Assembly (NCBI RefSeq): GCF_002197755.1
Contig: NZ_NHOT01000001.1
Coordinates: 1-64,000, forward strand
Length of the DNA stretch: 64,000 nt
Origin: Pedobacter sp. AJM
GTDB lineage: Bacteria; Bacteroidota; Bacteroidia; Sphingobacteriales; Sphingobacteriaceae
Direction of reading: 5' to 3'
The notes under the pieces were generated by a model. That model searched no databases. It was not told where the DNA came from and saw only the letters and a list, made by a program, of their open reading frames with translations. Below are positions 1-64,000 of the stretch, piece by piece. Position 1 is the stretch's first letter; every line of letters begins with the position of its first letter. A program made the translations under genes and the position numbers.

Positions 1-100
1 GTTGTTAAGATAGCAACCGATAGATTTATGGTGCGTAAAAAAGAAATTAATTTTAAAATTCATCACTATCCTATTTTTTCAGACTAAAAAAATCCTCTTA

Positions 101-141
101 AAAAAAGAAACGGGGATTCCACCATTAAGGCAGTATCCCCG
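101..141 (-). terminator. Rho-independent terminator (minus strand)
   Basis: A 7-bp inverted repeat, CGGGGAT at 111-117 and ATCCCCG at 135-141, is followed on the minus strand by a T-rich tract (the A-run at 101-110 on plus). It would end a minus-strand transcript coming from about 200-450. Confidence 0.5.
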
Positions 142-208
142 TCATCTAAATTAACGCTCTCACATACATAAACGCTGAGATATCGAAATATTGTGCTCAG
201 GTATCTTT

Positions 209-442
209 TTATTTAAAAAAATAATGACTGCTGCTGTTTATAGGCGAGTTGATAACACGCAAACCACTGTTAACAATAATCGTTCCGCATCTTTTAAAGA
301 TTTCCGTAGCAGCAGGTAGCAAAACTTTGCGAAAGCCTTTGATCTGTAAAATAAACCTTTTGCTGACAGGCTCATCGTTACACATTAACCAGTTGATGAA
401 GGTGAAGGATGCCAGAATATGCTGAAAGAGAAACGACAACAT
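209..442 (-). CDS. Possible small protein, 77 aa, unrecognised
   Basis: I do not recognise this ORF. It is basic, with a hydrophobic N-terminus, and has no motif I can name. The main support is position: a minus-strand terminator-like hairpin lies about 70 bases past its stop (111-141), and no other gene fits that transcript. It could equally be non-coding DNA or a decayed gene, since codon use and homology cannot be judged by eye. Confidence 0.25.
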   Translation of the reverse strand: MLSFLFQHILASFTFINWLMCNDEPVSKRFILQIKGFRKVLLPAATEIFKRCGTIIVNSGLRVINSPINSSSHYFFK

Positions 443-525
443 GTTATTCTTACTCTGCTAAATGTTAAAAAAAGTTAAAACTAAATAGGTAGTTGATTCA
501 GCGGCTTTTGAGTGGTAAATATTAT

Positions 526-533
526 TAACTTTG
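526..533 (+). promoter_or_regulatory. Bacteroidota -7 element for the hydrolase gene
   Basis: TAACTTTG matches the TAnnTTTG -7 consensus of Bacteroidota. It lies 25 bases upstream of the start codon at 559. A TTTG at 507-510 is only 15 nt away, shorter than the usual spacing of about 19, so the -33 box is unsure. Confidence 0.4.
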
Positions 534-558
534 AATATCTACAATTTCAAGACCAGAC

Positions 559-1878
559 ATGAAAAAAAATATTTTAATGATCATCGCACTTTTGTTTACC
601 ACAAGTGCATTTTCACAAAATGTGATTCAACTATTTAATGGCGCAAATGATTTCTTTAAGTTATTACAGGAAGAAAAATTTGCCGATGCGCATGCCATTT
701 TTGATGACACCCTGAAAAGCAAACTTACCGAAGAAGGATTAAAAAAGTTATGGTTAGATATGGGAACCAAATTCGGAAAGGCAGAATCATTCGATGCGAT
801 TCAAAGTAAGGCACAGGGTGAATTTTTTGCCGTAACTGTTGAAGGTAAATTCAGTAACGGAGATCAGAATTTTATTTTAGGTTTCAATAAAGCACAAAAA
901 ATTGTGGGCATTTTTCTGGCTCCGCCTAAAACAGCATCGGCTTATTTAAAACCCACCTATGCTGATACGAGTCACTATAGCGAAAAATCAGTTTATATTG
1001 GTGCAGCCGGAAAGCAACTGGCTGCCATCATTACCACACCTAAAGATATGAAGAATTTTCCGATGGTGGTTTTTGTGCATGGTTCGGGGCCAAGCGATAT
1101 GGATGAAACGATCGGTGCAAATAAACCTTTTAAAGATCTGGCCACAGGTTTGGCTTCCAAAGGGATCGGCTCGGTACGCTATGTGAAAAGAACGCTGGTA
1201 TACCCCAATGAATTTGCAAATGTTTATACCGTAAAGGATGAAGTATTGGATGATGCTGCGGCTGCTATTGCCATGGCCAAAACCATTACAGGGGCAAATA
1301 TAAAGCAGGTATACGTATTCGGACATAGCCTGGGTGGTATGTTAGCACCGAGAATTGCAACTAGCACACCAGATCTGGCCGGCATCATTCTGGCGGCGGC
1401 TCCGGCAAGAAAGCTAACGGATATCATTATCGAACAGAATAAATACATGTTTAATCTTTCTAAAGATACCACAGCAGAGAATAAAGCGCAACTGAATGAG
1501 GCTGTTAAACAGATCAATAAAAGCAGAATCTCACAGTTGGGTACAAGCATCAAACCAGATTCCATAATATTGGGTATACCGGCAAAATACTGGGCCGATT
1601 TAAATGCCTATGATCAGGTTAATGCAGCGAAAGGATTAAATAAACAAAGAATTTATATCCTGCAGGGCGGAAATGATTTCCAGGTAAGTAAAACTGATTA
1701 TGACCTCTGGAATGTGGCATTGGGAAAAAAGAAAAATGTTCAGCTTAAATATTATCCTGAACTTAACCACTTGCTAAGTGTACAAGCCGAAAAAGGCAGC
1801 TCTGCACAATACCAGATCCCAAAAAATGTTTCAGAAGTGTTGGTTAATGATATTGCCACGTGGATTAAAAGTAAATAA
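559..1878 (+). CDS. Exported alpha/beta hydrolase with N-terminal DUF3887-like domain
   Basis: This 439-aa protein starts with a signal peptide (about residues 1-20, ending AFSQ), so it is probably periplasmic. Residues 25-125 resemble DUF3887, a small domain often fused to peptidase-like alpha/beta hydrolases. The hydrolase domain follows, with an oxyanion-region VHGSG near 174, the nucleophile elbow GHSLGG (Ser257), an acid in GGND (Asp373) and a late LNH (His404). This is the usual order and spacing of a serine esterase or S9/S15-like hydrolase. The substrate cannot be told from sequence. The gene is monocistronic, between a -7 element at 526 and a terminator at 1895-1922. Confidence 0.85.
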   Translation: MKKNILMIIALLFTTSAFSQNVIQLFNGANDFFKLLQEEKFADAHAIFDDTLKSKLTEEGLKKLWLDMGTKFGKAESFDAIQSKAQGEFFAVTVEGKFSNGDQNFILGFNKAQKIVGIFLAPPKTASAYLKPTYADTSHYSEKSVYIGAAGKQLAAIITTPKDMKNFPMVVFVHGSGPSDMDETIGANKPFKDLATGLASKGIGSVRYVKRTLVYPNEFANVYTVKDEVLDDAAAAIAMAKTITGANIKQVYVFGHSLGGMLAPRIATSTPDLAGIILAAAPARKLTDIIIEQNKYMFNLSKDTTAENKAQLNEAVKQINKSRISQLGTSIKPDSIILGIPAKYWADLNAYDQVNAAKGLNKQRIYILQGGNDFQVSKTDYDLWNVALGKKKNVQLKYYPELNHLLSVQAEKGSSAQYQIPKNVSEVLVNDIATWIKSK

Positions 1879-1894
1879 ACATGAAATATTCTCT

Positions 1895-1922
1895 AAAGCT
1901 TTGATTTAATCAAGGCTTTTTT
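1895..1922 (+). terminator. Rho-independent terminator
   Basis: The stem AAAGCTTTGA (1895-1904) pairs with TCAAGGCTTT (1910-1919) with one G-U pair and a 5-nt loop, followed by T residues. It lies 16 bases past the hydrolase stop codon. Confidence 0.7.
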
Positions 1923-1979
1923 GTTGCTTTTATTTCTGATTAAATAGTATTTCTTATCTTTAATGAACAAAACTATTTA

Positions 1980-4586
1980 ATGGCAACGCTATTTTCTGAG
2001 CAGGAGAGATATAAGTCTCTGGTAGAGGCATCACCCATGCCAACAGCCCTATATATTGGAGTGGATATGATAATAGGAGCTGCAAACCAGGCTATGCTTG
2101 ATTTGTGGGGTAAATCAGCCTCAATTATTGGATTAAAACTCATGGAAGCACTTCCTGAACTGGAGGGACAACCATTTTTTCAGATATTAAGTCAGGTTTT
2201 TCAAAGCGGGGAAACTTATCATACCAAAGAATCTCCTGCAGATCTGGAGGTAAATGGTGTATTACAAACTTTCTATTTTACTTTTACCTATAAACCCATC
2301 AGAAATGATCAGGGGGAAGTTTTTGCCATTATTAATACCGCCGCGCATCTTACCGAGCTGGTAGAAGCAAAAAAGCAAATTATTGAAACACAGCAACGTT
2401 TATCTTTTGCATTGCTATCGGCTGAAATTGGCACATGGGATTTTGATCCCATTAACAACAAAGTAAACTGGGATGATAAATGCAGGACCCTTTTTGGATT
2501 TGGTAAAGAGGGCGAGGTTAAATATGAAGAAGTATTGTCCTGTATCCATCCTCAGGATGAGAAAATGGTTCGTGAGGCCGTATCTAAGGCTATTCATCAG
2601 GTCAATGACGGGCAATATGATATTAAATACCGCACCATCAATGAAGAAGATCGCCAGATCAGATGGGTTCACTGTAAAGGAAAAGCTTATTTTAATGAAA
2701 ACGATATTGCTTACCGCTTTGCAGGTATCGTACAGGATATCACAGATGAAGTAAAATCCAGGCAAAGGGAACATCAGATGTTAACGCTGGTCAATCATAA
2801 TGCCGACCACATGACTATTGCCGATTTAGATGGCAGACTGATTTACATGAATGAAGCCTCCAGGAAAATGCTGGGCGTAGCGCTGGATGCAGACGTCAGT
2901 AAATTCAGTGCCGGTGATTTTTATACTCCTGAAGAATTGGCACGTGTACAGAACCACATTATCAATGAGATTGATGCAGTACGGGGATGGACGGGCCATA
3001 TCACCCTGGTTAACTATCAAACCAGGGAAAGTATTCCCTGTATGGTTAGCTATTTATTGATCAAAGATCTGGAAACAGGTGAGATTATCGGAAGGGGAGC
3101 CACCGCCAGGGATTTAAGGCCGGAAATCAGGGTAAAGGCAGATCTTCAGAAACTGGCAGCCATCATCGGCAGCAGCGAAGATTTTTGTAATTACTGCGAC
3201 ATAGATGGCCGTACCCGCTATATCAATCCATCAGGTATTGCCCTTATCGGCATTGATAAGGACCAATTGCTGAACACCAATCTTTTTGATTACCATAGCG
3301 AGGCATCAAATCACAAGATTAAAAAGGAAATCCTTCCCGTGCTTTTTGCTGAAGGAAAATGGTCTGGAGAACTTGAATTAATCCATCAGGTAACCAGAGA
3401 AATTATCCCCATTCATAAACAGTTTTATATGATCAGGGAAGAATTTACCAATATGCCGGTGGCAATAGCAGCCATCGCCAGAGATTTACGTCCGGAACTA
3501 AACATCCGGAAAATTCTGGCTGATAAAAATGCAGCCTTGCAAAATGCAGTGGAAGAACTGGAGTTCTTAGCCAATAGTGTACCGCCCGTAGTTTGGTCTA
3601 GTAAGCCAGACGGCTACCTGGATTATATCAATAAACGATGGTTTGACCAAACCGGTAAAGGCGATGATGAAACACTGGGCAGCCGCTGGGCAGAGAATGT
3701 ACATCCTGATGATGTTCCTGATGCCATTAAAACCTGGAAAGCCTCTTTAGAAACGGGTAATCCGTATGAAATTGAATTTCGCTGCCTGGATAAATACGGA
3801 ACCTACCGCTGGTACCTGGTCAGGGCAATTCCACTTAAAGATGCTGAAGGAAATATCATCAAATGGTATGGTACCAACACAGATATTCATCACCAAAAGG
3901 AACTGGAAAAGCAAAAAGATGACTTTTTAGGTATTGCCAGTCATGAATTAAAAACACCTGTTACCAGTCTTAAAGCCTATGCACAGGTACTGGAAGCTAT
4001 GTTTAAGCGTTCCGGTGATTTTAAAAATGCGGATCTTCTGGCCAGGATGAATAAACAGGTAGACCGTTTAAGCAGTTTGATCAGCGATTTGCTTGATGTC
4101 ACTAAAATGAATTCCGGAAGGCTGCAGTTTAACCCAACGGAATTTGATTTCAATGAGATGGTTGAGGAGGTGATTGAAGATGTTCAGCGGACTTCCTTTA
4201 ATCACGCTATTCGGGCAGACCTGGGGTTCAGAAGGAATATTATCGGTGATCGTGATCGCATTTGCCAGGTGGTAACCAATCTGTTAACCAATGCCATCAA
4301 GTATTCTCCTGGTGCCAGTGAAGTGGTGATTTATACGCATGATCTGGCAGATCGTGTTCAGGTTTCGGTAAGAGATTATGGAATTGGCATCAGCCCCGAA
4401 TTAAAAGATCATGTTTTTGAACAGTTTTACAGGGTGAGCGGGGAAAAGCAACATACTTTTCCGGGTTTGGGTTTAGGACTGTATATTTCATCAGAAATTA
4501 TTAAAAGACTGGGCGGCAAAATATGGGTTGACTCCATAGAGGGCAAAGGTTCTGTTTTTAGTTTCTCGATCCCGTTAAGTGATTAA
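1980..4586 (+). CDS. Soluble multi-PAS sensor histidine kinase
   Basis: The 868-aa protein has no signal peptide or membrane segment, so it should sense in the cytoplasm. I see about five PAS repeats: near 10-130, 135-260 (PAS_3 type), 262-385, 386-505 and 520-640 (PAS_3 type with the VHPDD and FRCLDKYG signatures). The HisKA domain follows with the phospho-acceptor in SHELKTP (His655). The ATPase domain has the N box (NLLTNAIKYSP), G1 (DYGIGI) and G2 (GLGLGLYI). No receiver domain is fused and no response regulator is encoded beside it, so it is an orphan kinase. Ligand and output are unknown. The next gene starts about 100 bases on and looks unrelated. Confidence 0.93.
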   Translation: MATLFSEQERYKSLVEASPMPTALYIGVDMIIGAANQAMLDLWGKSASIIGLKLMEALPELEGQPFFQILSQVFQSGETYHTKESPADLEVNGVLQTFYFTFTYKPIRNDQGEVFAIINTAAHLTELVEAKKQIIETQQRLSFALLSAEIGTWDFDPINNKVNWDDKCRTLFGFGKEGEVKYEEVLSCIHPQDEKMVREAVSKAIHQVNDGQYDIKYRTINEEDRQIRWVHCKGKAYFNENDIAYRFAGIVQDITDEVKSRQREHQMLTLVNHNADHMTIADLDGRLIYMNEASRKMLGVALDADVSKFSAGDFYTPEELARVQNHIINEIDAVRGWTGHITLVNYQTRESIPCMVSYLLIKDLETGEIIGRGATARDLRPEIRVKADLQKLAAIIGSSEDFCNYCDIDGRTRYINPSGIALIGIDKDQLLNTNLFDYHSEASNHKIKKEILPVLFAEGKWSGELELIHQVTREIIPIHKQFYMIREEFTNMPVAIAAIARDLRPELNIRKILADKNAALQNAVEELEFLANSVPPVVWSSKPDGYLDYINKRWFDQTGKGDDETLGSRWAENVHPDDVPDAIKTWKASLETGNPYEIEFRCLDKYGTYRWYLVRAIPLKDAEGNIIKWYGTNTDIHHQKELEKQKDDFLGIASHELKTPVTSLKAYAQVLEAMFKRSGDFKNADLLARMNKQVDRLSSLISDLLDVTKMNSGRLQFNPTEFDFNEMVEEVIEDVQRTSFNHAIRADLGFRRNIIGDRDRICQVVTNLLTNAIKYSPGASEVVIYTHDLADRVQVSVRDYGIGISPELKDHVFEQFYRVSGEKQHTFPGLGLGLYISSEIIKRLGGKIWVDSIEGKGSVFSFSIPLSD

Positions 4587-4683
4587 AAGTTGATGACTTT
4601 TGATGTTCATTCTTATAAAGTTTAAACAATTTTGCCGGCAGAACAGTTAGGATAGGTATATATTTATTCTATCCGATCTATTT

Positions 4684-5664
4684 ATGGCAAAGAACAAAAT
4701 CACTATCAAGGGAATATGGAGCGTGTTAAAAGCCGCTTTTACAGGTTTTGGAGACCATAAGGTTACGAAGTTAAGTGGTTCACTGGCTTATTATACTGTG
4801 TTTTCGATGGCGCCGCTTCTGGTGGTAATTATTTCTTTATGTGGTATTTTTTTAGGAAGAGAAATAGCTGAAGGCCAGGTATATGCGCAACTGGAGGGCT
4901 TTTTAGGTCGCGAATCTGCAGCATCCTTGCAGGAGCTGATTAAAAATGCTTACCTGGATGGCAAAAGTACCATTGCCCTGATTATTGGTATTGTTACGTT
5001 ACTGATTGGATCAACTACTATTTTCGGCGACATTCAGGATTCGATTAACACCATCTGGGGCATCAAACCTAAACCTAAAAGAGGGTGGGTGAAAATGCTG
5101 CAGAACAGGTTTCTGTCTTTCTCTGTGATCATTAGTTTAGGTTTTGTTCTATTGGTTTCTTTAGCCGTAACTTCCCTTTTAGATATATTTAGCGCCAGGT
5201 TGCAGGCCCGTTTTGCAGATATTTCTTATTATGTATTCTATGTCATTAACCAGATAGTAACTTTATCTGTTATCTCCTTAATTTTTGGGGTGATTTTTAA
5301 AGTATTGCCAGATGCGATTATTAAATGGCGGGATGTAATTGCCGGAGCAGTGGTTACCGCCATCTTGTTTATGATTGGAAAGTTCGCCATCTCCCTTTAT
5401 ATCGGACAAAGTGATGTGGGTGGAACCTATGGTGCCACAGGATCGTTGGTTGTCGTGTTGATGTGGACATATTATTCCTCCATCATTTTATATTTCGGAG
5501 CCGAATTTACCAAAGCTTATGCCATCGCCTACGGATCAGAAATTTATCCTTCACACTATGCGGTAACGCTGAAGGAGGTAGAGGTTGAAACCGGCCATGT
5601 TTCTATCCAGGATAATCATCCTGAGCTTGTTGAAGAGGTGAAGCAGCATGCATCGGAAAAATAA
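4684..5664 (+). CDS. YihY/BrkB family inner-membrane protein
   Basis: A 326-aa polytopic membrane protein of the YihY/virulence factor BrkB family, once mis-named ribonuclease BN. Family marks include the N-terminal LSGSLAYYTVFSMAPLL segment, the IWGIKPKPKRGW loop and the GASxGATGSLVVVLMWTYYSS-like stretch near residues 245-265. About six membrane helices are visible. The C-terminal 35 residues are charged and cytoplasmic. The function of the family is not firmly established; export or envelope roles have been suggested. It reads as a single gene, with no clear terminator before the convergent yjbQ-like gene at 5743. Confidence 0.9.
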   Translation: MAKNKITIKGIWSVLKAAFTGFGDHKVTKLSGSLAYYTVFSMAPLLVVIISLCGIFLGREIAEGQVYAQLEGFLGRESAASLQELIKNAYLDGKSTIALIIGIVTLLIGSTTIFGDIQDSINTIWGIKPKPKRGWVKMLQNRFLSFSVIISLGFVLLVSLAVTSLLDIFSARLQARFADISYYVFYVINQIVTLSVISLIFGVIFKVLPDAIIKWRDVIAGAVVTAILFMIGKFAISLYIGQSDVGGTYGATGSLVVVLMWTYYSSIILYFGAEFTKAYAIAYGSEIYPSHYAVTLKEVEVETGHVSIQDNHPELVEEVKQHASEK

Positions 5665-5742
5665 TCCTTTCACATAAGCACACTTAAAATGTTCCGGTGA
5701 TGGAGATTTGATTTGAGAGGCAGGCCTTTACGCTATCGCGTA

Positions 5743-6171
5743 TTATTCTCCCCAGGCGGTGATGATCAGTTGCCTGGGACCGCCATGATTGCGGTGTTCA
5801 CCTAAATATATCCCTTGCCAGGTGCCAAGTGCCAGCCTTCCGTTCCGGATAGGAATGGTAACGGAACTGCCCAGTAAAGCTGATTTTAAATGTGCGGGCA
5901 TGTCATCAGCACCTTCATAATCATGTTCATAAGCCGGATCATTTTCCATTACTGTTTTGTTAAAAAACATTTCAAAATCTACCCTTACCGTGGGATCGGC
6001 GTTTTCGTTAATGGTTAATGAAGCAGAGGTATGTTGGATGAATACCTGGCAAATACCGGCCTTTATCAAACTGATTTCTTTCATCGAATTTTCTATTTCA
6101 TCCGTAATGAGGTGAAATCCTCTTTTTCTTGCGCGCAATGAAAGCGCATGCTGATATATTTTCATATTCAA
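5743..6171 (-). CDS. YjbQ family (UPF0047) protein, secondary thiamine-phosphate synthase type
   Basis: This 142-aa protein shows the conserved YjbQ/UPF0047 motifs in order: HTSASLTINENADP (about 47-60), DMPAHLK (about 90-96) and LGTWQGIYLGEHR (about 115-127), and has the family's usual length. Family members such as E. coli YjbQ have weak thiamine-phosphate synthase activity that suppresses thiE loss; the true role is uncertain. It starts 2 bases after the stop of the M23 peptidase gene on the same strand, so the two are probably co-transcribed and translationally coupled. Met1 and Met3 are both possible starts. Confidence 0.9.
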   Translation of the reverse strand: MNMKIYQHALSLRARKRGFHLITDEIENSMKEISLIKAGICQVFIQHTSASLTINENADPTVRVDFEMFFNKTVMENDPAYEHDYEGADDMPAHLKSALLGSSVTIPIRNGRLALGTWQGIYLGEHRNHGGPRQLIITAWGE

Positions 6172-6173
6172 AA

Positions 6174-7490
6174 TTACTTAACAATCCAACCCAAAGGCAC
6201 TTGATCTTCAGTGATGAATTGATAATTTCCAAAATTACCTAAAACGTTTACCAATTGTCCGGCTGCCAGTGTCTTTTTTACAGCGGCTGCACTATCCGGC
6301 TGGTCGTAAACCATTTGCTGGGCCAAATTAACTTTAATTTTTTTTAGGGGTTTGTTTATTTTGCTTAATGCCGCACTTAGTACAAATCCGGTTTTGCCAT
6401 CAGGTAATTCAGCTTTATAGAAATGGCCGGTTGCCGATTGAATATTCAGAAGAGTAGCCGCATCCAGGTTTTCTGCAAGGGCAGCCGGAGAAGGCGCACG
6501 GTAAAATTTCATCGCTTTCGAAGTTCTTAAGTTTTCATTCAGACTGTTAAGGGGAGCAATAATTTTTTGAGGTGTTTTCGGTACCGGATCAATAAATGGC
6601 AAAGGATTCGTGGCTCCGTCAGAAGCATATATCCCAAAATGGAGGTGCGTGGGGGTATTTCTGGCGTTTCCTGTATTGCCCATCAAACCAATGGTGTCAC
6701 CTGTTTTTACTTCCTGGCCTTGCATGGCGATCTGTTCATCCAAATGTGCATAGTATAGCGTATAATCTTTACCTTTTGGTCTCAGCCAAACCACTTTTCC
6801 GCCCAGGTTATTTTCATTTACACGGGTGATGGTACCTTCGGCAATGGCTAAAACCGGACTTCGAAAAGTGCCGAAAATATCAACTCCCTCATGTTTCCGG
6901 GCATTATTGTCTCGTCCGTCGCCCCAGAAACTTCCAATGTTTTTACTTTTTGATTGCGTAGGAAAAGCCAGTGAAGGGCCTGAGGTGATTTCTAAAGTAT
7001 ACTGAACGCTTTGCAGTAGTTCAGGCTGTAATCTGATCAGGTAATTTCCTGAAGCCTCAATGTCGTATTGGATGGGGTTATTCAGCGTATCTGCTGATGC
7101 CACCATCCTGATTTTTCCATCTGCCGGTAAATGCCAGAGATCAAGGTAGAGCATGGCAGCATTTGTCGGTTTTTTAGTGATGGAGATGTTTATCTTTTGT
7201 CCTTTCGTGGCCGTGAATTTGTAAGCGGCGGCAGGTGTTCTGTCCGAAGCAAAATAACCGGTTTCCAGATAAGGAATATTGATATTCAATGCCTTTTCCA
7301 TACTTAAAGAGGCAGTTTTGATCCAGGCTGATCCCATGGCGGTTTTGTTTAAGCCTGAAGTTTCGAGTTTTCTGAGATACTGTTCATGCGGGCTGGCGGC
7401 TTTAAACAAATTCACCCTCCCTGATTTACAGGACAGGATCATGGAGGTAAGTAAAATAAAGGGAAGTATTCTATCAAGTAATCTATTCAT
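6174..7490 (-). CDS. M23 family metallopeptidase with SH3-like tail, envelope-located
   Basis: A 438-aa protein. The N-terminus is a hydrophobic segment ending in LSC (Cys21), a loose lipoprotein signal. Residues 180-290 are an M23 (LytM-type) zinc endopeptidase domain with the H-x3-D motif (His200, Asp204), YAH (His249) and HLH (His282/His284), so all expected metal and catalytic residues are present. M23 enzymes cut peptidoglycan cross-bridges. Residues 90-170 look like a beta-rich pre-domain, and the last 60-70 residues look like an SH3-type wall-binding fold. It leads a two-gene unit with the YjbQ-family gene. A role in wall turnover is inferred from the family. Confidence 0.88.
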   Translation of the reverse strand: MNRLLDRILPFILLTSMILSCKSGRVNLFKAASPHEQYLRKLETSGLNKTAMGSAWIKTASLSMEKALNINIPYLETGYFASDRTPAAAYKFTATKGQKINISITKKPTNAAMLYLDLWHLPADGKIRMVASADTLNNPIQYDIEASGNYLIRLQPELLQSVQYTLEITSGPSLAFPTQSKSKNIGSFWGDGRDNNARKHEGVDIFGTFRSPVLAIAEGTITRVNENNLGGKVVWLRPKGKDYTLYYAHLDEQIAMQGQEVKTGDTIGLMGNTGNARNTPTHLHFGIYASDGATNPLPFIDPVPKTPQKIIAPLNSLNENLRTSKAMKFYRAPSPAALAENLDAATLLNIQSATGHFYKAELPDGKTGFVLSAALSKINKPLKKIKVNLAQQMVYDQPDSAAAVKKTLAAGQLVNVLGNFGNYQFITEDQVPLGWIVK

Positions 7491-8210
7491 CTGGATGGAT
7501 TATAGTTGAATAACAAATGTGATGTACACAAGTTTGCTTTCATGATAGGTCTTATTTCTTTAAGCCTTAAAGATGTAACCCTCATGCGATGGGAGTGGGA
7601 TAAGCAGGCAATAGATTAAAAAGCAGCAATTATTATAGTTTTATCACCATAGCAATAACCAATGCATCATCATTGGTCTGATACTGGTTAATTTTAAGAA
7701 TACCAGTATGCTCGCTTCCTAAATACCATTTGTAGTGTGTTTTGTTACCTTTTAGGTAAGCAAAGGGTTAACAAAGGGTAGGCCAGGGGTTAACAAAGGG
7801 TAAGCCAGGGGTTAACCAAGGGTAAGCAAAGGGTTAACAAGGGGTAAACGAAGGGTAAACAAAAGGTAAGCAAAAGGTTAATACATCTGCACCAAAGGAT
7901 AAACAGTTAGGAGATTGATGTTTATCCAACATCTCCCTGTAAATAGCATTAAATATCATCCATCGATAATCGTTTCATCAAATCTTAAGCAACGTCTAAC
8001 AGCTGTTACCCCGGCTGCAGCAAATTGCAATTACTTGTTTTAATGATGTAAAAGATTGATTAATTTGAATTAAGTTTAAATGGAAAATATAACGAACAAA
8101 ATGAGGAGGAAGGCACCATTTCACGGAAGATGAAATTTAATCGTGGTGTATAGTGAGTGTGCTCAGGAATTATAAGATGCCTGCAAATGGTAAACTAAAG
8201 AAATATTGAA
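7491..8210. other. 720-bp spacer with a short tandem array
   Basis: No convincing complete gene. The spacer holds a 12-copy 11-bp tandem array (listed separately). On the minus strand, an open stretch without a start codon runs from the array edge to a TAA at about 7638. It reads like the C-terminal 40 residues of a protein and may be a gene remnant. The last 250 bases before 8211 are AT-rich leader without a clear -7 box. Confidence 0.5.
7751..7882. repeat. Tandem array of about twelve 11-bp units
   Basis: Twelve head-to-tail units of exactly 11 bp, with consensus AAAGGGTTAAC or AAAGGGTAAGC. The unit type often alternates between TTAAC and TAAGC endings. The first unit (7751-7761) and the last two are the most diverged. 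Eleven is not a multiple of three and the TTAAC units bring stop codons, so the array is not coding. The period is close to one helical turn of DNA, so the GGG/GGT tracts all face the same side. Confidence 0.92.
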
Positions 8211-9056
8211 ATGAAAATAGTAACAAAACTGATCCTGCTCTTATCTGTATTTTTGGGCAATAGAAGCCTTGCACAGCCCTACACCTTGCAATCAGTTGGT
8301 TTAAGTAAACCCTTTTCCTTAAGTATTTATTTTAGAAATGGAGGCAAAGGTGCTTTTGTTAAATACCAGGGCCAAACTCATATTATCGCCTTGCGCATTA
8401 AAAGTTATCACGTTGATAAAAGCGGTAGAAGAGACGGGCAGCCAGATGTGGAAACATTAGTGTGGGATGAGCTGATTGACGGAAAGATAAATGGCCGTTA
8501 TGGCCTTACACAAACCATAAATGGTATTGATAACATCTGGTATCTGCGCAACAAGGATAACAAAAGATTTAAGTTACAAAATATGGAACATAAGGGTGAC
8601 CATAATGATGATCAATACCTTTTACATGGTGCATTAATTCGTTTTAACCATTTTGATAACAATAAGTTAAATATTCAATATCCCGACGGTAAACGATTTA
8701 ATGCTGCGCTGCCTGATTTCGATTCGCCAAATGCAGCCCGGCAAAGCACCATTGCCGATTATAATTTTGATGGTTATGATGATTTGGCATTCTCTATTCC
8801 CGATGCCGGTATGGGGGTGTACCGCATGTTTAGCATATGGTTATATAACCCTGTATCAAAGCGTTTTGATCAGTTGTCTGAACCCGATTATGGGAAAGCC
8901 GGTTGCAGTTGCCTGTGCGATGTTACCCTTGATCAGAAGCGGAAATTATTCCTTACCTCTTGTCGCGGCGGTGCCAAATGGTGGCAGGATCAATATCGTT
9001 TTACAGCCAATAATAGGTTGGTTTGGGTTCGGTCTGCAGCGCAACATCAGAATTAA
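8211..9056 (+). CDS. Exported XAC2610-like protein of unknown function
   Basis: A 281-aa protein with a clear signal peptide (residues 1-21, ending SLAQ). The C-terminal half contains DYNFDGYDDLAF (about 183-194), a calcium-loop or FG-GAP-like element typical of XAC2610-related proteins, and a short Cys cluster (CSCLC near 232-236). These proteins are secreted or periplasmic with unknown biochemical role. It stands alone between long spacers. No Shine-Dalgarno or -7 box is evident. The family assignment rests on one motif and general architecture, so it is moderate. Confidence 0.7.
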   Translation: MKIVTKLILLLSVFLGNRSLAQPYTLQSVGLSKPFSLSIYFRNGGKGAFVKYQGQTHIIALRIKSYHVDKSGRRDGQPDVETLVWDELIDGKINGRYGLTQTINGIDNIWYLRNKDNKRFKLQNMEHKGDHNDDQYLLHGALIRFNHFDNNKLNIQYPDGKRFNAALPDFDSPNAARQSTIADYNFDGYDDLAFSIPDAGMGVYRMFSIWLYNPVSKRFDQLSEPDYGKAGCSCLCDVTLDQKRKLFLTSCRGGAKWWQDQYRFTANNRLVWVRSAAQHQN

Positions 9057-9498
9057 CCAGAAGAAATAAAAGTACCGGAAACCGATAAAAAAGCCAGTTA
9101 GAAAATTTGTTTACGAGTTTCTATTTAAACATCAGACGGGAAATTGTGGTGTCAAAAGGGTTGAAGGAATACGAAAGCCTGGCTTACACCATTTGGGCTT
9201 TCTGAGATGTCATCAATCGTATTTAATCAATTCAGGTACGTAAAAATACTCTCGAGAAGGTTATTTACAAACGGAGCATAAAGAAAATATACGCGTTTCC
9301 AGCAGAAAAAAAGAAGAGGTGCTGCAGTATCTCGAAAATATCGCTTAAACTGATGATTCCATGAATATAGCTGCACACTGACGTATTCGTCTTTTGACAA
9401 AAACAATTTGACTATTAATTCCTTTAATCAGGATCGGTTAAATATATTTGTGGAGAAGATTGATCTTTCAATTTTAACCACACCTCAAATTTTAACCA
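9057..9498. other. 442-bp spacer, possible gene fragment, kduI leader
   Basis: There is no full gene. From about 9260 to 9348 on plus there is an open stretch that begins after a stop and ends at TAA. It encodes a charged helix-like tail (residues such as SSRKKEEVLQYLENIA) without a start codon and looks like the 3' end of a lost gene. The final 60 bases are the kduI promoter and leader. Confidence 0.35.
9443..9450 (+). promoter_or_regulatory. -7 element of the kduI-kduD operon
   Basis: TATATTTG is an exact TAnnTTTG match, 48 bases before the kduI start. I see no TTG at the expected 17-23 nt upstream, so activation by a regulator is possible. The leader that follows carries TTTAACCA twice, the second copy ending directly at the ATG. 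Confidence 0.5.
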
Positions 9499-10338
9499 AT
9501 GAATACATTCGAAAGCCGTTACGCCCAGAGCCCGAAAGAAGTTAAACAAATGGATACCGCAGCATTGCGGGAAAATTTTCTAATCGAAAGCATTTTTGGG
9601 GCTAACCAGGTTAATTTAACCTTATCACATTTTGACCGGTACATTGTTGGCGGTGCCATGCCTGTTCATCAGAAACTGGATTTGCCAAATCCTGACGATC
9701 TAAAAGCCAGTTACTTTTTAGAACGCAGGGAACTGGGCATGATCAATGTTGGCGGTAAGGCCATTGTCACCGCTGATGGCGTTCAATTTGAACTTGGATA
9801 TAAAGAGGCCCTGTATATCGGGAAAGGAACAAAGGTTGTTTCGTTTGAATCGGCAGATGCTGCTGAACCAGGTAAACTATACCTCAATTCTGCACCTGCT
9901 CATCATACTTATCCAACAAAGAAAGTCAGCAAGGCCGAAGCAGAAATAGTTGAACTGGGCACTCCTGAAACAGCTAATCACCGCATTATCAACAAACTTT
10001 TGGTGAACAGTGTATTACCCACTTGCCAGTTGCAGATGGGAATGACTGAGTTAAAGTCAGGCAGTGTCTGGAATACCATGCCTGCCCATACCCATGACAG
10101 AAGAATGGAAGCCTATTTCTATTTTGAGGTTCCGCAGGGACAGAGTGTTTGCCATTTTATGGGGCAGCCTCAGGAAACGCGTCATATCTGGATGCAGAAT
10201 GATCAGGCGGTAATTTCCCCCAACTGGTCCATCCATTCCGGAGCCGGAACCAGCAACTATACCTTTATCTGGGGAATGGCTGGTGAAAACCTGGATTATG
10301 GTGATATGGACCACTGTGCCATTACTGAATTAAAATAA
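9499..10338 (+). CDS. kduI: 5-keto-4-deoxyuronate isomerase (4-deoxy-L-threo-5-hexosulose-uronate ketol-isomerase)
   Basis: A 279-aa cytoplasmic cupin enzyme that converts 5-keto-4-deoxyuronate, the product of polyuronide lyases, to 2,5-diketo-3-deoxygluconate. Length and sequence match KduI along its whole span. The zinc ligands expected from E. coli KduI are present with the same spacing: His197, His199 and Glu204 in the HTHDRRMEAYFYFE block, and His246 in WSIHSG. The next gene is kduD, the following step in the same pathway, 54 bases on. The start is well placed: TTTAACCA ends right at the ATG, after a -7 box at 9443. No lyase or transporter gene is nearby. Confidence 0.96.
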   Translation: MNTFESRYAQSPKEVKQMDTAALRENFLIESIFGANQVNLTLSHFDRYIVGGAMPVHQKLDLPNPDDLKASYFLERRELGMINVGGKAIVTADGVQFELGYKEALYIGKGTKVVSFESADAAEPGKLYLNSAPAHHTYPTKKVSKAEAEIVELGTPETANHRIINKLLVNSVLPTCQLQMGMTELKSGSVWNTMPAHTHDRRMEAYFYFEVPQGQSVCHFMGQPQETRHIWMQNDQAVISPNWSIHSGAGTSNYTFIWGMAGENLDYGDMDHCAITELK

Positions 10339-10392
10339 TTTTGAAAGAATGGTATTGGGAATCCTGGATTTAGTGCTGCAGATCCCGATATC

Positions 10393-11178
10393 ATGATAAC
10401 TAAACAAAAAATGTTAGCTAACGTATTTAATTTGGCAGGTAAAACTGCATTGGTAACGGGTTGTAAAAGAGGAATCGGCATGGCCATGGCGGTCGCCCTG
10501 GCAGAGGCCGGAGCAGATATCATTGGTGTTTCGGCCAGTCTGGAACTGGAAGGAAGTTCAATTGAGCAGGAAGTTGTAAAGCTGGGAAGAAAGTTTTATG
10601 CTTATCAATGTGATTTTGGTAAACGTGAATCTACCCTGGCTTTTGTAGCAAAAGTTAAAGCAGAACATCCGCAAATTGACATACTGGTAAATAATGCCGG
10701 GACAATTCTGCGTAAGCCAATTGCCGAGCACCCGGATGAGATGTGGGATGAGGTAATTGCCGTAAATCAAGATGCACCTTTTATTTTAACAAGAGAAATC
10801 GGGCGTGACATGGTGGCAAGGGGAAGTGGCAAGATCATTTTTACCGCTTCACTGTTATCATTTCAGGGTGGAATTACGGTTCCGGGTTACGCTGCCAGTA
10901 AGGGTGCGATTGCCTCCTTAACCAAGGCTTTTGCAAATGAATGGGCATTTAAGGGGGTAAACGTAAATGCCATAGCCCCGGGTTATGTTGCAACCGATAA
11001 TACTTCAGCTTTGCGCGAAGACCAGGAAAGAAGTACTGCTATTTTATCTCGTATTCCCGCAGGAAGGTGGGGGACACCAGAAGATTTTAAAGGCCCAACC
11101 TTGTTTCTGGCTTCAAATGCAAGCGATTACGTTCATGGTACCATATTAACTGTTGATGGCGGCTGGATGGGAAGGTAG
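10393..11178 (+). CDS. kduD: 2-deoxy-D-gluconate 3-dehydrogenase, SDR family
   Basis: A 261-aa short-chain dehydrogenase/reductase that reduces 2,5-diketo-3-deoxygluconate to 2-keto-3-deoxygluconate with NAD(P)H. The Rossmann motif TGCKRGIG (22-29), NNAG (100-103) and the catalytic Ser (153-156 region), Tyr166 and Lys170 (YAASK) are all present. The C-terminus (VDGGWMGR) is typical of KduD. It forms an operon with kduI and is followed by a strong hairpin terminator. A second in-frame ATG at 10411 (Met7) is an equally good start and would trim six residues. Confidence 0.95.
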   Translation: MITKQKMLANVFNLAGKTALVTGCKRGIGMAMAVALAEAGADIIGVSASLELEGSSIEQEVVKLGRKFYAYQCDFGKRESTLAFVAKVKAEHPQIDILVNNAGTILRKPIAEHPDEMWDEVIAVNQDAPFILTREIGRDMVARGSGKIIFTASLLSFQGGITVPGYAASKGAIASLTKAFANEWAFKGVNVNAIAPGYVATDNTSALREDQERSTAILSRIPAGRWGTPEDFKGPTLFLASNASDYVHGTILTVDGGWMGR

Positions 11179-11182
11179 TTTG

Positions 11183-11219
11183 GAGTCCAAAGCCTTGAGT
11201 TCGGAGTCTAAAGTCTTTA
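11183..11219. repeat. Short imperfect direct repeat (GGAGTCYAAAG)
   Basis: Two near-identical copies of GGAGTC-[C/T]-AAAG-[C/T]-C flank TTGAGTTC just after kduD. Similar AGTC-rich slippage-prone runs occur as small repeats in Bacteroidota spacers. No coding role is seen. Confidence 0.4.
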
Positions 11220-11240
11220 AACAACGCTATCTATAAATTA

Positions 11241-11296
11241 AAACCGGTGTCTGAAGCTGGCGTATTAAACATCCATATCCTTCAGGCACCGGTTTT
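11241..11296. terminator. Bidirectional terminator between kduD and carbonic anhydrase gene
   Basis: A 16-bp stem with one G-U pair, AAACCGGTGTCTGAAG (11241-11256) against CTTCAGGCACCGGTTT (11280-11295), is followed by T residues on plus and by A/T-rich sequence on minus. It sits between two convergent genes and can serve both. Confidence 0.8.
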
Positions 11297-11340
11297 TTAT
11301 TAAATAAAATTTTTATAGCCAATTACGGCTGACTATATGA

Positions 11341-11970
11341 TTAAGGATAAAGGTTGTAAATTTCCTTAATGTCTTTCAGGATACTGTCGAAATCTATTTT
11401 TAGATCAATTAAGCGGCCGGTATGGATATCAAATACCCAACCTTGTACGGTTAAACCTCTTTTTGTAATGGCTTCCTGCACAGCGGCTGTTTTAAGTAAG
11501 TTCACACATTGTTCCTGTACGTTTAGTTCCACCAATCTATTGTAGCGGGCGGATTCATCTTCAATTGCATTTAATTCATCACGGTGCGTACGGTAAACAT
11601 CGCGGATGTTTCTGAGCCATGGATTTAAAATCCCCATATCTGCAGGTTGCATGGCAGCCTTAACCCCACCACAATTGTAATGGCCACAAACGATGATGTG
11701 CTGCACTTTTAAATGACGGACCGCATAATTCAGGACGGTCATCACACTTAAATCTACGTTGTTGACCAGGTTGGCAATATTTCGGTGTATAAAAGCCTGT
11801 CCAGGTTGTATACCCATTAAATCTTCGGCAGTAACGCGACTATCAGAACATCCAATGTATAAAAACTCAGGTGTCTGGCCTTTTGCTAATTCTGTAAAAT
11901 AATCCGGATTATTAGCCAGTTTCCGGCCGATCCATTCCTCGTTATTTTTAAAAACTTGTTCTACATTCAT
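11341..11970 (-). CDS. can: Beta-class carbonic anhydrase
   Basis: A 209-aa cytoplasmic zinc enzyme interconverting CO2 and bicarbonate. The ligands are all visible: Cys41 and Asp43-Arg45 in CSDSRV, and His97 and Cys100 in CGHYNCGGVKAAM. Length is normal for the plant/bacterial beta class of the Can/CynT type. No cyanate genes are nearby, so supply of bicarbonate for carboxylases is the likely job. It is a single gene, convergent with kduD and sharing the hairpin at 11241-11296. An AT-rich upstream region has a weak TAAATTTA on the minus strand. Confidence 0.95.
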   Translation of the reverse strand: MNVEQVFKNNEEWIGRKLANNPDYFTELAKGQTPEFLYIGCSDSRVTAEDLMGIQPGQAFIHRNIANLVNNVDLSVMTVLNYAVRHLKVQHIIVCGHYNCGGVKAAMQPADMGILNPWLRNIRDVYRTHRDELNAIEDESARYNRLVELNVQEQCVNLLKTAAVQEAITKRGLTVQGWVFDIHTGRLIDLKIDFDSILKDIKEIYNLYP

Positions 11971-12296
11971 ATGCTTACTTTAAATTTATAGTTGTATTAT
12001 CGTTAAGATAAAGGATATACTATCTGCGCCAAAAATAAAAAAGATACCCTTTCCACAATTAAATTCCAAATGTTACAGAAAAGATGTGGCATTAAATCAA
12101 TCACCGGCAAAACATTTATTCAGCGATGAATAATCAGCGTATTTATCTGTTTTTTAACAAACGGTCAAATAAAATGTTTGTCGTTATTTCCTTTTTGCTA
12201 AAATTAATGCCTTAACATAAGGTTAAAAAGAAAAAATCATAAATGACAGTTTACAAGAAAGTCTGGTTAGAAAATGTTTATAGTGACGATAATAAA
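11971..12296. other. 326-bp AT-rich spacer
   Basis: I see nothing beyond the carbonic anhydrase leader and AT-rich sequence. There is no hairpin with a T-tract and no coding-like open frame. Confidence 0.5.
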
Positions 12297-12911
12297 TTAA
12301 AGGCGTGTTTTCTCGAGGGGGATCTTCAGCACATTTTCTTCTGCTACGTTAGAAAGTTCTTCCAATGAATACAAATTAGCCATACACTCTGCCACTGCGT
12401 TTTTATCTGTATACCAGGTATCATCATTGGTGAAATGACAGATTCCTTTACCCATTTCCGTTACAATGCTTCCAAATAAAGAAGCCAGGTGATGTTCAAA
12501 TAAGTTTCCAGGATAATATTTAATAGAAAAAACCTTATTATAGCCTTTAAGTTGCGCTTCTACCTCAGCACTGATTTTAATCGGTTTATAAACCTTGGTT
12601 TTCTTTTTGCCCAATAATTTATTGATGAAGCTTTGTTTCACCACCTTTTGGCGGACGTTTTTTCTTTTGAATTCAGCCAATTCAAAGGGCTTAAAAGATG
12701 TGCTAAACTGTGCTTTAAGATCGCTGTTGTTCAGAATTTCAATACTTGGTTTAGTCCACCTGAAAATCAAAGACAAAATACTTCTTGGATTATTAAATGT
12801 AAATGACGGTTCCAGGCTTAATACATGTTCATGTTGATTTAAGCGTTCTATAATTTCAGGAATCAGTTTGTCCGTTAGAGAATTTGTATATACGTTTATG
12901 TGAGCACTCAT
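12297..12911 (-). CDS. Conserved-looking hypothetical protein, 204 aa
   Basis: I do not recognise a family. The protein lacks a signal peptide or membrane segment. The N-terminal 60 residues look like an alternating beta/alpha domain, the middle (75-115) is strongly basic with KRKNVRQKVVKQ and GKKKTKVYKP, and the C-terminal third is mixed helix/strand with a WYTDKNAVAE element. Composition and length suggest a real cytoplasmic protein. A possible minus-strand -7 box (TATATTTG, 13068-13061) lies about 150 bases upstream. It stands alone, so neighbours say nothing about its role. Confidence 0.6.
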   Translation of the reverse strand: MSAHINVYTNSLTDKLIPEIIERLNQHEHVLSLEPSFTFNNPRSILSLIFRWTKPSIEILNNSDLKAQFSTSFKPFELAEFKRKNVRQKVVKQSFINKLLGKKKTKVYKPIKISAEVEAQLKGYNKVFSIKYYPGNLFEHHLASLFGSIVTEMGKGICHFTNDDTWYTDKNAVAECMANLYSLEELSNVAEENVLKIPLEKTRL

Positions 12912-13239
12912 AAATTTTTTATTACATCAACAAAAAAACTGTTTTAAAGCACAGGTTTATTAATTAATTGGAACTGCCATTGAAATGGCCGGGCAGGTAT
13001 TTTGAAAATCAGGTTAGAAATTAATATTTTTAACATATTGAGCCGTTGGTTTAAAGGTTGCAAATATATTCTTAATATTGGTGTTTTTTTTAAGATAAAC
13101 GCATGAATTAATGAAAACGTTACACAAGTATCTCTATTAGTTTTAAAAGTCAGCATGTCAGTTGTTTAATTTTTATTAACTGTTTCTTCAGCCCCCCTTT
13201 AAACTAATTTTTTGCAGTTTTATGGTCATTTTTTTTGCA

Positions 13240-13432
13240 AAAAGGCTTTTGATGTGGATGAAACTTATTATCAGGATGCCACAGGCATAGAAAGCGGGTG
13301 ATTTCTTTTTCACGCCGGAGTCGCGCGTTCTCCACTAACAAATATTCCAGCGTATACCATTTTTGAAAAGGATGTCCCGGTACTGGTTTGAATCATTCAT
13401 GCAGATCGCGCAGGCAGGCAAATATGCTTGAT
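13240..13432 (+). pseudogene. Decayed gene fragment with in-frame stops
   Basis: One reading frame gives protein-like text interrupted by stops: KAFDVDETYYQDATGIESG, stop, a stretch ending in NIPAYTIFEKDVPVLV, stop, then IIHADRAGRQICL. A neighbouring frame supplies GDFFFTPESRV across the first break, which suggests a frameshift. There is no start codon in a sensible place. I cannot name the parent family. The HAD gene promoter starts inside its 3' end. Confidence 0.35.
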
Positions 13433-13457
13433 GCGATCATGATGTTTTTTACCTTTG
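13428..13457 (+). promoter_or_regulatory. Promoter of the HAD hydrolase gene
   Basis: TTG (13428-13430), a 19-nt gap and TACCTTTG (13450-13457) match the Bacteroidota housekeeping promoter. The predicted transcript starts about 16 bases before the ATG at 13480. Confidence 0.7.
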
Positions 13458-13479
13458 TCACGCAAAATTAAGCAGAATT

Positions 13480-14175
13480 ATGGATAATCAAATTTCGGTG
13501 ATTGCCTTTGATGCCGATGATACCCTTTGGGTAAATGAACCTTATTTCCGTGAGGCGGAAGCGCAGTTTGCTTCGCTGTTAGCAGATTTTATGCCTATAC
13601 AAAGCATTGTTGCGGCTTTGTATGAAACTGAAATCCTGAATCTGCCTTTATATGGTTATGGCATCAAAGGCTTTATGTTAAGTATGATTGAAGCTACCTT
13701 ACGCATGACGGAAGGAAAAGCGGATCCCTTGGTGATCCAAAAGGTGATTGAGTTAGGGCAGTCCATGCTGAATAAGCCAGTGGAACTGCTTGAGGGAGTG
13801 GAAGAGGTGCTGAAAGCCCTGCATGGAAAATTCAGGTTGGTGGTGGCAACAAAAGGCGATTTACTGGATCAGCAGCGAAAACTAACGAAATCTGGTCTGG
13901 ATCATTATTTTCACCACATTGAAGTGATGAGTGACAAGCAGGAAAAAGATTATCAGAAGTTAATCAGGCACCTGGATTGTCAACCGGAAGCGTTTCTGAT
14001 GATTGGTAATTCACTGAAATCTGATGTTTTACCGGTTTTAGCCATCGGTGGAAATGCCATTCACATTCCATTTCATACCACCTGGGCGCATGAACATATT
14101 GATCATACCATTGAACACCCTAATTTTTATCAGATGGAGAGTTTATCGGAGGTTTTATTAAAATTGCGGATATGA
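13480..14175 (+). CDS. HAD family hydrolase (phosphatase)
   Basis: A 231-aa cytoplasmic HAD-superfamily protein. Motif I is FDADDTLW (nucleophile Asp11, acid Asp13), motif II is the Thr of VVATKGD, motif III is Lys in EKDYQK, and motif IV is MIGNSLKSDV, so the active site is complete. The helical cap between motif I and II places it near the YjjG/phosphoglycolate phosphatase-like group that acts on small phosphate esters. The substrate cannot be predicted. It has its own promoter at 13428-13457 and no operon partner. Confidence 0.88.
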   Translation: MDNQISVIAFDADDTLWVNEPYFREAEAQFASLLADFMPIQSIVAALYETEILNLPLYGYGIKGFMLSMIEATLRMTEGKADPLVIQKVIELGQSMLNKPVELLEGVEEVLKALHGKFRLVVATKGDLLDQQRKLTKSGLDHYFHHIEVMSDKQEKDYQKLIRHLDCQPEAFLMIGNSLKSDVLPVLAIGGNAIHIPFHTTWAHEHIDHTIEHPNFYQMESLSEVLLKLRI

Positions 14176-14316
14176 AATAAAATTGGATGGCGGGATCATT
14201 TTCTGGCAGCATTCATGTTTGATCATTGGTTCCTGCTGATCAGAAACGACCGAATAAGAACGTGAGTTAATTGCAATATAATGCTGACTTAACATGAACC
14301 TTCTATTTTAGGTTTA

Positions 14317-14532
14317 ATGTTTCTTATCGTCATTTCCATTCCAATATATACCTTAGCTATTGTAGCCATGTTTTACATGGACACCTTTTTTAAAGCGCTG
14401 ATGTTTTTGGTGTTGTTGCTGGCGGTTACTTTTATTCTTTTTCTGTTTATCGATTATCCTTTACCTTCGGCACTAAGTGTGCTGTCGATGATGTTGCTGA
14501 AGCGTTTAAAAAGAATTTTAATAATAAATTAA
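14317..14532 (+). CDS. Small membrane protein, 71 aa
   Basis: A hydrophobic 71-aa protein with two or three membrane helices (about 2-20, 25-44 and 48-60) and a basic tail, KRLKRILIIN. The positive C-terminus suggests a cytoplasmic end. I do not recognise a family. It lies between the HAD gene and the tRNA gene without a clear promoter of its own, and could be a chance ORF, but the helix pattern and tail look like a real small membrane protein. Confidence 0.4.
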   Translation: MFLIVISIPIYTLAIVAMFYMDTFFKALMFLVLLLAVTFILFLFIDYPLPSALSVLSMMLLKRLKRILIIN

Positions 14533-14539
14533 TTTATCA

Positions 14540-14570
14540 TTTGCTTTAGCTAAACTAATTGCTATTTTTG
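14540..14570 (+). promoter_or_regulatory. Promoter of tRNA-Ala
   Basis: TTTG (14540-14543), a 19-nt gap and TATTTTTG (14563-14570) form a textbook Bacteroidota promoter. It ends 8 bases before the mature tRNA. Confidence 0.85.
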
Positions 14571-14578
14571 CACCATAA

Positions 14579-14655
14579 GGGGGATTAGCTCATTTGGCTA
14601 GAGCGCTTCGCTGGCAGTGAAGAGGTGATCGGTTCGAATCCGATATTCTCCACCA
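14579..14655 (+). tRNA. tRNA-Ala (GGC anticodon)
   Basis: A 77-nt cloverleaf with encoded CCA. The acceptor stem is GGGGGAT/ATTCTCC with two G-U pairs, the D stem GCTC/GAGC, the anticodon stem CTTCG/TGAAG around the loop CTGGCAG (anticodon GGC, reading GCC/GCU alanine codons), and the T stem ATCGG/CCGAT around TTCGAAT. Promoter and terminator immediately flank it, so it is an independent single-tRNA unit. Confidence 0.95.
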
Positions 14656-14657
14656 AT

Positions 14658-14697
14658 AATTCCAAGTCGTTGAAAACAATGACTTGGAATTTTTTTT
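14658..14697 (+). terminator. Strong Rho-independent terminator of tRNA-Ala
   Basis: A 15-bp stem (14658-14672 with 14677-14691, one G-U pair) with an AAAA loop, followed by a run of T. It starts 3 bases after the CCA end. Confidence 0.92.
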
Positions 14698-14752
14698 GCT
14701 TCGTCACTTTGATGAAAGTCTGCCACTAAAGGCCTCGGGAATTTAAAATTCT

Positions 14753-14767
14753 CCCCGTCCGGCGGGG
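14753..14767. repeat. GC-rich hairpin, REP-like
   Basis: CCCCG and CGGGG arms around TCCGG stand out in AT-rich surroundings, nested in a looser AATT-rich inverted repeat (GGGAATTT near 14737, AAATTCTTCC near 14779). It resembles short palindromic extragenic repeats. Only one copy is seen in this window. Confidence 0.35.
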
Positions 14768-15074
14768 CGAAAAAATCAAAATTCTTCCAAAGAAGATCAA
14801 GAAGATGTTCGTTTTTTAGACATTTTTTCTATTTGTCGTAACTGGTGCATAATTTTACAGCTGTAGGAAAGATTTACTGTTTGGAATGGATGCCTCCTTT
14901 TCCGACAAGATTATAACCCCTTTTAAATTCCAGCTCCAAAGAATCAATTTTTTTGCTAACAGGATTCATATATAAATTATTCTTAGCCCCTAAATCGCTT
15001 TCTACACAGCTTAGTTGATGCAAACACAATCTTCATCCATAACTTTTTTATAAGAAATAAATTTTTTTTAAAAA

Positions 15075-15107
15075 TGTCTCTTATGTGTGACATTTGTCTT
15101 ATGTTTG
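15075..15107 (+). promoter_or_regulatory. TetR gene promoter and possible autoregulatory operator
   Basis: TATGTTTG (15100-15107) matches the -7 consensus and lies only 4 bases before the ATG at 15112, so the transcript may be nearly leaderless. Just upstream, ATGTC and GACAT form an inverted repeat 10 nt apart (15074-15093), and TCTTATGT occurs twice. These would suit a TetR dimer site. No -33 TTG is seen. Confidence 0.35.
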
Positions 15108-15111
15108 CGTC

Positions 15112-15672
15112 ATGAAAAGTACAAAGGATAAAATTGTTGATGCTGCCGTTTTCTGCTTAAACAAGAATGAAAAAGCAAGCATTGATGAGATTGCAAATCA
15201 TCTTGGATTGAATAGAAGAACAATCCATAGGTACTTTAAAGATCGAAGTACTTTAATCCAATGTTGTCAGGAGAAAATGATGACCACATGTAATTTAGCC
15301 ATGAATCAAGCCTATGATAGCAGTAATGAAGCTTTGAAACAGATTGAGAACATGTTTTACGCGGCGTTAACAATTGGTACAGAATACTCTTTTGTTAAAA
15401 AGCTATTTGATCGTAGCGGATATGCTGATGTAGTTGCTACTGAAGTGGAAGTTTATGACAATGTCAAAGAAAAATGGTTTAAGCTAATTCTAGCGTTACA
15501 AGAAAAACAGATCATCAAAAGCACGATCCCACTCCCGTGGATTTACAACCTTTTTGGAGGTATGATAGACATTGCCATAGCAGCACAAACGAGCGGAGAC
15601 GTAGCAGTAAATGATATTAAGATGCTTTCCTGGACTGCTTTTAAAGGCAGTATTGGCATAAATAATTCATGA
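15112..15672 (+). CDS. TetR/AcrR family transcriptional regulator
   Basis: A 186-aa protein from the ATG at 15112; an upstream TTG at 15094 would add six residues but overlaps the -7 box. Residues 1-50 are a TetR helix-turn-helix: DKIVDAAVFCLNKN, then SIDEIANHLGLNRRTIHRYFKDRSTL. The C-terminal ligand domain is helical and variable. Its stop is one base before the next start, so it is co-transcribed with the exported hydrolase at 15674, which it probably controls along with itself. The inducer is unknown. Confidence 0.9.
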   Translation: MKSTKDKIVDAAVFCLNKNEKASIDEIANHLGLNRRTIHRYFKDRSTLIQCCQEKMMTTCNLAMNQAYDSSNEALKQIENMFYAALTIGTEYSFVKKLFDRSGYADVVATEVEVYDNVKEKWFKLILALQEKQIIKSTIPLPWIYNLFGGMIDIAIAAQTSGDVAVNDIKMLSWTAFKGSIGINNS

Positions 15673-15673
15673 A

Positions 15674-16669
15674 ATGAAAAAAAGAAATAAGCTTACAACA
15701 GTATTGCTTTTAATATTAATCCTAACGAGCATCAGAAGCATTGCACAAAACAAAAAATCTATGAATTCAAAATTGACACTACCACAAAAAGAACAATATG
15801 ATGATGAATATCTTGTAAGCCTATTGCCTGGGTTCACTAACCAATACCAGGATATAGGAGGACTTAAACTCCATTTTGTACAAGGTGGTGAAGGTTCACC
15901 ATTGATACTGCTTGCCGGCTGGCCGCAGAATTGGTGGAGCTTTCATAAAATCATGCCGATGCTGGCAAAGCATCATAAAGTAATTGTTGTTGATTATAGC
16001 GGCATGGGGTCTTCAAGCAAACCAAGTGAAGGCTATAGTAAGAAAGCAATGGCTGGAGATATCGCATCGCTAATAAAAAAATTAGGATTTGATAAAGTAA
16101 GTATTGCAGGTCATGACATCGGGGCCAACATTGCCATCAGTTTTGCCGGCCACTTTCCCCATCAAACTGACAAATTAATTGTGCTGGACACCCCACACCC
16201 CGAAGAAGATCTTTATAAACTGCCTATGATGCCAATCGGGATGCCTGTGCATCCTTGGTGGGTGGCCTTCAATCAGGTAAAGGAATTACCGGAGCTGTTA
16301 TTAGAAGGGCGCTATCATATTGTACAGAGTTGGATCTTCGATAAAATGCTGGTTGACAAAGAAAGTATAAATGATTTTGACAGGAAGGTTTATGCAAAAG
16401 CTTACGAATCCAAAGAAGCAATTATGGGTTCTAATGGTTGGTATCAGGCATTTCCGGAAGATATTCAGGATATTAAACAGATGAAGATGATAACGGCACC
16501 ATGTTTAGGAATTGGAAGTAGTGCCGGACTTGCAATGCTGAAGGCATCCTTGCCAAATTATATTGAAAATCTACAATTAAAAGAGATCAAGGATAGTGGC
16601 CACTTCATTCAGGAAGAGCGGCCTGAAGAGGTGGGAAGTTCAATACTGGAATTTTTGAAATCTAAATAA
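15674..16669 (+). CDS. Exported alpha/beta hydrolase of the epoxide hydrolase/dehalogenase type
   Basis: A 331-aa protein with a signal peptide (about 1-25, ending SIAQ). The fold is alpha/beta hydrolase, with AGWPQNWW (81-88) in place of the HGxP oxyanion segment and GHDIGA (nucleophile Asp148) rather than GxSxG. An Asp nucleophile is typical of epoxide hydrolases, haloalkane and fluoroacetate dehalogenases. The catalytic base is His310 in DSGHF. It is translationally coupled to a TetR regulator, a layout common for detoxifying or xenobiotic-inducible genes. Whether it opens epoxides or removes halides cannot be told; export from the cytoplasm is unusual for either activity. Confidence 0.85.
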   Translation: MKKRNKLTTVLLLILILTSIRSIAQNKKSMNSKLTLPQKEQYDDEYLVSLLPGFTNQYQDIGGLKLHFVQGGEGSPLILLAGWPQNWWSFHKIMPMLAKHHKVIVVDYSGMGSSSKPSEGYSKKAMAGDIASLIKKLGFDKVSIAGHDIGANIAISFAGHFPHQTDKLIVLDTPHPEEDLYKLPMMPIGMPVHPWWVAFNQVKELPELLLEGRYHIVQSWIFDKMLVDKESINDFDRKVYAKAYESKEAIMGSNGWYQAFPEDIQDIKQMKMITAPCLGIGSSAGLAMLKASLPNYIENLQLKEIKDSGHFIQEERPEEVGSSILEFLKSK

Positions 16670-16774
16670 ATTCTTATACGGTATGGTACGACATAAATTT
16701 TGTGTATGAACACTTAGGTTTGCCGTTCGTTTGTGGTAATTAATGATTAAAAATAAAGAGAGAAAGAGGTTAAC

Positions 16775-17047
16775 TTGATTTATAGCTGCTATCTGTTATG
16801 TTTTGCCTTTAGTGAGAATGATCTTAAAAAACCGGATAAAAAGATTTTGGATTTTACTTTAAAGGGAATTTATTTAGATCCGGGGCAACCCCCGGAATTC
16901 TACTATGTGATCTATTTTAATCCGAACATGAAAAACGCTATCTTACTTGAATTGCATGCTTTACTTGGGAATGTTGTCTCAGCCGCTTATTATTCAGATC
17001 AAAAGATAAATCCGTTTCAAAATAGAATTTACCGCACGATTAAATAA
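16775..17047 (+). CDS. Possible small hypothetical protein or gene remnant, 90 aa
   Basis: An open frame that begins at a TTG; there is no good upstream ATG, and the first internal ATG is at Met51. Residues 15-90 read like protein (DPGQPPEFYYVIYF, NPFQNRIYRTIK), without a motif I know. It may be a truncated gene whose 5' end is lost, since the N-terminal ten residues are short and Cys-rich for a signal peptide. It lies between two exported hydrolases. Confidence 0.25.
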   Translation: MIYSCYLLCFAFSENDLKKPDKKILDFTLKGIYLDPGQPPEFYYVIYFNPNMKNAILLELHALLGNVVSAAYYSDQKINPFQNRIYRTIK

Positions 17048-17154
17048 ACAGATCTCCTGGCGGAGTATGGGATAAAGGGGTATGAACAAATCATTTGCCT
17101 AGGCTTATGCCACTATTGTAGTACCGATGCCTGATTCTCTGGCTGGTGTGGTTA

Positions 17155-17973
17155 TCAATCAGAAGAAATCGCTGATCCAACATAGCTCCTGTAAAATTTT
17201 TCAATTTCTGATATCACCAGTTCCGGCTGATCCTGTGGGATGTTATGCGCACTTCCTTTGGCAAGAATTAAGCTTCCTTTTTTTTGTGTGCGGATAAAAC
17301 GCCGCTGCGCTTCCTGAAATCTGTCATTATCAGCCTGATTGTCAAACGGTCCTTTTTCAGCCATTACTACCAAAACCGGAATATGGGATGGGATTTTTTT
17401 CTTTCTGATCAAATGACTATTCTGCGCCATTTGTGCCAATACGAAATATAAACCAAGTTCATTTTTGCTGAAATTACTTCGGTTTAAGGTTTTAAACACG
17501 CTACTGGCAAAGCGCATATCGGCTTTAGAAGGTATTCTGGGATCTAACAGGAGTATACCTTTAACAGTGGAAGGGTTTTCAGATGCGTACAGGATGGAAT
17601 AAAATGCACCCAATGAGTGGGAAACCAGTAACATATCTCGATTGGCATATCCTAGTTTTTGCAGGGCAATATGAAGACCTTTTGCTTCGTTTTGGATATT
17701 GAACGCAGTGGTATCCAGTCCGCTTGACCCAAAGCCCTGGCGGTCATAGGTGATCATGGTTGCATTTAATTTTTGATGAAGTATGGTCGCGATAGCATCC
17801 CATTGTCCTGCATCAAGTGCGCCGCCAGATTCAAAGAATATTGGTGCTTCTTTGCCTTTTCTGATTTTAAAGTGGAGTTGATAAGTTCCCACATCAACTA
17901 AAGTATCGGTTTGTCCGTGAGCATAAGCAATGCCGGCGAAAAAGAAAATGAAACGAATGAAGTATACTTTCAT
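17155..17973 (-). CDS. Exported alpha/beta hydrolase (serine type)
   Basis: A 272-aa protein with a signal peptide (about 1-21, ending AHGQ). The alpha/beta hydrolase core has FESGGALDAGQW near 47-58 (oxyanion region), TYDRQGFGSS (75-84) and the nucleophile elbow SHSLGA (Ser120). The late His is in GSAHNIP near 245. This resembles periplasmic prolyl aminopeptidase-like or esterase-type enzymes of Bacteroidota. The substrate is unknown. It stands alone; a minus-strand CATCTTTG shortly upstream is one base off a -7 box. Confidence 0.82.
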   Translation of the reverse strand: MKVYFIRFIFFFAGIAYAHGQTDTLVDVGTYQLHFKIRKGKEAPIFFESGGALDAGQWDAIATILHQKLNATMITYDRQGFGSSGLDTTAFNIQNEAKGLHIALQKLGYANRDMLLVSHSLGAFYSILYASENPSTVKGILLLDPRIPSKADMRFASSVFKTLNRSNFSKNELGLYFVLAQMAQNSHLIRKKKIPSHIPVLVVMAEKGPFDNQADNDRFQEAQRRFIRTQKKGSLILAKGSAHNIPQDQPELVISEIEKFYRSYVGSAISSD

Positions 17974-18226
17974 AAGCTATAAGGAATGTGAAGCAAAGAT
18001 GTTTCAAAGAACGGAATATTACTGAATTCTCAGGCTTCTTTTTCCGCTTATTTGATAGATTGCTCAACACCGTCTGGCAATGCTTTGATGTTGGCGTGTA
18101 CAGATAAAATCAAACGCTAATCTTTTAAGAAAAATATTGAATGCTTTAGGGAAGCTAAACAGCGAAAAGTCGGATCAGTACAATAATTTGTCGCACTGAT
18201 ACAAAAACTATAAGCAGGGAGGTCTG

Positions 18227-18234
18227 TATATTTG
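18227..18234 (+). promoter_or_regulatory. -7 element of the GH29 gene
   Basis: TATATTTG is an exact TAnnTTTG match 28 bases before the GH29 ATG at 18262. No TTG is found at 17-23 nt upstream, which is often the case for activated promoters. Confidence 0.5.
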
Positions 18235-18261
18235 TTTTTAATCTTTTTAGCCAAATATTTT

Positions 18262-19923
18262 ATGAAGAGACGAACATTGCTCAGGTACATTGCTGCCGGT
18301 ATCCCCGGACTTTATCTCACACAGGTTGCTAAAGCATCATTGCTCCAACATATGATAGGTCACCCGAATACTGGTTTGCCGAAGGGCACCTTTCAGCCTA
18401 CCTGGGAATCCTTAAAAAATTACCAGACGCCCGAGTGGTTTCGTGATGCCAAATTTGGGATGTGGGCACACTGGGGGCCTCAATGTCAGCCAGAGGCAGG
18501 CGACTGGTACGCCAGGCATATGTATATGGAAGGTTCCGGTCAGTATAAGTTTCACCTCAAAAAATATGGACATCCCTCTAAATTTGGGTTTAAAGATGTG
18601 ATCAATACCTGGAAAGCAGAAAAATGGGATCCCCAGGCCATTGTAGATCTTTATCACCGCACAGGTGCGAAATATTTTATGGCTTTGGCGAACCATCATG
18701 ATAACCTGGATTTATATGACAGTTCTTACCAGAAAAACTGGAATTCGACCAAGATAGGCCCTAAAAAAGATATTGTTAAAGGTTGGTCTGATGCAGCCCG
18801 CAAAAGAGGATTACACTTTGGTGTAAGTGTGCATGCCGCACATGCCTGGAGTTGGTTTGAAACAGCACAACGTTCGGATAAATCCGGGCCACTGGCAGGT
18901 GTTCCATATGACGGGAAGCTCACAAAAGCTCAGGGTAAAGGCCAATGGTGGGAGGGGCTTGACCCTCAGGAACTGTATGCCCAGAACCATGCCTTAAGTG
19001 AAAACAGTTTAGATGATGGCATGATTCACCGCCAGTGGAACTGGGGGAATGGGGTAAGCATCCCCGATCAAAAATATATTGAAAATTTTTATAAACGGAC
19101 CATTGAGCTGATTGATAAGTACGGGCCAGACATGATCTATTTTGACGATTCGCAGCTCCCCTTATGGCCAATCAGTGATGCAGGACTGAAGATCGCATCT
19201 CATTTCTACAATAAAAGTATAAAGGAAAAAGGAAGCCTTCAGGCGGTAATCACAGGCAAAATTCTGGATGTTGAACAGCGAAAGGCCATGGTGTGGGATA
19301 TTGAACGAGGTCAAAGCAATGCTATTGAGCCATTACCATGGCAAACGGATACCTGTATCGGCGACTGGCATTATAACCGCGAAGTTTATGATCAGAACAG
19401 GTATAAAACCCCACAGTCAGTTATACATACACTTATTGATGTTGTCAGTAAAAATGGAAATCTGATGTTAAATATACCTTTAAGGGGGGATGGCACCATG
19501 GATGAGCTGGAAGCTAAAATTGTGGAAGAGATTGGCCAGTGGATGCGGGAGAATGGTGAAAGTATTTATAAAACCCGCCCCTGGAAGATTTTTGGTGAAG
19601 GTCCGGCACAACAGGCTGCTGCTGCACTAACGGCACAAGGTTTTAATGAAGGCAAGGGGAAATCTTTTACGGTGGAAGATGTAAGGTTTGCCACAAAAGG
19701 TGATGTTTTATTTGCAACCATCATGTCTGTACCGCAAAAAGACGTCATATTCATCAAAAGCCTGGCAGAGAATAGTCCGTATTACAGACAAAAAATTAAT
19801 AAAGTGGAGTTGGTTGCAACAGGTGCACCCTTGCCGTTTTCACGTACCGCAGATGGCTTGAAGGTAACCTTTCCGGCGCACAGCAAATTGCCATCTTTTG
19901 CCGTCCCCATAAAAATCAGTTAA
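18262..19923 (+). CDS. GH29 alpha-L-fucosidase
   Basis: A 553-aa protein from the ATG at 18262; a TTG at 18232 is in frame but overlaps the -7 box. The N-terminus KRRTLLRYIAAG has a twin-arginine-like pair, so Tat export is possible. GH29 motifs are clear: WFRDAKFGMWAHWGP near 55-70, ANHHDNLDLYDS and YFDDSQ (Asp295/Asp296, one being the nucleophile), then NGNLMLNIPLRGDG. GH29 enzymes remove alpha-L-fucose, some also alpha-L-galactose, from glycan ends. It ends at its own terminator and lies beside the xylan cluster and an AraC gene, so a link to capped xylan or xyloglucan side chains is inferred, not shown. Confidence 0.93.
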   Translation: MKRRTLLRYIAAGIPGLYLTQVAKASLLQHMIGHPNTGLPKGTFQPTWESLKNYQTPEWFRDAKFGMWAHWGPQCQPEAGDWYARHMYMEGSGQYKFHLKKYGHPSKFGFKDVINTWKAEKWDPQAIVDLYHRTGAKYFMALANHHDNLDLYDSSYQKNWNSTKIGPKKDIVKGWSDAARKRGLHFGVSVHAAHAWSWFETAQRSDKSGPLAGVPYDGKLTKAQGKGQWWEGLDPQELYAQNHALSENSLDDGMIHRQWNWGNGVSIPDQKYIENFYKRTIELIDKYGPDMIYFDDSQLPLWPISDAGLKIASHFYNKSIKEKGSLQAVITGKILDVEQRKAMVWDIERGQSNAIEPLPWQTDTCIGDWHYNREVYDQNRYKTPQSVIHTLIDVVSKNGNLMLNIPLRGDGTMDELEAKIVEEIGQWMRENGESIYKTRPWKIFGEGPAQQAAAALTAQGFNEGKGKSFTVEDVRFATKGDVLFATIMSVPQKDVIFIKSLAENSPYYRQKINKVELVATGAPLPFSRTADGLKVTFPAHSKLPSFAVPIKIS

Positions 19924-19961
19924 TTCATCACGGCTCCATATCACAACTTATTTGAGATGAG

Positions 19962-19988
19962 AACGGCCGGATTTTTTCCGGCCGTTTT
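19962..19988 (+). terminator. Rho-independent terminator after GH29
   Basis: AACGGCCGGA (19962-19971) pairs perfectly with TCCGGCCGTT (19977-19986) around a T5 loop, followed by T residues. It lies 38 bases past the stop. Confidence 0.85.
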
Positions 19989-20142
19989 CTATATGATGAT
20001 GAGCGGTCTTAGTCCATATAATGAAATCTCTTTTTGAACTAATGGATAATTAATGATCAGATTACTTTGATGCATTGACCGCATTTGATATATTCATTGC
20101 GCGCTACATCGTCTCCCCTAAGAAACGTCAGGAAGATTTAGT

Positions 20143-21024
20143 ATGCTGTTATCCATGAAATTTATAAAAAACCATTTTCATCTTTTAAATGCTGATGCCG
20201 TAAGGTTAGGACACAGCTGGAATTTTATCAATGTCATCAGCCCTTACTACAGGCTTTATTACATTGAAGATGGAACAGGTTATATCAATAGTCCAGCCGG
20301 ACGTACGCCACTTGCAGCAGGTCATCTGTATCTCATTCCTAGTTTTACCCTCTGTGATTTGCATTGCGAGAATTATTTGTCGCAATATTTTGTTCAGTTT
20401 TTTGAAGAGTCACCAGATGGCATTTCCTTATTCGGACATTGCAGGGAGGTTTTAAGTGTAGCTGCATCTGCCATTGATGTAGGTAACTTTAAAAGGCTGC
20501 TTGAGATTAACCCCGGAAGAGGAATCAACCGTTCTGATAATCCAAAAGTATATGAAAAAGATGTTTATTATAAGGAGTATACGAAACTGAATGAGCTTCA
20601 AACAGCTGCCACACAATTTGAAACCCAGGGCATTATTTTGCAGCTGTTATCCAGGTTTATGAAGTCAGAAAGATTTGGGATCTCCAATCAGGAGGCTATA
20701 CCTTCTGCAATTCTCGCGGCAATCAGTTATATACAGATTAATATCGCAAAGCCCCTTAAAGTCAGTCAACTGGCTTCGGATGCAAATCTCAATACAGATT
20801 ATTTCTCCCGAATCTTTCATCGGTATTCAGGCAAAAGTCCGGTCAATTTTATACTGGAAAAGCGTATTGAAAGGGCACAATATCTGATTATGACCACCAA
20901 TATACAATATGGAGAGATTGCCAGATTAACTGGTTTTGAAAATCAGCAATATTTCTCCAGGATATTCAGAAAAATCACCGGACTTAGTCCAAAAGCATAC
21001 CGGAACCAAAACCCGGGATATTAA
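20143..21024 (+). CDS. AraC family transcriptional regulator
   Basis: A 293-aa protein. The N-terminal 170 residues look like a cupin-type sensing domain (YYRLYYIEDGTGYI; AAGHLYLIPSFT). The C-terminal 100 residues carry two helix-turn-helix units of the AraC type: KVSQLASDANLNTDYFSRIF and YGEIARLTGFENQQYFSRIF, ending in the signature ITGLSPKAYR. Such proteins usually activate sugar genes on binding a ligand. It lies between GH29 and the GH10-GH3-GH67 operon, so either may be its target. An in-frame ATG at 20155 (Met5) is an alternative start. Confidence 0.93.
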   Translation: MLLSMKFIKNHFHLLNADAVRLGHSWNFINVISPYYRLYYIEDGTGYINSPAGRTPLAAGHLYLIPSFTLCDLHCENYLSQYFVQFFEESPDGISLFGHCREVLSVAASAIDVGNFKRLLEINPGRGINRSDNPKVYEKDVYYKEYTKLNELQTAATQFETQGIILQLLSRFMKSERFGISNQEAIPSAILAAISYIQINIAKPLKVSQLASDANLNTDYFSRIFHRYSGKSPVNFILEKRIERAQYLIMTTNIQYGEIARLTGFENQQYFSRIFRKITGLSPKAYRNQNPGY

Positions 21025-21051
21025 ATACTGTTTAATATCCTTCGGTTGCTG

Positions 21052-21079
21052 AAAAATCCGCCTCGCAAAAACGAGGCGG
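21052..21079 (-). terminator. Terminator of the GH10-GH3-GH67 operon
   Basis: CCGCCTCG (21058-21065) and CGAGGCGG (21072-21079) form a perfect 8-bp stem with a 6-nt loop. On the minus strand it is followed by TTTTT (21056-21052), 16 bases past the GH67 stop. There is no T-tract on plus, so it serves the minus strand. Confidence 0.85.
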
Positions 21080-21094
21080 TATGGCGTACCAAAA

Positions 21095-23137
21095 CTACTC
21101 ATAACTTTTACTTTTGCTCAGGGTTTTCAGGGCATCGAGGTCATGAACAGGGCGCTCGATATCAAAAGGAATTTCCCTTTTGCTGAAAGTCTGAAAATAC
21201 AGCAGGCAGGCATCCTTCCAGATTTGGGCATCACGGCTTTGTATCCGCAACTTGGATTGTACTGCCATGAAGCGTTCTTCATCGACCAGGCCATGCATTT
21301 TATCCCAGGTTTTCTGGAAATCCCGCACCTGTTGTACGCCGGTATCATAACGATAGCAGAGTGCTGTCCAGAGATCTTGACCATTTCTAAGTCGGTAAGT
21401 CCAGGGCACATGATGAAACCACAACAGGTATTCTTCCGGGCAGGTATTCAGGTCATCAAATCTGGAACGCAATGGTTCATGGTATTGTGCTACGGCATTA
21501 CTTCCGCTCTGGCTCCTGTTAAAACCCAGCCCTTCCAGGTCTGCCTTGTGGTAATATACAGAAGTCCAGTCTGCCCTGATTTTAGTATTGGCAAACCAGG
21601 GCGCAGGGCCATAATGATGTCCCTCGGCAAAGATGTGGTGCAGGCCAAGTGGCATCATGTAATTCACTATTGCTTCGCGACTTTCGAGCATCATTTTCTT
21701 AACGGGTTTCACAAATGACTGGTCCTTTGCATTCTCCCGAACACCTAAAAATGTCTGTCTGATCCATTCATCGGCAATGTCTTCACTTTTAAGCTGGTTA
21801 TTCCAGGCCAATCTGCCGAAAGCGTACCAGTTGGCCTGTGCAAAAATATGCCCGGTCCAGTTGCGGTCTGAACCGATATTAGCCACACCTGCAATAGCAG
21901 TGAATGTACTTTTATCCTGTGTTCCGTCAGTAACCACCGCAACAGTGCTTCCTTTGCCTTTTTGGTAAGTATCGCTGTTTAAACATTCCTCCCAGAGGGT
22001 AGAGAGAAAAGCAAGTTGTTTGGATTGGCCGAGGTATTCCTGCGTAATCTGAAATTCCGGCATCACCGGTGTCTGGTTCATTGCACCAAATAAGGCACTG
22101 AAAGGTTCACGGGGCTGAAAATCCAATGGTCCGTTTTTGACCTGGAGGATCACATTTTTCTTCAATTTCCCATCGTAGCGAAGGAATTCTGTATAAGCCT
22201 GTTTTGTTCGGTCCTGTTCGCTGGTTTGGTAAACAAAAGCCCGCCACATCACGATTCCGTTGAAAGGAGATACCGCATCAGCCATCATATTCGCACCATC
22301 CACGTGTGTGCGGCCAAAATCCTGCGGACCCGGTTGCCCTTCACTATTAGCCTTCACCAGAAAACCGCCAAAATCAGGAATCAGCTGGTAAATTTCTTTC
22401 GCTTTGTTTGCCCACCATTTTCTGACGAGTGGATCAAGTGGATCGGCAGTTTTTAGTTTTCCGATGGTAACCGGTGAGGAGAAATTAACAGACAGGTAAA
22501 CCTTTAAACCATAGGGGCGTAGAATTCCGGCAATGGCCTGAACCTTTTTAAGGTAGGGTGCCGTTAAAATTTTTGCCGAGGCATTCACATTGTTTAATAC
22601 TGTTCCGTTTATGCCGATGGAAGCATTGGCCCTGCCATATAATTGATAAAGCGCCTCATCTGCCTTGCTGATGGTTAAATCCTGATCATTTTTCCAGAAG
22701 ATGGATTGACCGGCATAACCACGTTCTACTGATCCATCCAGATTATCCCAATGATTCAATATCCGGCGAGAATAGGAGGGGTTGGAACTAAAGTGATCAT
22801 CCGTTTTGCCCAGATACTGCCTTCTGAGCAGTTCATAGGTTCCATAAAGGATGCCAAGATCGGTTCTGGCAATAATTTTATCCTGTTCCAGGCGAAAGCC
22901 ATCACCTTTAATGGATGCATGCTGGCTGAATTCGAACTTTATGTTGGCCTCATTTTTGCCCAGCCATCCCGTTTTCAGCTCATTTATCGCAATATCCAGA
23001 ACGGATGATTTTCTGCTGTGCTGTATCTGAACACTTGCAGCAGATTTACCACGCAGCCAAAGTTCATGTCCGTCTTCAGCTTTTGCAAGATAGGCACAGG
23101 CGATAAAAGTCAGTACCAGGTATATTGTTCTTTTCAT
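21095..23137 (-). CDS. GH67 alpha-glucuronidase
   Basis: A 680-aa protein with a signal peptide (about 1-20, ending AYLAKA), so it should be periplasmic. It releases (4-O-methyl-)D-glucuronic acid from the non-reducing terminal xylose of xylo-oligosaccharides. GH67 landmarks are the general-acid region KANSEGQPGP (acid Glu), PLDFQPREPF (Asp) and VMPEFQITQEY (Glu), matching the E/D/E catalytic set of GlcA67A-type enzymes, plus the helical C-terminal domain with GHHYGPAPW. Length is typical. Its start lies one base after the GH3 stop, so translation is coupled. It is the last gene of the GH10-GH3-GH67 operon. Confidence 0.96.
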   Translation of the reverse strand: MKRTIYLVLTFIACAYLAKAEDGHELWLRGKSAASVQIQHSRKSSVLDIAINELKTGWLGKNEANIKFEFSQHASIKGDGFRLEQDKIIARTDLGILYGTYELLRRQYLGKTDDHFSSNPSYSRRILNHWDNLDGSVERGYAGQSIFWKNDQDLTISKADEALYQLYGRANASIGINGTVLNNVNASAKILTAPYLKKVQAIAGILRPYGLKVYLSVNFSSPVTIGKLKTADPLDPLVRKWWANKAKEIYQLIPDFGGFLVKANSEGQPGPQDFGRTHVDGANMMADAVSPFNGIVMWRAFVYQTSEQDRTKQAYTEFLRYDGKLKKNVILQVKNGPLDFQPREPFSALFGAMNQTPVMPEFQITQEYLGQSKQLAFLSTLWEECLNSDTYQKGKGSTVAVVTDGTQDKSTFTAIAGVANIGSDRNWTGHIFAQANWYAFGRLAWNNQLKSEDIADEWIRQTFLGVRENAKDQSFVKPVKKMMLESREAIVNYMMPLGLHHIFAEGHHYGPAPWFANTKIRADWTSVYYHKADLEGLGFNRSQSGSNAVAQYHEPLRSRFDDLNTCPEEYLLWFHHVPWTYRLRNGQDLWTALCYRYDTGVQQVRDFQKTWDKMHGLVDEERFMAVQSKLRIQSRDAQIWKDACLLYFQTFSKREIPFDIERPVHDLDALKTLSKSKSYE

Positions 23138-23138
23138 T

Positions 23139-25763
23139 TTAGTTGATGTTAAGCGTGTGGCTTAAAATATTTCCGCTGGTTTTCAAGGTTTCGTCGGGCT
23201 GACTGCCACCAACAGTAATGTCTATTTTGCCTTTCAGCGGTTGTTTTTTGCCGTTTTGATCAATATAGGTAAGGTCGCCGGGTTGCAGGTTAAAACTGAT
23301 GAGCTGGCTTTTGCCAGGGGCCAGGCTTACCCTTTGGAAACCTTTAAGGGCTTTCCTGGCAGTTTTAATCGCCGGATCACTGTGCGTTACATATAGTTGT
23401 ACAACCTCATCACCCTCCATTTTTCCGGTATTGGTGATTTTTACGGTGACTTTAGTGCCTTTACCCGCTTTAATTGTTGCGGGTGCGTTAAAGCCTTCAT
23501 AACGAAAAGTGGTGAAGCTTAATCCGTAGCCAAAACCAAAAAGCGGCTTTCCTTTAAAGTAGCGGTAGGTCCGGTTTTCCATACTGTAATCATTAAAGTT
23601 GGCCAGATCCTGGTCGTTTTTATAGAAAGTAACCGGGAGCCTGCCAGATGGATTATAATCGCCAAAAAGCAGGTCAGCGATGGCCGTACCAGCCGATTGA
23701 CCACCATACCAGGCATTAACAATCGCCGGAATATTTTCTGCTTCCCAAGGCATGGCAATGGCACTTCCTGTCATCATCACAAAAACCACTGGTTTACCGC
23801 TGTTTTTTAAGGCTTTCATTAATGCTGTTTGCGCTTGTGGAAGCATGATGGATGTCCGGTCGCCACCGCTAAAACCAGGAAGATCGACCTTCATTTCTTC
23901 GCCCTCCAGCTGAGGAGAGATGCCTCCTGCAAAAATAAAGGCATCTGCATCCTGGTGCCGCTTGACCAAAGCATTAAAATCAGTACGCATAAATGCACCA
24001 CCGGAGAAGCGGATTTTAGCGGTACCTTCGCCTTGCCAGTATTCAATAACCAGGTTATAAGTACTATCCTTAACGGTCTGTAGCTTATAGGTTTGTGCTC
24101 CCCAGCGGTTTCTGGTCCAGGCATCCAATACTTTTTTTCCATTTACAAAAAAGCGGTAGCCGTCATCAGCTTCCAGTTCAAAAGTCATGCTGCCTGTTTG
24201 CGCGGCTTTAAAGTCGGTGGTGTATCGTGCTGAAAAATGATTTGCGGTAAGGCCTCCTTCCATCTGCTGGCCTTCCTGCCAACTGTGGTTAAGGCTGGCC
24301 TCCATTTGTGTAAGAATTGGTTTTCCTTCCAGTTTCTCCCCTTTAAAATATTCTGATTTAAATCCCTGCTTACCGTCGATGTTCAGTTGTTTGTTCAGAT
24401 CAAGATAATTTAAAAGGGTATCGTTTGTAAATGATACGGCTTGTTCATACACCACCGCTGTATTTGGACCAACTTTGTTTTTGATGCCTTCCAGTACCGT
24501 GGTGATTTTTGATGGGGTACCATTATAATTACCCAGTACGGCAATGGCATTATCTGCATTCGGACCTAAAACCACCAGTTTCTTCAGGTTTTTTTTCAGC
24601 GGAAGGGTATTGGCCTCATTGCGCAGTAAAACCATTGATTCGCGGGCCATTTTCAGTGCATGTGCCTGATGATCCTTGTTTTCCAATACGGTGATGGGGG
24701 TATTGGCATATTTAACCATCGCTGGCGGATCGAACATGCCCAGTCTGAAGCGGATCATAAATAAGCGTTTTACGGAAACATCGATGTCCTTTTCTGTAAT
24801 GATCCCGTTTTTAACTGCAGTAAGCAAGGCTTTGTAAGCATCTGTACCACAATCAATATCAGTACCATGAAAAACAGCATCCGCAGAGGCTGCAGCAGCA
24901 TCTTTATGGGTTTTATGGTTTTTAAAGAAATCATCTATCGCCCAGCAATCGGAGGTTACATAACCGGTAAACTTCCATTGCCTGCGCAGGATATCTGTCA
25001 TAAGTAAATCGCTGGCACAGCAAGGCTGCCCCTGAAAGGCATTATAAGCACACATTACACCCGCCACCTTAGATTGGGTAACCAGTTTTTCGAACGCAGG
25101 AAGATAGGTATCCCAAAGGTCAAACTGACTGACGTCGGCATTAAATACATGCCGCAGTGGTTCCGGTCCGCTATGTACCGCATAATGTTTGGCACAGGCA
25201 GCGGCCTTTAAATATTTAGGATCATCACCCTGCAAGCCTCTTACAAAAGCATCACCCAGAGTAGCGGTAAGGTAAGGGTCTTCACCATAGGTTTCCTGAC
25301 CCCGGCCCCAGCGGGGATCGCGAAAAATATTGATATTGGGTGTCCAGTAGGTCAAACCCAGGTAGCGCTCATTGGTTCTGCCCAATTCTACCGCTTTATT
25401 GTAGATGGCACGACCTTCAAGTGCAGCATAATCAGCCATTTTAAACAGGGCATCCGAATCAAAGGTGGCTGCCATGGCAATGGCTTGCGGAAACACGGTT
25501 ACCTTAAAAGGGGTACGGGCCACGCCATGAAGGGTTTCGTTCCACCAGTCGTATGCCGGGATTTTTAACCTCGGAATGGCCGGGGCAGAGTTGAGCATCT
25601 GAAATACTTTTTCTTCCAGTGTCAGGCGTGAAACCAGGTCATCAACTCTTCTTTCAAAAGGCAGTTTATAATCCTGAAATGGGTATTGCTGTGCTTTTAC
25701 TGAACTGAAACCCGTTAAAAGTAAAAGGGTGATGAAGATTTTTAAAGGTTGGGCTTTTCTCAT
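23139..25763 (-). CDS. GH3 beta-xylosidase/beta-glucosidase with PA14 insert
   Basis: An 874-aa exported enzyme (signal peptide 1-25, ending VKAQ). The GH3 N-terminal barrel carries the nucleophile in YVTSDCW (Asp272). A PA14 domain (about 465-590, with EYFKGEKLEG and FELEADDGYRFFVNGKKV) is inserted in the C-terminal GH3 domain, and a fibronectin III-like domain ends the protein. PA14-bearing GH3 enzymes in xylan operons are usually exo-beta-xylosidases; beta-glucosidase or arabinofuranosidase activity is possible. It lies between GH10 and GH67. CTAACCAAAACCT directly precedes the ATG. It probably finishes depolymerisation to xylose in the periplasm. Confidence 0.95.
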   Translation of the reverse strand: MRKAQPLKIFITLLLLTGFSSVKAQQYPFQDYKLPFERRVDDLVSRLTLEEKVFQMLNSAPAIPRLKIPAYDWWNETLHGVARTPFKVTVFPQAIAMAATFDSDALFKMADYAALEGRAIYNKAVELGRTNERYLGLTYWTPNINIFRDPRWGRGQETYGEDPYLTATLGDAFVRGLQGDDPKYLKAAACAKHYAVHSGPEPLRHVFNADVSQFDLWDTYLPAFEKLVTQSKVAGVMCAYNAFQGQPCCASDLLMTDILRRQWKFTGYVTSDCWAIDDFFKNHKTHKDAAAASADAVFHGTDIDCGTDAYKALLTAVKNGIITEKDIDVSVKRLFMIRFRLGMFDPPAMVKYANTPITVLENKDHQAHALKMARESMVLLRNEANTLPLKKNLKKLVVLGPNADNAIAVLGNYNGTPSKITTVLEGIKNKVGPNTAVVYEQAVSFTNDTLLNYLDLNKQLNIDGKQGFKSEYFKGEKLEGKPILTQMEASLNHSWQEGQQMEGGLTANHFSARYTTDFKAAQTGSMTFELEADDGYRFFVNGKKVLDAWTRNRWGAQTYKLQTVKDSTYNLVIEYWQGEGTAKIRFSGGAFMRTDFNALVKRHQDADAFIFAGGISPQLEGEEMKVDLPGFSGGDRTSIMLPQAQTALMKALKNSGKPVVFVMMTGSAIAMPWEAENIPAIVNAWYGGQSAGTAIADLLFGDYNPSGRLPVTFYKNDQDLANFNDYSMENRTYRYFKGKPLFGFGYGLSFTTFRYEGFNAPATIKAGKGTKVTVKITNTGKMEGDEVVQLYVTHSDPAIKTARKALKGFQRVSLAPGKSQLISFNLQPGDLTYIDQNGKKQPLKGKIDITVGGSQPDETLKTSGNILSHTLNIN

Positions 25764-25862
25764 AGGTTTTGGTTAGCGATCACCAAAGTTCATGGCGAAT
25801 TAATCGTTTTAGCAGATGGTTAATATTTTATAGGTTGATAAATTGTGGATCTAATATCAGAT

Positions 25863-26951
25863 CTAAAACTTGGTCACTTCATAAAATGCCTTTTTGGGCT
25901 TTAGTTCAGTGTCAAATAACAGGGGATAATTTTTTCTGCCCCGGGCATCCAGCCAGGTATAGCGGTCAGACAGGTTCCAGAAGGTTACGCCGGTAATGTT
26001 TTTTCTATATTTCCGCAATACTTCAAATATCATTTTATATTGTTCCATCTGGCGCGATTCCATTTCCGGGGTAAATTCTGCCTTTGCTTTTTGTTCGGCA
26101 TTTTGAATGAGCTGCCCGCCCTGGTTGCCATCGTATACAGAAACATCCAGTTCGGTAATCTGCACATCCAGGCCCAGGCCGGCAAATAACGCGATTGATT
26201 TTTCAAGTTCGGAACGGCTTGGGTTACTTACCGACCAATGTCCCTGTAAGCCGATGCCATGAATGGGTACGCCCCTGGCCAGCAAGGTCTTTAGCATTTT
26301 ATAAATTTTATCCCGCTTTTTAGGTTGTTCTGTATTATAATCATTATAAAATAAACGGGCCTTTGGATCGGCCTCATGCGCGTAACGGAAAGCCATTTCT
26401 ACAAAATCCTCACCTGCTATTTTATAAAATTGCGAATTGCGGAAATAAGTAGAATCGTCAGCAATAACTTCATTTACGACATCCCAGGCATAAATATCTT
26501 TTTTATAGTGATTGACTACAGTATGAATGTGTTCCTTTAACCGTTTCAATAATAAATCTTTTGATATGGTATTTCCCTGTTCATCCTTGAAAAACCATCG
26601 CGGTGCCTGATTGTACCACACCAGACAATGCCCCCTCATTTTTAGGTTGTTTTTTCTGGCGAAACCGGCAATAGCGTCTCCGTTTCGCCAGTTGTATTCA
26701 TTTTCCACAGGATGAATCGGGGCCATTTTCATGGCATTTTCTGCTGTCACGCTATTGAATTGATCTAGGATGAGTGCTTTATTTGTGCCATCCAGATCAC
26801 GTGGGGTAATGGCTACGCCAATAGGAAAGTAGTTTCGGTAATAGTCTTTTAAACCCTTTGCTTTCGGCAGCATTGGTTTAAAGGCTGTCATGATGATGCC
26901 AAAAGCCATCAACAGTAGGGTACCGATGATGAACACATTCCTTTTTGTCAT
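25863..26951 (-). CDS. GH10 endo-beta-1,4-xylanase
   Basis: A 362-aa single-domain xylanase. The catalytic pair is intact: acid/base Glu161 in WDVVNEV and nucleophile Glu267 in QITELDVS. Other GH10 marks are GHCLVWYNQAPRWF, YNDYNTE, GIGLQGHW and TFWNLSDRYTWLD. The N-terminus (1-25) is a hydrophobic segment without a clear AxA cleavage site or lipobox Cys, so the enzyme may stay anchored to the inner membrane facing the periplasm, cutting imported oligosaccharides. It leads the GH10-GH3-GH67 operon (99 bases to GH3). AACCAAAT abuts the ATG. It is divergent from the HTCS gene. Confidence 0.96.
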   Translation of the reverse strand: MTKRNVFIIGTLLLMAFGIIMTAFKPMLPKAKGLKDYYRNYFPIGVAITPRDLDGTNKALILDQFNSVTAENAMKMAPIHPVENEYNWRNGDAIAGFARKNNLKMRGHCLVWYNQAPRWFFKDEQGNTISKDLLLKRLKEHIHTVVNHYKKDIYAWDVVNEVIADDSTYFRNSQFYKIAGEDFVEMAFRYAHEADPKARLFYNDYNTEQPKKRDKIYKMLKTLLARGVPIHGIGLQGHWSVSNPSRSELEKSIALFAGLGLDVQITELDVSVYDGNQGGQLIQNAEQKAKAEFTPEMESRQMEQYKMIFEVLRKYRKNITGVTFWNLSDRYTWLDARGRKNYPLLFDTELKPKKAFYEVTKF

Positions 26952-27235
26952 ATTTGGTTTTTTAGGATTTGCAAATTCGCCACATTTTGATTTTTAACAG
27001 TGCTCTTATGGATAAATATCGGAAACAAATGTTTTCTAACGATTAGATTACAAAGTGATTTTGCACGCCTTTACTTTATGTGAAATGCTTTTTAACCCTG
27101 TAAACGGATAAAAATGAACATCTGTTGCCGCACTTTTTACAATAATCACACTCCGCTGTTTTCATTTGTCCTAATTTAGCAAATTCAATGGTAACCGGGG
27201 CTATCCCGTAACCAGACAAAAATAAATAACCAAAT

Positions 27236-27313
27236 ATGATATACCATCAAACTGGCAGGACCGCCCCGCTTAAACCGGAGCTTCATACAGCACTTATTTT
27301 AAAGCATTGCTGA
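27236..27313 (+). CDS. Possible 25-aa leader peptide
   Basis: ATG directly after AATAACCAAAT, the same leader found before CE1 (36147) and GH10. It encodes 25 residues, basic in the middle (QTGRTAPLKPELH), ending at TGA. It would be the first ORF on a transcript towards the HTCS gene. No Shine-Dalgarno. It could be chance; the shared leader is the only reason to list it. Confidence 0.2.
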   Translation: MIYHQTGRTAPLKPELHTALILKHC

Positions 27314-27429
27314 ACATTAACTTTAAGCTGAACTGACTGAAATGCATGTTCATCATCATCAAATGAATAATTGATTCGCTGTACTATTAAATTTTATATA
27401 AATTGGTGGCTTTAACCAAATCATCTCCC

Positions 27430-27458
27430 AATAGGCCTGTTCAAACACATGGCCTATT
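27430..27458. promoter_or_regulatory. Inverted repeat upstream of HTCS gene
   Basis: AATAGGCC (27430-27437) and GGCCTATT (27451-27458) are perfect inverted arms 13 nt apart, about 90 bases before the HTCS start. No T-tract follows, so it is an operator or a 5'-UTR hairpin rather than a terminator. Confidence 0.4.
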
Positions 27459-27545
27459 TGCAAAGGATAACTGGTTTACCGCTTGGAAAATCATCAGATT
27501 TTGCAGGTTTAAAGTTAACCGGAATAAAAAATTGACCAAATCATC

Positions 27546-30500
27546 ATGCTGAACCGCGTTGTTTTAAATACTGTTTTTTGTTTTACGCTTTGTCTGGTTT
27601 TCACAATGTCCGGACATGCACAAGAACAAAAAATTAATTTTACTTCCCTACAAATCAGAGACGGACTTTCTTCCAATACGGTGAATGCGATTCAAAAGGA
27701 CCACTATGGTTTGATGTGGTTCGCGACAGAAGACGGACTGAATAAGTTTGACGGAAGTAACTTTACCGTATACCGGTATAAATCAGATGATTCTACGGGC
27801 ATCCAGTCTAATGACATCAGATCCCTGCATGAAGATAAATCAGGAAATTTATGGATTGGTACTTCGGGCGGTTCTCTGAGTTTATTTGACCGGAAGAAAA
27901 ATGCTTTTATTACCTTCCCTGCAAACAAAGCCGATGCACTGAGCAGTAATATCATTCGTTCTATCTGCAGTGATTATAAAGGTAAGATATGGGTTGCCAC
28001 ATTTAATGGTTTGGATGAGCTTGATCCCAAAACCCGCAAAATTAAAAACCACCTTCGCCAGTATAGCTCCAAAGGTTCTTTTCCTGCACTCACCTTTAAC
28101 TGCCTGATTGAAGACAGTAAACGCAGAATCTGGGTAGGTTCAAACAATGGCATTTACTTATACCAAAGGGCAACCAACACTTTCAAGTTATTTCAGCATA
28201 ATGCTTCTGATCCTGCCGGTTTGTGTGATAATGCTGTCTCATCAATCGTGGAAGATAAAACCGGAAACATCTGGTTTGGTACCAGAAATGGCCTGAGTAT
28301 GCTGCTTCCGGAAGGAAAAGGCTTTAAAACCTTAAGGAATAACAAAGGTGACCTGAATACGCTGATGAACAATGGCATCAGAAGCCTGGCTGTTGATCAG
28401 AAGAATCAGCTCTGGATCGGAACGGAAGATGGCTTAAACGTGCTGGACATTAAAAGTGGCAGGATGTCGAGATACAGGCCCGATTCGAGGGATATTTACA
28501 GCCTCACCGGTAAATCGATCAGTTGCATCTATGTAGATAACGCCGGGATTTACTGGCTTGGGCCTTATCATGGCGGGGTATGTAAATATGATACCAACCT
28601 GAATTTATTTCACCTGAAGCAAAGTAATATTCTGGACCGTAATGGTTTGAATGGTTCGGTTGTCACATCATTTGCCGCATATAAAGGCGATATATTTGTA
28701 GGTACTGATGGTGGAGGTTTGAATTTGTTTAACCGCAAAACAGAACTGGTGCAGCGGTTTAATGCAGGCCTTGCCGATGGAAGTGCCTTAAATAACATAT
28801 CCATCATGGCCATGGAACTGACCCGGCAGCAAAAACTCTACATGGGTACCTATTCAAATGGTTTGGTGGTGATGGACTTGGCCACGCAAAACCTGAAGCA
28901 GTATAAACAGGGTACAGGTGCCGATGCCTTAAATTCAAACGATATTTTCTGTATTAAAGAAGACCACACTGGTAAAATCTGGGTAGGAACCAATGGTGGT
29001 GGAGTAAATGTGCTAAATGCCGACAATAAGGCATTGATTAAATACTGCAAAAACCCGAAGGCCATCAATGAAGTGGATTATCCCGGCAATAATTTTATCC
29101 GTTTTATTGAAGAAGACAACGCCGGCAATATCTGGATCGGTTCATACGGATCGGGCATAGCCGTCTTTAACCAAACCGGCAAAACGTTTACCATCCTGAA
29201 CAAAGCAGAAAATAAATTACCCAATGATCTGACTTTATCTATTCTGAAAGACCATGCCGGTGATTTATGGGTAGGAACGTTCAGCGGTGGATTAAGCTTG
29301 TATAATCAGACTACTAAAAAGTTTATCACCTTTGGTGAAAAGGAAGGGCTAAACAATGCCACTGTATACGCTATAAAAGAAGACAGGCAGGGACAGATAT
29401 GGGTGAGCACCAATAAAGGCATCAGTAGCTTTGACCGAAAATCACATACGTTCACCAATTATACTATTTATAACGGCGTTCAGAACAATAATTTTGTAGT
29501 GGGCGCCGGACTAAGCACTCCTGATGGTGAAATCTATTTTGGTGGTGCTGATGGTTTTAATTATTTTAATCCGCAGTATTTTAAAAAGAATAAAAATCTG
29601 CCTTCAGTTCTTTTTACTGACCTCAGAATATCCAATACTTCCATTCTTCCGGCAGAAGACGGGCCGATTGAAGAGGATATTTCAGTGGCAAAAGATATTT
29701 ACCTGGATTATAAGCAAAGCTTTACATTGAGTTATGTGAGCGTTAATTATACTGCGCCGGAGCAAAACCGCTATTCGTATCGTTTAGAAGGTTTTGATAA
29801 TGAATGGATCAATGCCGGATCTTCTAAATCGGTATCCTACACCAATCTGGATCCGGGTGACTATGTATTTCATGTTAAAGCCAGTAACAATGATGGTTTG
29901 TGGAATGCAGCAGAAACTTCCATCCGTATCCACGTGCGGCCACCTTTCTGGCGAAGCATTTATGCGTATATTTTTTATGTTGTTTTAATTGCCGGATCCT
30001 TGCTGTATATCCGTCACCGTGGCATCCGGAAGTTAAAAAGGGAATTTGCCGTGGTTCAGGAGAAAATGAAGGCCGATCAGCGCAGCATGCAGGAAAAACA
30101 GGAAGCCGAAAGGTTAAGAGAACTGGATAAACTGAAGATCAAATTCCTAACCAACCTGAGCCATGAATTCCGTACACCGCTTTCATTAATTATGGGGCCG
30201 GTAGATAAACTGATTGCAGAAGAAAAAGACAGTCAGGTTGTTGCGCCGTTGAGCATGATTAAACGCAATACCAAGCGCTTGCTTAACCTGGTGAACCAAA
30301 TTCTTGATTTCAGGAAAATTGAAGATCATGAATTGAGATTAGACCGTTCGGAAACCGATATTGTGGCTTTTATTAAAGAAGTACTCGAATCATTTAATGA
30401 TTTGAGTGAACGCAAGCAAATTCAGCTTATTTTTAAAAGTCAGCTGCGTTATTTTAATGCTGCTTTTGATCACGATAAAATAGAGCGTGTACTGTTTAAC

Positions 30501-31715
30501 CTGTTGTCTAATGCGTTTAAGTTTACCTCGCAGGGTGGTACCATTTCCGTAGAGCTGGAAAAAAAGGAATTTTCGGCAGGCAACGGTCAATCGGCCTTAG
30601 TGATTAAGGTTACTGATACAGGGATCGGCATCAACACAGCAGACCAGGAAAAGATATTTGAACGTTTTTTTCAGGCCGATGGCATCGCTCCGATTTTAAA
30701 TCAGGGAAGTGGGATTGGTTTATCAATAGCAAAGGAATTTGTGAAACTGCATGGGGGAGACATTACCGTACAGAGCGAACCCGGTGTGGGAAGTACTTTT
30801 TGCATTGAGTTGCCATTTGCTGAAGCAGAATTTTCAGAGGAGTTAACCATTGATTTCTCTGATTCAGGAAAAACTGAAGTGATCGCGGAAGAAAATGAGG
30901 AAACTGCCAAACAGACATCAGGGGGAGAAATTCCATCTATTTTACTGGTAGAGGATAATGAGGATTTTCGTTTTTACCTGAAGGATGGATTAAAATCATC
31001 TTTCAAGGTACATGAAGCCTGTAATGGTCAGGAAGGATGGCAAAAAGCCCTGGCTAACCATCCACAGATCATTGTTAGCGACATCAATATGCCTTATATG
31101 AATGGAATTGAATTGTGCAAAAAATTGAAATCAGATAAGCGTACAAACCATATCCCGGTTATTTTATTAACAGCCCTAACGGGTGAAGAAGAGCAGATCA
31201 AGGGACTGGAAACCGGTGCAAATGATTACCTGACCAAGCCTTTTAATTTTGAAATTCTGCATGCGAAAATTAGAAACCTGCTGGCACTGAATCAAAGGTT
31301 AAGGGATACCTATACCAAGCAAATTAAAGTTCAGGCACCAGAGGTGGTCATCGAATCGCATAGCAACCGCTTACTGAATAAGGTTGCACTGTATATTGAG
31401 GAAAACCTGAACAATCCAAAGCTGTCTGTGGAAGATTTAAGTAAACATGTGGGCATGAGCAGGGGTTCGCTTTACCATAAAATTTTAGAACTGACAGGAC
31501 TTTCACCAGTAGAGTATATCAGGTCGGTTAAGCTGGATAAAGCAACCGTATTACTCGAAAAAAGCGATCTGAATGTATCGCAGATTGCCTATATGGTTGG
31601 TTTTGCCACGCCAAATTATTTTGCGAAATCATTTAAGGCCAAATACAATATGCAGCCCTCTGAATACATGAATCTGAAACGGAAGTTGGAGGATCATGTT
31701 ACAAAGGACAAGTAA
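27546..31715 (+). CDS. Hybrid two-component system regulator (HTCS) of the xylan cluster
   Basis: A 1389-aa single-chain sensor-regulator. Order: signal peptide (1-26); periplasmic beta-propeller of Reg_prop repeats (about 35-690, recurrent W[IV]GT and DGLN marks); Y_Y_Y domain (about 720-795); one membrane helix (about 802-820); HisKA with SHEFRTP (His873); HATPase (NLLSNAFKFT, DTGIGI, GSGIGLSIAKE); receiver with LLVEDNED and phospho-acceptor Asp1179 in VSDINMPYMNG; AraC-type DNA-binding domain at the C-terminus (LSVEDLSKHVGMSRGSLYHK). HTCS proteins bind an oligosaccharide between propeller subunits and activate the local utilisation genes. It is divergent from GH10 and upstream of the esterase/GH43 genes, its likely regulon. 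Confidence 0.97.
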   Translation: MLNRVVLNTVFCFTLCLVFTMSGHAQEQKINFTSLQIRDGLSSNTVNAIQKDHYGLMWFATEDGLNKFDGSNFTVYRYKSDDSTGIQSNDIRSLHEDKSGNLWIGTSGGSLSLFDRKKNAFITFPANKADALSSNIIRSICSDYKGKIWVATFNGLDELDPKTRKIKNHLRQYSSKGSFPALTFNCLIEDSKRRIWVGSNNGIYLYQRATNTFKLFQHNASDPAGLCDNAVSSIVEDKTGNIWFGTRNGLSMLLPEGKGFKTLRNNKGDLNTLMNNGIRSLAVDQKNQLWIGTEDGLNVLDIKSGRMSRYRPDSRDIYSLTGKSISCIYVDNAGIYWLGPYHGGVCKYDTNLNLFHLKQSNILDRNGLNGSVVTSFAAYKGDIFVGTDGGGLNLFNRKTELVQRFNAGLADGSALNNISIMAMELTRQQKLYMGTYSNGLVVMDLATQNLKQYKQGTGADALNSNDIFCIKEDHTGKIWVGTNGGGVNVLNADNKALIKYCKNPKAINEVDYPGNNFIRFIEEDNAGNIWIGSYGSGIAVFNQTGKTFTILNKAENKLPNDLTLSILKDHAGDLWVGTFSGGLSLYNQTTKKFITFGEKEGLNNATVYAIKEDRQGQIWVSTNKGISSFDRKSHTFTNYTIYNGVQNNNFVVGAGLSTPDGEIYFGGADGFNYFNPQYFKKNKNLPSVLFTDLRISNTSILPAEDGPIEEDISVAKDIYLDYKQSFTLSYVSVNYTAPEQNRYSYRLEGFDNEWINAGSSKSVSYTNLDPGDYVFHVKASNNDGLWNAAETSIRIHVRPPFWRSIYAYIFYVVLIAGSLLYIRHRGIRKLKREFAVVQEKMKADQRSMQEKQEAERLRELDKLKIKFLTNLSHEFRTPLSLIMGPVDKLIAEEKDSQVVAPLSMIKRNTKRLLNLVNQILDFRKIEDHELRLDRSETDIVAFIKEVLESFNDLSERKQIQLIFKSQLRYFNAAFDHDKIERVLFNLLSNAFKFTSQGGTISVELEKKEFSAGNGQSALVIKVTDTGIGINTADQEKIFERFFQADGIAPILNQGSGIGLSIAKEFVKLHGGDITVQSEPGVGSTFCIELPFAEAEFSEELTIDFSDSGKTEVIAEENEETAKQTSGGEIPSILLVEDNEDFRFYLKDGLKSSFKVHEACNGQEGWQKALANHPQIIVSDINMPYMNGIELCKKLKSDKRTNHIPVILLTALTGEEEQIKGLETGANDYLTKPFNFEILHAKIRNLLALNQRLRDTYTKQIKVQAPEVVIESHSNRLLNKVALYIEENLNNPKLSVEDLSKHVGMSRGSLYHKILELTGLSPVEYIRSVKLDKATVLLEKSDLNVSQIAYMVGFATPNYFAKSFKAKYNMQPSEYMNLKRKLEDHVTKDK

Positions 31716-31928
31716 GATGGTCACCCTGATCTGGGTGTTGGCTTTGAATTAAATTTGTTCTTGCCCCGCTCACGCTCGTTTCCAAACCAGCACAGGCATA
31801 AAGCTGTGAACGATTGGGTTTCCAGATCAGGTGTTTGTTTTTTTACGTTCTTCTTCCTTTCAGCGAAAAGGTGCCGATAGGAGGCCAACTTAAACATTTA
31901 TCGCACTTTTTTATTCAAATCTGTTTTA

Positions 31929-31955
31929 TTGGCTTAGGCAATTAAACTAAATTTG
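31929..31955 (+). promoter_or_regulatory. Candidate promoter of the SASA esterase gene
   Basis: TTG (31929-31931), a 16-nt gap and TAAATTTG (31948-31955). The -7 match is exact; the gap is a little short. It gives a leader of about 13 nt containing TTAACCAATTATA before the ATG at 31975. Confidence 0.5.
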
Positions 31956-31974
31956 AAGATTAACCAATTATAGC

Positions 31975-33915
31975 ATGAGCCTGAGCAAGCGCTTTATTTT
32001 TTTTCTATACCTTATTTTTTGTGGGGCCTCGGCAGGAAATGCCCAGATCAGATTGCCGCATATTATCTGCGACAGCATGATCCTGCAGCGCGATCAGCCT
32101 TTGGAAATATGGGGATGGGCTTCACCAGGCGAACGGGTGATACTCCATTTTAAGGGAAAGCAATTCAGCACTACAGCAGGTGCAGATGAAAAGTGGCGCA
32201 TCGCACTTCCGGCCGTGAAAGCGGGCGGGCCTTATACCATGGAATTTTCCGGTAAAAATAAAGTGGTATTAAAAGATGTTCTTTTTGGTGATGTATGGCT
32301 CTGCGCCGGACAATCCAATATGGTACACCAGCTGAAGGTACACAATATTACCTACGCAAAGGACATTGCTGATGCAAATTATCCGCAGATCAGGCAATTC
32401 TGGGTGCCCACTGCCACCAATTTAAACGGACCATCCAAAGACCTGCCTAAAAGCAACTGGAAACCGGCCACCCGGGAAGGCATCAATGATTTTTCTGCTG
32501 TGGCTTATTTTTTTGCACGTAAAATCTATGAAGAACAAAAAATACCCATCGGGATCATCAATTCAAGTGTTGGCGGAACCACAATTGAAGCCTGGACAGG
32601 GGAAGACGGATTAAAAGGAATGGATGGAGTCAGTCAGGTTATTGCCCGTAATAAAGACACGGCTGCGGTTAACAAAATAAACAGGATGGCCGATGCCAAC
32701 CAAGCCCCGCCGGCAGTAAGTGCCGATAAAGGCTTGCTGGAGGAGGTGAAATGGTTTGATCCGGCATACCAGCCTAAAGGGTGGCGTAAGTTTGATCTGC
32801 CTGGTTACTGGGAAGATCAGGGCGTGCGGGATCTGGATGGTGTGGTCTGGTTCCGGAAAGAAATAGAAGTACCTGCTGGTATGGCCGATGCTCCTGCCTT
32901 TATCCAGCTGGGAAGAATAGTTGATGCAGACCGCCTTTACCTCAACGGAACGCTTGTGGGTTCAACGGGCTATCAGTATCCTCAAAGAAGATACCATGTC
33001 GCCGCCGGTGTACTAAAGCCCGGTAAAAATATTTTGGTGGTTCGGGTTGAAAATTCAAATGGAAAAGGAGGTTTTGTGCCAGATAAACCGTATTCGATTG
33101 AAGCCAATCAACAGATAATCAGTTTGAAAGGAGAATGGCAATATAAAGTAGGAGAAACTTATCGACCTGTATTTAGAAAGGGCCCCTTCCGCATTCAGGA
33201 ACAGGCGCAACCTACCGCACTTTATAATGCGATGGTAGCACCTGCTATTCAATACGGGATAAAAGGCGTATTGTGGTATCAGGGTGAAAGTAATGTTGGC
33301 AATGCATTGGCCTATAAAAAGTTATTGCCGGCCATGATTCAGGACTGGAGGACGCAGTTTAAAAAACCTGACCTTCCGTTTTACTATGTTCAACTGCCCA
33401 ATTACGGCGATATGCGCTATCAGCCAGGTGAAAGTGCCTGGGCTTTGTTGAGAGAAGCAGCACTGGAAACACTCCAGGTACCCCATACCGGAATGGCCGT
33501 TACAATTGATCTTGGAGAGTGGAATGACATTCATCCGGATGATAAAAAAGATGTTGGCGAACGCCTGGCATTGATTGCTGAACGATGGAGTTACGGAAGA
33601 AAAAATCTCGTTTATTCGGGGCCAATTTACAAATCCTCGGCTATTGAAGGTCGTCAGATGATCCTCCGTTTTGATCATATCGGTTCAGGCCTGAAAACAA
33701 TCGATGGAGAAGCCCTTTCACAGTTTGAAATTGCCGGTGCAGACAAGAAATTTGTATGGGCAGATGCAGAAATTAAAGGTGATCAGGTGATTGTTCATTC
33801 ATCACAGATTGAAAAGCCGATGTATGTACGTTATGCCTGGGCAGATAATCCGGTTAATCCAAATTTATATAACCAGGAAAACCTTCCGGCCTCACCGTTT
33901 CGTACTGACAGGTAG
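31975..33915 (+). CDS. SASA-domain acetylesterase (sialate O-acetylesterase family, likely acetyl-xylan esterase)
   Basis: A 646-aa exported protein (signal peptide about 1-24, ending NAQ). It is an SGNH-type esterase: nucleophile Ser114 in CAGQSNM, a YQGESN block near 435, and Asp518/His520 in WNDIHPDD completing the triad. A jelly-roll beta domain is inserted at about 250-385 (WFRKEIEVPAG; LYLNGTLVGSTG), as in long sialate O-acetylesterase homologues. In a xylan cluster the likely substrate is O-acetyl on xylose rather than sialic acid; that is inference from neighbours. It lies 259 bases after the HTCS gene with its own candidate promoter. Confidence 0.9.
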   Translation: MSLSKRFIFFLYLIFCGASAGNAQIRLPHIICDSMILQRDQPLEIWGWASPGERVILHFKGKQFSTTAGADEKWRIALPAVKAGGPYTMEFSGKNKVVLKDVLFGDVWLCAGQSNMVHQLKVHNITYAKDIADANYPQIRQFWVPTATNLNGPSKDLPKSNWKPATREGINDFSAVAYFFARKIYEEQKIPIGIINSSVGGTTIEAWTGEDGLKGMDGVSQVIARNKDTAAVNKINRMADANQAPPAVSADKGLLEEVKWFDPAYQPKGWRKFDLPGYWEDQGVRDLDGVVWFRKEIEVPAGMADAPAFIQLGRIVDADRLYLNGTLVGSTGYQYPQRRYHVAAGVLKPGKNILVVRVENSNGKGGFVPDKPYSIEANQQIISLKGEWQYKVGETYRPVFRKGPFRIQEQAQPTALYNAMVAPAIQYGIKGVLWYQGESNVGNALAYKKLLPAMIQDWRTQFKKPDLPFYYVQLPNYGDMRYQPGESAWALLREAALETLQVPHTGMAVTIDLGEWNDIHPDDKKDVGERLALIAERWSYGRKNLVYSGPIYKSSAIEGRQMILRFDHIGSGLKTIDGEALSQFEIAGADKKFVWADAEIKGDQVIVHSSQIEKPMYVRYAWADNPVNPNLYNQENLPASPFRTDR

Positions 33916-34166
33916 CCTGATTAAGTTTCAGGTTAATTAATGACCTTCCATACCTGTTTTATTCTTTTCATTCAAGGGTACTTAAAGATGTTTGTATCCA
34001 AAGCGTTACCTCTCAAAATCAACGGTAAACATATTTTCTATAATAATCATCAAAACTTCCCGTCTGAAACGGGCATATCGCCTAGTTTTATCCTGTGGTA
34101 TTCCTGATCGGGTCATTATTAAGTTATAGTGATTTTTTAAATCAGGAAAGGCACGATGAATATTAA

Positions 34167-35051
<885 letters not shown>

Positions 35052-35099
35052 GACTAAATCCCTGCAGTTTAATTATTAAACTAACCAAATACGAACGAT

Positions 35100-36068
35100 A
35101 TGAAATTCCCTTACCTGATGCTGCTGATTGCGGTGATCTGCTCCGCACAAAGTAATTTAAAGGCACAGAATCCCGTTATTAAAAATATTTTTACGGCCGA
35201 TCCGGCACCAATCGTGTATAAAAATACCGTTTATCTTTATGCCGGGCATGATACGGCTACAGTAAAAGATACCAACTATAAAATGCCCGACTGGCATGTG
35301 TTTTCTTCTCAGAATATGGTCGATTGGAAAGACCATGGCGCGCTGCTTTCACCCAAAACATTTTCATGGGCAGGCGGAGATGCTTATGCTGCACAATGTA
35401 TTTTCCGTAACGGTAAGTTTTACTGGTTTGTATCAACAGGGCATCAGAAAAATGCGGAAAGTGGCGGCGGAATGGCCATTGGGGTTGCTGTATCAGATCA
35501 TCCGACGGGGCCATTTAAAGATGCGATAGGAAAGGCACTAATCACCAATGAAATGACCAAAGATAAAAAACACGGATGGGATGATATCGATCCTACTGTA
35601 TTTATCGACGATGATGGCCAGGCCTATCTTTTCTGGGGCAACGGCAGTTGCAAAAGTGTAAAACTTAAAAAAAATATGACGGAGCTGGATGGGCCGATTA
35701 CGGTATTGGATATTAAAAACTATATAGAAGGCCCCTGGGTTTATAAAAGAAAGGGAAATTATTACCTGGTTTATGCGGGCGCCGGCACCAAACCCGAAAT
35801 GATTGAATATTGTATGGCTAAAAGTCCGCAGGGCCCTTGGGTGTACAAAGGGATTATTCAGGAAAACGTAGCCAATAGTTTTACTACGCACCCGGGAATT
35901 GTAGATTTTAAAGGAAAATCCTATTTTTTCTATCATAACGGCAAGTTGCCAACCGGTGGAAGTTACAGAAGATCAATTTGCATCGATTATATGCATTACA
36001 ATCCGGATGGTACGATTCAGAAAATCATTCAAACAACTGAAGGTGTCGCTGCCGTTGGTAAACGCTAA
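35100..36068 (+). CDS. GH43 enzyme (arabinofuranosidase or beta-xylosidase), single domain
   Basis: A 322-aa exported protein (signal peptide about 1-23, ending LKAQ). The five-blade GH43 propeller shows the catalytic base in TADPAPI (Asp34), the pKa-tuning Asp in DIDPTVF, and the general acid Glu in YIEGPW. No C-terminal beta-sandwich is present, so it is the short form. GH43 members of this type remove arabinose or xylose from (arabino)xylan; the subfamily cannot be fixed by eye. CTAACCAAAT lies 9 bases before the ATG. It is tightly spaced with the CE6-like and CE1 genes, indicating an operon. Confidence 0.93.
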   Translation: MKFPYLMLLIAVICSAQSNLKAQNPVIKNIFTADPAPIVYKNTVYLYAGHDTATVKDTNYKMPDWHVFSSQNMVDWKDHGALLSPKTFSWAGGDAYAAQCIFRNGKFYWFVSTGHQKNAESGGGMAIGVAVSDHPTGPFKDAIGKALITNEMTKDKKHGWDDIDPTVFIDDDGQAYLFWGNGSCKSVKLKKNMTELDGPITVLDIKNYIEGPWVYKRKGNYYLVYAGAGTKPEMIEYCMAKSPQGPWVYKGIIQENVANSFTTHPGIVDFKGKSYFFYHNGKLPTGGSYRRSICIDYMHYNPDGTIQKIIQTTEGVAAVGKR

Positions 36069-36140
36069 ACCAGCCCATTCAATCATAAAATGCAACAGTA
36101 CAGACAGCATTGCTGTGCCTGATAACCTTAATTAACCTAA

Positions 36141-38081
<1,941 letters not shown>

Positions 38082-38099
38082 CACGATATAAATAATATA

Positions 38100-40523
38100 A
38101 TGATGAAGATGCTATGGAAGTTTCCAGCCGCTAAAACTATTTTACCGCAATGCTGCTTTGCTGCTGTACTGATGACAAGCTTTTGCGGAACCGTGATTGC
38201 ACAGGACAAGTTGTATCCCAATACCTTTCCACTCGAGCAGGTCACTTTGCTTAAAGGGCCATTTGGCCATGCCCGCGACCTCAACATTCAAACTTTATTG
38301 AGTTATGATCTGGATAAATTACTCTATCCTTACCTGAAGGAAGCCCAGTTGCCAGTTGTTAAAAGTGGCTATAAAAACTGGGATGGCCTTGACGGGCATG
38401 TTGGCGGACATTACCTTTCTGCGCTGGCTTTTAATTATGCTTCTACCAATAACCCGGAATGTAAAAGCCGCATGGATAAAATGGTTGAGGTGCTGAAAGC
38501 ATGCCAGCGCAAAAATACGGCAGGGCAGCCTGATTGGGGAAAAGGCTATGCAGGTGGCGTACCAAACAGTCGTGAGGTATGGTCGAAACTTAAAAACGGA
38601 GATTTTAAAGCTTATAAGGCGGCCTGGGTGCCCTGGTATAACTTACACAAAACATTTGCCGGTTTGCGTGATGCCTGGGTATACGGAAAAAGTGCGGAAG
38701 CCAAAGATGTTTTTCTTAAATTCTGCGACTGGGCCATTGACATCACATCAGGTCTTTCTGAACAACAGATGCAGGAAATGTTAGATATAGAGCATGGCGG
38801 AATGAATGAGGTGCTGGCTGATGCCTATCAGCTTAGCGGTAACCAGAAATACCTGAATGCGGCCATGCGTTTTTCGCATCAGATGTTACTCAAACCAATG
38901 TCAAATGATCAGGATAACCTCGATAATAAACATGCCAATACACAGGTGCCGAAGGCCATTGGTTTTCAGCGGATCGGCGAATTAAACCACAATAGTGCTT
39001 ATGAAGAATCGGGGCATTTTTTCTGGGAAACCGTTACCGGAAAACGCAGTCTGGCCTTTGGTGGAAACAGCCGCAGGGAGTTTTTTCCGAGTGCCGCCGC
39101 CAGTGCTGATTTTGTAAATGATGTGGAAGGCCCTGAAACCTGCAATACCTATAATATGCTTAAGCTTACCGAGGGATTGTTCAGGGAGAAACCCGATGCG
39201 AAATACGCTGATTTTTACGAACGCGCACTCTACAACCACATTCTTTCTACGCAGCATCCGCAACATGGCGGATATGTTTATTTTACACCAGCCAGGCCAA
39301 GGCACTACCGGGTTTATTCGGCACCAAATGAAGCCATGTGGTGTTGTGTGGGCAGTGGCATGGAAAACCATAGTAAATACAACGAATTTATTTATACACA
39401 TCGTAAAGATTCCTTATACCTGAATCTGTTTATTGCTTCTGAACTGGATTGGAAAGAAAAGAATATTAAACTAAAGCAAGAAACCCTGTTTCCTGATGAA
39501 GCGCGTACCCGGCTAACCGTAACAAATGGTTCAGCAGCATTTACCCTCCTGCTCAGACACCCTTCGTGGGTGAAAAAGGATAGTATGGAAGTCAAAATCA
39601 ATGGAAAAAAAATAAGCTATACCTTATCTCCTTCATCTTATATCGCTATTCAGCGTAAGTGGAAAAAAGGGGATGTGGTAGAACTTGATATGCCGATGGA
39701 ATCAACCATTGAGCGTCTGCCTAACCTTCCGGAATATGTGGCCATTATGCACGGACCAATTTTGCTGGGTGCCAAAACCAAAACGGAACACCTTAACGGA
39801 CTGATCGCAAATGATAGTCGCTGGGGGCATATTGCCAGTGGTCAGAAGTTAGCCATTGATCAGGCACCAATTTTAATTGATCAGGATATAACTAAAATCT
39901 CCGGTAAGCTTGTTCCGGTTGCGGGTCATCCCATGCAGTTTTCTTTTGTCAATGAACAAATTATTAATCCCGAACCACTAACGCTTGAACCCTTTTACCG
40001 CATTCATGATTCGAGGTATATGATGTACTGGATGGCTTTAACACCAGGTCAATATAAAGATTATCTGAATGAGGTAAAGCAATCCGAGGCGGAGAAAATG
40101 GCACTTTCAGCACGTACGGTGGATTTTGTAGCCCCTGGCGAGCAGCAGCCCGAAGTGGATCATCAGCTGAAGAGCGAACGTTCTCAAAGCGGATCTTATT
40201 TGGATGAATTCTGGCGGGATGCCGGCAACGGCGGATATTTTAGTTATCAGTTAAGTACCGGCGGTTCGGACGCATTGTTACTTCATGTCCGTTATCATAC
40301 TATAGGCAATGCCAATGGTCAGTTTGATATTTTGATTGACGACCAAAAATTATTAACCGTTAATCCTGCTGCCGTGCAACATAAACCTGGCTTTTACAAC
40401 CAGGAATATAAAATTCCCGTAAGCATGCTTAAAGGCAAACAAAATATCCGGGTGAAATTTGTATCCCTGGATAAGAAAGCTACCGGCAGGGTTTATTATG
40501 TCCGTTTAGTGAAGCCTGAATAA
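38100..40523 (+). CDS. GH127/GH146 beta-L-arabinofuranosidase
   Basis: An 807-aa exported protein (signal peptide about 1-35, ending VIAQ). The (alpha/alpha)6 domain carries the zinc-thiolate site known from HypBA1-type enzymes: the GPETCNTYN Cys and the adjacent pair in MWCCVGSGMENH, the second Cys region holding the nucleophile. C-terminal beta domains (DUF4986- and DUF6805-like) follow from about 540. Such enzymes remove beta-L-arabinofuranose. Choice between GH127 and GH146 needs a database search. In this cluster it probably acts on terminal arabinose of complex xylan or arabinan. Met1 and Met2 are both possible starts. Confidence 0.92.
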   Translation: MMKMLWKFPAAKTILPQCCFAAVLMTSFCGTVIAQDKLYPNTFPLEQVTLLKGPFGHARDLNIQTLLSYDLDKLLYPYLKEAQLPVVKSGYKNWDGLDGHVGGHYLSALAFNYASTNNPECKSRMDKMVEVLKACQRKNTAGQPDWGKGYAGGVPNSREVWSKLKNGDFKAYKAAWVPWYNLHKTFAGLRDAWVYGKSAEAKDVFLKFCDWAIDITSGLSEQQMQEMLDIEHGGMNEVLADAYQLSGNQKYLNAAMRFSHQMLLKPMSNDQDNLDNKHANTQVPKAIGFQRIGELNHNSAYEESGHFFWETVTGKRSLAFGGNSRREFFPSAAASADFVNDVEGPETCNTYNMLKLTEGLFREKPDAKYADFYERALYNHILSTQHPQHGGYVYFTPARPRHYRVYSAPNEAMWCCVGSGMENHSKYNEFIYTHRKDSLYLNLFIASELDWKEKNIKLKQETLFPDEARTRLTVTNGSAAFTLLLRHPSWVKKDSMEVKINGKKISYTLSPSSYIAIQRKWKKGDVVELDMPMESTIERLPNLPEYVAIMHGPILLGAKTKTEHLNGLIANDSRWGHIASGQKLAIDQAPILIDQDITKISGKLVPVAGHPMQFSFVNEQIINPEPLTLEPFYRIHDSRYMMYWMALTPGQYKDYLNEVKQSEAEKMALSARTVDFVAPGEQQPEVDHQLKSERSQSGSYLDEFWRDAGNGGYFSYQLSTGGSDALLLHVRYHTIGNANGQFDILIDDQKLLTVNPAAVQHKPGFYNQEYKIPVSMLKGKQNIRVKFVSLDKKATGRVYYVRLVKPE

Positions 40524-40557
40524 ACGATATCATTCCTAAAGCAATAAAAACCTTTCA

Positions 40558-43044
40558 ATGAACCCAGGCAAACACCTCAGGATACTGACATTCATATTCT
40601 TATTTTCAGCTGCTTTTAGTTCTTTTTTAAAAGCCCAGCAAGCTGATGATTCCAGATTAAAACTCTGGTATCATCAGCCTGCCGGAAAAGTGTGGGAAAA
40701 TGCCCTGCCTGTGGGGAATGGCATGCTTGGTGCCATGGTGTATGGAAATGTGGAACGGGAAATCCTTAAACTCAATGAACATACGCTTTGGAGCGGAGGC
40801 CCGTACCAGAATGATGTTCCGGAAACCATCAATTATTTAGCAGAAATCAGGCAGTTGATTTTTGATGGAAAACACAAAGCGGCAGAAAACCTGGCCAATA
40901 AAGTGATGTTTGGAAAAAAATCTTCCGGACAGATTTTCCAGCCAGCAGGAAATCTCGAACTCAGTTTTCCAGGTCAGGATGTTTATCAAAACTATCGTCG
41001 GGAACTGGACCTGGAAAAGGCTGTGGCGAAAACCAGCTATACAGTTGCCCGGGTAACCTATACCAGAACCACATTTGCCGCTTTTGGTAACCGGGTGATT
41101 GTGATGCGGTTTACGGCCAGCAAGCCTGGACAAATTTCTTTCTCAGCGACTTATACTACGCCACACAAAAATGTGGTCAGGTCTTCGGAAGCAAAAGACC
41201 TGATGATGGAAGGCACTTCAAGTGACCATGAAGGGGTAAAAGGAAAAGTAAAATACCAGGTTATCAGCCAATTCAAAAATGAAGGGGGTAGTACCATTGT
41301 TTCAGACAGCAGTATCACGGTAAAAAGGGCAGATGCGGTTACGGTTTATATTTCCATTGCCACCAATTTTAATAATTATCTTGATGTGAGTGGAAATGCT
41401 GCTGCCCGTGCTTCAGCATACCTGAAAAAGGCCGTGGCAAAATCTTATGCCAGCGTGTATCATACCCATGTAGCAGAATATCAAAAATATTTTAACCGGG
41501 TGCAATTGGACCTGGGAACAACTCCTGCTGCTGCATTACCTACGGATCAGCGGCTGGCAAATTTCAGAAAGGTAGATGATCCGGCTTTTGTAGCCCTTTA
41601 TTACCAGTTCGGGCGTTATCTGCTGATCAGTTCTTCGCAGCCCGGGGGGCAGCCGGCAAACTTACAGGGCATCTGGAATGATAAACTTTATCCGGCCTGG
41701 GATAGTAAATACACCATCAATATCAATGCACAGATGAATTACTGGCCGGCAGAACCTACTAATCTTGCTGAATTGCATGAACCTTTTCTGAAAATGGTAA
41801 AAGAAATGGCTGAAACCGGTACAGTCACCGCCAGGAACATGTATGGTGCAAGAGGATGGGTCGCCCATCATAACACGGATATCTGGAGAAGTACCGGCCC
41901 TGTGGATGGGGCATTTTGGGGCATCTGGAATGCCGGTGGCGGGTGGACAAGTCAGCACCTCTGGCAACATTATCTCTATAATGGCGACAAAAACTACCTG
42001 AAAACGGTTTATCCGGTGATGAAAGGAGCAGCGGCTTTTTACAAAGACTTTCTGGTAGTACACCCGAAATATAAATGGCTGGTGGTTAATCCGGGCACTT
42101 CCCCCGAAAATGCACCCCAGGCACATGGGGGTTCATCTATAGATGCCGGCACAACCATGGATAACCAGATCGTGTTTGATGTTTTCTCTTCGGTGATCCA
42201 GGCCGCAAAAATCCTGAACATTGATCAGAATTTCACCGATAGCCTGGCGAAGATGCGGGCCCAATTACCCCCGATGCACATCGGTAAGTACGGACAGTTG
42301 CAGGAATGGCTGGATGATATCGACAGTCCGAATGACAAACACCGTCATATTTCACACCTTTATGGGCTCTTCCCTTCCAATCAGATTTCGCCATATCGCA
42401 CACCTTTACTTTTTTCGGCAGCCAAAAATACGCTATTGCAGCGGGGAGATGTTTCAACCGGCTGGAGCATGGGCTGGAAAATTAACTGGTGGGCCAGGAT
42501 GCAGGATGGAAATCATGCCTATCGGCTAATCCAGAACCAATTGACACCATTAGGCGTAAATCCGGGCGGTGGAGGTACCTATAACAATCTTTTTGATGCG
42601 CACCCGCCTTTTCAGATTGACGGAAATTTTGGTTGCACCTCCGGGATTACGGAGATGCTGATGCAAAGTGCTGATGAAGCCCTGCAGCTCCTGCCGGCAC
42701 TTCCCGAGGTATGGAAGAAGCAGGGAACGATAAAAGGATTACGCGCCAGGGGTGGTTTTGAAGTAAAGGAAATGGGATGGGTAGCGGGTAAACTGACTAA
42801 AGTTGTAATCAGGTCAACCATTGGCGGTAACCTGCGTCTTCGGGTGCCCGATGAGCTAAAAGGCCGGGGATTTGTACTGCAACCCGCTAAGGGAAGCAAT
42901 CCAAATGTATTTTATGCCGTAGCTAAAACACCTGCTGCCCTGTTGTCTGAACATGCAGTAACTGCCGAACCGGTTTTGCGGGAGACTTTCTTATATGATA
43001 TTCCTACAGTTGCAGGAAAATCTTACACACTTCTGTTAAAATGA
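40558..43044 (+). CDS. GH95 alpha-L-fucosidase / alpha-L-galactosidase
   Basis: An 828-aa exported protein (signal peptide about 1-26, ending FLKAQ). The N-terminal beta domain starts with the family signature [20 protein letters not shown] and [11 protein letters not shown]; the (alpha/alpha)6 core has [26 protein letters not shown] and [15 protein letters not shown]. Length is normal for GH95. The family cuts alpha-1,2-L-fucose or alpha-L-galactose; GH95 in Bacteroides complex-xylan loci is an alpha-L-galactosidase acting on cereal glucuronoarabinoxylan, which I infer here from the neighbours. Its stop overlaps an ATG of the next ORF (ATGA at 43041-43044). Confidence 0.94.
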
Positions 43045-43070
43045 TCTTTACAATCAAAACAATATATAAA

Positions 43071-44648
43071 ATGAAGATGAGAAAATTACTGGCCTGTCTG
43101 CTGTTTATCGCCTTGTTAAACCTGCAGGCATTTGCTCAGCAACAGGCACAAAATCCGGTTATTTTTGCCGATGTACCCGATCTTTCCATGATCCGGGTTG
43201 GTGATACCTATTACATGAGCAGCACCACGATGCACATGAGCCCGGGTTTGCCGATCATGAAATCAAAAGACCTGGTGAACTGGCAAATGGTGGGTTACGC
43301 CTATGATACACTGGCCAATGTAGATGCACTGAATCTGGTTAATGGTAAAAGTGCCTATGGAAAAGGTACCTGGGCGAGCAGTTTGCGCTATCATGAGGGG
43401 ATTTATTACGTGAGCACTTTCGCTCAGACTACCGGAAAGACGACCATCTTCAGCACCAAAAATATCGAAAAAGGAAACTGGAAAAGGATAGATTTCAAAC
43501 CCAGTCTTCATGATCATTCTTTATTTTTTGATCACGGAAAAGCCTACATGGTATATGGCAGCGGGAAAATTAAATTGGTTGAGCTGAAGGCTGACCTCAG
43601 CGGAATCAATACCGAGGTGCCTGAACGTATATTAATAGAAGATGCCGGAATGCCTTCGGGTAATGCAGGCGGCTTGCCTGCCGAAGGCTCACAATTATTT
43701 AAGGTGAAAGGAAAATACTACCTGTTCAATATCACCTGGCCAAAAGGAGGAATGCGGACCGTAGTGATCCACCGCTCGGATAATTTATTCGGCCCTTATG
43801 AAGGGAAAGTAGCTTTACAGGATAAGGGTGTGGCGCAAGGTGGCATGATTGATACACCTGAAGGAGACTGGTTTGCCTATTTGTTTCGGGATAATGGCGC
43901 CGTTGGACGGATTCCTTACCTCGTGCCGATCAGATGGGAAAATGACTGGCCCATCTTAGGGATTGACGGCAAAGTGCCCGAAACACTTCATTTGCCAAAA
44001 AGTAAAGGAATGATTCCGTCGATTGCTGCTTCAGATGAATTTATCCGAAAAAAAGGAGAACGTGATTTGCCACTGGTTTGGCAATGGAACCATAATCCTG
44101 ATGCACAATACTGGTCGGTTCACCAAAGAAAAGGTTATCTGCGGTTAACTACCGGACGTATTGATACCAGCTTTCTTACTGCCAGGAATACGCTTACGCA
44201 ACGCACCATCGGCCCATTTTCATCGGCCACTACGGCTTTGGATCTTTCCAATATGAAAAACGGTGATTTTGCCGGCCTGGCAGTTTTACAGAAAAATTAT
44301 GGACAAATCGGTATAAAAGTAGATAATGAGCATAAGTCGATCGTTTTCGTCAATGCTACCGGGGGGAAAGCCAAATTATCAACAGCAATTCCCATTCAGC
44401 AAAACAAAATATTCTTCAGGGTTGATTGCAATTTTGCTGAAAGAAAAGATCTCGCTACATTCTTTTATAGCCTGGATGGAAAAGCATGGATAAGCATTGG
44501 CGATCCGGTAAAAATGAGCTATACCATTCCGCACTTTATGGGTTATCGCTTTGCACTTTTTAACTATGCAGAAAAAGAATCAGGTGGCTATGTTGATTTT
44601 GATTATTTCCATTTGTCAGAAAAGCCTTCCATTCAGAGCACAGAATAA
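43071..44648 (+). CDS. GH43 enzyme with C-terminal beta-sandwich (XynD/GH43_12-like)
   Basis: About 525 aa from the ATG at 43071, giving a compact signal peptide (MKMRKLLACLL to AFAQ). An in-frame ATG at 43041 overlaps the GH95 stop as ATGA and would add ten residues; coupling makes it possible. The propeller begins with FADVPDLSMI (catalytic base Asp) and TYYMSSTTMHMSPGLPIMKSKD, the second Asp is probably in LHDHSLFFD and the acid Glu in PAEGSQLF. The last 200 residues are a concanavalin-like GH43 C-terminal domain. This form is usually arabinofuranosidase or xylosidase on arabinoxylan. It is in operon with GH95. Confidence 0.92.
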   Translation: MKMRKLLACLLFIALLNLQAFAQQQAQNPVIFADVPDLSMIRVGDTYYMSSTTMHMSPGLPIMKSKDLVNWQMVGYAYDTLANVDALNLVNGKSAYGKGTWASSLRYHEGIYYVSTFAQTTGKTTIFSTKNIEKGNWKRIDFKPSLHDHSLFFDHGKAYMVYGSGKIKLVELKADLSGINTEVPERILIEDAGMPSGNAGGLPAEGSQLFKVKGKYYLFNITWPKGGMRTVVIHRSDNLFGPYEGKVALQDKGVAQGGMIDTPEGDWFAYLFRDNGAVGRIPYLVPIRWENDWPILGIDGKVPETLHLPKSKGMIPSIAASDEFIRKKGERDLPLVWQWNHNPDAQYWSVHQRKGYLRLTTGRIDTSFLTARNTLTQRTIGPFSSATTALDLSNMKNGDFAGLAVLQKNYGQIGIKVDNEHKSIVFVNATGGKAKLSTAIPIQQNKIFFRVDCNFAERKDLATFFYSLDGKAWISIGDPVKMSYTIPHFMGYRFALFNYAEKESGGYVDFDYFHLSEKPSIQSTE

Positions 44649-44813
44649 AAAGACAAGCCTTTTTTATACCAAAATTGAACAATAATGCTAATAATTTAGT
44701 CAATAGTTCAACGCTGCGGTATCTGATAGGCCTATCTTCGGAATTTATTAAGGGTATGAATGTGTGGTGATAATGGCCAGCATTCATCTGGAATAACCAA
44801 TATAAACTGATTT

Positions 44814-46595
44814 ATGAACAAACCATTTGAAAACCTTTTTCTAAAAATGAAAAATCTGGACAAACCATATTTTTCTTTTAAACTTATACTCGCAGGTGCA
44901 TTAACCTGTTTCACCTTTTTTTTATTTAGCGCTTTTACTCAGAATGCTGATGGCCGTAAACCAGTGCCATCAGCTATTCCTTTATTTAGTAATTACGTTT
45001 ATCAGGGTGACGATGATATTTATAAAAAATATCCCCTAAAAGCCGATGAGTTTTATACACCCATCCTTCAGGGGTGTTATCCAGACCCCAGCATCACCAA
45101 GAAAGGAGATGATTATTACCTGGTGGTTTCCTCTTTTGCATTCTTTCCGGGGGTTCCTATTTTTCATTCTAAAGATTTAGTAAACTGGAAACAACTCGGA
45201 CATGTATTAGACCGCACTTCGCAACTAAAAGTGGCACGTTCGGGCATGAGTGCCGGCATTTATGCACCAGCCATCTTATACAACAAGCTTAATGATACCT
45301 TCTATATGATTACCACGCAGATTGCAGGCGGAATGGGGAATATGGTGGTGAAAACGAAAGATCCGGCCAAAGGATGGAGTGAGCCTTATAAACTAAAATT
45401 TGATGGCATCGATCCGTCATTGTTTTTTGATGATAACGGAACGGCCTACGTGGTGCACAATGATGCTCCTGAAAAGGAATTGTATACCGGTCACCGTGCC
45501 ATCAAAATCTGGGAGTATGATTTGGTAAATGACCAGATTATTCCGGGTACGGATAAAATTATTGTGAATGGCGGGGTAGACCTGAGCAAGCGCCCGATAT
45601 GGATTGAAGCGCCACACATTTATAAAAAGAATAATAAGTATTACCTGATGTGTGCCGAAGGCGGTACAGGCGGTGCGCACAGTGAGGTTATTTTTGTGAG
45701 CGATAACGTTAAAGGGCCATATGTACCTTCAGCAAAAAATCCAATTTTAAGTCAGCGTCATCTTCCGGCTAAAAGGGCAGATAAAATAGACTGGGCAGGT
45801 CATGCTGATCTGGTAGAAGGTCCGAACGGACAGTATTATGGCGTGTTCCTGGGCATCAGGCCAAATGAAAAAGACCGTGTAAATACTGGTCGCGAAACGT
45901 ATATTCTTCCGGTAAACTGGGATGGAGAGTTTCCTGTTTTTGAAGGTGGACTGGAGCCTTTAAAAACAAAACTGAAAATGCCTGCAGGGGTTAAAAATAA
46001 CACCGGCAAACCTGGTTTTTTCCCAAATGGAAACTTTACTTTCCGGGATAACTTTTCTGCAGGAAAGCTGGATTACCGCTGGATTGGATTAAGAGGGCCG
46101 AGAGAAGAATTTGCTGCAGTAACGCCCAATGGTTTGCAGATTAAGCCCTTTGCTAAAGATGTAAAAGCGGCTGAACCCATTTCTGCATTGTTTCAGCGGC
46201 AGCAGCACAATAGCTTCTCCACCACGGTAACGATGAATTATAAACCAGATACGGATAAAGATCTGGCCGGAATTGTTTGTCTGCAAAAGGAAAGCTATCA
46301 CTATGTTTTTGGTGTCACTAAAAAAGATAATGATTATTACCTTTTATTGCAACGTACGGAAGACAATGCCTCAACCATATTGGCAAAGGTAAAAATTGAT
46401 GTTAACCGCCCTATCAATTTGAAGGTAGCTGCAAAGGGTGATGATTACACTTTCAGCTATGCTACAGGAAACAAGAAATTTACCAATCTGGGTGGTACCG
46501 TTTCTGGTGATATCCTTTCAACAAATGTGGCAAAAGGATTCACCGGTGCCCTAATCGGACTTTATGCTACTTCAGCAAGCGAGGTTAAATTGTAA
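44814..46595 (+). CDS. GH43 beta-xylosidase/arabinofuranosidase with C-terminal beta-sandwich
   Basis: A 593-aa exported protein with a long basic n-region; Met12 (MKNLDKPYF) is an alternative start. The hydrophobic core ends near AFTQ, residue 43. Propeller motifs: GCYPDPSI (base Asp), DGIDPSLFFDD (second Asp) and IEAPHIY (acid Glu). The start PILQGCYPDPSITKKGDDYYLV resembles exo-acting xylosidases of the SXA type. A C-terminal GH43_C2-like beta-sandwich begins near 410. It is the third GH43 of the cluster and last gene before the terminator at 46630. TAACCAATATAAACTG lies just before the ATG, nearly identical to the SusC3 leader. Confidence 0.93.
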   Translation: MNKPFENLFLKMKNLDKPYFSFKLILAGALTCFTFFLFSAFTQNADGRKPVPSAIPLFSNYVYQGDDDIYKKYPLKADEFYTPILQGCYPDPSITKKGDDYYLVVSSFAFFPGVPIFHSKDLVNWKQLGHVLDRTSQLKVARSGMSAGIYAPAILYNKLNDTFYMITTQIAGGMGNMVVKTKDPAKGWSEPYKLKFDGIDPSLFFDDNGTAYVVHNDAPEKELYTGHRAIKIWEYDLVNDQIIPGTDKIIVNGGVDLSKRPIWIEAPHIYKKNNKYYLMCAEGGTGGAHSEVIFVSDNVKGPYVPSAKNPILSQRHLPAKRADKIDWAGHADLVEGPNGQYYGVFLGIRPNEKDRVNTGRETYILPVNWDGEFPVFEGGLEPLKTKLKMPAGVKNNTGKPGFFPNGNFTFRDNFSAGKLDYRWIGLRGPREEFAAVTPNGLQIKPFAKDVKAAEPISALFQRQQHNSFSTTVTMNYKPDTDKDLAGIVCLQKESYHYVFGVTKKDNDYYLLLQRTEDNASTILAKVKIDVNRPINLKVAAKGDDYTFSYATGNKKFTNLGGTVSGDILSTNVAKGFTGALIGLYATSASEVKL

Positions 46596-47463
46596 GCAAT
46601 CGTTATAAAAAGTAAATTTTAAAGTATGCGCCCTGGTTTGTGGAAACACGACCAGGGCTTTTTATTTATCCTCCTTTTGTATTGAGACAATTTAATTATC
46701 GGATGAATATTAATAACATCACTATGTCCATTTTATGACTAATACATCATACATCATTTAGTCTTTTCGGTATTTTTCGCAGGTTTGGTGTTTTGTTATC
46801 CTGCTGAAACATTCCCATTATGAATGCTTATGCGTTTTTTTTATGTTTTGGAGATTAAAATACACTAAGTCTTAAAAATATTATTCAGGGTAATAAATAT
46901 TTTAAAATAATTTTTCGTCATAATTGCTTTTATATGTCTCTAAGGGCGGTTTTTTGGCTGCTTTTACCTGCCCTGAACATGAATCCTATAAATTTAAACA
47001 ATTGTGCTATCTATAAATTACACACGATCCTACATTTATCTCAACCAAATATAAGACACATCTTAACTGAGATGTAAGGCTAACCAAATAACTTATGAAT
47101 CTAAATTTAACCAAACTTAATCCTTTTCATTAGCGTGCATTTTAACTAATTACAGATTTTTTATGGGGCAGGTGAGCTGTCCGATGATGGAATTTATTGC
47201 ACCTGATTAATGGATTGAACTGAATGGACGATTTTAGATATGATCCATTAATACAAATAAACCAAATATTGCCCATATGAGACCGCCTACCTAACTAAAC
47301 AATAGCAATGTCTCTAACTCAGACCTGCATCAGTTTACAGCATTTTATACTAACCAAATTCTAACCCATGTATGATGAAGAAATCCAACTTCAAAGCCAT
47401 AGAATATGAGCCTTCTATGCACAACCGAACAAATCAAATTCTGCATTTTCTAAATCAATTAAT
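46596..47463 (+). promoter_or_regulatory. 868-bp leader and regulatory region of SusC1 operon
   Basis: After the GH43 terminator there is a long non-coding stretch. From 47041 on, the motif AACCAAA(T) appears five times (47041, 47081, 47107, 47260, 47351), three of them shortly before small ATG-started ORFs. The last ORF (47372-47467) overlaps the SusC1 start. No exact TAnnTTTG box is found; TACATTTA at 47031-47038 is one base off. An HTCS-dependent promoter is likely but not located. Confidence 0.55.
46630..46665 (+). terminator. Terminator of the enzyme operon
   Basis: GCCCTGGT (46630-46637) and ACCAGGGC (46651-46658) pair perfectly, followed by TTTTTATTT. It lies 35 bases past the last GH43 stop. 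Confidence 0.85.
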
Positions 47464-47467
47464 ATGA
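47372..47467 (+). CDS. Possible 31-aa upstream ORF overlapping SusC1 start
   Basis: ATGATG at 47372-47377 opens a 31-residue frame (basic, no signal peptide; FKAIEYEPSMHNRTNQI) whose TGA (47465-47467) overlaps the SusC1 ATG (47464-47466) as ATGA. That layout allows termination-reinitiation coupling. It is preceded by TAACCAAATTCTAACCC. It may be a leader peptide or chance. Confidence 0.3.
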   Translation: MMKKSNFKAIEYEPSMHNRTNQILHFLNQLI

Positions 47468-50400
47468 TGGACAATTACACAATTACAAGTAGTAATGGCC
47501 GGCATATACATCAAAAATTTAGCGCATTATTACTCAGAATAACTTTTATTATGCTCTCCTTATTGCTCATGGCCAATGCGGTGATGGCTCAGCAAAAAAG
47601 GATATTAAGAGGTACCGTTGTAGATGAACAGAATGACCCGCTTACGGGTGTAACCATTACATTAAAGGGCACCAATACCCGTGTGGTATCCAATGGTGAG
47701 GGTAAATTTTCAATGGAAATCCCGACAGAGAAAAGCACGCTTTTATTTAATTATATCGGGATGAGCCAAAAAGAAATCACCCTTACTGATAAAAATGATA
47801 TCGTGGTATCTATGAACAATGATAACAAAGTGCTTAACGAGGTTATTGTAGTGGGATACGGACAACAAAAGAAAGCCAGTGTGGTGGGTGCCATTAGCCA
47901 AACCAGTGGCAAGGTATTGGAACGTAGCGGAGGGGTAACCAATCTGGGAATGGCCTTAACCGGAAATCTTCCTGGCGTGGTTACTACCGCTTCATCCGGT
48001 ATGCCGGGTGGAGAAGATCCGCAAATTCTGATCCGTGGACAAAGCTCCTGGAATAACAGCTCGCCATTAATTCTAATCGATGGTATTGAACGTTCTATCA
48101 GTTCTATAGATATTTCATCAGTAGAAAGTGTGTCTGTACTTAAAGATGCTTCGGCCACCGCAGTTTATGGTGTAAGAGGGGCAAACGGTGTAATTCTGGT
48201 GACTACCAAACAAGGCGTTGAAGGCAGGGCACAAGTACAGGTACGGTCGAACTTAACGGCTAAAGTTGCTTCGAGACTGCCCGAAAAATACGATTCATAT
48301 GATGCCCTGATGATTAAAAACAGGATTATTGAACGTGAATCTGTGGTAGATCAAAACGCATGGTCTGGTTATACTGCGATGCAGATGATTGATAAGTACC
48401 GGAATCCGCTAAATGCAAACGAATGGGACAGGTATCCTAATGTAGATTGGGAAAAAGAACTTTTTAAAGACAGGGCCATGTCTTACAATACCTCTGCCAA
48501 TGTTTCCGGTGGGTCTAAGTTTGTGACCTATTTTGCCGGCCTGGATCTGACGCGTGAAGGGGATTTATTTAAAACATTTCCGAATCAGCGTGGCTATGAA
48601 TCAAATTTTGGCTATAACCGTACCAACGTGAGGAGTAATCTCGATTTCAACTTAACCAGGACAACCAAATTTTCAACCAAATTATTCGGATCAAATGGTG
48701 TACGCCAGTTGCCTTATGATATGGCTGATGGCGACCAGTCTTTCTGGTCATCTGCCTATCGAACAGCACCTGATTCATTTCGTCCTATTTATAGTGATGG
48801 TACCTATGGTTTTTTTCCAACAGCTACACAGGATCAGCCCAATGCGGCTTTCTGGCTGGCGTATTCAGGTGTTGAAAAAAGAACAAGTACGCAGCTGACA
48901 ACGGATTTCATTCTACAGCAAAAGCTTGATATGCTTACCAAAGGATTGAGTTTGAGAGGTAGCTTATCGCTGGATAATACTTTTCTGGAAAGAAAACGGG
49001 GCGTTAATGACCAGTTCAACGCCGCACAGCGAAAATATGTTAATCCGCTAACCGGTATTATCTCATTTGAACAACAAAGGAATGCCGGAACCCAGTTTGA
49101 CTTTACGGATGCCATTCAATGGTCAACAGCTGCCGGTGAAGTTGATAAAAATGCTACCTTCCGGAACATGAACTACCAGTTTCAGGTAAACTATGACCGT
49201 ACATTCGGTTCACATGCCGTTACCGGAATGGGTTTGGTCCAACGTCAGCGAACGGCCAGGGGTAGTGCCTTTCCAACATTTCGTGAAGATTGGGTATTCC
49301 GAACCACTTATAATTATCAATCAAAATACTTATTTGAAGCAAATGGTGCCTACAATGGGTCTGAGCAATTCGGCCCGGATTATCGCTTTGCATTTTTTCC
49401 CTCAGTTTCTGCTGGCTGGGCCATTAGTAACGAGGAATTTATGAAGTCTTTAAAATTTCTTGATTTATTAAAAGTACGGGCATCATGGGGAAGAATTGGG
49501 GATGATGCTTTAGGAGGACCAAGATGGCCCTTCCGCGATTCCTATCTGTATGGAAACAATACGCCAATGGGCAGTCCGGCTATTGCTACGCCTTATACCA
49601 TTTACCGGATCGGGACAATGGGTAATCCAAACCTGTCATGGGAAACCGTAGAAAAACGAAATCTGGGTATTGAGTATAGTTTTTTTAAAGGTGATATTTC
49701 CGGAAACATAGATATATTCAGAGATCACAGAAAAGATATTATGATTGGCGGGGGCGCCCGGGCCATTCCTTCTTATTATGGATTTGGCAGCAGTGCCCCG
49801 AGAGCAAACCTGGGTGAAGTAAGCAGTAGAGGTTATGAAATTGAACTGCGCCTAACACATTCATTTGGGCAAGGCATCAGGGCATGGGCAAACCTGGCCT
49901 TAACACATGCCACCAATAAAACTAATTTCAGAGATGATCCGGAACTCACGCCAGATTATCAGAAACAGGAAGGTTATGCCATTGGCCAAACCCGTTCCTT
50001 TCTGGATAATGGTTTTATCAAAAGCTGGGATGATTTATACGGCAGCACAGTGCGCTTATCTAACAATCAAAACAAACTTCCCGGAGATTATAACATCATT
50101 GATTTTAATGCAGATGGGGTGATTGATGATAAAGACAGGGCGCCTTATGGTTACACGGGAAGCCCTCAAAATACCTATAATGCCAGTATTGGCTTTGAAT
50201 GGAAACGTTTTAACCTGTTCTTTCAATTTTATGCCGTAAATAATGTTACCCGTGAAATTGAATTTCCGAATTACCAGGGAAAAAGTAATGTGGTATTTGT
50301 GGAACGTCCTTTCTGGTATCTGCAGGATGGAGGAGGAGAAGTTCCGCCACCACGCTGGAGTGTTCTTGATGCTTTTGGTGGCAGCGGAACCCGCTATTAT

Positions 50401-50631
50401 TATGATGCCTCTTACATCCGTTTAAAAAACGCAGAACTGGGTTATACCCTTTCGGGAAAATCAATCAGCAAGCTGGGAATAAGGTCCTGCAGGTTTTATG
50501 TGAACGGCAACAACTTGTTTCTTTGGACAAACATGCCGGACGACCGGGAATCCAACTTCAGCGGAGTTTCCCAAGGTGGGGCATATCCAACAGTTAAACG
50601 TTTCAATTTTGGTATTGACATCACTTTATAA
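47464..50631 (+). CDS. SusC-like TonB-dependent transporter (SusC1)
   Basis: A 1055-aa outer-membrane beta-barrel. A signal peptide ends near VMAQ (residue 43), after a long n-region; Met2 is an alternative start. Next come a carboxypeptidase D regulatory-like domain (about 46-130, RGTVVDEQNDPLTGVTI), the TonB-box region EVIVVGYG, the plug (about 140-260, with LILIDGIERSISSID and GVRGANGVILVTTKQG) and the barrel to the C-terminal FGIDITL. With SusD1 it should form a lidded oligosaccharide importer driven by TonB. It is first in a five-gene transport operon; SusD1 starts 11 bases after its stop. Confidence 0.96.
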   Translation: MMDNYTITSSNGRHIHQKFSALLLRITFIMLSLLLMANAVMAQQKRILRGTVVDEQNDPLTGVTITLKGTNTRVVSNGEGKFSMEIPTEKSTLLFNYIGMSQKEITLTDKNDIVVSMNNDNKVLNEVIVVGYGQQKKASVVGAISQTSGKVLERSGGVTNLGMALTGNLPGVVTTASSGMPGGEDPQILIRGQSSWNNSSPLILIDGIERSISSIDISSVESVSVLKDASATAVYGVRGANGVILVTTKQGVEGRAQVQVRSNLTAKVASRLPEKYDSYDALMIKNRIIERESVVDQNAWSGYTAMQMIDKYRNPLNANEWDRYPNVDWEKELFKDRAMSYNTSANVSGGSKFVTYFAGLDLTREGDLFKTFPNQRGYESNFGYNRTNVRSNLDFNLTRTTKFSTKLFGSNGVRQLPYDMADGDQSFWSSAYRTAPDSFRPIYSDGTYGFFPTATQDQPNAAFWLAYSGVEKRTSTQLTTDFILQQKLDMLTKGLSLRGSLSLDNTFLERKRGVNDQFNAAQRKYVNPLTGIISFEQQRNAGTQFDFTDAIQWSTAAGEVDKNATFRNMNYQFQVNYDRTFGSHAVTGMGLVQRQRTARGSAFPTFREDWVFRTTYNYQSKYLFEANGAYNGSEQFGPDYRFAFFPSVSAGWAISNEEFMKSLKFLDLLKVRASWGRIGDDALGGPRWPFRDSYLYGNNTPMGSPAIATPYTIYRIGTMGNPNLSWETVEKRNLGIEYSFFKGDISGNIDIFRDHRKDIMIGGGARAIPSYYGFGSSAPRANLGEVSSRGYEIELRLTHSFGQGIRAWANLALTHATNKTNFRDDPELTPDYQKQEGYAIGQTRSFLDNGFIKSWDDLYGSTVRLSNNQNKLPGDYNIIDFNADGVIDDKDRAPYGYTGSPQNTYNASIGFEWKRFNLFFQFYAVNNVTREIEFPNYQGKSNVVFVERPFWYLQDGGGEVPPPRWSVLDAFGGSGTRYYYDASYIRLKNAELGYTLSGKSISKLGIRSCRFYVNGNNLFLWTNMPDDRESNFSGVSQGGAYPTVKRFNFGIDITL

Positions 50632-50642
50632 ACGATTTGAAG

Positions 50643-52538
50643 ATGAAAAATCTCTTTAAGAATATTTTGTTCCCAGCAATTATCCTGGTGGGTACATTAA
50701 CATTACCTTCATGTAAAAAGTATCTGGAAAGATCGCCTTTAGCTGATATCCAGGAAACCGATCCTTACAAAAATTTCAGGAACTTTCAGGGCTTTACTGA
50801 AGAACTCTATAACTGTATCCCGCTGTTAAGTGTTGTTGAAGCACATAACAGTTTCAATCTTGGTGAAGAGGAATTTTGGGAAGTGGGCGAAACCCGCCTG
50901 ATCTCCTATCATATTGATCAGGGTAACTACATGGCCTGGACCAATACTTTCTACAATTTTTTAGGTACAGGAGGCGATCCGGCTAATGGAACCCTTAATG
51001 ATCCGAACAGATCAAAAGGAAAACTATGGGGTCTCTCCTGGTATGCCATCAGGAAAGCCAACATAGGGCTGGCAAATCTGGATAAACTAACCGATGCCAC
51101 CCAGGAAGAAAAAGACCTGATTGCAGGCCAGCTTTATTTTTTCAGGGGCTACTTTCATTTTGTGTTAATGGAGTACTGGGGCGGATTGCCTTACATTGAC
51201 CAGGTATTGCCAAGTGATGAGGTGATAAAAATCCCAAGACTCAGCTATCAGGCAAGTGCCAATAAAGTGGCCGAAGACTTAAAGCGTGCTGCAGACTTGC
51301 TTCCTGTAGACTGGGATCAGACACTTGTGGGCAAACAAACCTCAGGAAACAACAACACCCGGATTAATAAAATTATGGCCCTGTGTTTTATGGGGAAAAA
51401 TTACTTGTGGGCAGGAAGTCCGCTGATGAACAGGGCGTCAACCGGAAACAGCAGCTATAATACTGAGTTTTGTAAAAAAGCCGCTGATGTACTGGCCGAA
51501 GCTTTAAAAATTACAGAAAGTACAAACCGCTATGAACTGGCTCCTTTTTCGCAGTATCGCGATTTGTTTTACACCTTTAACCAAAACGGCAAAATTCCAG
51601 GATTAAAAGAATCTATTTTTCTGGAAAATTTAGCAAATGCGGGCGGACGCTGGCGTTGGAACCAGGTAAATGATTATCGTCCTCTCGTGATCCATCAAAC
51701 CGGAATTAAGGTTTATCCAACAGCTAACTATGCAGATTACTATGGCATGGCCAATGGTTTACCTATTACAGATGCAGAAAAAAAGGATGCTGAAAGTGGT
51801 TATGACCCGGAATATCCATGGAAAAACAGAGACCCACGTTTTTATAACGATATTTTAATTGACGGCGAGAAATGTGTACTTACCGCGCAAAGCGTTGGTA
51901 ACAATGAATTTCGCCAGTATGCCAGCCTATATACCAACGGACTTTATAGAACTGCCGACGGTAATAAAAAAGTGTGGACAGGATACCTGAATTCCAAATT
52001 TGTATCTAAACTGATGAACGAATATGACGGATACCGGGAGAACAATACGTTTGTGCTCAGTTTAATGCGTTTGGCAGATGTATACCTCCTTTATGCAGAA
52101 GCCACAGCAACAGGATATGGCAGCCCCCAAAGTATGGCAGCAGGTTATTCGCTTAGTGCGGTTGAGGCTGTGAATAAAATCAGAACCAGAGCCGGCGTGG
52201 CAGGCGTTGCCAGCAAATTTTTGGGCTCAACTACTGATTTTCTTGGTGAATTAAGGCGCGAAAGAGCTGTAGAATTATCTTTTGAAGGACATCGTTTCAA
52301 TGACTTAAGAAGATGGTTACTGCTTACTGAACGTCCTTATACTTTAAAAAAAGCAGTAGAGTTTGATCGGGCAATACCAAACGCTCAGGTTTACGCAGAT
52401 CCTAAAAATGCAAGGGTAAGAAATTTCAGGGAAACAGTGTTGTTTGAAAGACAGCTTGGGCAACGCCATTACTGGCTGCCTTTCCGTGTAGAGGATATAA
52501 ACATGTATAAAGAATTCAAGCAGAATCCAGGTTGGTAA
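50643..52538 (+). CDS. SusD-like outer-membrane lipoprotein (SusD1)
   Basis: A 631-aa protein from the ATG at 50643; a TTG two codons upstream is a weaker start. The lipoprotein signal ends at LPSC (Cys about 24), so it is lipid-anchored at the outer membrane. SusD/RagB marks are the helical TPR-like region with YWGGLPYID, the LRRERAVELSFEGHRFNDLRRW signature and the C-terminal tail QNPGW. It binds the incoming glycan as the lid of SusC1. The gene is spaced 11 bases after SusC1 and 16 bases before SusC2. Confidence 0.96.
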   Translation: MKNLFKNILFPAIILVGTLTLPSCKKYLERSPLADIQETDPYKNFRNFQGFTEELYNCIPLLSVVEAHNSFNLGEEEFWEVGETRLISYHIDQGNYMAWTNTFYNFLGTGGDPANGTLNDPNRSKGKLWGLSWYAIRKANIGLANLDKLTDATQEEKDLIAGQLYFFRGYFHFVLMEYWGGLPYIDQVLPSDEVIKIPRLSYQASANKVAEDLKRAADLLPVDWDQTLVGKQTSGNNNTRINKIMALCFMGKNYLWAGSPLMNRASTGNSSYNTEFCKKAADVLAEALKITESTNRYELAPFSQYRDLFYTFNQNGKIPGLKESIFLENLANAGGRWRWNQVNDYRPLVIHQTGIKVYPTANYADYYGMANGLPITDAEKKDAESGYDPEYPWKNRDPRFYNDILIDGEKCVLTAQSVGNNEFRQYASLYTNGLYRTADGNKKVWTGYLNSKFVSKLMNEYDGYRENNTFVLSLMRLADVYLLYAEATATGYGSPQSMAAGYSLSAVEAVNKIRTRAGVAGVASKFLGSTTDFLGELRRERAVELSFEGHRFNDLRRWLLLTERPYTLKKAVEFDRAIPNAQVYADPKNARVRNFRETVLFERQLGQRHYWLPFRVEDINMYKEFKQNPGW

Positions 52539-52554
52539 TTTTAAGGGAGAAAAG

Positions 52555-55422
52555 ATGAACACAAAAAATATAAATGCTTACTGCTTTTGGCTCCTGATCT
52601 GCTTTTTCAGCTTCAATGGAGCCTATGCACAGGAAACCAAAGACAGTTTGGTAAATGTTGCCTTTGATAAGGTCGCGAAAAAAAATCTTCTCGGAGGGGT
52701 GTCTGTCGTAAACGTTTCAGATTTACTGAATAAAAGTTACGGCACCTATAGTCTGGATAATCTTCAGAGTTTTGTTGGCGGTTATACCGGAAATATCTGG
52801 GGCCAGGCACCATTAATATTGGTTGATGGTATTCCGCGCCGCGCCACAGATGTACGTTTGGTGGAAGTAGAAGCTATCACGGTTTTAAAAGGGGCCAGTG
52901 CAGTGGTCTTATACGGGAGTACCGCAGCCAAGGGTGCAATCCTCATTACCACAAAACGTGGAAGTGAAAATCCTTTAAAAATTAAAGTAAGGCTCAATTC
53001 AGGGATTTTTGTGCCTAAAAGTTTTCCCGGCTATTTAAAATCAGCTGATTACATGACTTTGTACAATGAAGCCTTAACCAATGATGGAATTGCCACTTCA
53101 GGAGCGGGATACACGCAGCAGGATATTGACAATACCAGGTCTGGTGTAAATCCTTACAAGTATCCTGATGTAGATTTTTTCAGCTCGGATTATTTGAGGA
53201 AAACCTATTCCCGTTCAGATGTAACCACTGAAGTCTCCGGTGGCAACAACTTTGCACGTTATTATACCAATATTGGCCTTTCTTATAACAACAGCCTGGT
53301 CAAATACGGGGAACAAAAAAACAATAGCGACCTGGCATTCAATGTGAGGGGAAATGTAGATATGAACATTGCCAAATGGCTCACCGCATCAGCTGATGCA
53401 GTAGCCATCTCTAATAGTAATTACACTGGCAGAGGAAATTTTTGGGGTTCAAGTTCTACCATTGCACCTAATTTCAACAGGTTTTCGCCACTTATACCAA
53501 TTGATATGCTTGACCCCGGTAATGCGGCTTTGCAAACGATTGTTAAAAATAGCAATCATATTATCGATGGAAAATTTTTACTGGGCGGACAAAGTACCAA
53601 CCCTACAAACGTATTCTCAGATATGCTTGCCGCAGGTTACATTCGGACCAAATCCAATACTTTTCTCTACAACCTGAACCTGAAGGCAGATTTAAGTTCA
53701 ATAACAGAGGGTTTAAGTTTTAAAACCGGAACCAGTATGGATTATTCTTCTCTGTATTCTGAAGCCTATCTATTACCCTATGCCACTTACAGACCAACAT
53801 GGTCAACTGTAAATGGTAAGGATGTGATCACCGCATTGGAGAAATTCGGAGAAGATAAAAACTCCACTAATGAATATGTTGGCCGTTCTACTTACACGCA
53901 AACCATGTCATTCAGGTCGCAGTTTAATTACAACCGAACTTTTGCTCAGGACCATACGGTTTCTGCAAATGTTTTAGGCTGGTGGTATAAAACACAGTTT
54001 TCAAGTGATATCGACAATGAAGGTGGCAGCGATTATCAACCTGTTCTCAACACGAATCTTGGTTTTCAGGCGGCTTATAACTTCAGGAGTAAATATTATT
54101 TCGATTTTTCAGCGGCATTGATTCACTCCGCAAAACTACCTCCAGGTAACAGAAACGGAATTTCTCCGGCAGTTACAGTTGGATGGCGCATGTCTAATGA
54201 ATCATTTTTTAAAGATCATTTATCTTTTATTGATGATCTTAAGCTATCTGCATCATATGCTTCTATTAAACAAGATCTGGATATCACGGGCTACAGGGCC
54301 AATAATGTAAATGAGCCGGTAGATTATTATTTATACCAGGGTTATTACAGCAACAATGCTATCCTGGGTGGATATTACCAATGGAGAGACAATGTTGCGG
54401 GTGGCAGAACCACCTTATCCGGACAGGCAGAAAATCCTGATTTAACTTTTGTTAAAAGAAATGAGTTTCGTTTAGGTCTGGATGTTGCAATATTTAAAAA
54501 CCTCCTAACTTTTGATTTTAATTATTTTTCACAAAACACCAAAGGATTACTTGCCCGGGGCCTCACCATTTATCCTTCTTATTTTTCCGGCTCAGGAGAT
54601 TTCCGCCCATGGATCAATTTTAATGAAGACAAACGTACAGGATTTGATTTTGCATTGAACCTGAACAAACAAGCCGGACAGTTATTTTATTCGCTTGGCG
54701 TATCAGGAATGTTCTATAATAGTAAGGCTGTTCAAAGGGATGAAATCATTGATCAGGCTTATCTGGCCAGGGCCGGCCGTCCGTTAGATGCTTATTATGG
54801 ATACATCAGTGAGGGTCTTTTTCAAAATCAGGCAGAAATTGATGCTCATGCCAAACAAACCTTTGGTACAGTGAAGCCAGGAGATATCAAATACAAGGAT
54901 TTAAATAATGATGGCTTAATTGATAACAGGGATCAGCAGGATCTGGGCCATACAGGATGGGCCGCTTCACCTTTTAGCTTCGGGTTAAACCTCACGTTAA
55001 AATATAAGCACTTCACCTTATTTGCCCTGGCATCTGGTACCAGGGGAGCCGTTGGATTTAAAAACAGCTCGTACTACTGGGTTGGCGGAAGTGGAAAATA
55101 TTCTGAGGCGGTGTTAGACCGATGGACCGAGCAAACCAAAGCAACGGCAACCTATCCGCGTTTAACCACCAATAGCAATAATAACTTCCGAAATTCTACC
55201 TTCTGGATGTATAAAACGAATCGGTTCGATCTTAACCGGGTACAGTTAACTTATGATTTTGATAAGAAAATTTTCAATGATTCATTTGTGCATGGACTAA
55301 GCTTATACCTACAAGGAGATAATTTACTGGTGATTTCATCAGAACGGAAACTAATGGAAACCAACATTGGAACAGCACCGCAAACACGGTTCTTTAACCT
55401 GGGTGCAAGGGTATCTTTTTAA
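52555..55422 (+). CDS. SusC-like TonB-dependent transporter, short form (SusC2)
   Basis: A 955-aa barrel (signal peptide about 1-25, ending AYAQ). Unlike SusC1 and SusC3 it has no carboxypeptidase-like N-terminal domain and no EVVVVGYG box. Instead VNVAFDKVAKKNLLGGVS leads straight into the plug (APLILVDGIPRRATDV; LYGSTAAKGAILITTKRG). This is a recognised shorter SusC subclass; the VNVAF stretch may act as the TonB contact. The barrel runs to FNLGARVSF. The start has an unusual AAGGGAG purine run 8 bases upstream, the most Shine-Dalgarno-like site of the operon. It pairs with SusD2 22 bases on. Confidence 0.95.
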   Translation: MNTKNINAYCFWLLICFFSFNGAYAQETKDSLVNVAFDKVAKKNLLGGVSVVNVSDLLNKSYGTYSLDNLQSFVGGYTGNIWGQAPLILVDGIPRRATDVRLVEVEAITVLKGASAVVLYGSTAAKGAILITTKRGSENPLKIKVRLNSGIFVPKSFPGYLKSADYMTLYNEALTNDGIATSGAGYTQQDIDNTRSGVNPYKYPDVDFFSSDYLRKTYSRSDVTTEVSGGNNFARYYTNIGLSYNNSLVKYGEQKNNSDLAFNVRGNVDMNIAKWLTASADAVAISNSNYTGRGNFWGSSSTIAPNFNRFSPLIPIDMLDPGNAALQTIVKNSNHIIDGKFLLGGQSTNPTNVFSDMLAAGYIRTKSNTFLYNLNLKADLSSITEGLSFKTGTSMDYSSLYSEAYLLPYATYRPTWSTVNGKDVITALEKFGEDKNSTNEYVGRSTYTQTMSFRSQFNYNRTFAQDHTVSANVLGWWYKTQFSSDIDNEGGSDYQPVLNTNLGFQAAYNFRSKYYFDFSAALIHSAKLPPGNRNGISPAVTVGWRMSNESFFKDHLSFIDDLKLSASYASIKQDLDITGYRANNVNEPVDYYLYQGYYSNNAILGGYYQWRDNVAGGRTTLSGQAENPDLTFVKRNEFRLGLDVAIFKNLLTFDFNYFSQNTKGLLARGLTIYPSYFSGSGDFRPWINFNEDKRTGFDFALNLNKQAGQLFYSLGVSGMFYNSKAVQRDEIIDQAYLARAGRPLDAYYGYISEGLFQNQAEIDAHAKQTFGTVKPGDIKYKDLNNDGLIDNRDQQDLGHTGWAASPFSFGLNLTLKYKHFTLFALASGTRGAVGFKNSSYYWVGGSGKYSEAVLDRWTEQTKATATYPRLTTNSNNNFRNSTFWMYKTNRFDLNRVQLTYDFDKKIFNDSFVHGLSLYLQGDNLLVISSERKLMETNIGTAPQTRFFNLGARVSF

Positions 55423-55443
55423 TGACCTATAACTTTTAATGAT

Positions 55444-57216
55444 ATGAAATTCAAAATATTAATTTTAGGGTTGGCAGTGCTTTCGTTCACTGGCTGCAAA
55501 AAAATTCTGGAGCCTGAACCAGAAAATCTGAAGACGATTGATCAGATGTATACGGATGCGAATTTTGCACAAGGTTTTTTAATCAACGCTTACCGTACCA
55601 TTCCCGCTTATTACGATAACTCTGAATATGCCACTGATGATGCCGTAACCAACCAGCTTACCAATGGTTATTTGCAGGCTGCTGCGGGTTCATGGACATC
55701 AACCAATAATCCTGCATCGGTTTGGAACCAGTCTTATGAAGCCATGCAATACATCAATCTTTTCCTGGAAAATTCACCGAAAGTCAAGTGGGCAACGGAT
55801 GCAGAAAGTTCCAGGCTTTTTAACCTGAGAATGAGGGGAGAGGCTTTCGGTCTTCGTGGATTGTATCTCTATTTTCTGTTGCGCAACCATGGCGGTATTG
55901 CCACCAATGGACAGCTGATGGGCGTGCCGATTGTAACAGCCTATCAAACCCCTAAAACAGATTTTAATGTTCCGCGGGCTACATTTGATGCCTGTATTAA
56001 ACAAATTTACAAAGACCTGGATAGCGCCGAAGCTTACTTACCCGTGGAGTATAATGATATTTCGACTGCAAGCCAGATACCCGATCGCTTTAAAGCTTTT
56101 ACCGGAAATGTGGAAACCTACAATCGGGTAATGGGACAATATGCACGTCAGTTGTTTAATGGATTAATAGCAAGATCGTTTAGGGCAAGAGCAGCACTGC
56201 TGGCGGCCAGTCCGGCATTTCAGAATAGTGCCAATACCACTACCTGGGCTGATGCTGCTGAATATGCCGGCCGTGTGATCGATTATAAAGGCGGAGCCAA
56301 TGCCCTTCCGGCAAATGGAGGTACTTATTATGCCAACAACTCAGAGGTTGATGGATTAGGTGGGGGTAGTAATCCTTCTGAAATCATCTGGCGTGAAAAT
56401 ATCATCACTAATGACGGTACCCAGGAAGGGCAGCATTTTCCGCCATCTTTATTCGGAAACGGATTAATGAATCCCACACAAAACCTGGTAGAATCTTTTG
56501 CTATGGCAAACGGTTACCCGATAAATCATCCGAACGCTAATTTTAATGCCAATGCACCATATGCGTCGAGAGACCCGAGGTTTGCAAAATATATTATTTT
56601 TGACGGGGCAACCGCCGGTGTAACCAATGCCGTGATCAGAACAGGTAGTGCTTCCGGCACAGATAACGGTATTAATGTTCGTGCAACTTCTACGCGTACA
56701 GGTTATTACATGAAAAAGCGTTTAAGGATGGATGTTAACCGTAACCCGATCTCTTTAAGTGGTAAAACACATTATAATCCACGGATCCGCTATACCGAGA
56801 TTTACCTCGATTATGCCGAAGCAGCAAACGAAGCATGGGGGCCAACCGCCACCGGAACCAGAACCTATTCTGCATACGACATCATAAAAGCCATTCGTAA
56901 GCGGGCTTTCGGATTCAATAACGATCCTTACCTGGAAGAATGTAAGGCCGATGTAGCCAAAATGCGTGAACTGATCAGGAATGAACGCCGATTGGAGCTT
57001 TCTTTCGAAGGTTTTAGGTTTTGGGACCTCAGGCGCTGGAAAGCAGATCTGTCAAAACTTAATGAAACGGCCAGAGGCTTAGATGTCAATAGCGGTATTT
57101 ATAAGCCATTTAATGCCGAAACGAGGGCCTTTCAGCAATATATGATTTACGGCCCCATTCCAAACTCAGAAGTCCTGAAGTATAATCAACTGCTGCAAAA
57201 TCAAGGTTGGAAATAA
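55444..57216 (+). CDS. SusD-like outer-membrane lipoprotein (SusD2)
   Basis: A 590-aa lipoprotein with lipobox FTGC (Cys about 19) followed by KKILEPEP. SusD/RagB features include the early helical repeats, EAANEAWGP and the C-terminal NERRLELSFEGFRFWDLRRW signature, with the tail QNQGWK. It should cap SusC2. It lies 22 bases after SusC2 and 28 bases before the DUF1735 lipoprotein gene. Its low identity to SusD1 by eye suggests a different bound glycan. Confidence 0.96.
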   Translation: MKFKILILGLAVLSFTGCKKILEPEPENLKTIDQMYTDANFAQGFLINAYRTIPAYYDNSEYATDDAVTNQLTNGYLQAAAGSWTSTNNPASVWNQSYEAMQYINLFLENSPKVKWATDAESSRLFNLRMRGEAFGLRGLYLYFLLRNHGGIATNGQLMGVPIVTAYQTPKTDFNVPRATFDACIKQIYKDLDSAEAYLPVEYNDISTASQIPDRFKAFTGNVETYNRVMGQYARQLFNGLIARSFRARAALLAASPAFQNSANTTTWADAAEYAGRVIDYKGGANALPANGGTYYANNSEVDGLGGGSNPSEIIWRENIITNDGTQEGQHFPPSLFGNGLMNPTQNLVESFAMANGYPINHPNANFNANAPYASRDPRFAKYIIFDGATAGVTNAVIRTGSASGTDNGINVRATSTRTGYYMKKRLRMDVNRNPISLSGKTHYNPRIRYTEIYLDYAEAANEAWGPTATGTRTYSAYDIIKAIRKRAFGFNNDPYLEECKADVAKMRELIRNERRLELSFEGFRFWDLRRWKADLSKLNETARGLDVNSGIYKPFNAETRAFQQYMIYGPIPNSEVLKYNQLLQNQGWK

Positions 57217-57244
57217 GTAACACTGAATTAATCATTTAGACAAT

Positions 57245-58276
57245 ATGAAAATTAACAATATATATATCGCTCTCGCATTAGCACTTAGCCTGATGGCCTC
57301 CTGTAAAAACGAGAAGATTGCCTTTCCTGAATTTGACTATAAAACAGTTTATTTTGCCAGTCAATATCCTTTAAGAACAGTGGTTTTGGGAGAAGATTTA
57401 ATTGTAGACAATTCAATGGATAAAAACCACATGGTTTCCATTAAAGCTACCCTTGGCGGAGGTTATGAAAATAAAAACGATGTGGTAATTGATATTCAGA
57501 AGGCTGAAACATTGCTGAATGGGCTGAAGTTTAATAATGGCGGCGGACAGGTTTTGCCGATGCCGGCAGAATACTATCGCTTAATGTCTAACCAAATCAG
57601 AATCAATGCCGGTGATGTTTTAGGTGGGGTGGATGTACAATTAACAGATGCATTTTTTGCTGATCCCAAAGCGCTGAGCAGAAACTATGTCATCCCATTG
57701 GTAATGACCAAGGTTACCGGTGCGGATTCTATTTTAAAAGGGATTCCTGTTGTATCCAATCCTTCAAGGGTAAACCCGCTGCACTGGGCAACCAGACCAA
57801 AAGATTATATACTTTATGGTGTTAAATACGTTAATCCGTGGCATGCCAACTATTTACGCAAAGGCATAGACCAGATTACCCAGGCCAACGGTACCATGAA
57901 TACCGTTTCACGTCATACGCCTTATGTAGAAAGCAATGAGCTGGTGAGTATGAGCACGGTATCACTTAAAACGGCAAGTTTACCCCTTACCATTAAAAAT
58001 AGTGCAGGTACAAACGTATCCTTTACGCTCCTGTTGAATTTCGCTGATGACAATACCTGTACCCTCGCCAGCAGTACGACCAATATAGAGGTTACAGGAA
58101 GTGGCAGGTTTGTTTCCAATGGTGAAAAGAACAGTATTGGTGGCAGCAGCAGAAGTGCGATATACGTGGATTATACGGTGAACTTTAAAAATCTTAATTT
58201 AAAATATGCAACAAAAGACACGCTAATTGTTCGCGACAGAGGAATTAAAGCTGAATATTTTGATGTGACTAACTAG
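57245..58276 (+). CDS. DUF1735-domain lipoprotein, likely surface glycan-binding protein
   Basis: A 343-aa lipoprotein (lipobox LMASC, Cys about 20). The N-terminal half matches the DUF1735/BT_3987-like beta domain (IAFPEFDYKTVYFASQYPLRTV; ADPKALSRNYVIPLV), and the C-terminal half (from about 180) resembles DUF5627, another beta-sandwich. Such proteins stand after susCD genes in many Bacteroidota loci and are thought to bind glycans or peptides on the cell surface. No catalytic motif is seen. It is the last gene of the SusC1-D1-C2-D2 operon; a hairpin follows at 58371. Confidence 0.85.
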   Translation: MKINNIYIALALALSLMASCKNEKIAFPEFDYKTVYFASQYPLRTVVLGEDLIVDNSMDKNHMVSIKATLGGGYENKNDVVIDIQKAETLLNGLKFNNGGGQVLPMPAEYYRLMSNQIRINAGDVLGGVDVQLTDAFFADPKALSRNYVIPLVMTKVTGADSILKGIPVVSNPSRVNPLHWATRPKDYILYGVKYVNPWHANYLRKGIDQITQANGTMNTVSRHTPYVESNELVSMSTVSLKTASLPLTIKNSAGTNVSFTLLLNFADDNTCTLASSTTNIEVTGSGRFVSNGEKNSIGGSSRSAIYVDYTVNFKNLNLKYATKDTLIVRDRGIKAEYFDVTN

Positions 58277-58370
58277 TCATATTGTTCATTAATTCGAAGC
58301 TTTTATAAGATTGTCTGAAATGAGTCTCTTTATGATTCCTGAATATTCGAATTAATATTCACTCCAGAAC

Positions 58371-58401
58371 GGGACAGGTGAGCAAGCCTGTCCCTTGATT
58401 T
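58371..58401 (+). terminator. Hairpin ending the SusC1-DUF1735 operon
   Basis: GGGACAGG (58371-58378) pairs with CCTGTCCC (58387-58394) across an 8-nt loop, then TTGATTTG. The stem is strong but the T-tract is broken, so termination may be partial. Confidence 0.6.
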
Positions 58402-58529
58402 GATAAAAACAATAAGGTTAATAAATGATTTCTTAATACCATGATTGTATGATTAAATAGCCTGATAATTTCCATTTCTTAAGCTTTTATTTGGTGGTGT
58501 TTGGAATAAAAATTCAGAAAATAAAAAAA

Positions 58530-58543
58530 TACAATCGATTGCA
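58530..58543. promoter_or_regulatory. Candidate LacI-family operator upstream of SusC3
   Basis: TACAATCGATTGCA fits the LacI-family consensus TGnAAnCGnTTnCA except for one base, with the typical central CG. It lies in A/T tracts about 285 bases before the SusC3 start. No LacI gene is in the window. Confidence 0.45.
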
Positions 58544-58657
58544 TTTTTAATGATGCGTTTTTGGGCTTGATTTAAAGAATCTTGCCTGAAACGCTGTATT
58601 TGATAAAAAAAGAAATTTTCTTGCACATTTCTACCTTAAAAATGTACAATTGAATCA

Positions 58658-58686
58658 TTGTTGAAGGGTTGATCTAAATACCTTTA
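58658..58686 (+). promoter_or_regulatory. Candidate promoter of the SusC3 operon
   Basis: TTG (58658-58660), an 18-nt gap and TACCTTTA (58679-58686), one base off TAnnTTTG. It predicts a leader of about 135 nt. Confidence 0.45.
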
Positions 58687-58826
58687 CCTTCATACAGGCT
58701 TAATAGTATTCAGTAGTATTTTTTGTTTCGCATTCTTTTATGTCTTTCATGACATGCTCTTGCTATTCAACTGACGATTGATCATCTGTTGAGGTCTGTT
58801 TTTTTTAACCATTATAAACTGTTTTT

Positions 58827-61800
58827 ATGAGAATTGAAATTTTACGATTTATTGTAAGACCTCATTTGAGATTTTCTATAAGTCTCCCCAGAATTGCACT
58901 TACCGCAATTTTAATGATCTTCACGCTGGCCGCACAGGCACAAACTCAAATTAAGGGGCGTGTATTAGATGATCAGGGAAAACCCCTTCCGGGCGTAAGC
59001 ATTTTAGTGAAGGGAACATCCACGAGTACAACTGCATCCAACACCGGTAACTTCAGCATTTCAGTGCCCTCAGCCAATTCGGTATTGGTATTCACTTATA
59101 TTGGCTTTACCAGTAAAGAAATTCCGGTACGCAACCAAACCGAAATCAATGTAACTTTATTGCCGAGTGCAGCAGAGCTGGAACAGGTAGTGGTAGTGGG
59201 TTATGGTACACAACGTAAAGAAGCCGTAACCGGATCAGTAGCCAATATATCAGGTGAGAAAGTTCGCGAAGTTCCGGCTCCAAATATCGCACAGGCCATT
59301 CAAGGGCGTGTAGCCGGAGTTAATATTTCCCAAACTTCAACCAAACCTGGTGCAACCATGCAGATTCTGATTCGTGGTGCACGGTCACTTTCTGCCAGTA
59401 ATGATCCATTAGTGGTATTGGATGGAATTCCTTTTCCAGGCTCCATCGGTGATATTAATCCAAACGATATTAAAAGTATAGATATCCTTAAAGATGCATC
59501 TGCAACGGCCATTTATGGATCACGGGGTGCAAATGGTGTAATTTTGTTAACTACAAACCGTGGACAACAAGGTGCGCCTGCTCAGGTTACTTATAACACC
59601 TATACGGGTTTACAAACACTTTTTGCAAAATTCCCGATGATGAATTCGCAAGAATTAATCGCAATGCGTAAAGCAGCAGGTTTGTTTACAACTAACGGGG
59701 TAGATGAATCTAATGATACCGATACGGATTGGCAGGATTTATTCTATAACAAATCTGCAGTAGTAACCAGTCATGACGTAGGCGTATCAGGTGGTTCTGC
59801 TACAGGTAGCTATAGCTTTGGCGGTGGTTACTATAAGAATCAAAGTTTGATCCCCACACAGCAATATACCAGGTATTCGATGAAAGCATCTTTGGATCAG
59901 CAAATTGGTAAGTTTTTCCGGGTTGGTTTTACCAGTAACAATAACTATAATCTAAGTGAAGGTAATCAGGTGGGTGTTTACGGTGTGCTGAGCAATACGC
60001 CAATGTCAAACCCTTATAATGCAGATGGCAGTTTAAAAAGAACCATCAGAATGCCACAGGATGAATCGTGGATTTACACCAATCAATCTACAAAAGACCT
60101 TCATGATAAATGGTTAAATGAAACACGTGGTTTTGCTACCTATAACTCATTTTATGGAGAGGTAAAAATTCCGGGGGTAGAAGGTTTAAAATACAGGGCC
60201 AACCTGGGGCTTGATTTTATTCAGAGTAATAATGGTAATTATACAGGTGTTGGAATTGGAAGTGCTACCGCTACTACAGTTTCTACCGCTGGTGTGAGCA
60301 ACTCACAAACATACCACTGGACACTTGAAAATTTATTAACATATGACCGTACCTTTTCAGAAAAACACAATTTTAATGTAGTGGCATTATATTCTGCCGA
60401 ACAGAATAAATTTAATTCCTCTTCCATGTCAGCACGTGATATTCCTTCAGATGCTTTCCAGTTCTATAATCTTGGTCAGGCCAATGGTGAATTAACAATC
60501 GGAAATGGAAATTACAACTTAAGCGGATTAATGTCATACATGGGAAGGGTGATGTATTCCTATGATAACCGGTATTTAATCAGTGCCACAATCAGGTCTG
60601 ATGGCTCATCTCGCCTGGCACCAGGACATAAATGGAATACCTATCCTGCTGTTTCAGTAGGATGGAACCTGATGAATGAACCTTTCATGAAAGGCATTAC
60701 AGCCATTGACAGGTTAAAGATCAGAGTAGGTTACGGACAAACATCAAACCAGTCGGTAAATCCTTACCAGACACTAGGTTTATTAAATACAAGGCCTTAT
60801 AATTTTGGCGATACGAACTATGCTATAGGCTACTATGTTTCACAACTTCCAAGTCCGAATTTAGGATGGGAATATTCACAAACCTGGAATTATGGTTTAG
60901 ATTTCTCTGTACTGAAAAACAGAATCAACGGTACATTTGAATATTATGTAACCAATACCAATGATATTTTATTAGATATTGCTTTGCCTCCAACTTCAGG
61001 TGTGGGAAGTTATACGGCCAACATCGGACAAACACAGAATAAAGGTTGGGAACTCAGCGTGAACGGTAACATCTTCAACAATAAAGATGGCTGGTCATGG
61101 GATGTAGGTTTTAACCTGTCTGCAAACCGCAATAAACTGGTTTCACTGGCTTCCGGACAGACCAGGGATGAGGGAAATGCCTGGTTTGTAGGGTATAACA
61201 TCAATGCCATTTATGACTATGAAAAAATAGGATTATGGCAGACTGGAGATCCTAACCTGAATGTTTTGGAACCAGGTGGTAACGTGGGTATGATCAAGGT
61301 TAAATATACCGGCGATTATGATGCTACAGGCAAGCCTACAAGGGCAATTGGAGCCGCTGACAGACAGATTATGAATGTAGATCCGAAATTATCAGGTGGT
61401 TTTAACACCCGGGTAGCCTATAAAGGATTTGACTTGAATGTAGTTGGTTTATTCAAAGATGGCGGTATCCTGATCAGTACGTTATATGGTTCTACAGGTT
61501 ACTTAAACCTTTTATCAGGAAGAAGAAATAACGTAAAGGTAGATTATTGGACGCCAGATAATACCGGTGCAAAATATCCGAAACCAGGTGGTATTGCAAG
61601 TGGTGATAACCCTAAATATGGCAGTACCTTAGGTTATTTTGATGCGTCATTTTTAAAAATCCGTACCATTTCACTGGGTTATGATTTTAACCGCGACTTA
61701 ATTAAGAATTCGAAGGTGAGACTTAGGATGTATTTAACTGTTCAAAATCCATTTGTAATGTTCTCTCCATATTACAGCGAATCAGGTATGGATCCGGAAA

Positions 61801-61922
61801 CCAATTCGTATGGCGATGAGAATGCTGCGGTAACCAATACATACCGGAGAAGGTTTTTAACTGTAGGTACCAATACGCCTTCTACGCGTAATTATGTGGC
61901 CGGCCTTAACTTAACTTTTTAA
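58827..61922 (+). CDS. SusC-like TonB-dependent transporter (SusC3)
   Basis: A 1031-aa outer-membrane transporter. The signal segment ends near AAQAQ (about residue 37) after an unusually basic n-region with several Arg. Then the carboxypeptidase-like domain (about 40-125, IKGRVLDDQGKPLPGVSI), EQVVVVGYGTQRKEAVTGS, the plug (LVVLDGIPFPGSIGDINP; YGSRGANGVILLTT) and the barrel to NYVAGLNLTF. It pairs with SusD3 nine bases downstream. This pair has its own promoter region and terminator, so it can be regulated apart from SusC1/C2 and may import another oligosaccharide. Confidence 0.96.
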   Translation: MRIEILRFIVRPHLRFSISLPRIALTAILMIFTLAAQAQTQIKGRVLDDQGKPLPGVSILVKGTSTSTTASNTGNFSISVPSANSVLVFTYIGFTSKEIPVRNQTEINVTLLPSAAELEQVVVVGYGTQRKEAVTGSVANISGEKVREVPAPNIAQAIQGRVAGVNISQTSTKPGATMQILIRGARSLSASNDPLVVLDGIPFPGSIGDINPNDIKSIDILKDASATAIYGSRGANGVILLTTNRGQQGAPAQVTYNTYTGLQTLFAKFPMMNSQELIAMRKAAGLFTTNGVDESNDTDTDWQDLFYNKSAVVTSHDVGVSGGSATGSYSFGGGYYKNQSLIPTQQYTRYSMKASLDQQIGKFFRVGFTSNNNYNLSEGNQVGVYGVLSNTPMSNPYNADGSLKRTIRMPQDESWIYTNQSTKDLHDKWLNETRGFATYNSFYGEVKIPGVEGLKYRANLGLDFIQSNNGNYTGVGIGSATATTVSTAGVSNSQTYHWTLENLLTYDRTFSEKHNFNVVALYSAEQNKFNSSSMSARDIPSDAFQFYNLGQANGELTIGNGNYNLSGLMSYMGRVMYSYDNRYLISATIRSDGSSRLAPGHKWNTYPAVSVGWNLMNEPFMKGITAIDRLKIRVGYGQTSNQSVNPYQTLGLLNTRPYNFGDTNYAIGYYVSQLPSPNLGWEYSQTWNYGLDFSVLKNRINGTFEYYVTNTNDILLDIALPPTSGVGSYTANIGQTQNKGWELSVNGNIFNNKDGWSWDVGFNLSANRNKLVSLASGQTRDEGNAWFVGYNINAIYDYEKIGLWQTGDPNLNVLEPGGNVGMIKVKYTGDYDATGKPTRAIGAADRQIMNVDPKLSGGFNTRVAYKGFDLNVVGLFKDGGILISTLYGSTGYLNLLSGRRNNVKVDYWTPDNTGAKYPKPGGIASGDNPKYGSTLGYFDASFLKIRTISLGYDFNRDLIKNSKVRLRMYLTVQNPFVMFSPYYSESGMDPETNSYGDENAAVTNTYRRRFLTVGTNTPSTRNYVAGLNLTF

Positions 61923-61931
61923 TATACCAAT

Positions 61932-63866
61932 ATGAAACGTATACACTTCAATATAACTTTAGGGGTTTGGCTGGGAATGGTCATGTTCTCCGGCTGTAAA
62001 AAAATTCTTGATGAAGAACCACGCAGTATTTTTACCCCTGATTATTTTAAAACAGTAACAGGTGTAAATGGCGGACTTACCGCAATGTATGCTCACCTGC
62101 GTAACATTTACGGGCAGGCCTATTACTATAATTCATTGATTACAGGTACAGATGAAGCAACCTGGGGTAAAGATGCCGATGGTAACTTTAAAGATATGGA
62201 TTGTTCAGGCGTAGGCTCTATTCTTTCTACGAGTTATCCAAGCAGCGTATTGTGGACCGAAGCTTTTCCAAATATCAATACGGCCAGTGGTGTGATAGAG
62301 AATGCCAGTGCGGCGGGTATTTCCAGTGCATTGGTAGCAGAAGCCAGGTTTTTCCGTGCTTTTGATTATTTCATGCTGGTACAAACCTTTGGAGGTGTAC
62401 CACTTGATTTAGGCGGAGGTGAACTTAAATTTAATATCAATCCGGTGAGAACTTCTACCCGCAATACTGTACCAGTGGTTTATACCAAAGCGGTATTTCC
62501 TGACCTGTTGCAGGCCGTTGCCGATTTACCTGCAACTTCAAGGGTTATCGGAGGCGTAACCAAAACTACAGCAAGACTCTTTTTATCTAAAGCATACCTG
62601 ACTTATGGATGGTGGTTACAAAATCCCAATAACATTCCAACATACCCGGCAGCCAACAGAACTGATCCTGACGGACATGATGCCGCCTGGTATTTTCAGC
62701 AGGCTTATGATATTGCTACAGCAGGTATAGAAAACCCAGGTGCTAACGGATTGGTTGATACTTACTATGATGTTAATCTGGGTCCAAATGACCGCAATAA
62801 AGAAATGTTGCTTTATGCCGATCACACAGAAAGCAGTGAGCGGTATAATGGTGGTAGTTTAACTTTTGGAAGTGGTGGTGCACCGGATAATTTCTCTGGG
62901 TGGATGATGACCTGGAATTACACCAACCTGAGAAGTGGTGGCATCAGTTCAGTTCAACGTGAAGCAGAACAACATCTTGGTCGCCCGTGGAACCGTATGG
63001 CCCCAACCATAGAAGTGTTTAAAAATACCTTTGCAGATAAAACCCTTGATTCCCGTTACGACGGAACCTTTACTACCGTATATCGTGGTAACTGGCCAAA
63101 AGGTTACAATCCGCCAGAATCTGCACCTGCTTCATTGGTGAATGCCAACGGCATATCAATTGTTCCGGGCAATGCGGTATTAAGCTTTTTAGATACGGAC
63201 AACAGTGCAATTACTTACCCAACCGGTGCCGGAGCCAGCAACGTTGGAGCCGGAACTTTGCCTGGAAGAGCAGATTATGTGATTGCACCAAATGGCATCA
63301 GCAGAATCGTTTATCCGGGGCTTTGGAAACTGGGTCCTTACCGTACAGATAATGGAACCGGACTGGGGCAGCCAAATGCCGGCAGTACACGCCCGTATCC
63401 AATCGCCAAATTCTCTGAACTGTATTTTGTTGCTGCAGAAGCTGCCGTAAAAGGGGCTAATGTAAAAGCGGGCAAAAGTGCACGCGAATTGATTAACGTA
63501 ATTCGTGCACGTGCTGGAAAATGGCGTTGGGATAATAATGGAAATGTAGCTAAAGTGCAAGATAACAGTGCTGCAATGGTTGCTGCCACGCCAGCTACTA
63601 TTGATATCAATTACATTCTCGCAGAACGCTCCCGTGAATATTATGGAGAGGGCTATAGAAGATTTGATTTGATCAGAACTCAAAAGTGGGCTGAATTATC
63701 CACCACTTATAGCATTGCCGGGATCAATTATGGTGATCATACACCAGTAACGGTAACCAGAACCATTACACCAGCTTTATATTTGCGTCCGATTCCTCAG
63801 GATCAGATTGACAAAATGCAAATGTCAGATGCTGATAAAAAGGCCTATCAGAATCCAGGATATTAA
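61932..63866 (+). CDS. SusD-like outer-membrane lipoprotein (SusD3)
   Basis: A 644-aa lipoprotein with lipobox FSGC (Cys about 22) then KKILDEEP. SusD/RagB features: RFFRAFDYFMLVQTFGGVPLDL in the helical part, INVIRARAGKWRW, LAERSREYYGEGYRRFDLIR and the tail AYQNPGY. It starts 9 bases after SusC3, so the two are coupled, and is followed by a very strong terminator that closes the operon. Confidence 0.96.
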   Translation: MKRIHFNITLGVWLGMVMFSGCKKILDEEPRSIFTPDYFKTVTGVNGGLTAMYAHLRNIYGQAYYYNSLITGTDEATWGKDADGNFKDMDCSGVGSILSTSYPSSVLWTEAFPNINTASGVIENASAAGISSALVAEARFFRAFDYFMLVQTFGGVPLDLGGGELKFNINPVRTSTRNTVPVVYTKAVFPDLLQAVADLPATSRVIGGVTKTTARLFLSKAYLTYGWWLQNPNNIPTYPAANRTDPDGHDAAWYFQQAYDIATAGIENPGANGLVDTYYDVNLGPNDRNKEMLLYADHTESSERYNGGSLTFGSGGAPDNFSGWMMTWNYTNLRSGGISSVQREAEQHLGRPWNRMAPTIEVFKNTFADKTLDSRYDGTFTTVYRGNWPKGYNPPESAPASLVNANGISIVPGNAVLSFLDTDNSAITYPTGAGASNVGAGTLPGRADYVIAPNGISRIVYPGLWKLGPYRTDNGTGLGQPNAGSTRPYPIAKFSELYFVAAEAAVKGANVKAGKSARELINVIRARAGKWRWDNNGNVAKVQDNSAAMVAATPATIDINYILAERSREYYGEGYRRFDLIRTQKWAELSTTYSIAGINYGDHTPVTVTRTITPALYLRPIPQDQIDKMQMSDADKKAYQNPGY

Positions 63867-63881
63867 CCTTTAAAAAATCAG

Positions 63882-63917
63882 GCAGGTTGTTCTACGGAAT
63901 AATCTGCTTTTTTTTTT
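63882..63917 (+). terminator. Strong terminator closing the SusC3-SusD3 operon
   Basis: An 11-bp stem with two G-U pairs (63882-63892 with 63897-63907), a TACG tetraloop (a UNCG-type stable loop) and ten T residues (63908-63917). It lies 15 bases after the SusD3 stop. The last 83 bases of the window show nothing further. Confidence 0.92.
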
Positions 63918-64000
63918 ATCTGTTTTTATGGACAAGCAGTTCAATTCATTCTGCCATAAAAATACCATTCCCTACAGCGCAACTGAAATAAAATAATTTT

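What the first reader, a model, noticed from the sequence alone, without database searches (positions are those of the whole stretch)
25764..58826. Recurrent TAACCAAAT motif hugging start codons of carbohydrate genes
Nine genes carry [T/A]AACCA followed by A/T within about 25 nt before the ATG: kduI (9491), GH3 (25775-25768, minus), GH10 (26959-26952, minus, abutting ATG), HTCS (27535), SASA esterase (31960), GH43 (35082), CE1 (36138, abutting ATG), GH43 (44794) and SusC3 (58805). The genes at 559, 1980, 4684, 8211, 13480 and 15112 lack it. It is too close to the start to be a promoter and is unlike a Shine-Dalgarno. It may be a translation-initiation element or a pairing site for a small RNA or RNA-binding protein that coordinates polysaccharide genes.
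Basis: partly seen in the sequence, partly recalled or inferred. Interest (0 to 1): 0.75.

Follow-up and report, generated by a model that had tools for sequence, protein, structure and literature searches.

The report
Start-codon leader motif of exported-protein genes
Pedobacter bacteria, which make little use of the usual ribosome-binding signal, carry a short sequence built around AACCA just before the start codons of many genes for exported sugar-capturing proteins, probably as a signal that helps or controls the start of translation.

Summary
The motif is real and genome-wide, but not private to carbohydrate genes. The window is from a Pedobacter. Eight of nine listed sites are correct; the HTCS site reads TTGACCAAAT. 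In 942 genes from 1.46 Mb of this genome, AACCA starts at -26..-5 in 84, against 30 and 28 in two equal windows further upstream. ACCAAA is the most leader-enriched non-coding hexamer in that sample. CTAACCAAAT is a leader in 14 of 30 places, against 1 of 30 for its mirror image. Frequency rises from cytosolic genes (35/599) through exported ones (35/230) to SusC (20/50). SusD, the next gene, has 1/30, though its leader mostly overlaps susC. Motif search in 105 SusC leaders of Sphingobacteriaceae returns TTAACCAAA. Class-wide controls show little (3/27). Most likely it works like a C-containing version of the A-rich, non-Shine-Dalgarno initiation signal of Bacteroidota. A target site for an sRNA or RNA-binding protein, like FopS on susC in Bacteroides, is the main rival; a strict search of about a third of the genome found no such sRNA. 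Retention in orthologues is only mild support.

The parts
9493..9498 (+). TAACCA abutting ATG of KduI/IolB-family gene (9499)
   Evidence: kept at the same place in Pedobacter sp. ISL-64 (L023) where the upstream sequence differs
25767..25775 (-). TAACCAAAA before ATG of GH3 gene (23139-25763)
   Evidence: kept in P. psychrotolerans L009; L010 has a different first ATG and was not comparable
26952..26960 (-). AAACCAAAT abutting ATG of GH10 gene (25863-26951)
   Evidence: AAACCAGAT in L009, lost in L010
27227..27238 (+). TAACCAAATATG in the GH10-HTCS intergenic region; opens a 25-codon frame
   Evidence: motif plus ATG identical in window, L009 and L010 while both flanks diverge
27413..27421 (+). 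TAACCAAAT inside a conserved block upstream of HTCS, no ATG beside it
27533..27541 (+). TGACCAAAT, imperfect copy before HTCS ATG (27546)
   Evidence: not kept in L009/L010
31961..31969 (+). TAACCAATT before ATG of SASA esterase (31975)
   Evidence: TAACCA kept in L009 and L010, at another distance in L011
35082..35090 (+). TAACCAAAT before ATG of GH43 (35100)
   Evidence: kept in L009 and L010
36138..36146 (+). TAACCAAAT abutting ATG of esterase-family (CE1) gene (36147)
   Evidence: AACCAAATATG kept in L009, L010 and P. foliorum L012 with diverged upstream sequence
44794..44799 (+). TAACCA before ATG of GH43 (44814)
   Evidence: of four distant homologues (41-45% identity) only L012 has AACCA
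47350..47359 (+). CTAACCAAAT before a 31-codon frame (47372-47467) that overlaps the SusC1 start (47464)
   Evidence: translation of the small frame is inferred, not shown
58806..58811 (+). TAACCA before ATG of SusC3 (58827)

Best explanation
The motif is a translation-initiation-region signal acting in the mRNA: a short, G-poor stretch (consensus (C/T)TAACCAAA(T)) whose AACCA core begins 26 to 5 nt before the start codon. It most likely works like the A-rich upstream signal that Bacteroidota use instead of a Shine-Dalgarno sequence, in a C-containing form special to this lineage. I infer that the initiating 30S subunit contacts it where mRNA positions of about -15 to -10 lie, perhaps through bS1. 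It is used mostly by genes of exported proteins, above all SusC transporters, usually the first gene of their operons, so it would set how strongly a glycan-use operon is translated. Shown here: position, strand, enrichment, class bias, distribution in the family, retention in some orthologues. Inferred: RNA-level action, ribosome contact, effect on output.
For: Start-proximal and strand-specific. Near 84/942 against far 30/942, Fisher p = 2e-7. ACCAAA has the highest leader score of hexamers with at least 20 non-coding copies, 47 of 213 against 7% overall. CTAACCAAAT is a leader in 14/30 places against 1/30 for the mirrored 10-mer; loci came for 30 of 35 and 30 of 47 places; without the window 12/25 against 1/29. 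Exported operon-internal genes carry it about as often as other exported ones (11/76 with gap under 40 nt, 19/104 with more, 4/49 divergent). SusC 20/50 against 79/926 other genes (p = 8e-9), 14/28 in other Pedobacter species, 8/27 in other genera of the family. EM returns TTAACCAAA from 105 SusC leaders, log-likelihood ratio 140 against 50 for the far region. The 20 own SusC leaders with the motif are not copies of each other, mean identity 0.34. The 50 own SusC leaders hold 4% G over the last 26 nt against 16% upstream. Literature (passages): A at -14..-11 goes with better initiation in Flavobacterium, bS1 proposed as reader (PMC6847099); C and A signals near -15 in Bacteroidetes among other phyla (PMC5397173).
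Against: Only about 9% of genes carry it, and of 24 ribosomal-protein genes (named by eye) one does. Its distance to the ATG varies without a sharp register. Motif genes are not significantly less structured (p = 0.12 and 0.16). Retention in orthologues is 30/60 against 0.34 for all 5-mers, pairs not independent, and 13 other 5-mers with 15 or more cases are retained more. In other genera of the family the window -48..-27 has as many SusC leaders with AACCA (8/27) as -26..-5 (8/27), so the tight peak is a Pedobacter feature. Of 14 AACCA copies in leaders with a TAnnTTTG box, 8 lie 3-11 nt behind the box, so a link to the mRNA 5' end is not excluded. No expression or ribosome data exist here.
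Confidence: 0.5

Rival explanations
1. It is the target site of a trans-acting regulator, a small RNA with a UUUGGUUA seed or an RNA-binding protein such as the RRM protein of this genome, that controls translation of susC and other exported-protein mRNAs together.
For: In B. [quoted passage not shown] This genome has one RRM_1 match, a 105-aa protein. SusC 20/50 against SusD 1/30 matches control at the operon head, with the caveat that SusD leaders mostly overlap susC.
Against: In about a third of the genome a strict filter (seed, promoter-like box, perfect-stem terminator) gave one place only, which looks like a Phe/Tyr attenuator leader. In the window no Rfam family besides a tRNA reaches its gathering score. 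No clustering of copies beyond Poisson expectation. A secondary citation gives GUAGGAUA as the RbpB motif in B. theta, unlike AACCA (PMC12119571, passages). Cytosolic genes also carry the motif.
Confidence: 0.27
2. It is a by-product of selection for unpaired, G-poor, A-rich leaders; AACCA is simply a common word under that constraint.
For: Leaders are A-rich and G-poor. Motif leaders fold slightly, not significantly, less.
Against: 51 observed against 25.1 from a position-specific Markov model, while AACAA, AAACA, AACTA and AATTA sit near expectation; AATCA is also raised, 45 against 27.8. The mirror 10-mer of the same composition is a leader in 1 of 30 places.
Confidence: 0.13
3. It is a DNA-level element, a transcription-factor half-site or part of the promoter or mRNA 5' end.
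For: TTGGT-7 nt-ACCAA forms a dyad at 27403-27419 in a conserved block upstream of HTCS. Some motif leaders have a TAnnTTTG box a few nt upstream; 8 of 14 copies in leaders with a box lie 3-11 nt behind it.
Against: No antisense enrichment. Genes with a box ending at -45..-12 carry it little more often (9/76 against 74/807). Present in operon-internal genes.
Confidence: 0.1

Closest known systems
A-rich, Kozak-like non-Shine-Dalgarno initiation region of Bacteroidota (Baez et al. 2019, PMC6847099; passages read)
   Same: Same place (-15 to -3), same phylum, no Shine-Dalgarno, A-rich
   Different: Here a defined word with CC, above A-rich background, biased to exported genes and SusC, hardly in ribosomal-protein genes, and little seen in class-wide controls
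FopS/GibS sRNA target regions on susC and other mRNAs, with RbpB (PMC11697453, PMC7366714; passages read)
   Same: Short element at the translation initiation region of first genes of glycan-use operons
   Different: FopS is described across Bacteroidaceae; no sRNA partner found here in the part searched, the motif also sits on cytosolic genes, and the FopS seed letters were not in the passages seen
Base-composition signals of non-SD genes: C and A near -15 (Nakagawa et al. 2017, PMC5397173; passages read)
   Same: C and A near -15 reported for Bacteroidetes among other phyla
   Different: A composition component, not a word, and not tied to gene classes in the passages read
TAnnTTTG -7 promoter element of Bacteroidota
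   Same: Also an enriched word close to starts in this genome
   Different: Different sequence; weak or no link to the motif

Membership tests
Bacteroidota A-rich non-SD initiation region | Enrichment upstream of the start codon within about -15 to -3, sense strand only | tested here: met
Bacteroidota A-rich non-SD initiation region | Positive effect on translation efficiency | not testable with these tools
   needs reporters or ribosome profiling
Bacteroidota A-rich non-SD initiation region | Stronger in strongly translated genes (ribosomal-protein genes taken as stand-in) | tested here: not met
   1 of 24 ribosomal-protein genes named by eye; so I say 'works like', not 'is a member'
[quoted passage not shown]
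   20/50 own, 14/28 genus, 8/27 rest of family; SusD 1/30
FopS-type sRNA target site | A complementary small RNA exists | tested here: inconclusive
   none with a strict filter in about a third of the genome; the rest not searched
RRM-protein binding site | An RRM_1 protein is encoded | tested here: met
RRM-protein binding site | The protein binds AACCA | not testable with these tools
   a secondary citation gives GUAGGAUA for B. theta RbpB
Transcription-factor or promoter site | Both-strand or promoter-linked occurrence | tested here: not met
   spacing to the box rests on 14 copies and leaves a 5'-end link open

The most novel reading that the evidence does not exclude
Sphingobacteriaceae have a family-wide post-transcriptional regulon: one trans-acting RNA or RNA-binding protein reads TAACCAAA at the translation start of susC operons and other exported-protein genes, and so sets glycan uptake as a whole.
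Probability: 0.22. Interest if true: 0.8.

Novelty: new variant of a known kind. Interest (0 to 1): 0.5.

Why it matters
How Bacteroidota ribosomes find start codons without Shine-Dalgarno pairing is still open. A defined, mutable word tied to SusC and exported proteins gives a direct handle on that question and on how soil glycan degraders set the output of their utilisation loci. It would also help start-site calling in Pedobacter genomes.

Tried and rejected
PUL-only motif: rejected, since cytosolic and non-sugar exported genes carry it. Carbohydrate share among exported non-SusC genes outside the window, by my reading of Pfam: with motif 9/30 (GH3, two GH43, aldose epimerase, GH2, BNR_4, ThuA, arabinofuranosidase, pectate lyase), without 5/30 (GH30, GH88, GH20, two SusD); not convincing. 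These were 30 of 31 motif genes and a random 30 of 186 others; some motif genes are neighbours.

Small hidden ORFs behind the motif: weak. Non-leader copies of TAACCAAAT in the sample are followed by ATG within 30 nt in 7/10 against 0.44 background.

Tandem copies as a sign of protein binding: not above Poisson. TAA of the motif as the upstream gene's stop: 8 of 38 end an open frame of 20 codons or more. Paralogous copying of SusC leaders: rejected for the 20 motif-bearing ones. Raw whole-genome counts with a gap pattern over 118 genomes decide nothing, since they mix in coding sequence.

Samples of 55, 65 and 62 genes from three other genomes show at most a slight peak and are too small; 139 Chitinophagaceae and 26 Mucilaginibacter genes show no clear peak; 83 genes of named Pedobacter loci do (27 copies in -30..-1 against 7 in -100..-31), but several of these loci are orthologous to the window. 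Pairing with tRNA D-loops or 16S rRNA was thought of from memory and not tested.

Limits: genes are ATG ORFs of at least 150 aa, first ATG taken as start; signal peptides by my own rule; SusC in the sample recognised by BLAST to three window copies (16 found), so the 926 'other' genes may hold a few SusC; SusC leaders read for 50 of 56 in the genome. One locus each was dropped from the genus, family and class sets for lack of a readable frame or start. Loci were the best-scoring matches, not random. Of the class genomes only 14 of 30, own included, had a match over the family cut-off, so many class loci are partial TonB-receptor matches. The SusD control is weakened because its leader lies mostly in the end of susC (mean gap 13 nt). 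The 10-mer was chosen after seeing the window.

Full report
WHERE. The HTCS protein at 27546 has its best relatives in Pedobacter (89% in P. psychrotolerans and Pedobacter sp. R20-19). The window lies in a 4.88 Mb draft genome of 28 contigs, G000.

OBSERVATION. Reading the leaders of 34 window genes confirms eight of the nine sites; the HTCS site is TTGACCAAAT. Over the whole window the word is no commoner than in shuffles (40 against 37), so only its place is unusual.

GENOME TEST. From scattered stretches (later 36) I took ATG ORFs of 150 aa or more: 807 genes, later 942 in 1.464 Mb, window included. AACCA peaks at -20 to -11 (46 copies, against 6 to 12 per bin beyond -40), with no peak on the other strand or after stop codons. 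It exceeds a position-specific Markov model two-fold; AATCA was also raised, AACAA, AAACA, AACTA and AATTA were near expectation. In genes: 84/942 at -26..-5, 30/942 at -74..-53, 28/942 at -98..-77. Among non-coding hexamers of the sample with at least 20 copies, ACCAAA has the highest leader score (47 of 213); of 20 non-coding TAACCAAAT copies in the sample 10 are leaders.

COMPOSITION-MATCHED CONTROL. CTAACCAAAT occurs 35 times in the genome and its mirror image TAAACCAATC 47 times. Of the 30 places each that came with sequence, 14 against 1 lie within 45 nt before the ATG of an ORF of 100 codons or more, and 23 against 3 lie outside ORFs (p = 2e-4 and 2e-7). Five of the 30 places (two of the 14 leaders) are in the window; without them it is 12/25 against 1/29.

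GENE CLASSES. Near-start AACCA: cytosolic 35/599 (far 17), three or more membrane spans 9/89 (far 6), exported without Sus proteins 35/230 (far 6). SusC leaders of the own genome: 20/50, against 79/926 other genes (p = 8e-9). SusD, the exported gene about 13 nt behind SusC: 1/30 own, 3/27 genus, 0/26 in the family set; most of that window is susC coding sequence, which weakens the control. Of 24 ribosomal-protein genes, named by eye from their N-termini, one has it. The exported bias holds in operon-internal genes (11/76 against 11/141) and in co-directional genes with gaps of 40 nt or more (19/104 against 18/321); divergent genes show no bias (4/49 against 14/183). The motif is therefore not a private mark of utilisation loci; it leans to exported proteins, most to SusC.

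TAXONOMIC REACH. SusC leaders: 14/28 in other Pedobacter species, 8/27 in other genera of the family, 3/27 in class-wide controls, many of which are only partial SusC matches. In the other genera the window -48..-27 holds as many (8/27), against 1 and 3 in the two farthest windows, so the tight start-proximal peak is a Pedobacter feature. An EM search over 105 SusC leaders of the family (-45..-1) returned TTAACCAAA; the region -100..-56 gave a weaker unrelated pattern, 248 exported-gene leaders a weak aaTTaAACC, and 240 cytosolic leaders the promoter box TAttTTTGc. The 20 own SusC leaders with the motif share little else (mean identity 0.34, highest 0.53), so the motif is either kept or arises repeatedly.

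CONSERVATION. In the CE1 gene the block AACCAAATATG is the same in four species while the sequence upstream differs; GH43, SASA and KduI leaders keep the word in the relatives compared closely; GH10 and HTCS leaders do not keep it everywhere. Over 52 orthologue pairs AACCA is retained in 30 of 60 cases against 924 of 2704 for all 5-mers; the pairs overlap, and 13 other 5-mers with 15 or more cases do better, so this is mild support only. Upstream of HTCS, ATAACCAAATATGAT is identical in three species though the frame it opens is not conserved.

MECHANISM. Sense-strand bias, closeness to the ATG, presence in operon-internal genes and G-poor surroundings point to action in the mRNA at initiation. 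Bacteroidota make little use of Shine-Dalgarno pairing; A at -14..-11 goes with better initiation in Flavobacterium and bS1 has been proposed to read that stretch (PMC6847099, passages). I take the motif to work like that signal in a C-containing form, at 0.5; I do not file it as a member, since ribosomal-protein genes hardly carry it. The rival, a site for an sRNA or RNA-binding protein, has a precedent in Bacteroides FopS and RbpB (PMC11697453, passages) and gains from the SusC/SusD contrast and from one RRM protein in the genome. It loses from the missing sRNA (about a third of the genome, strict filter), the lack of clustering and the cytosolic carriers. DNA-level and pure-composition readings fit worse, although 8 of 14 copies in leaders with a TAnnTTTG box lie 3-11 nt behind it.

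NOVELTY. My literature searches (listings; passages of PMC6847099, PMC11697453, PMC7366714, PMC12119571, PMC10783764, PMC5397173) showed no description of this word; they cover only open-licence papers, and of 101 papers with the letters TAACCA and Bacteroidetes I saw 15 in the listing. Nearest published hints are the A-rich signal and a C-and-A composition signal near -15.

Noticed in passing
window 47372-47467: A 31-codon frame preceded by CTAACCAAAT ends inside the start of SusC1 (its stop overlaps the ATG), an arrangement that would allow translational coupling.
   Followed up: partly
window 27223-27242 and 27375-27435: Two conserved blocks upstream of the HTCS gene; the second holds a TTGGT-7nt-ACCAA dyad (27403-27419).
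   Followed up: partly
L115, about 13290-13480: Short frame MKLFNTYYFGYFYYFSESRG followed by a strong terminator-like hairpin: looks like a Phe/Tyr attenuation leader.
   Followed up: no
window 52543-52554: SusC2 has a Shine-Dalgarno-like AAGGGAGAAAAG before its ATG, unusual for Bacteroidota.
   Followed up: no
L310:1405-1722: The genome encodes a small RRM protein (105 aa) of the kind studied as RbpB in Bacteroides.
   Followed up: partly
SusC leaders of the own genome (L164-L213): The 50 SusC leaders are nearly free of G over the last 26 nt (4% against 16% further upstream) while C stays at 19%.
   Followed up: partly
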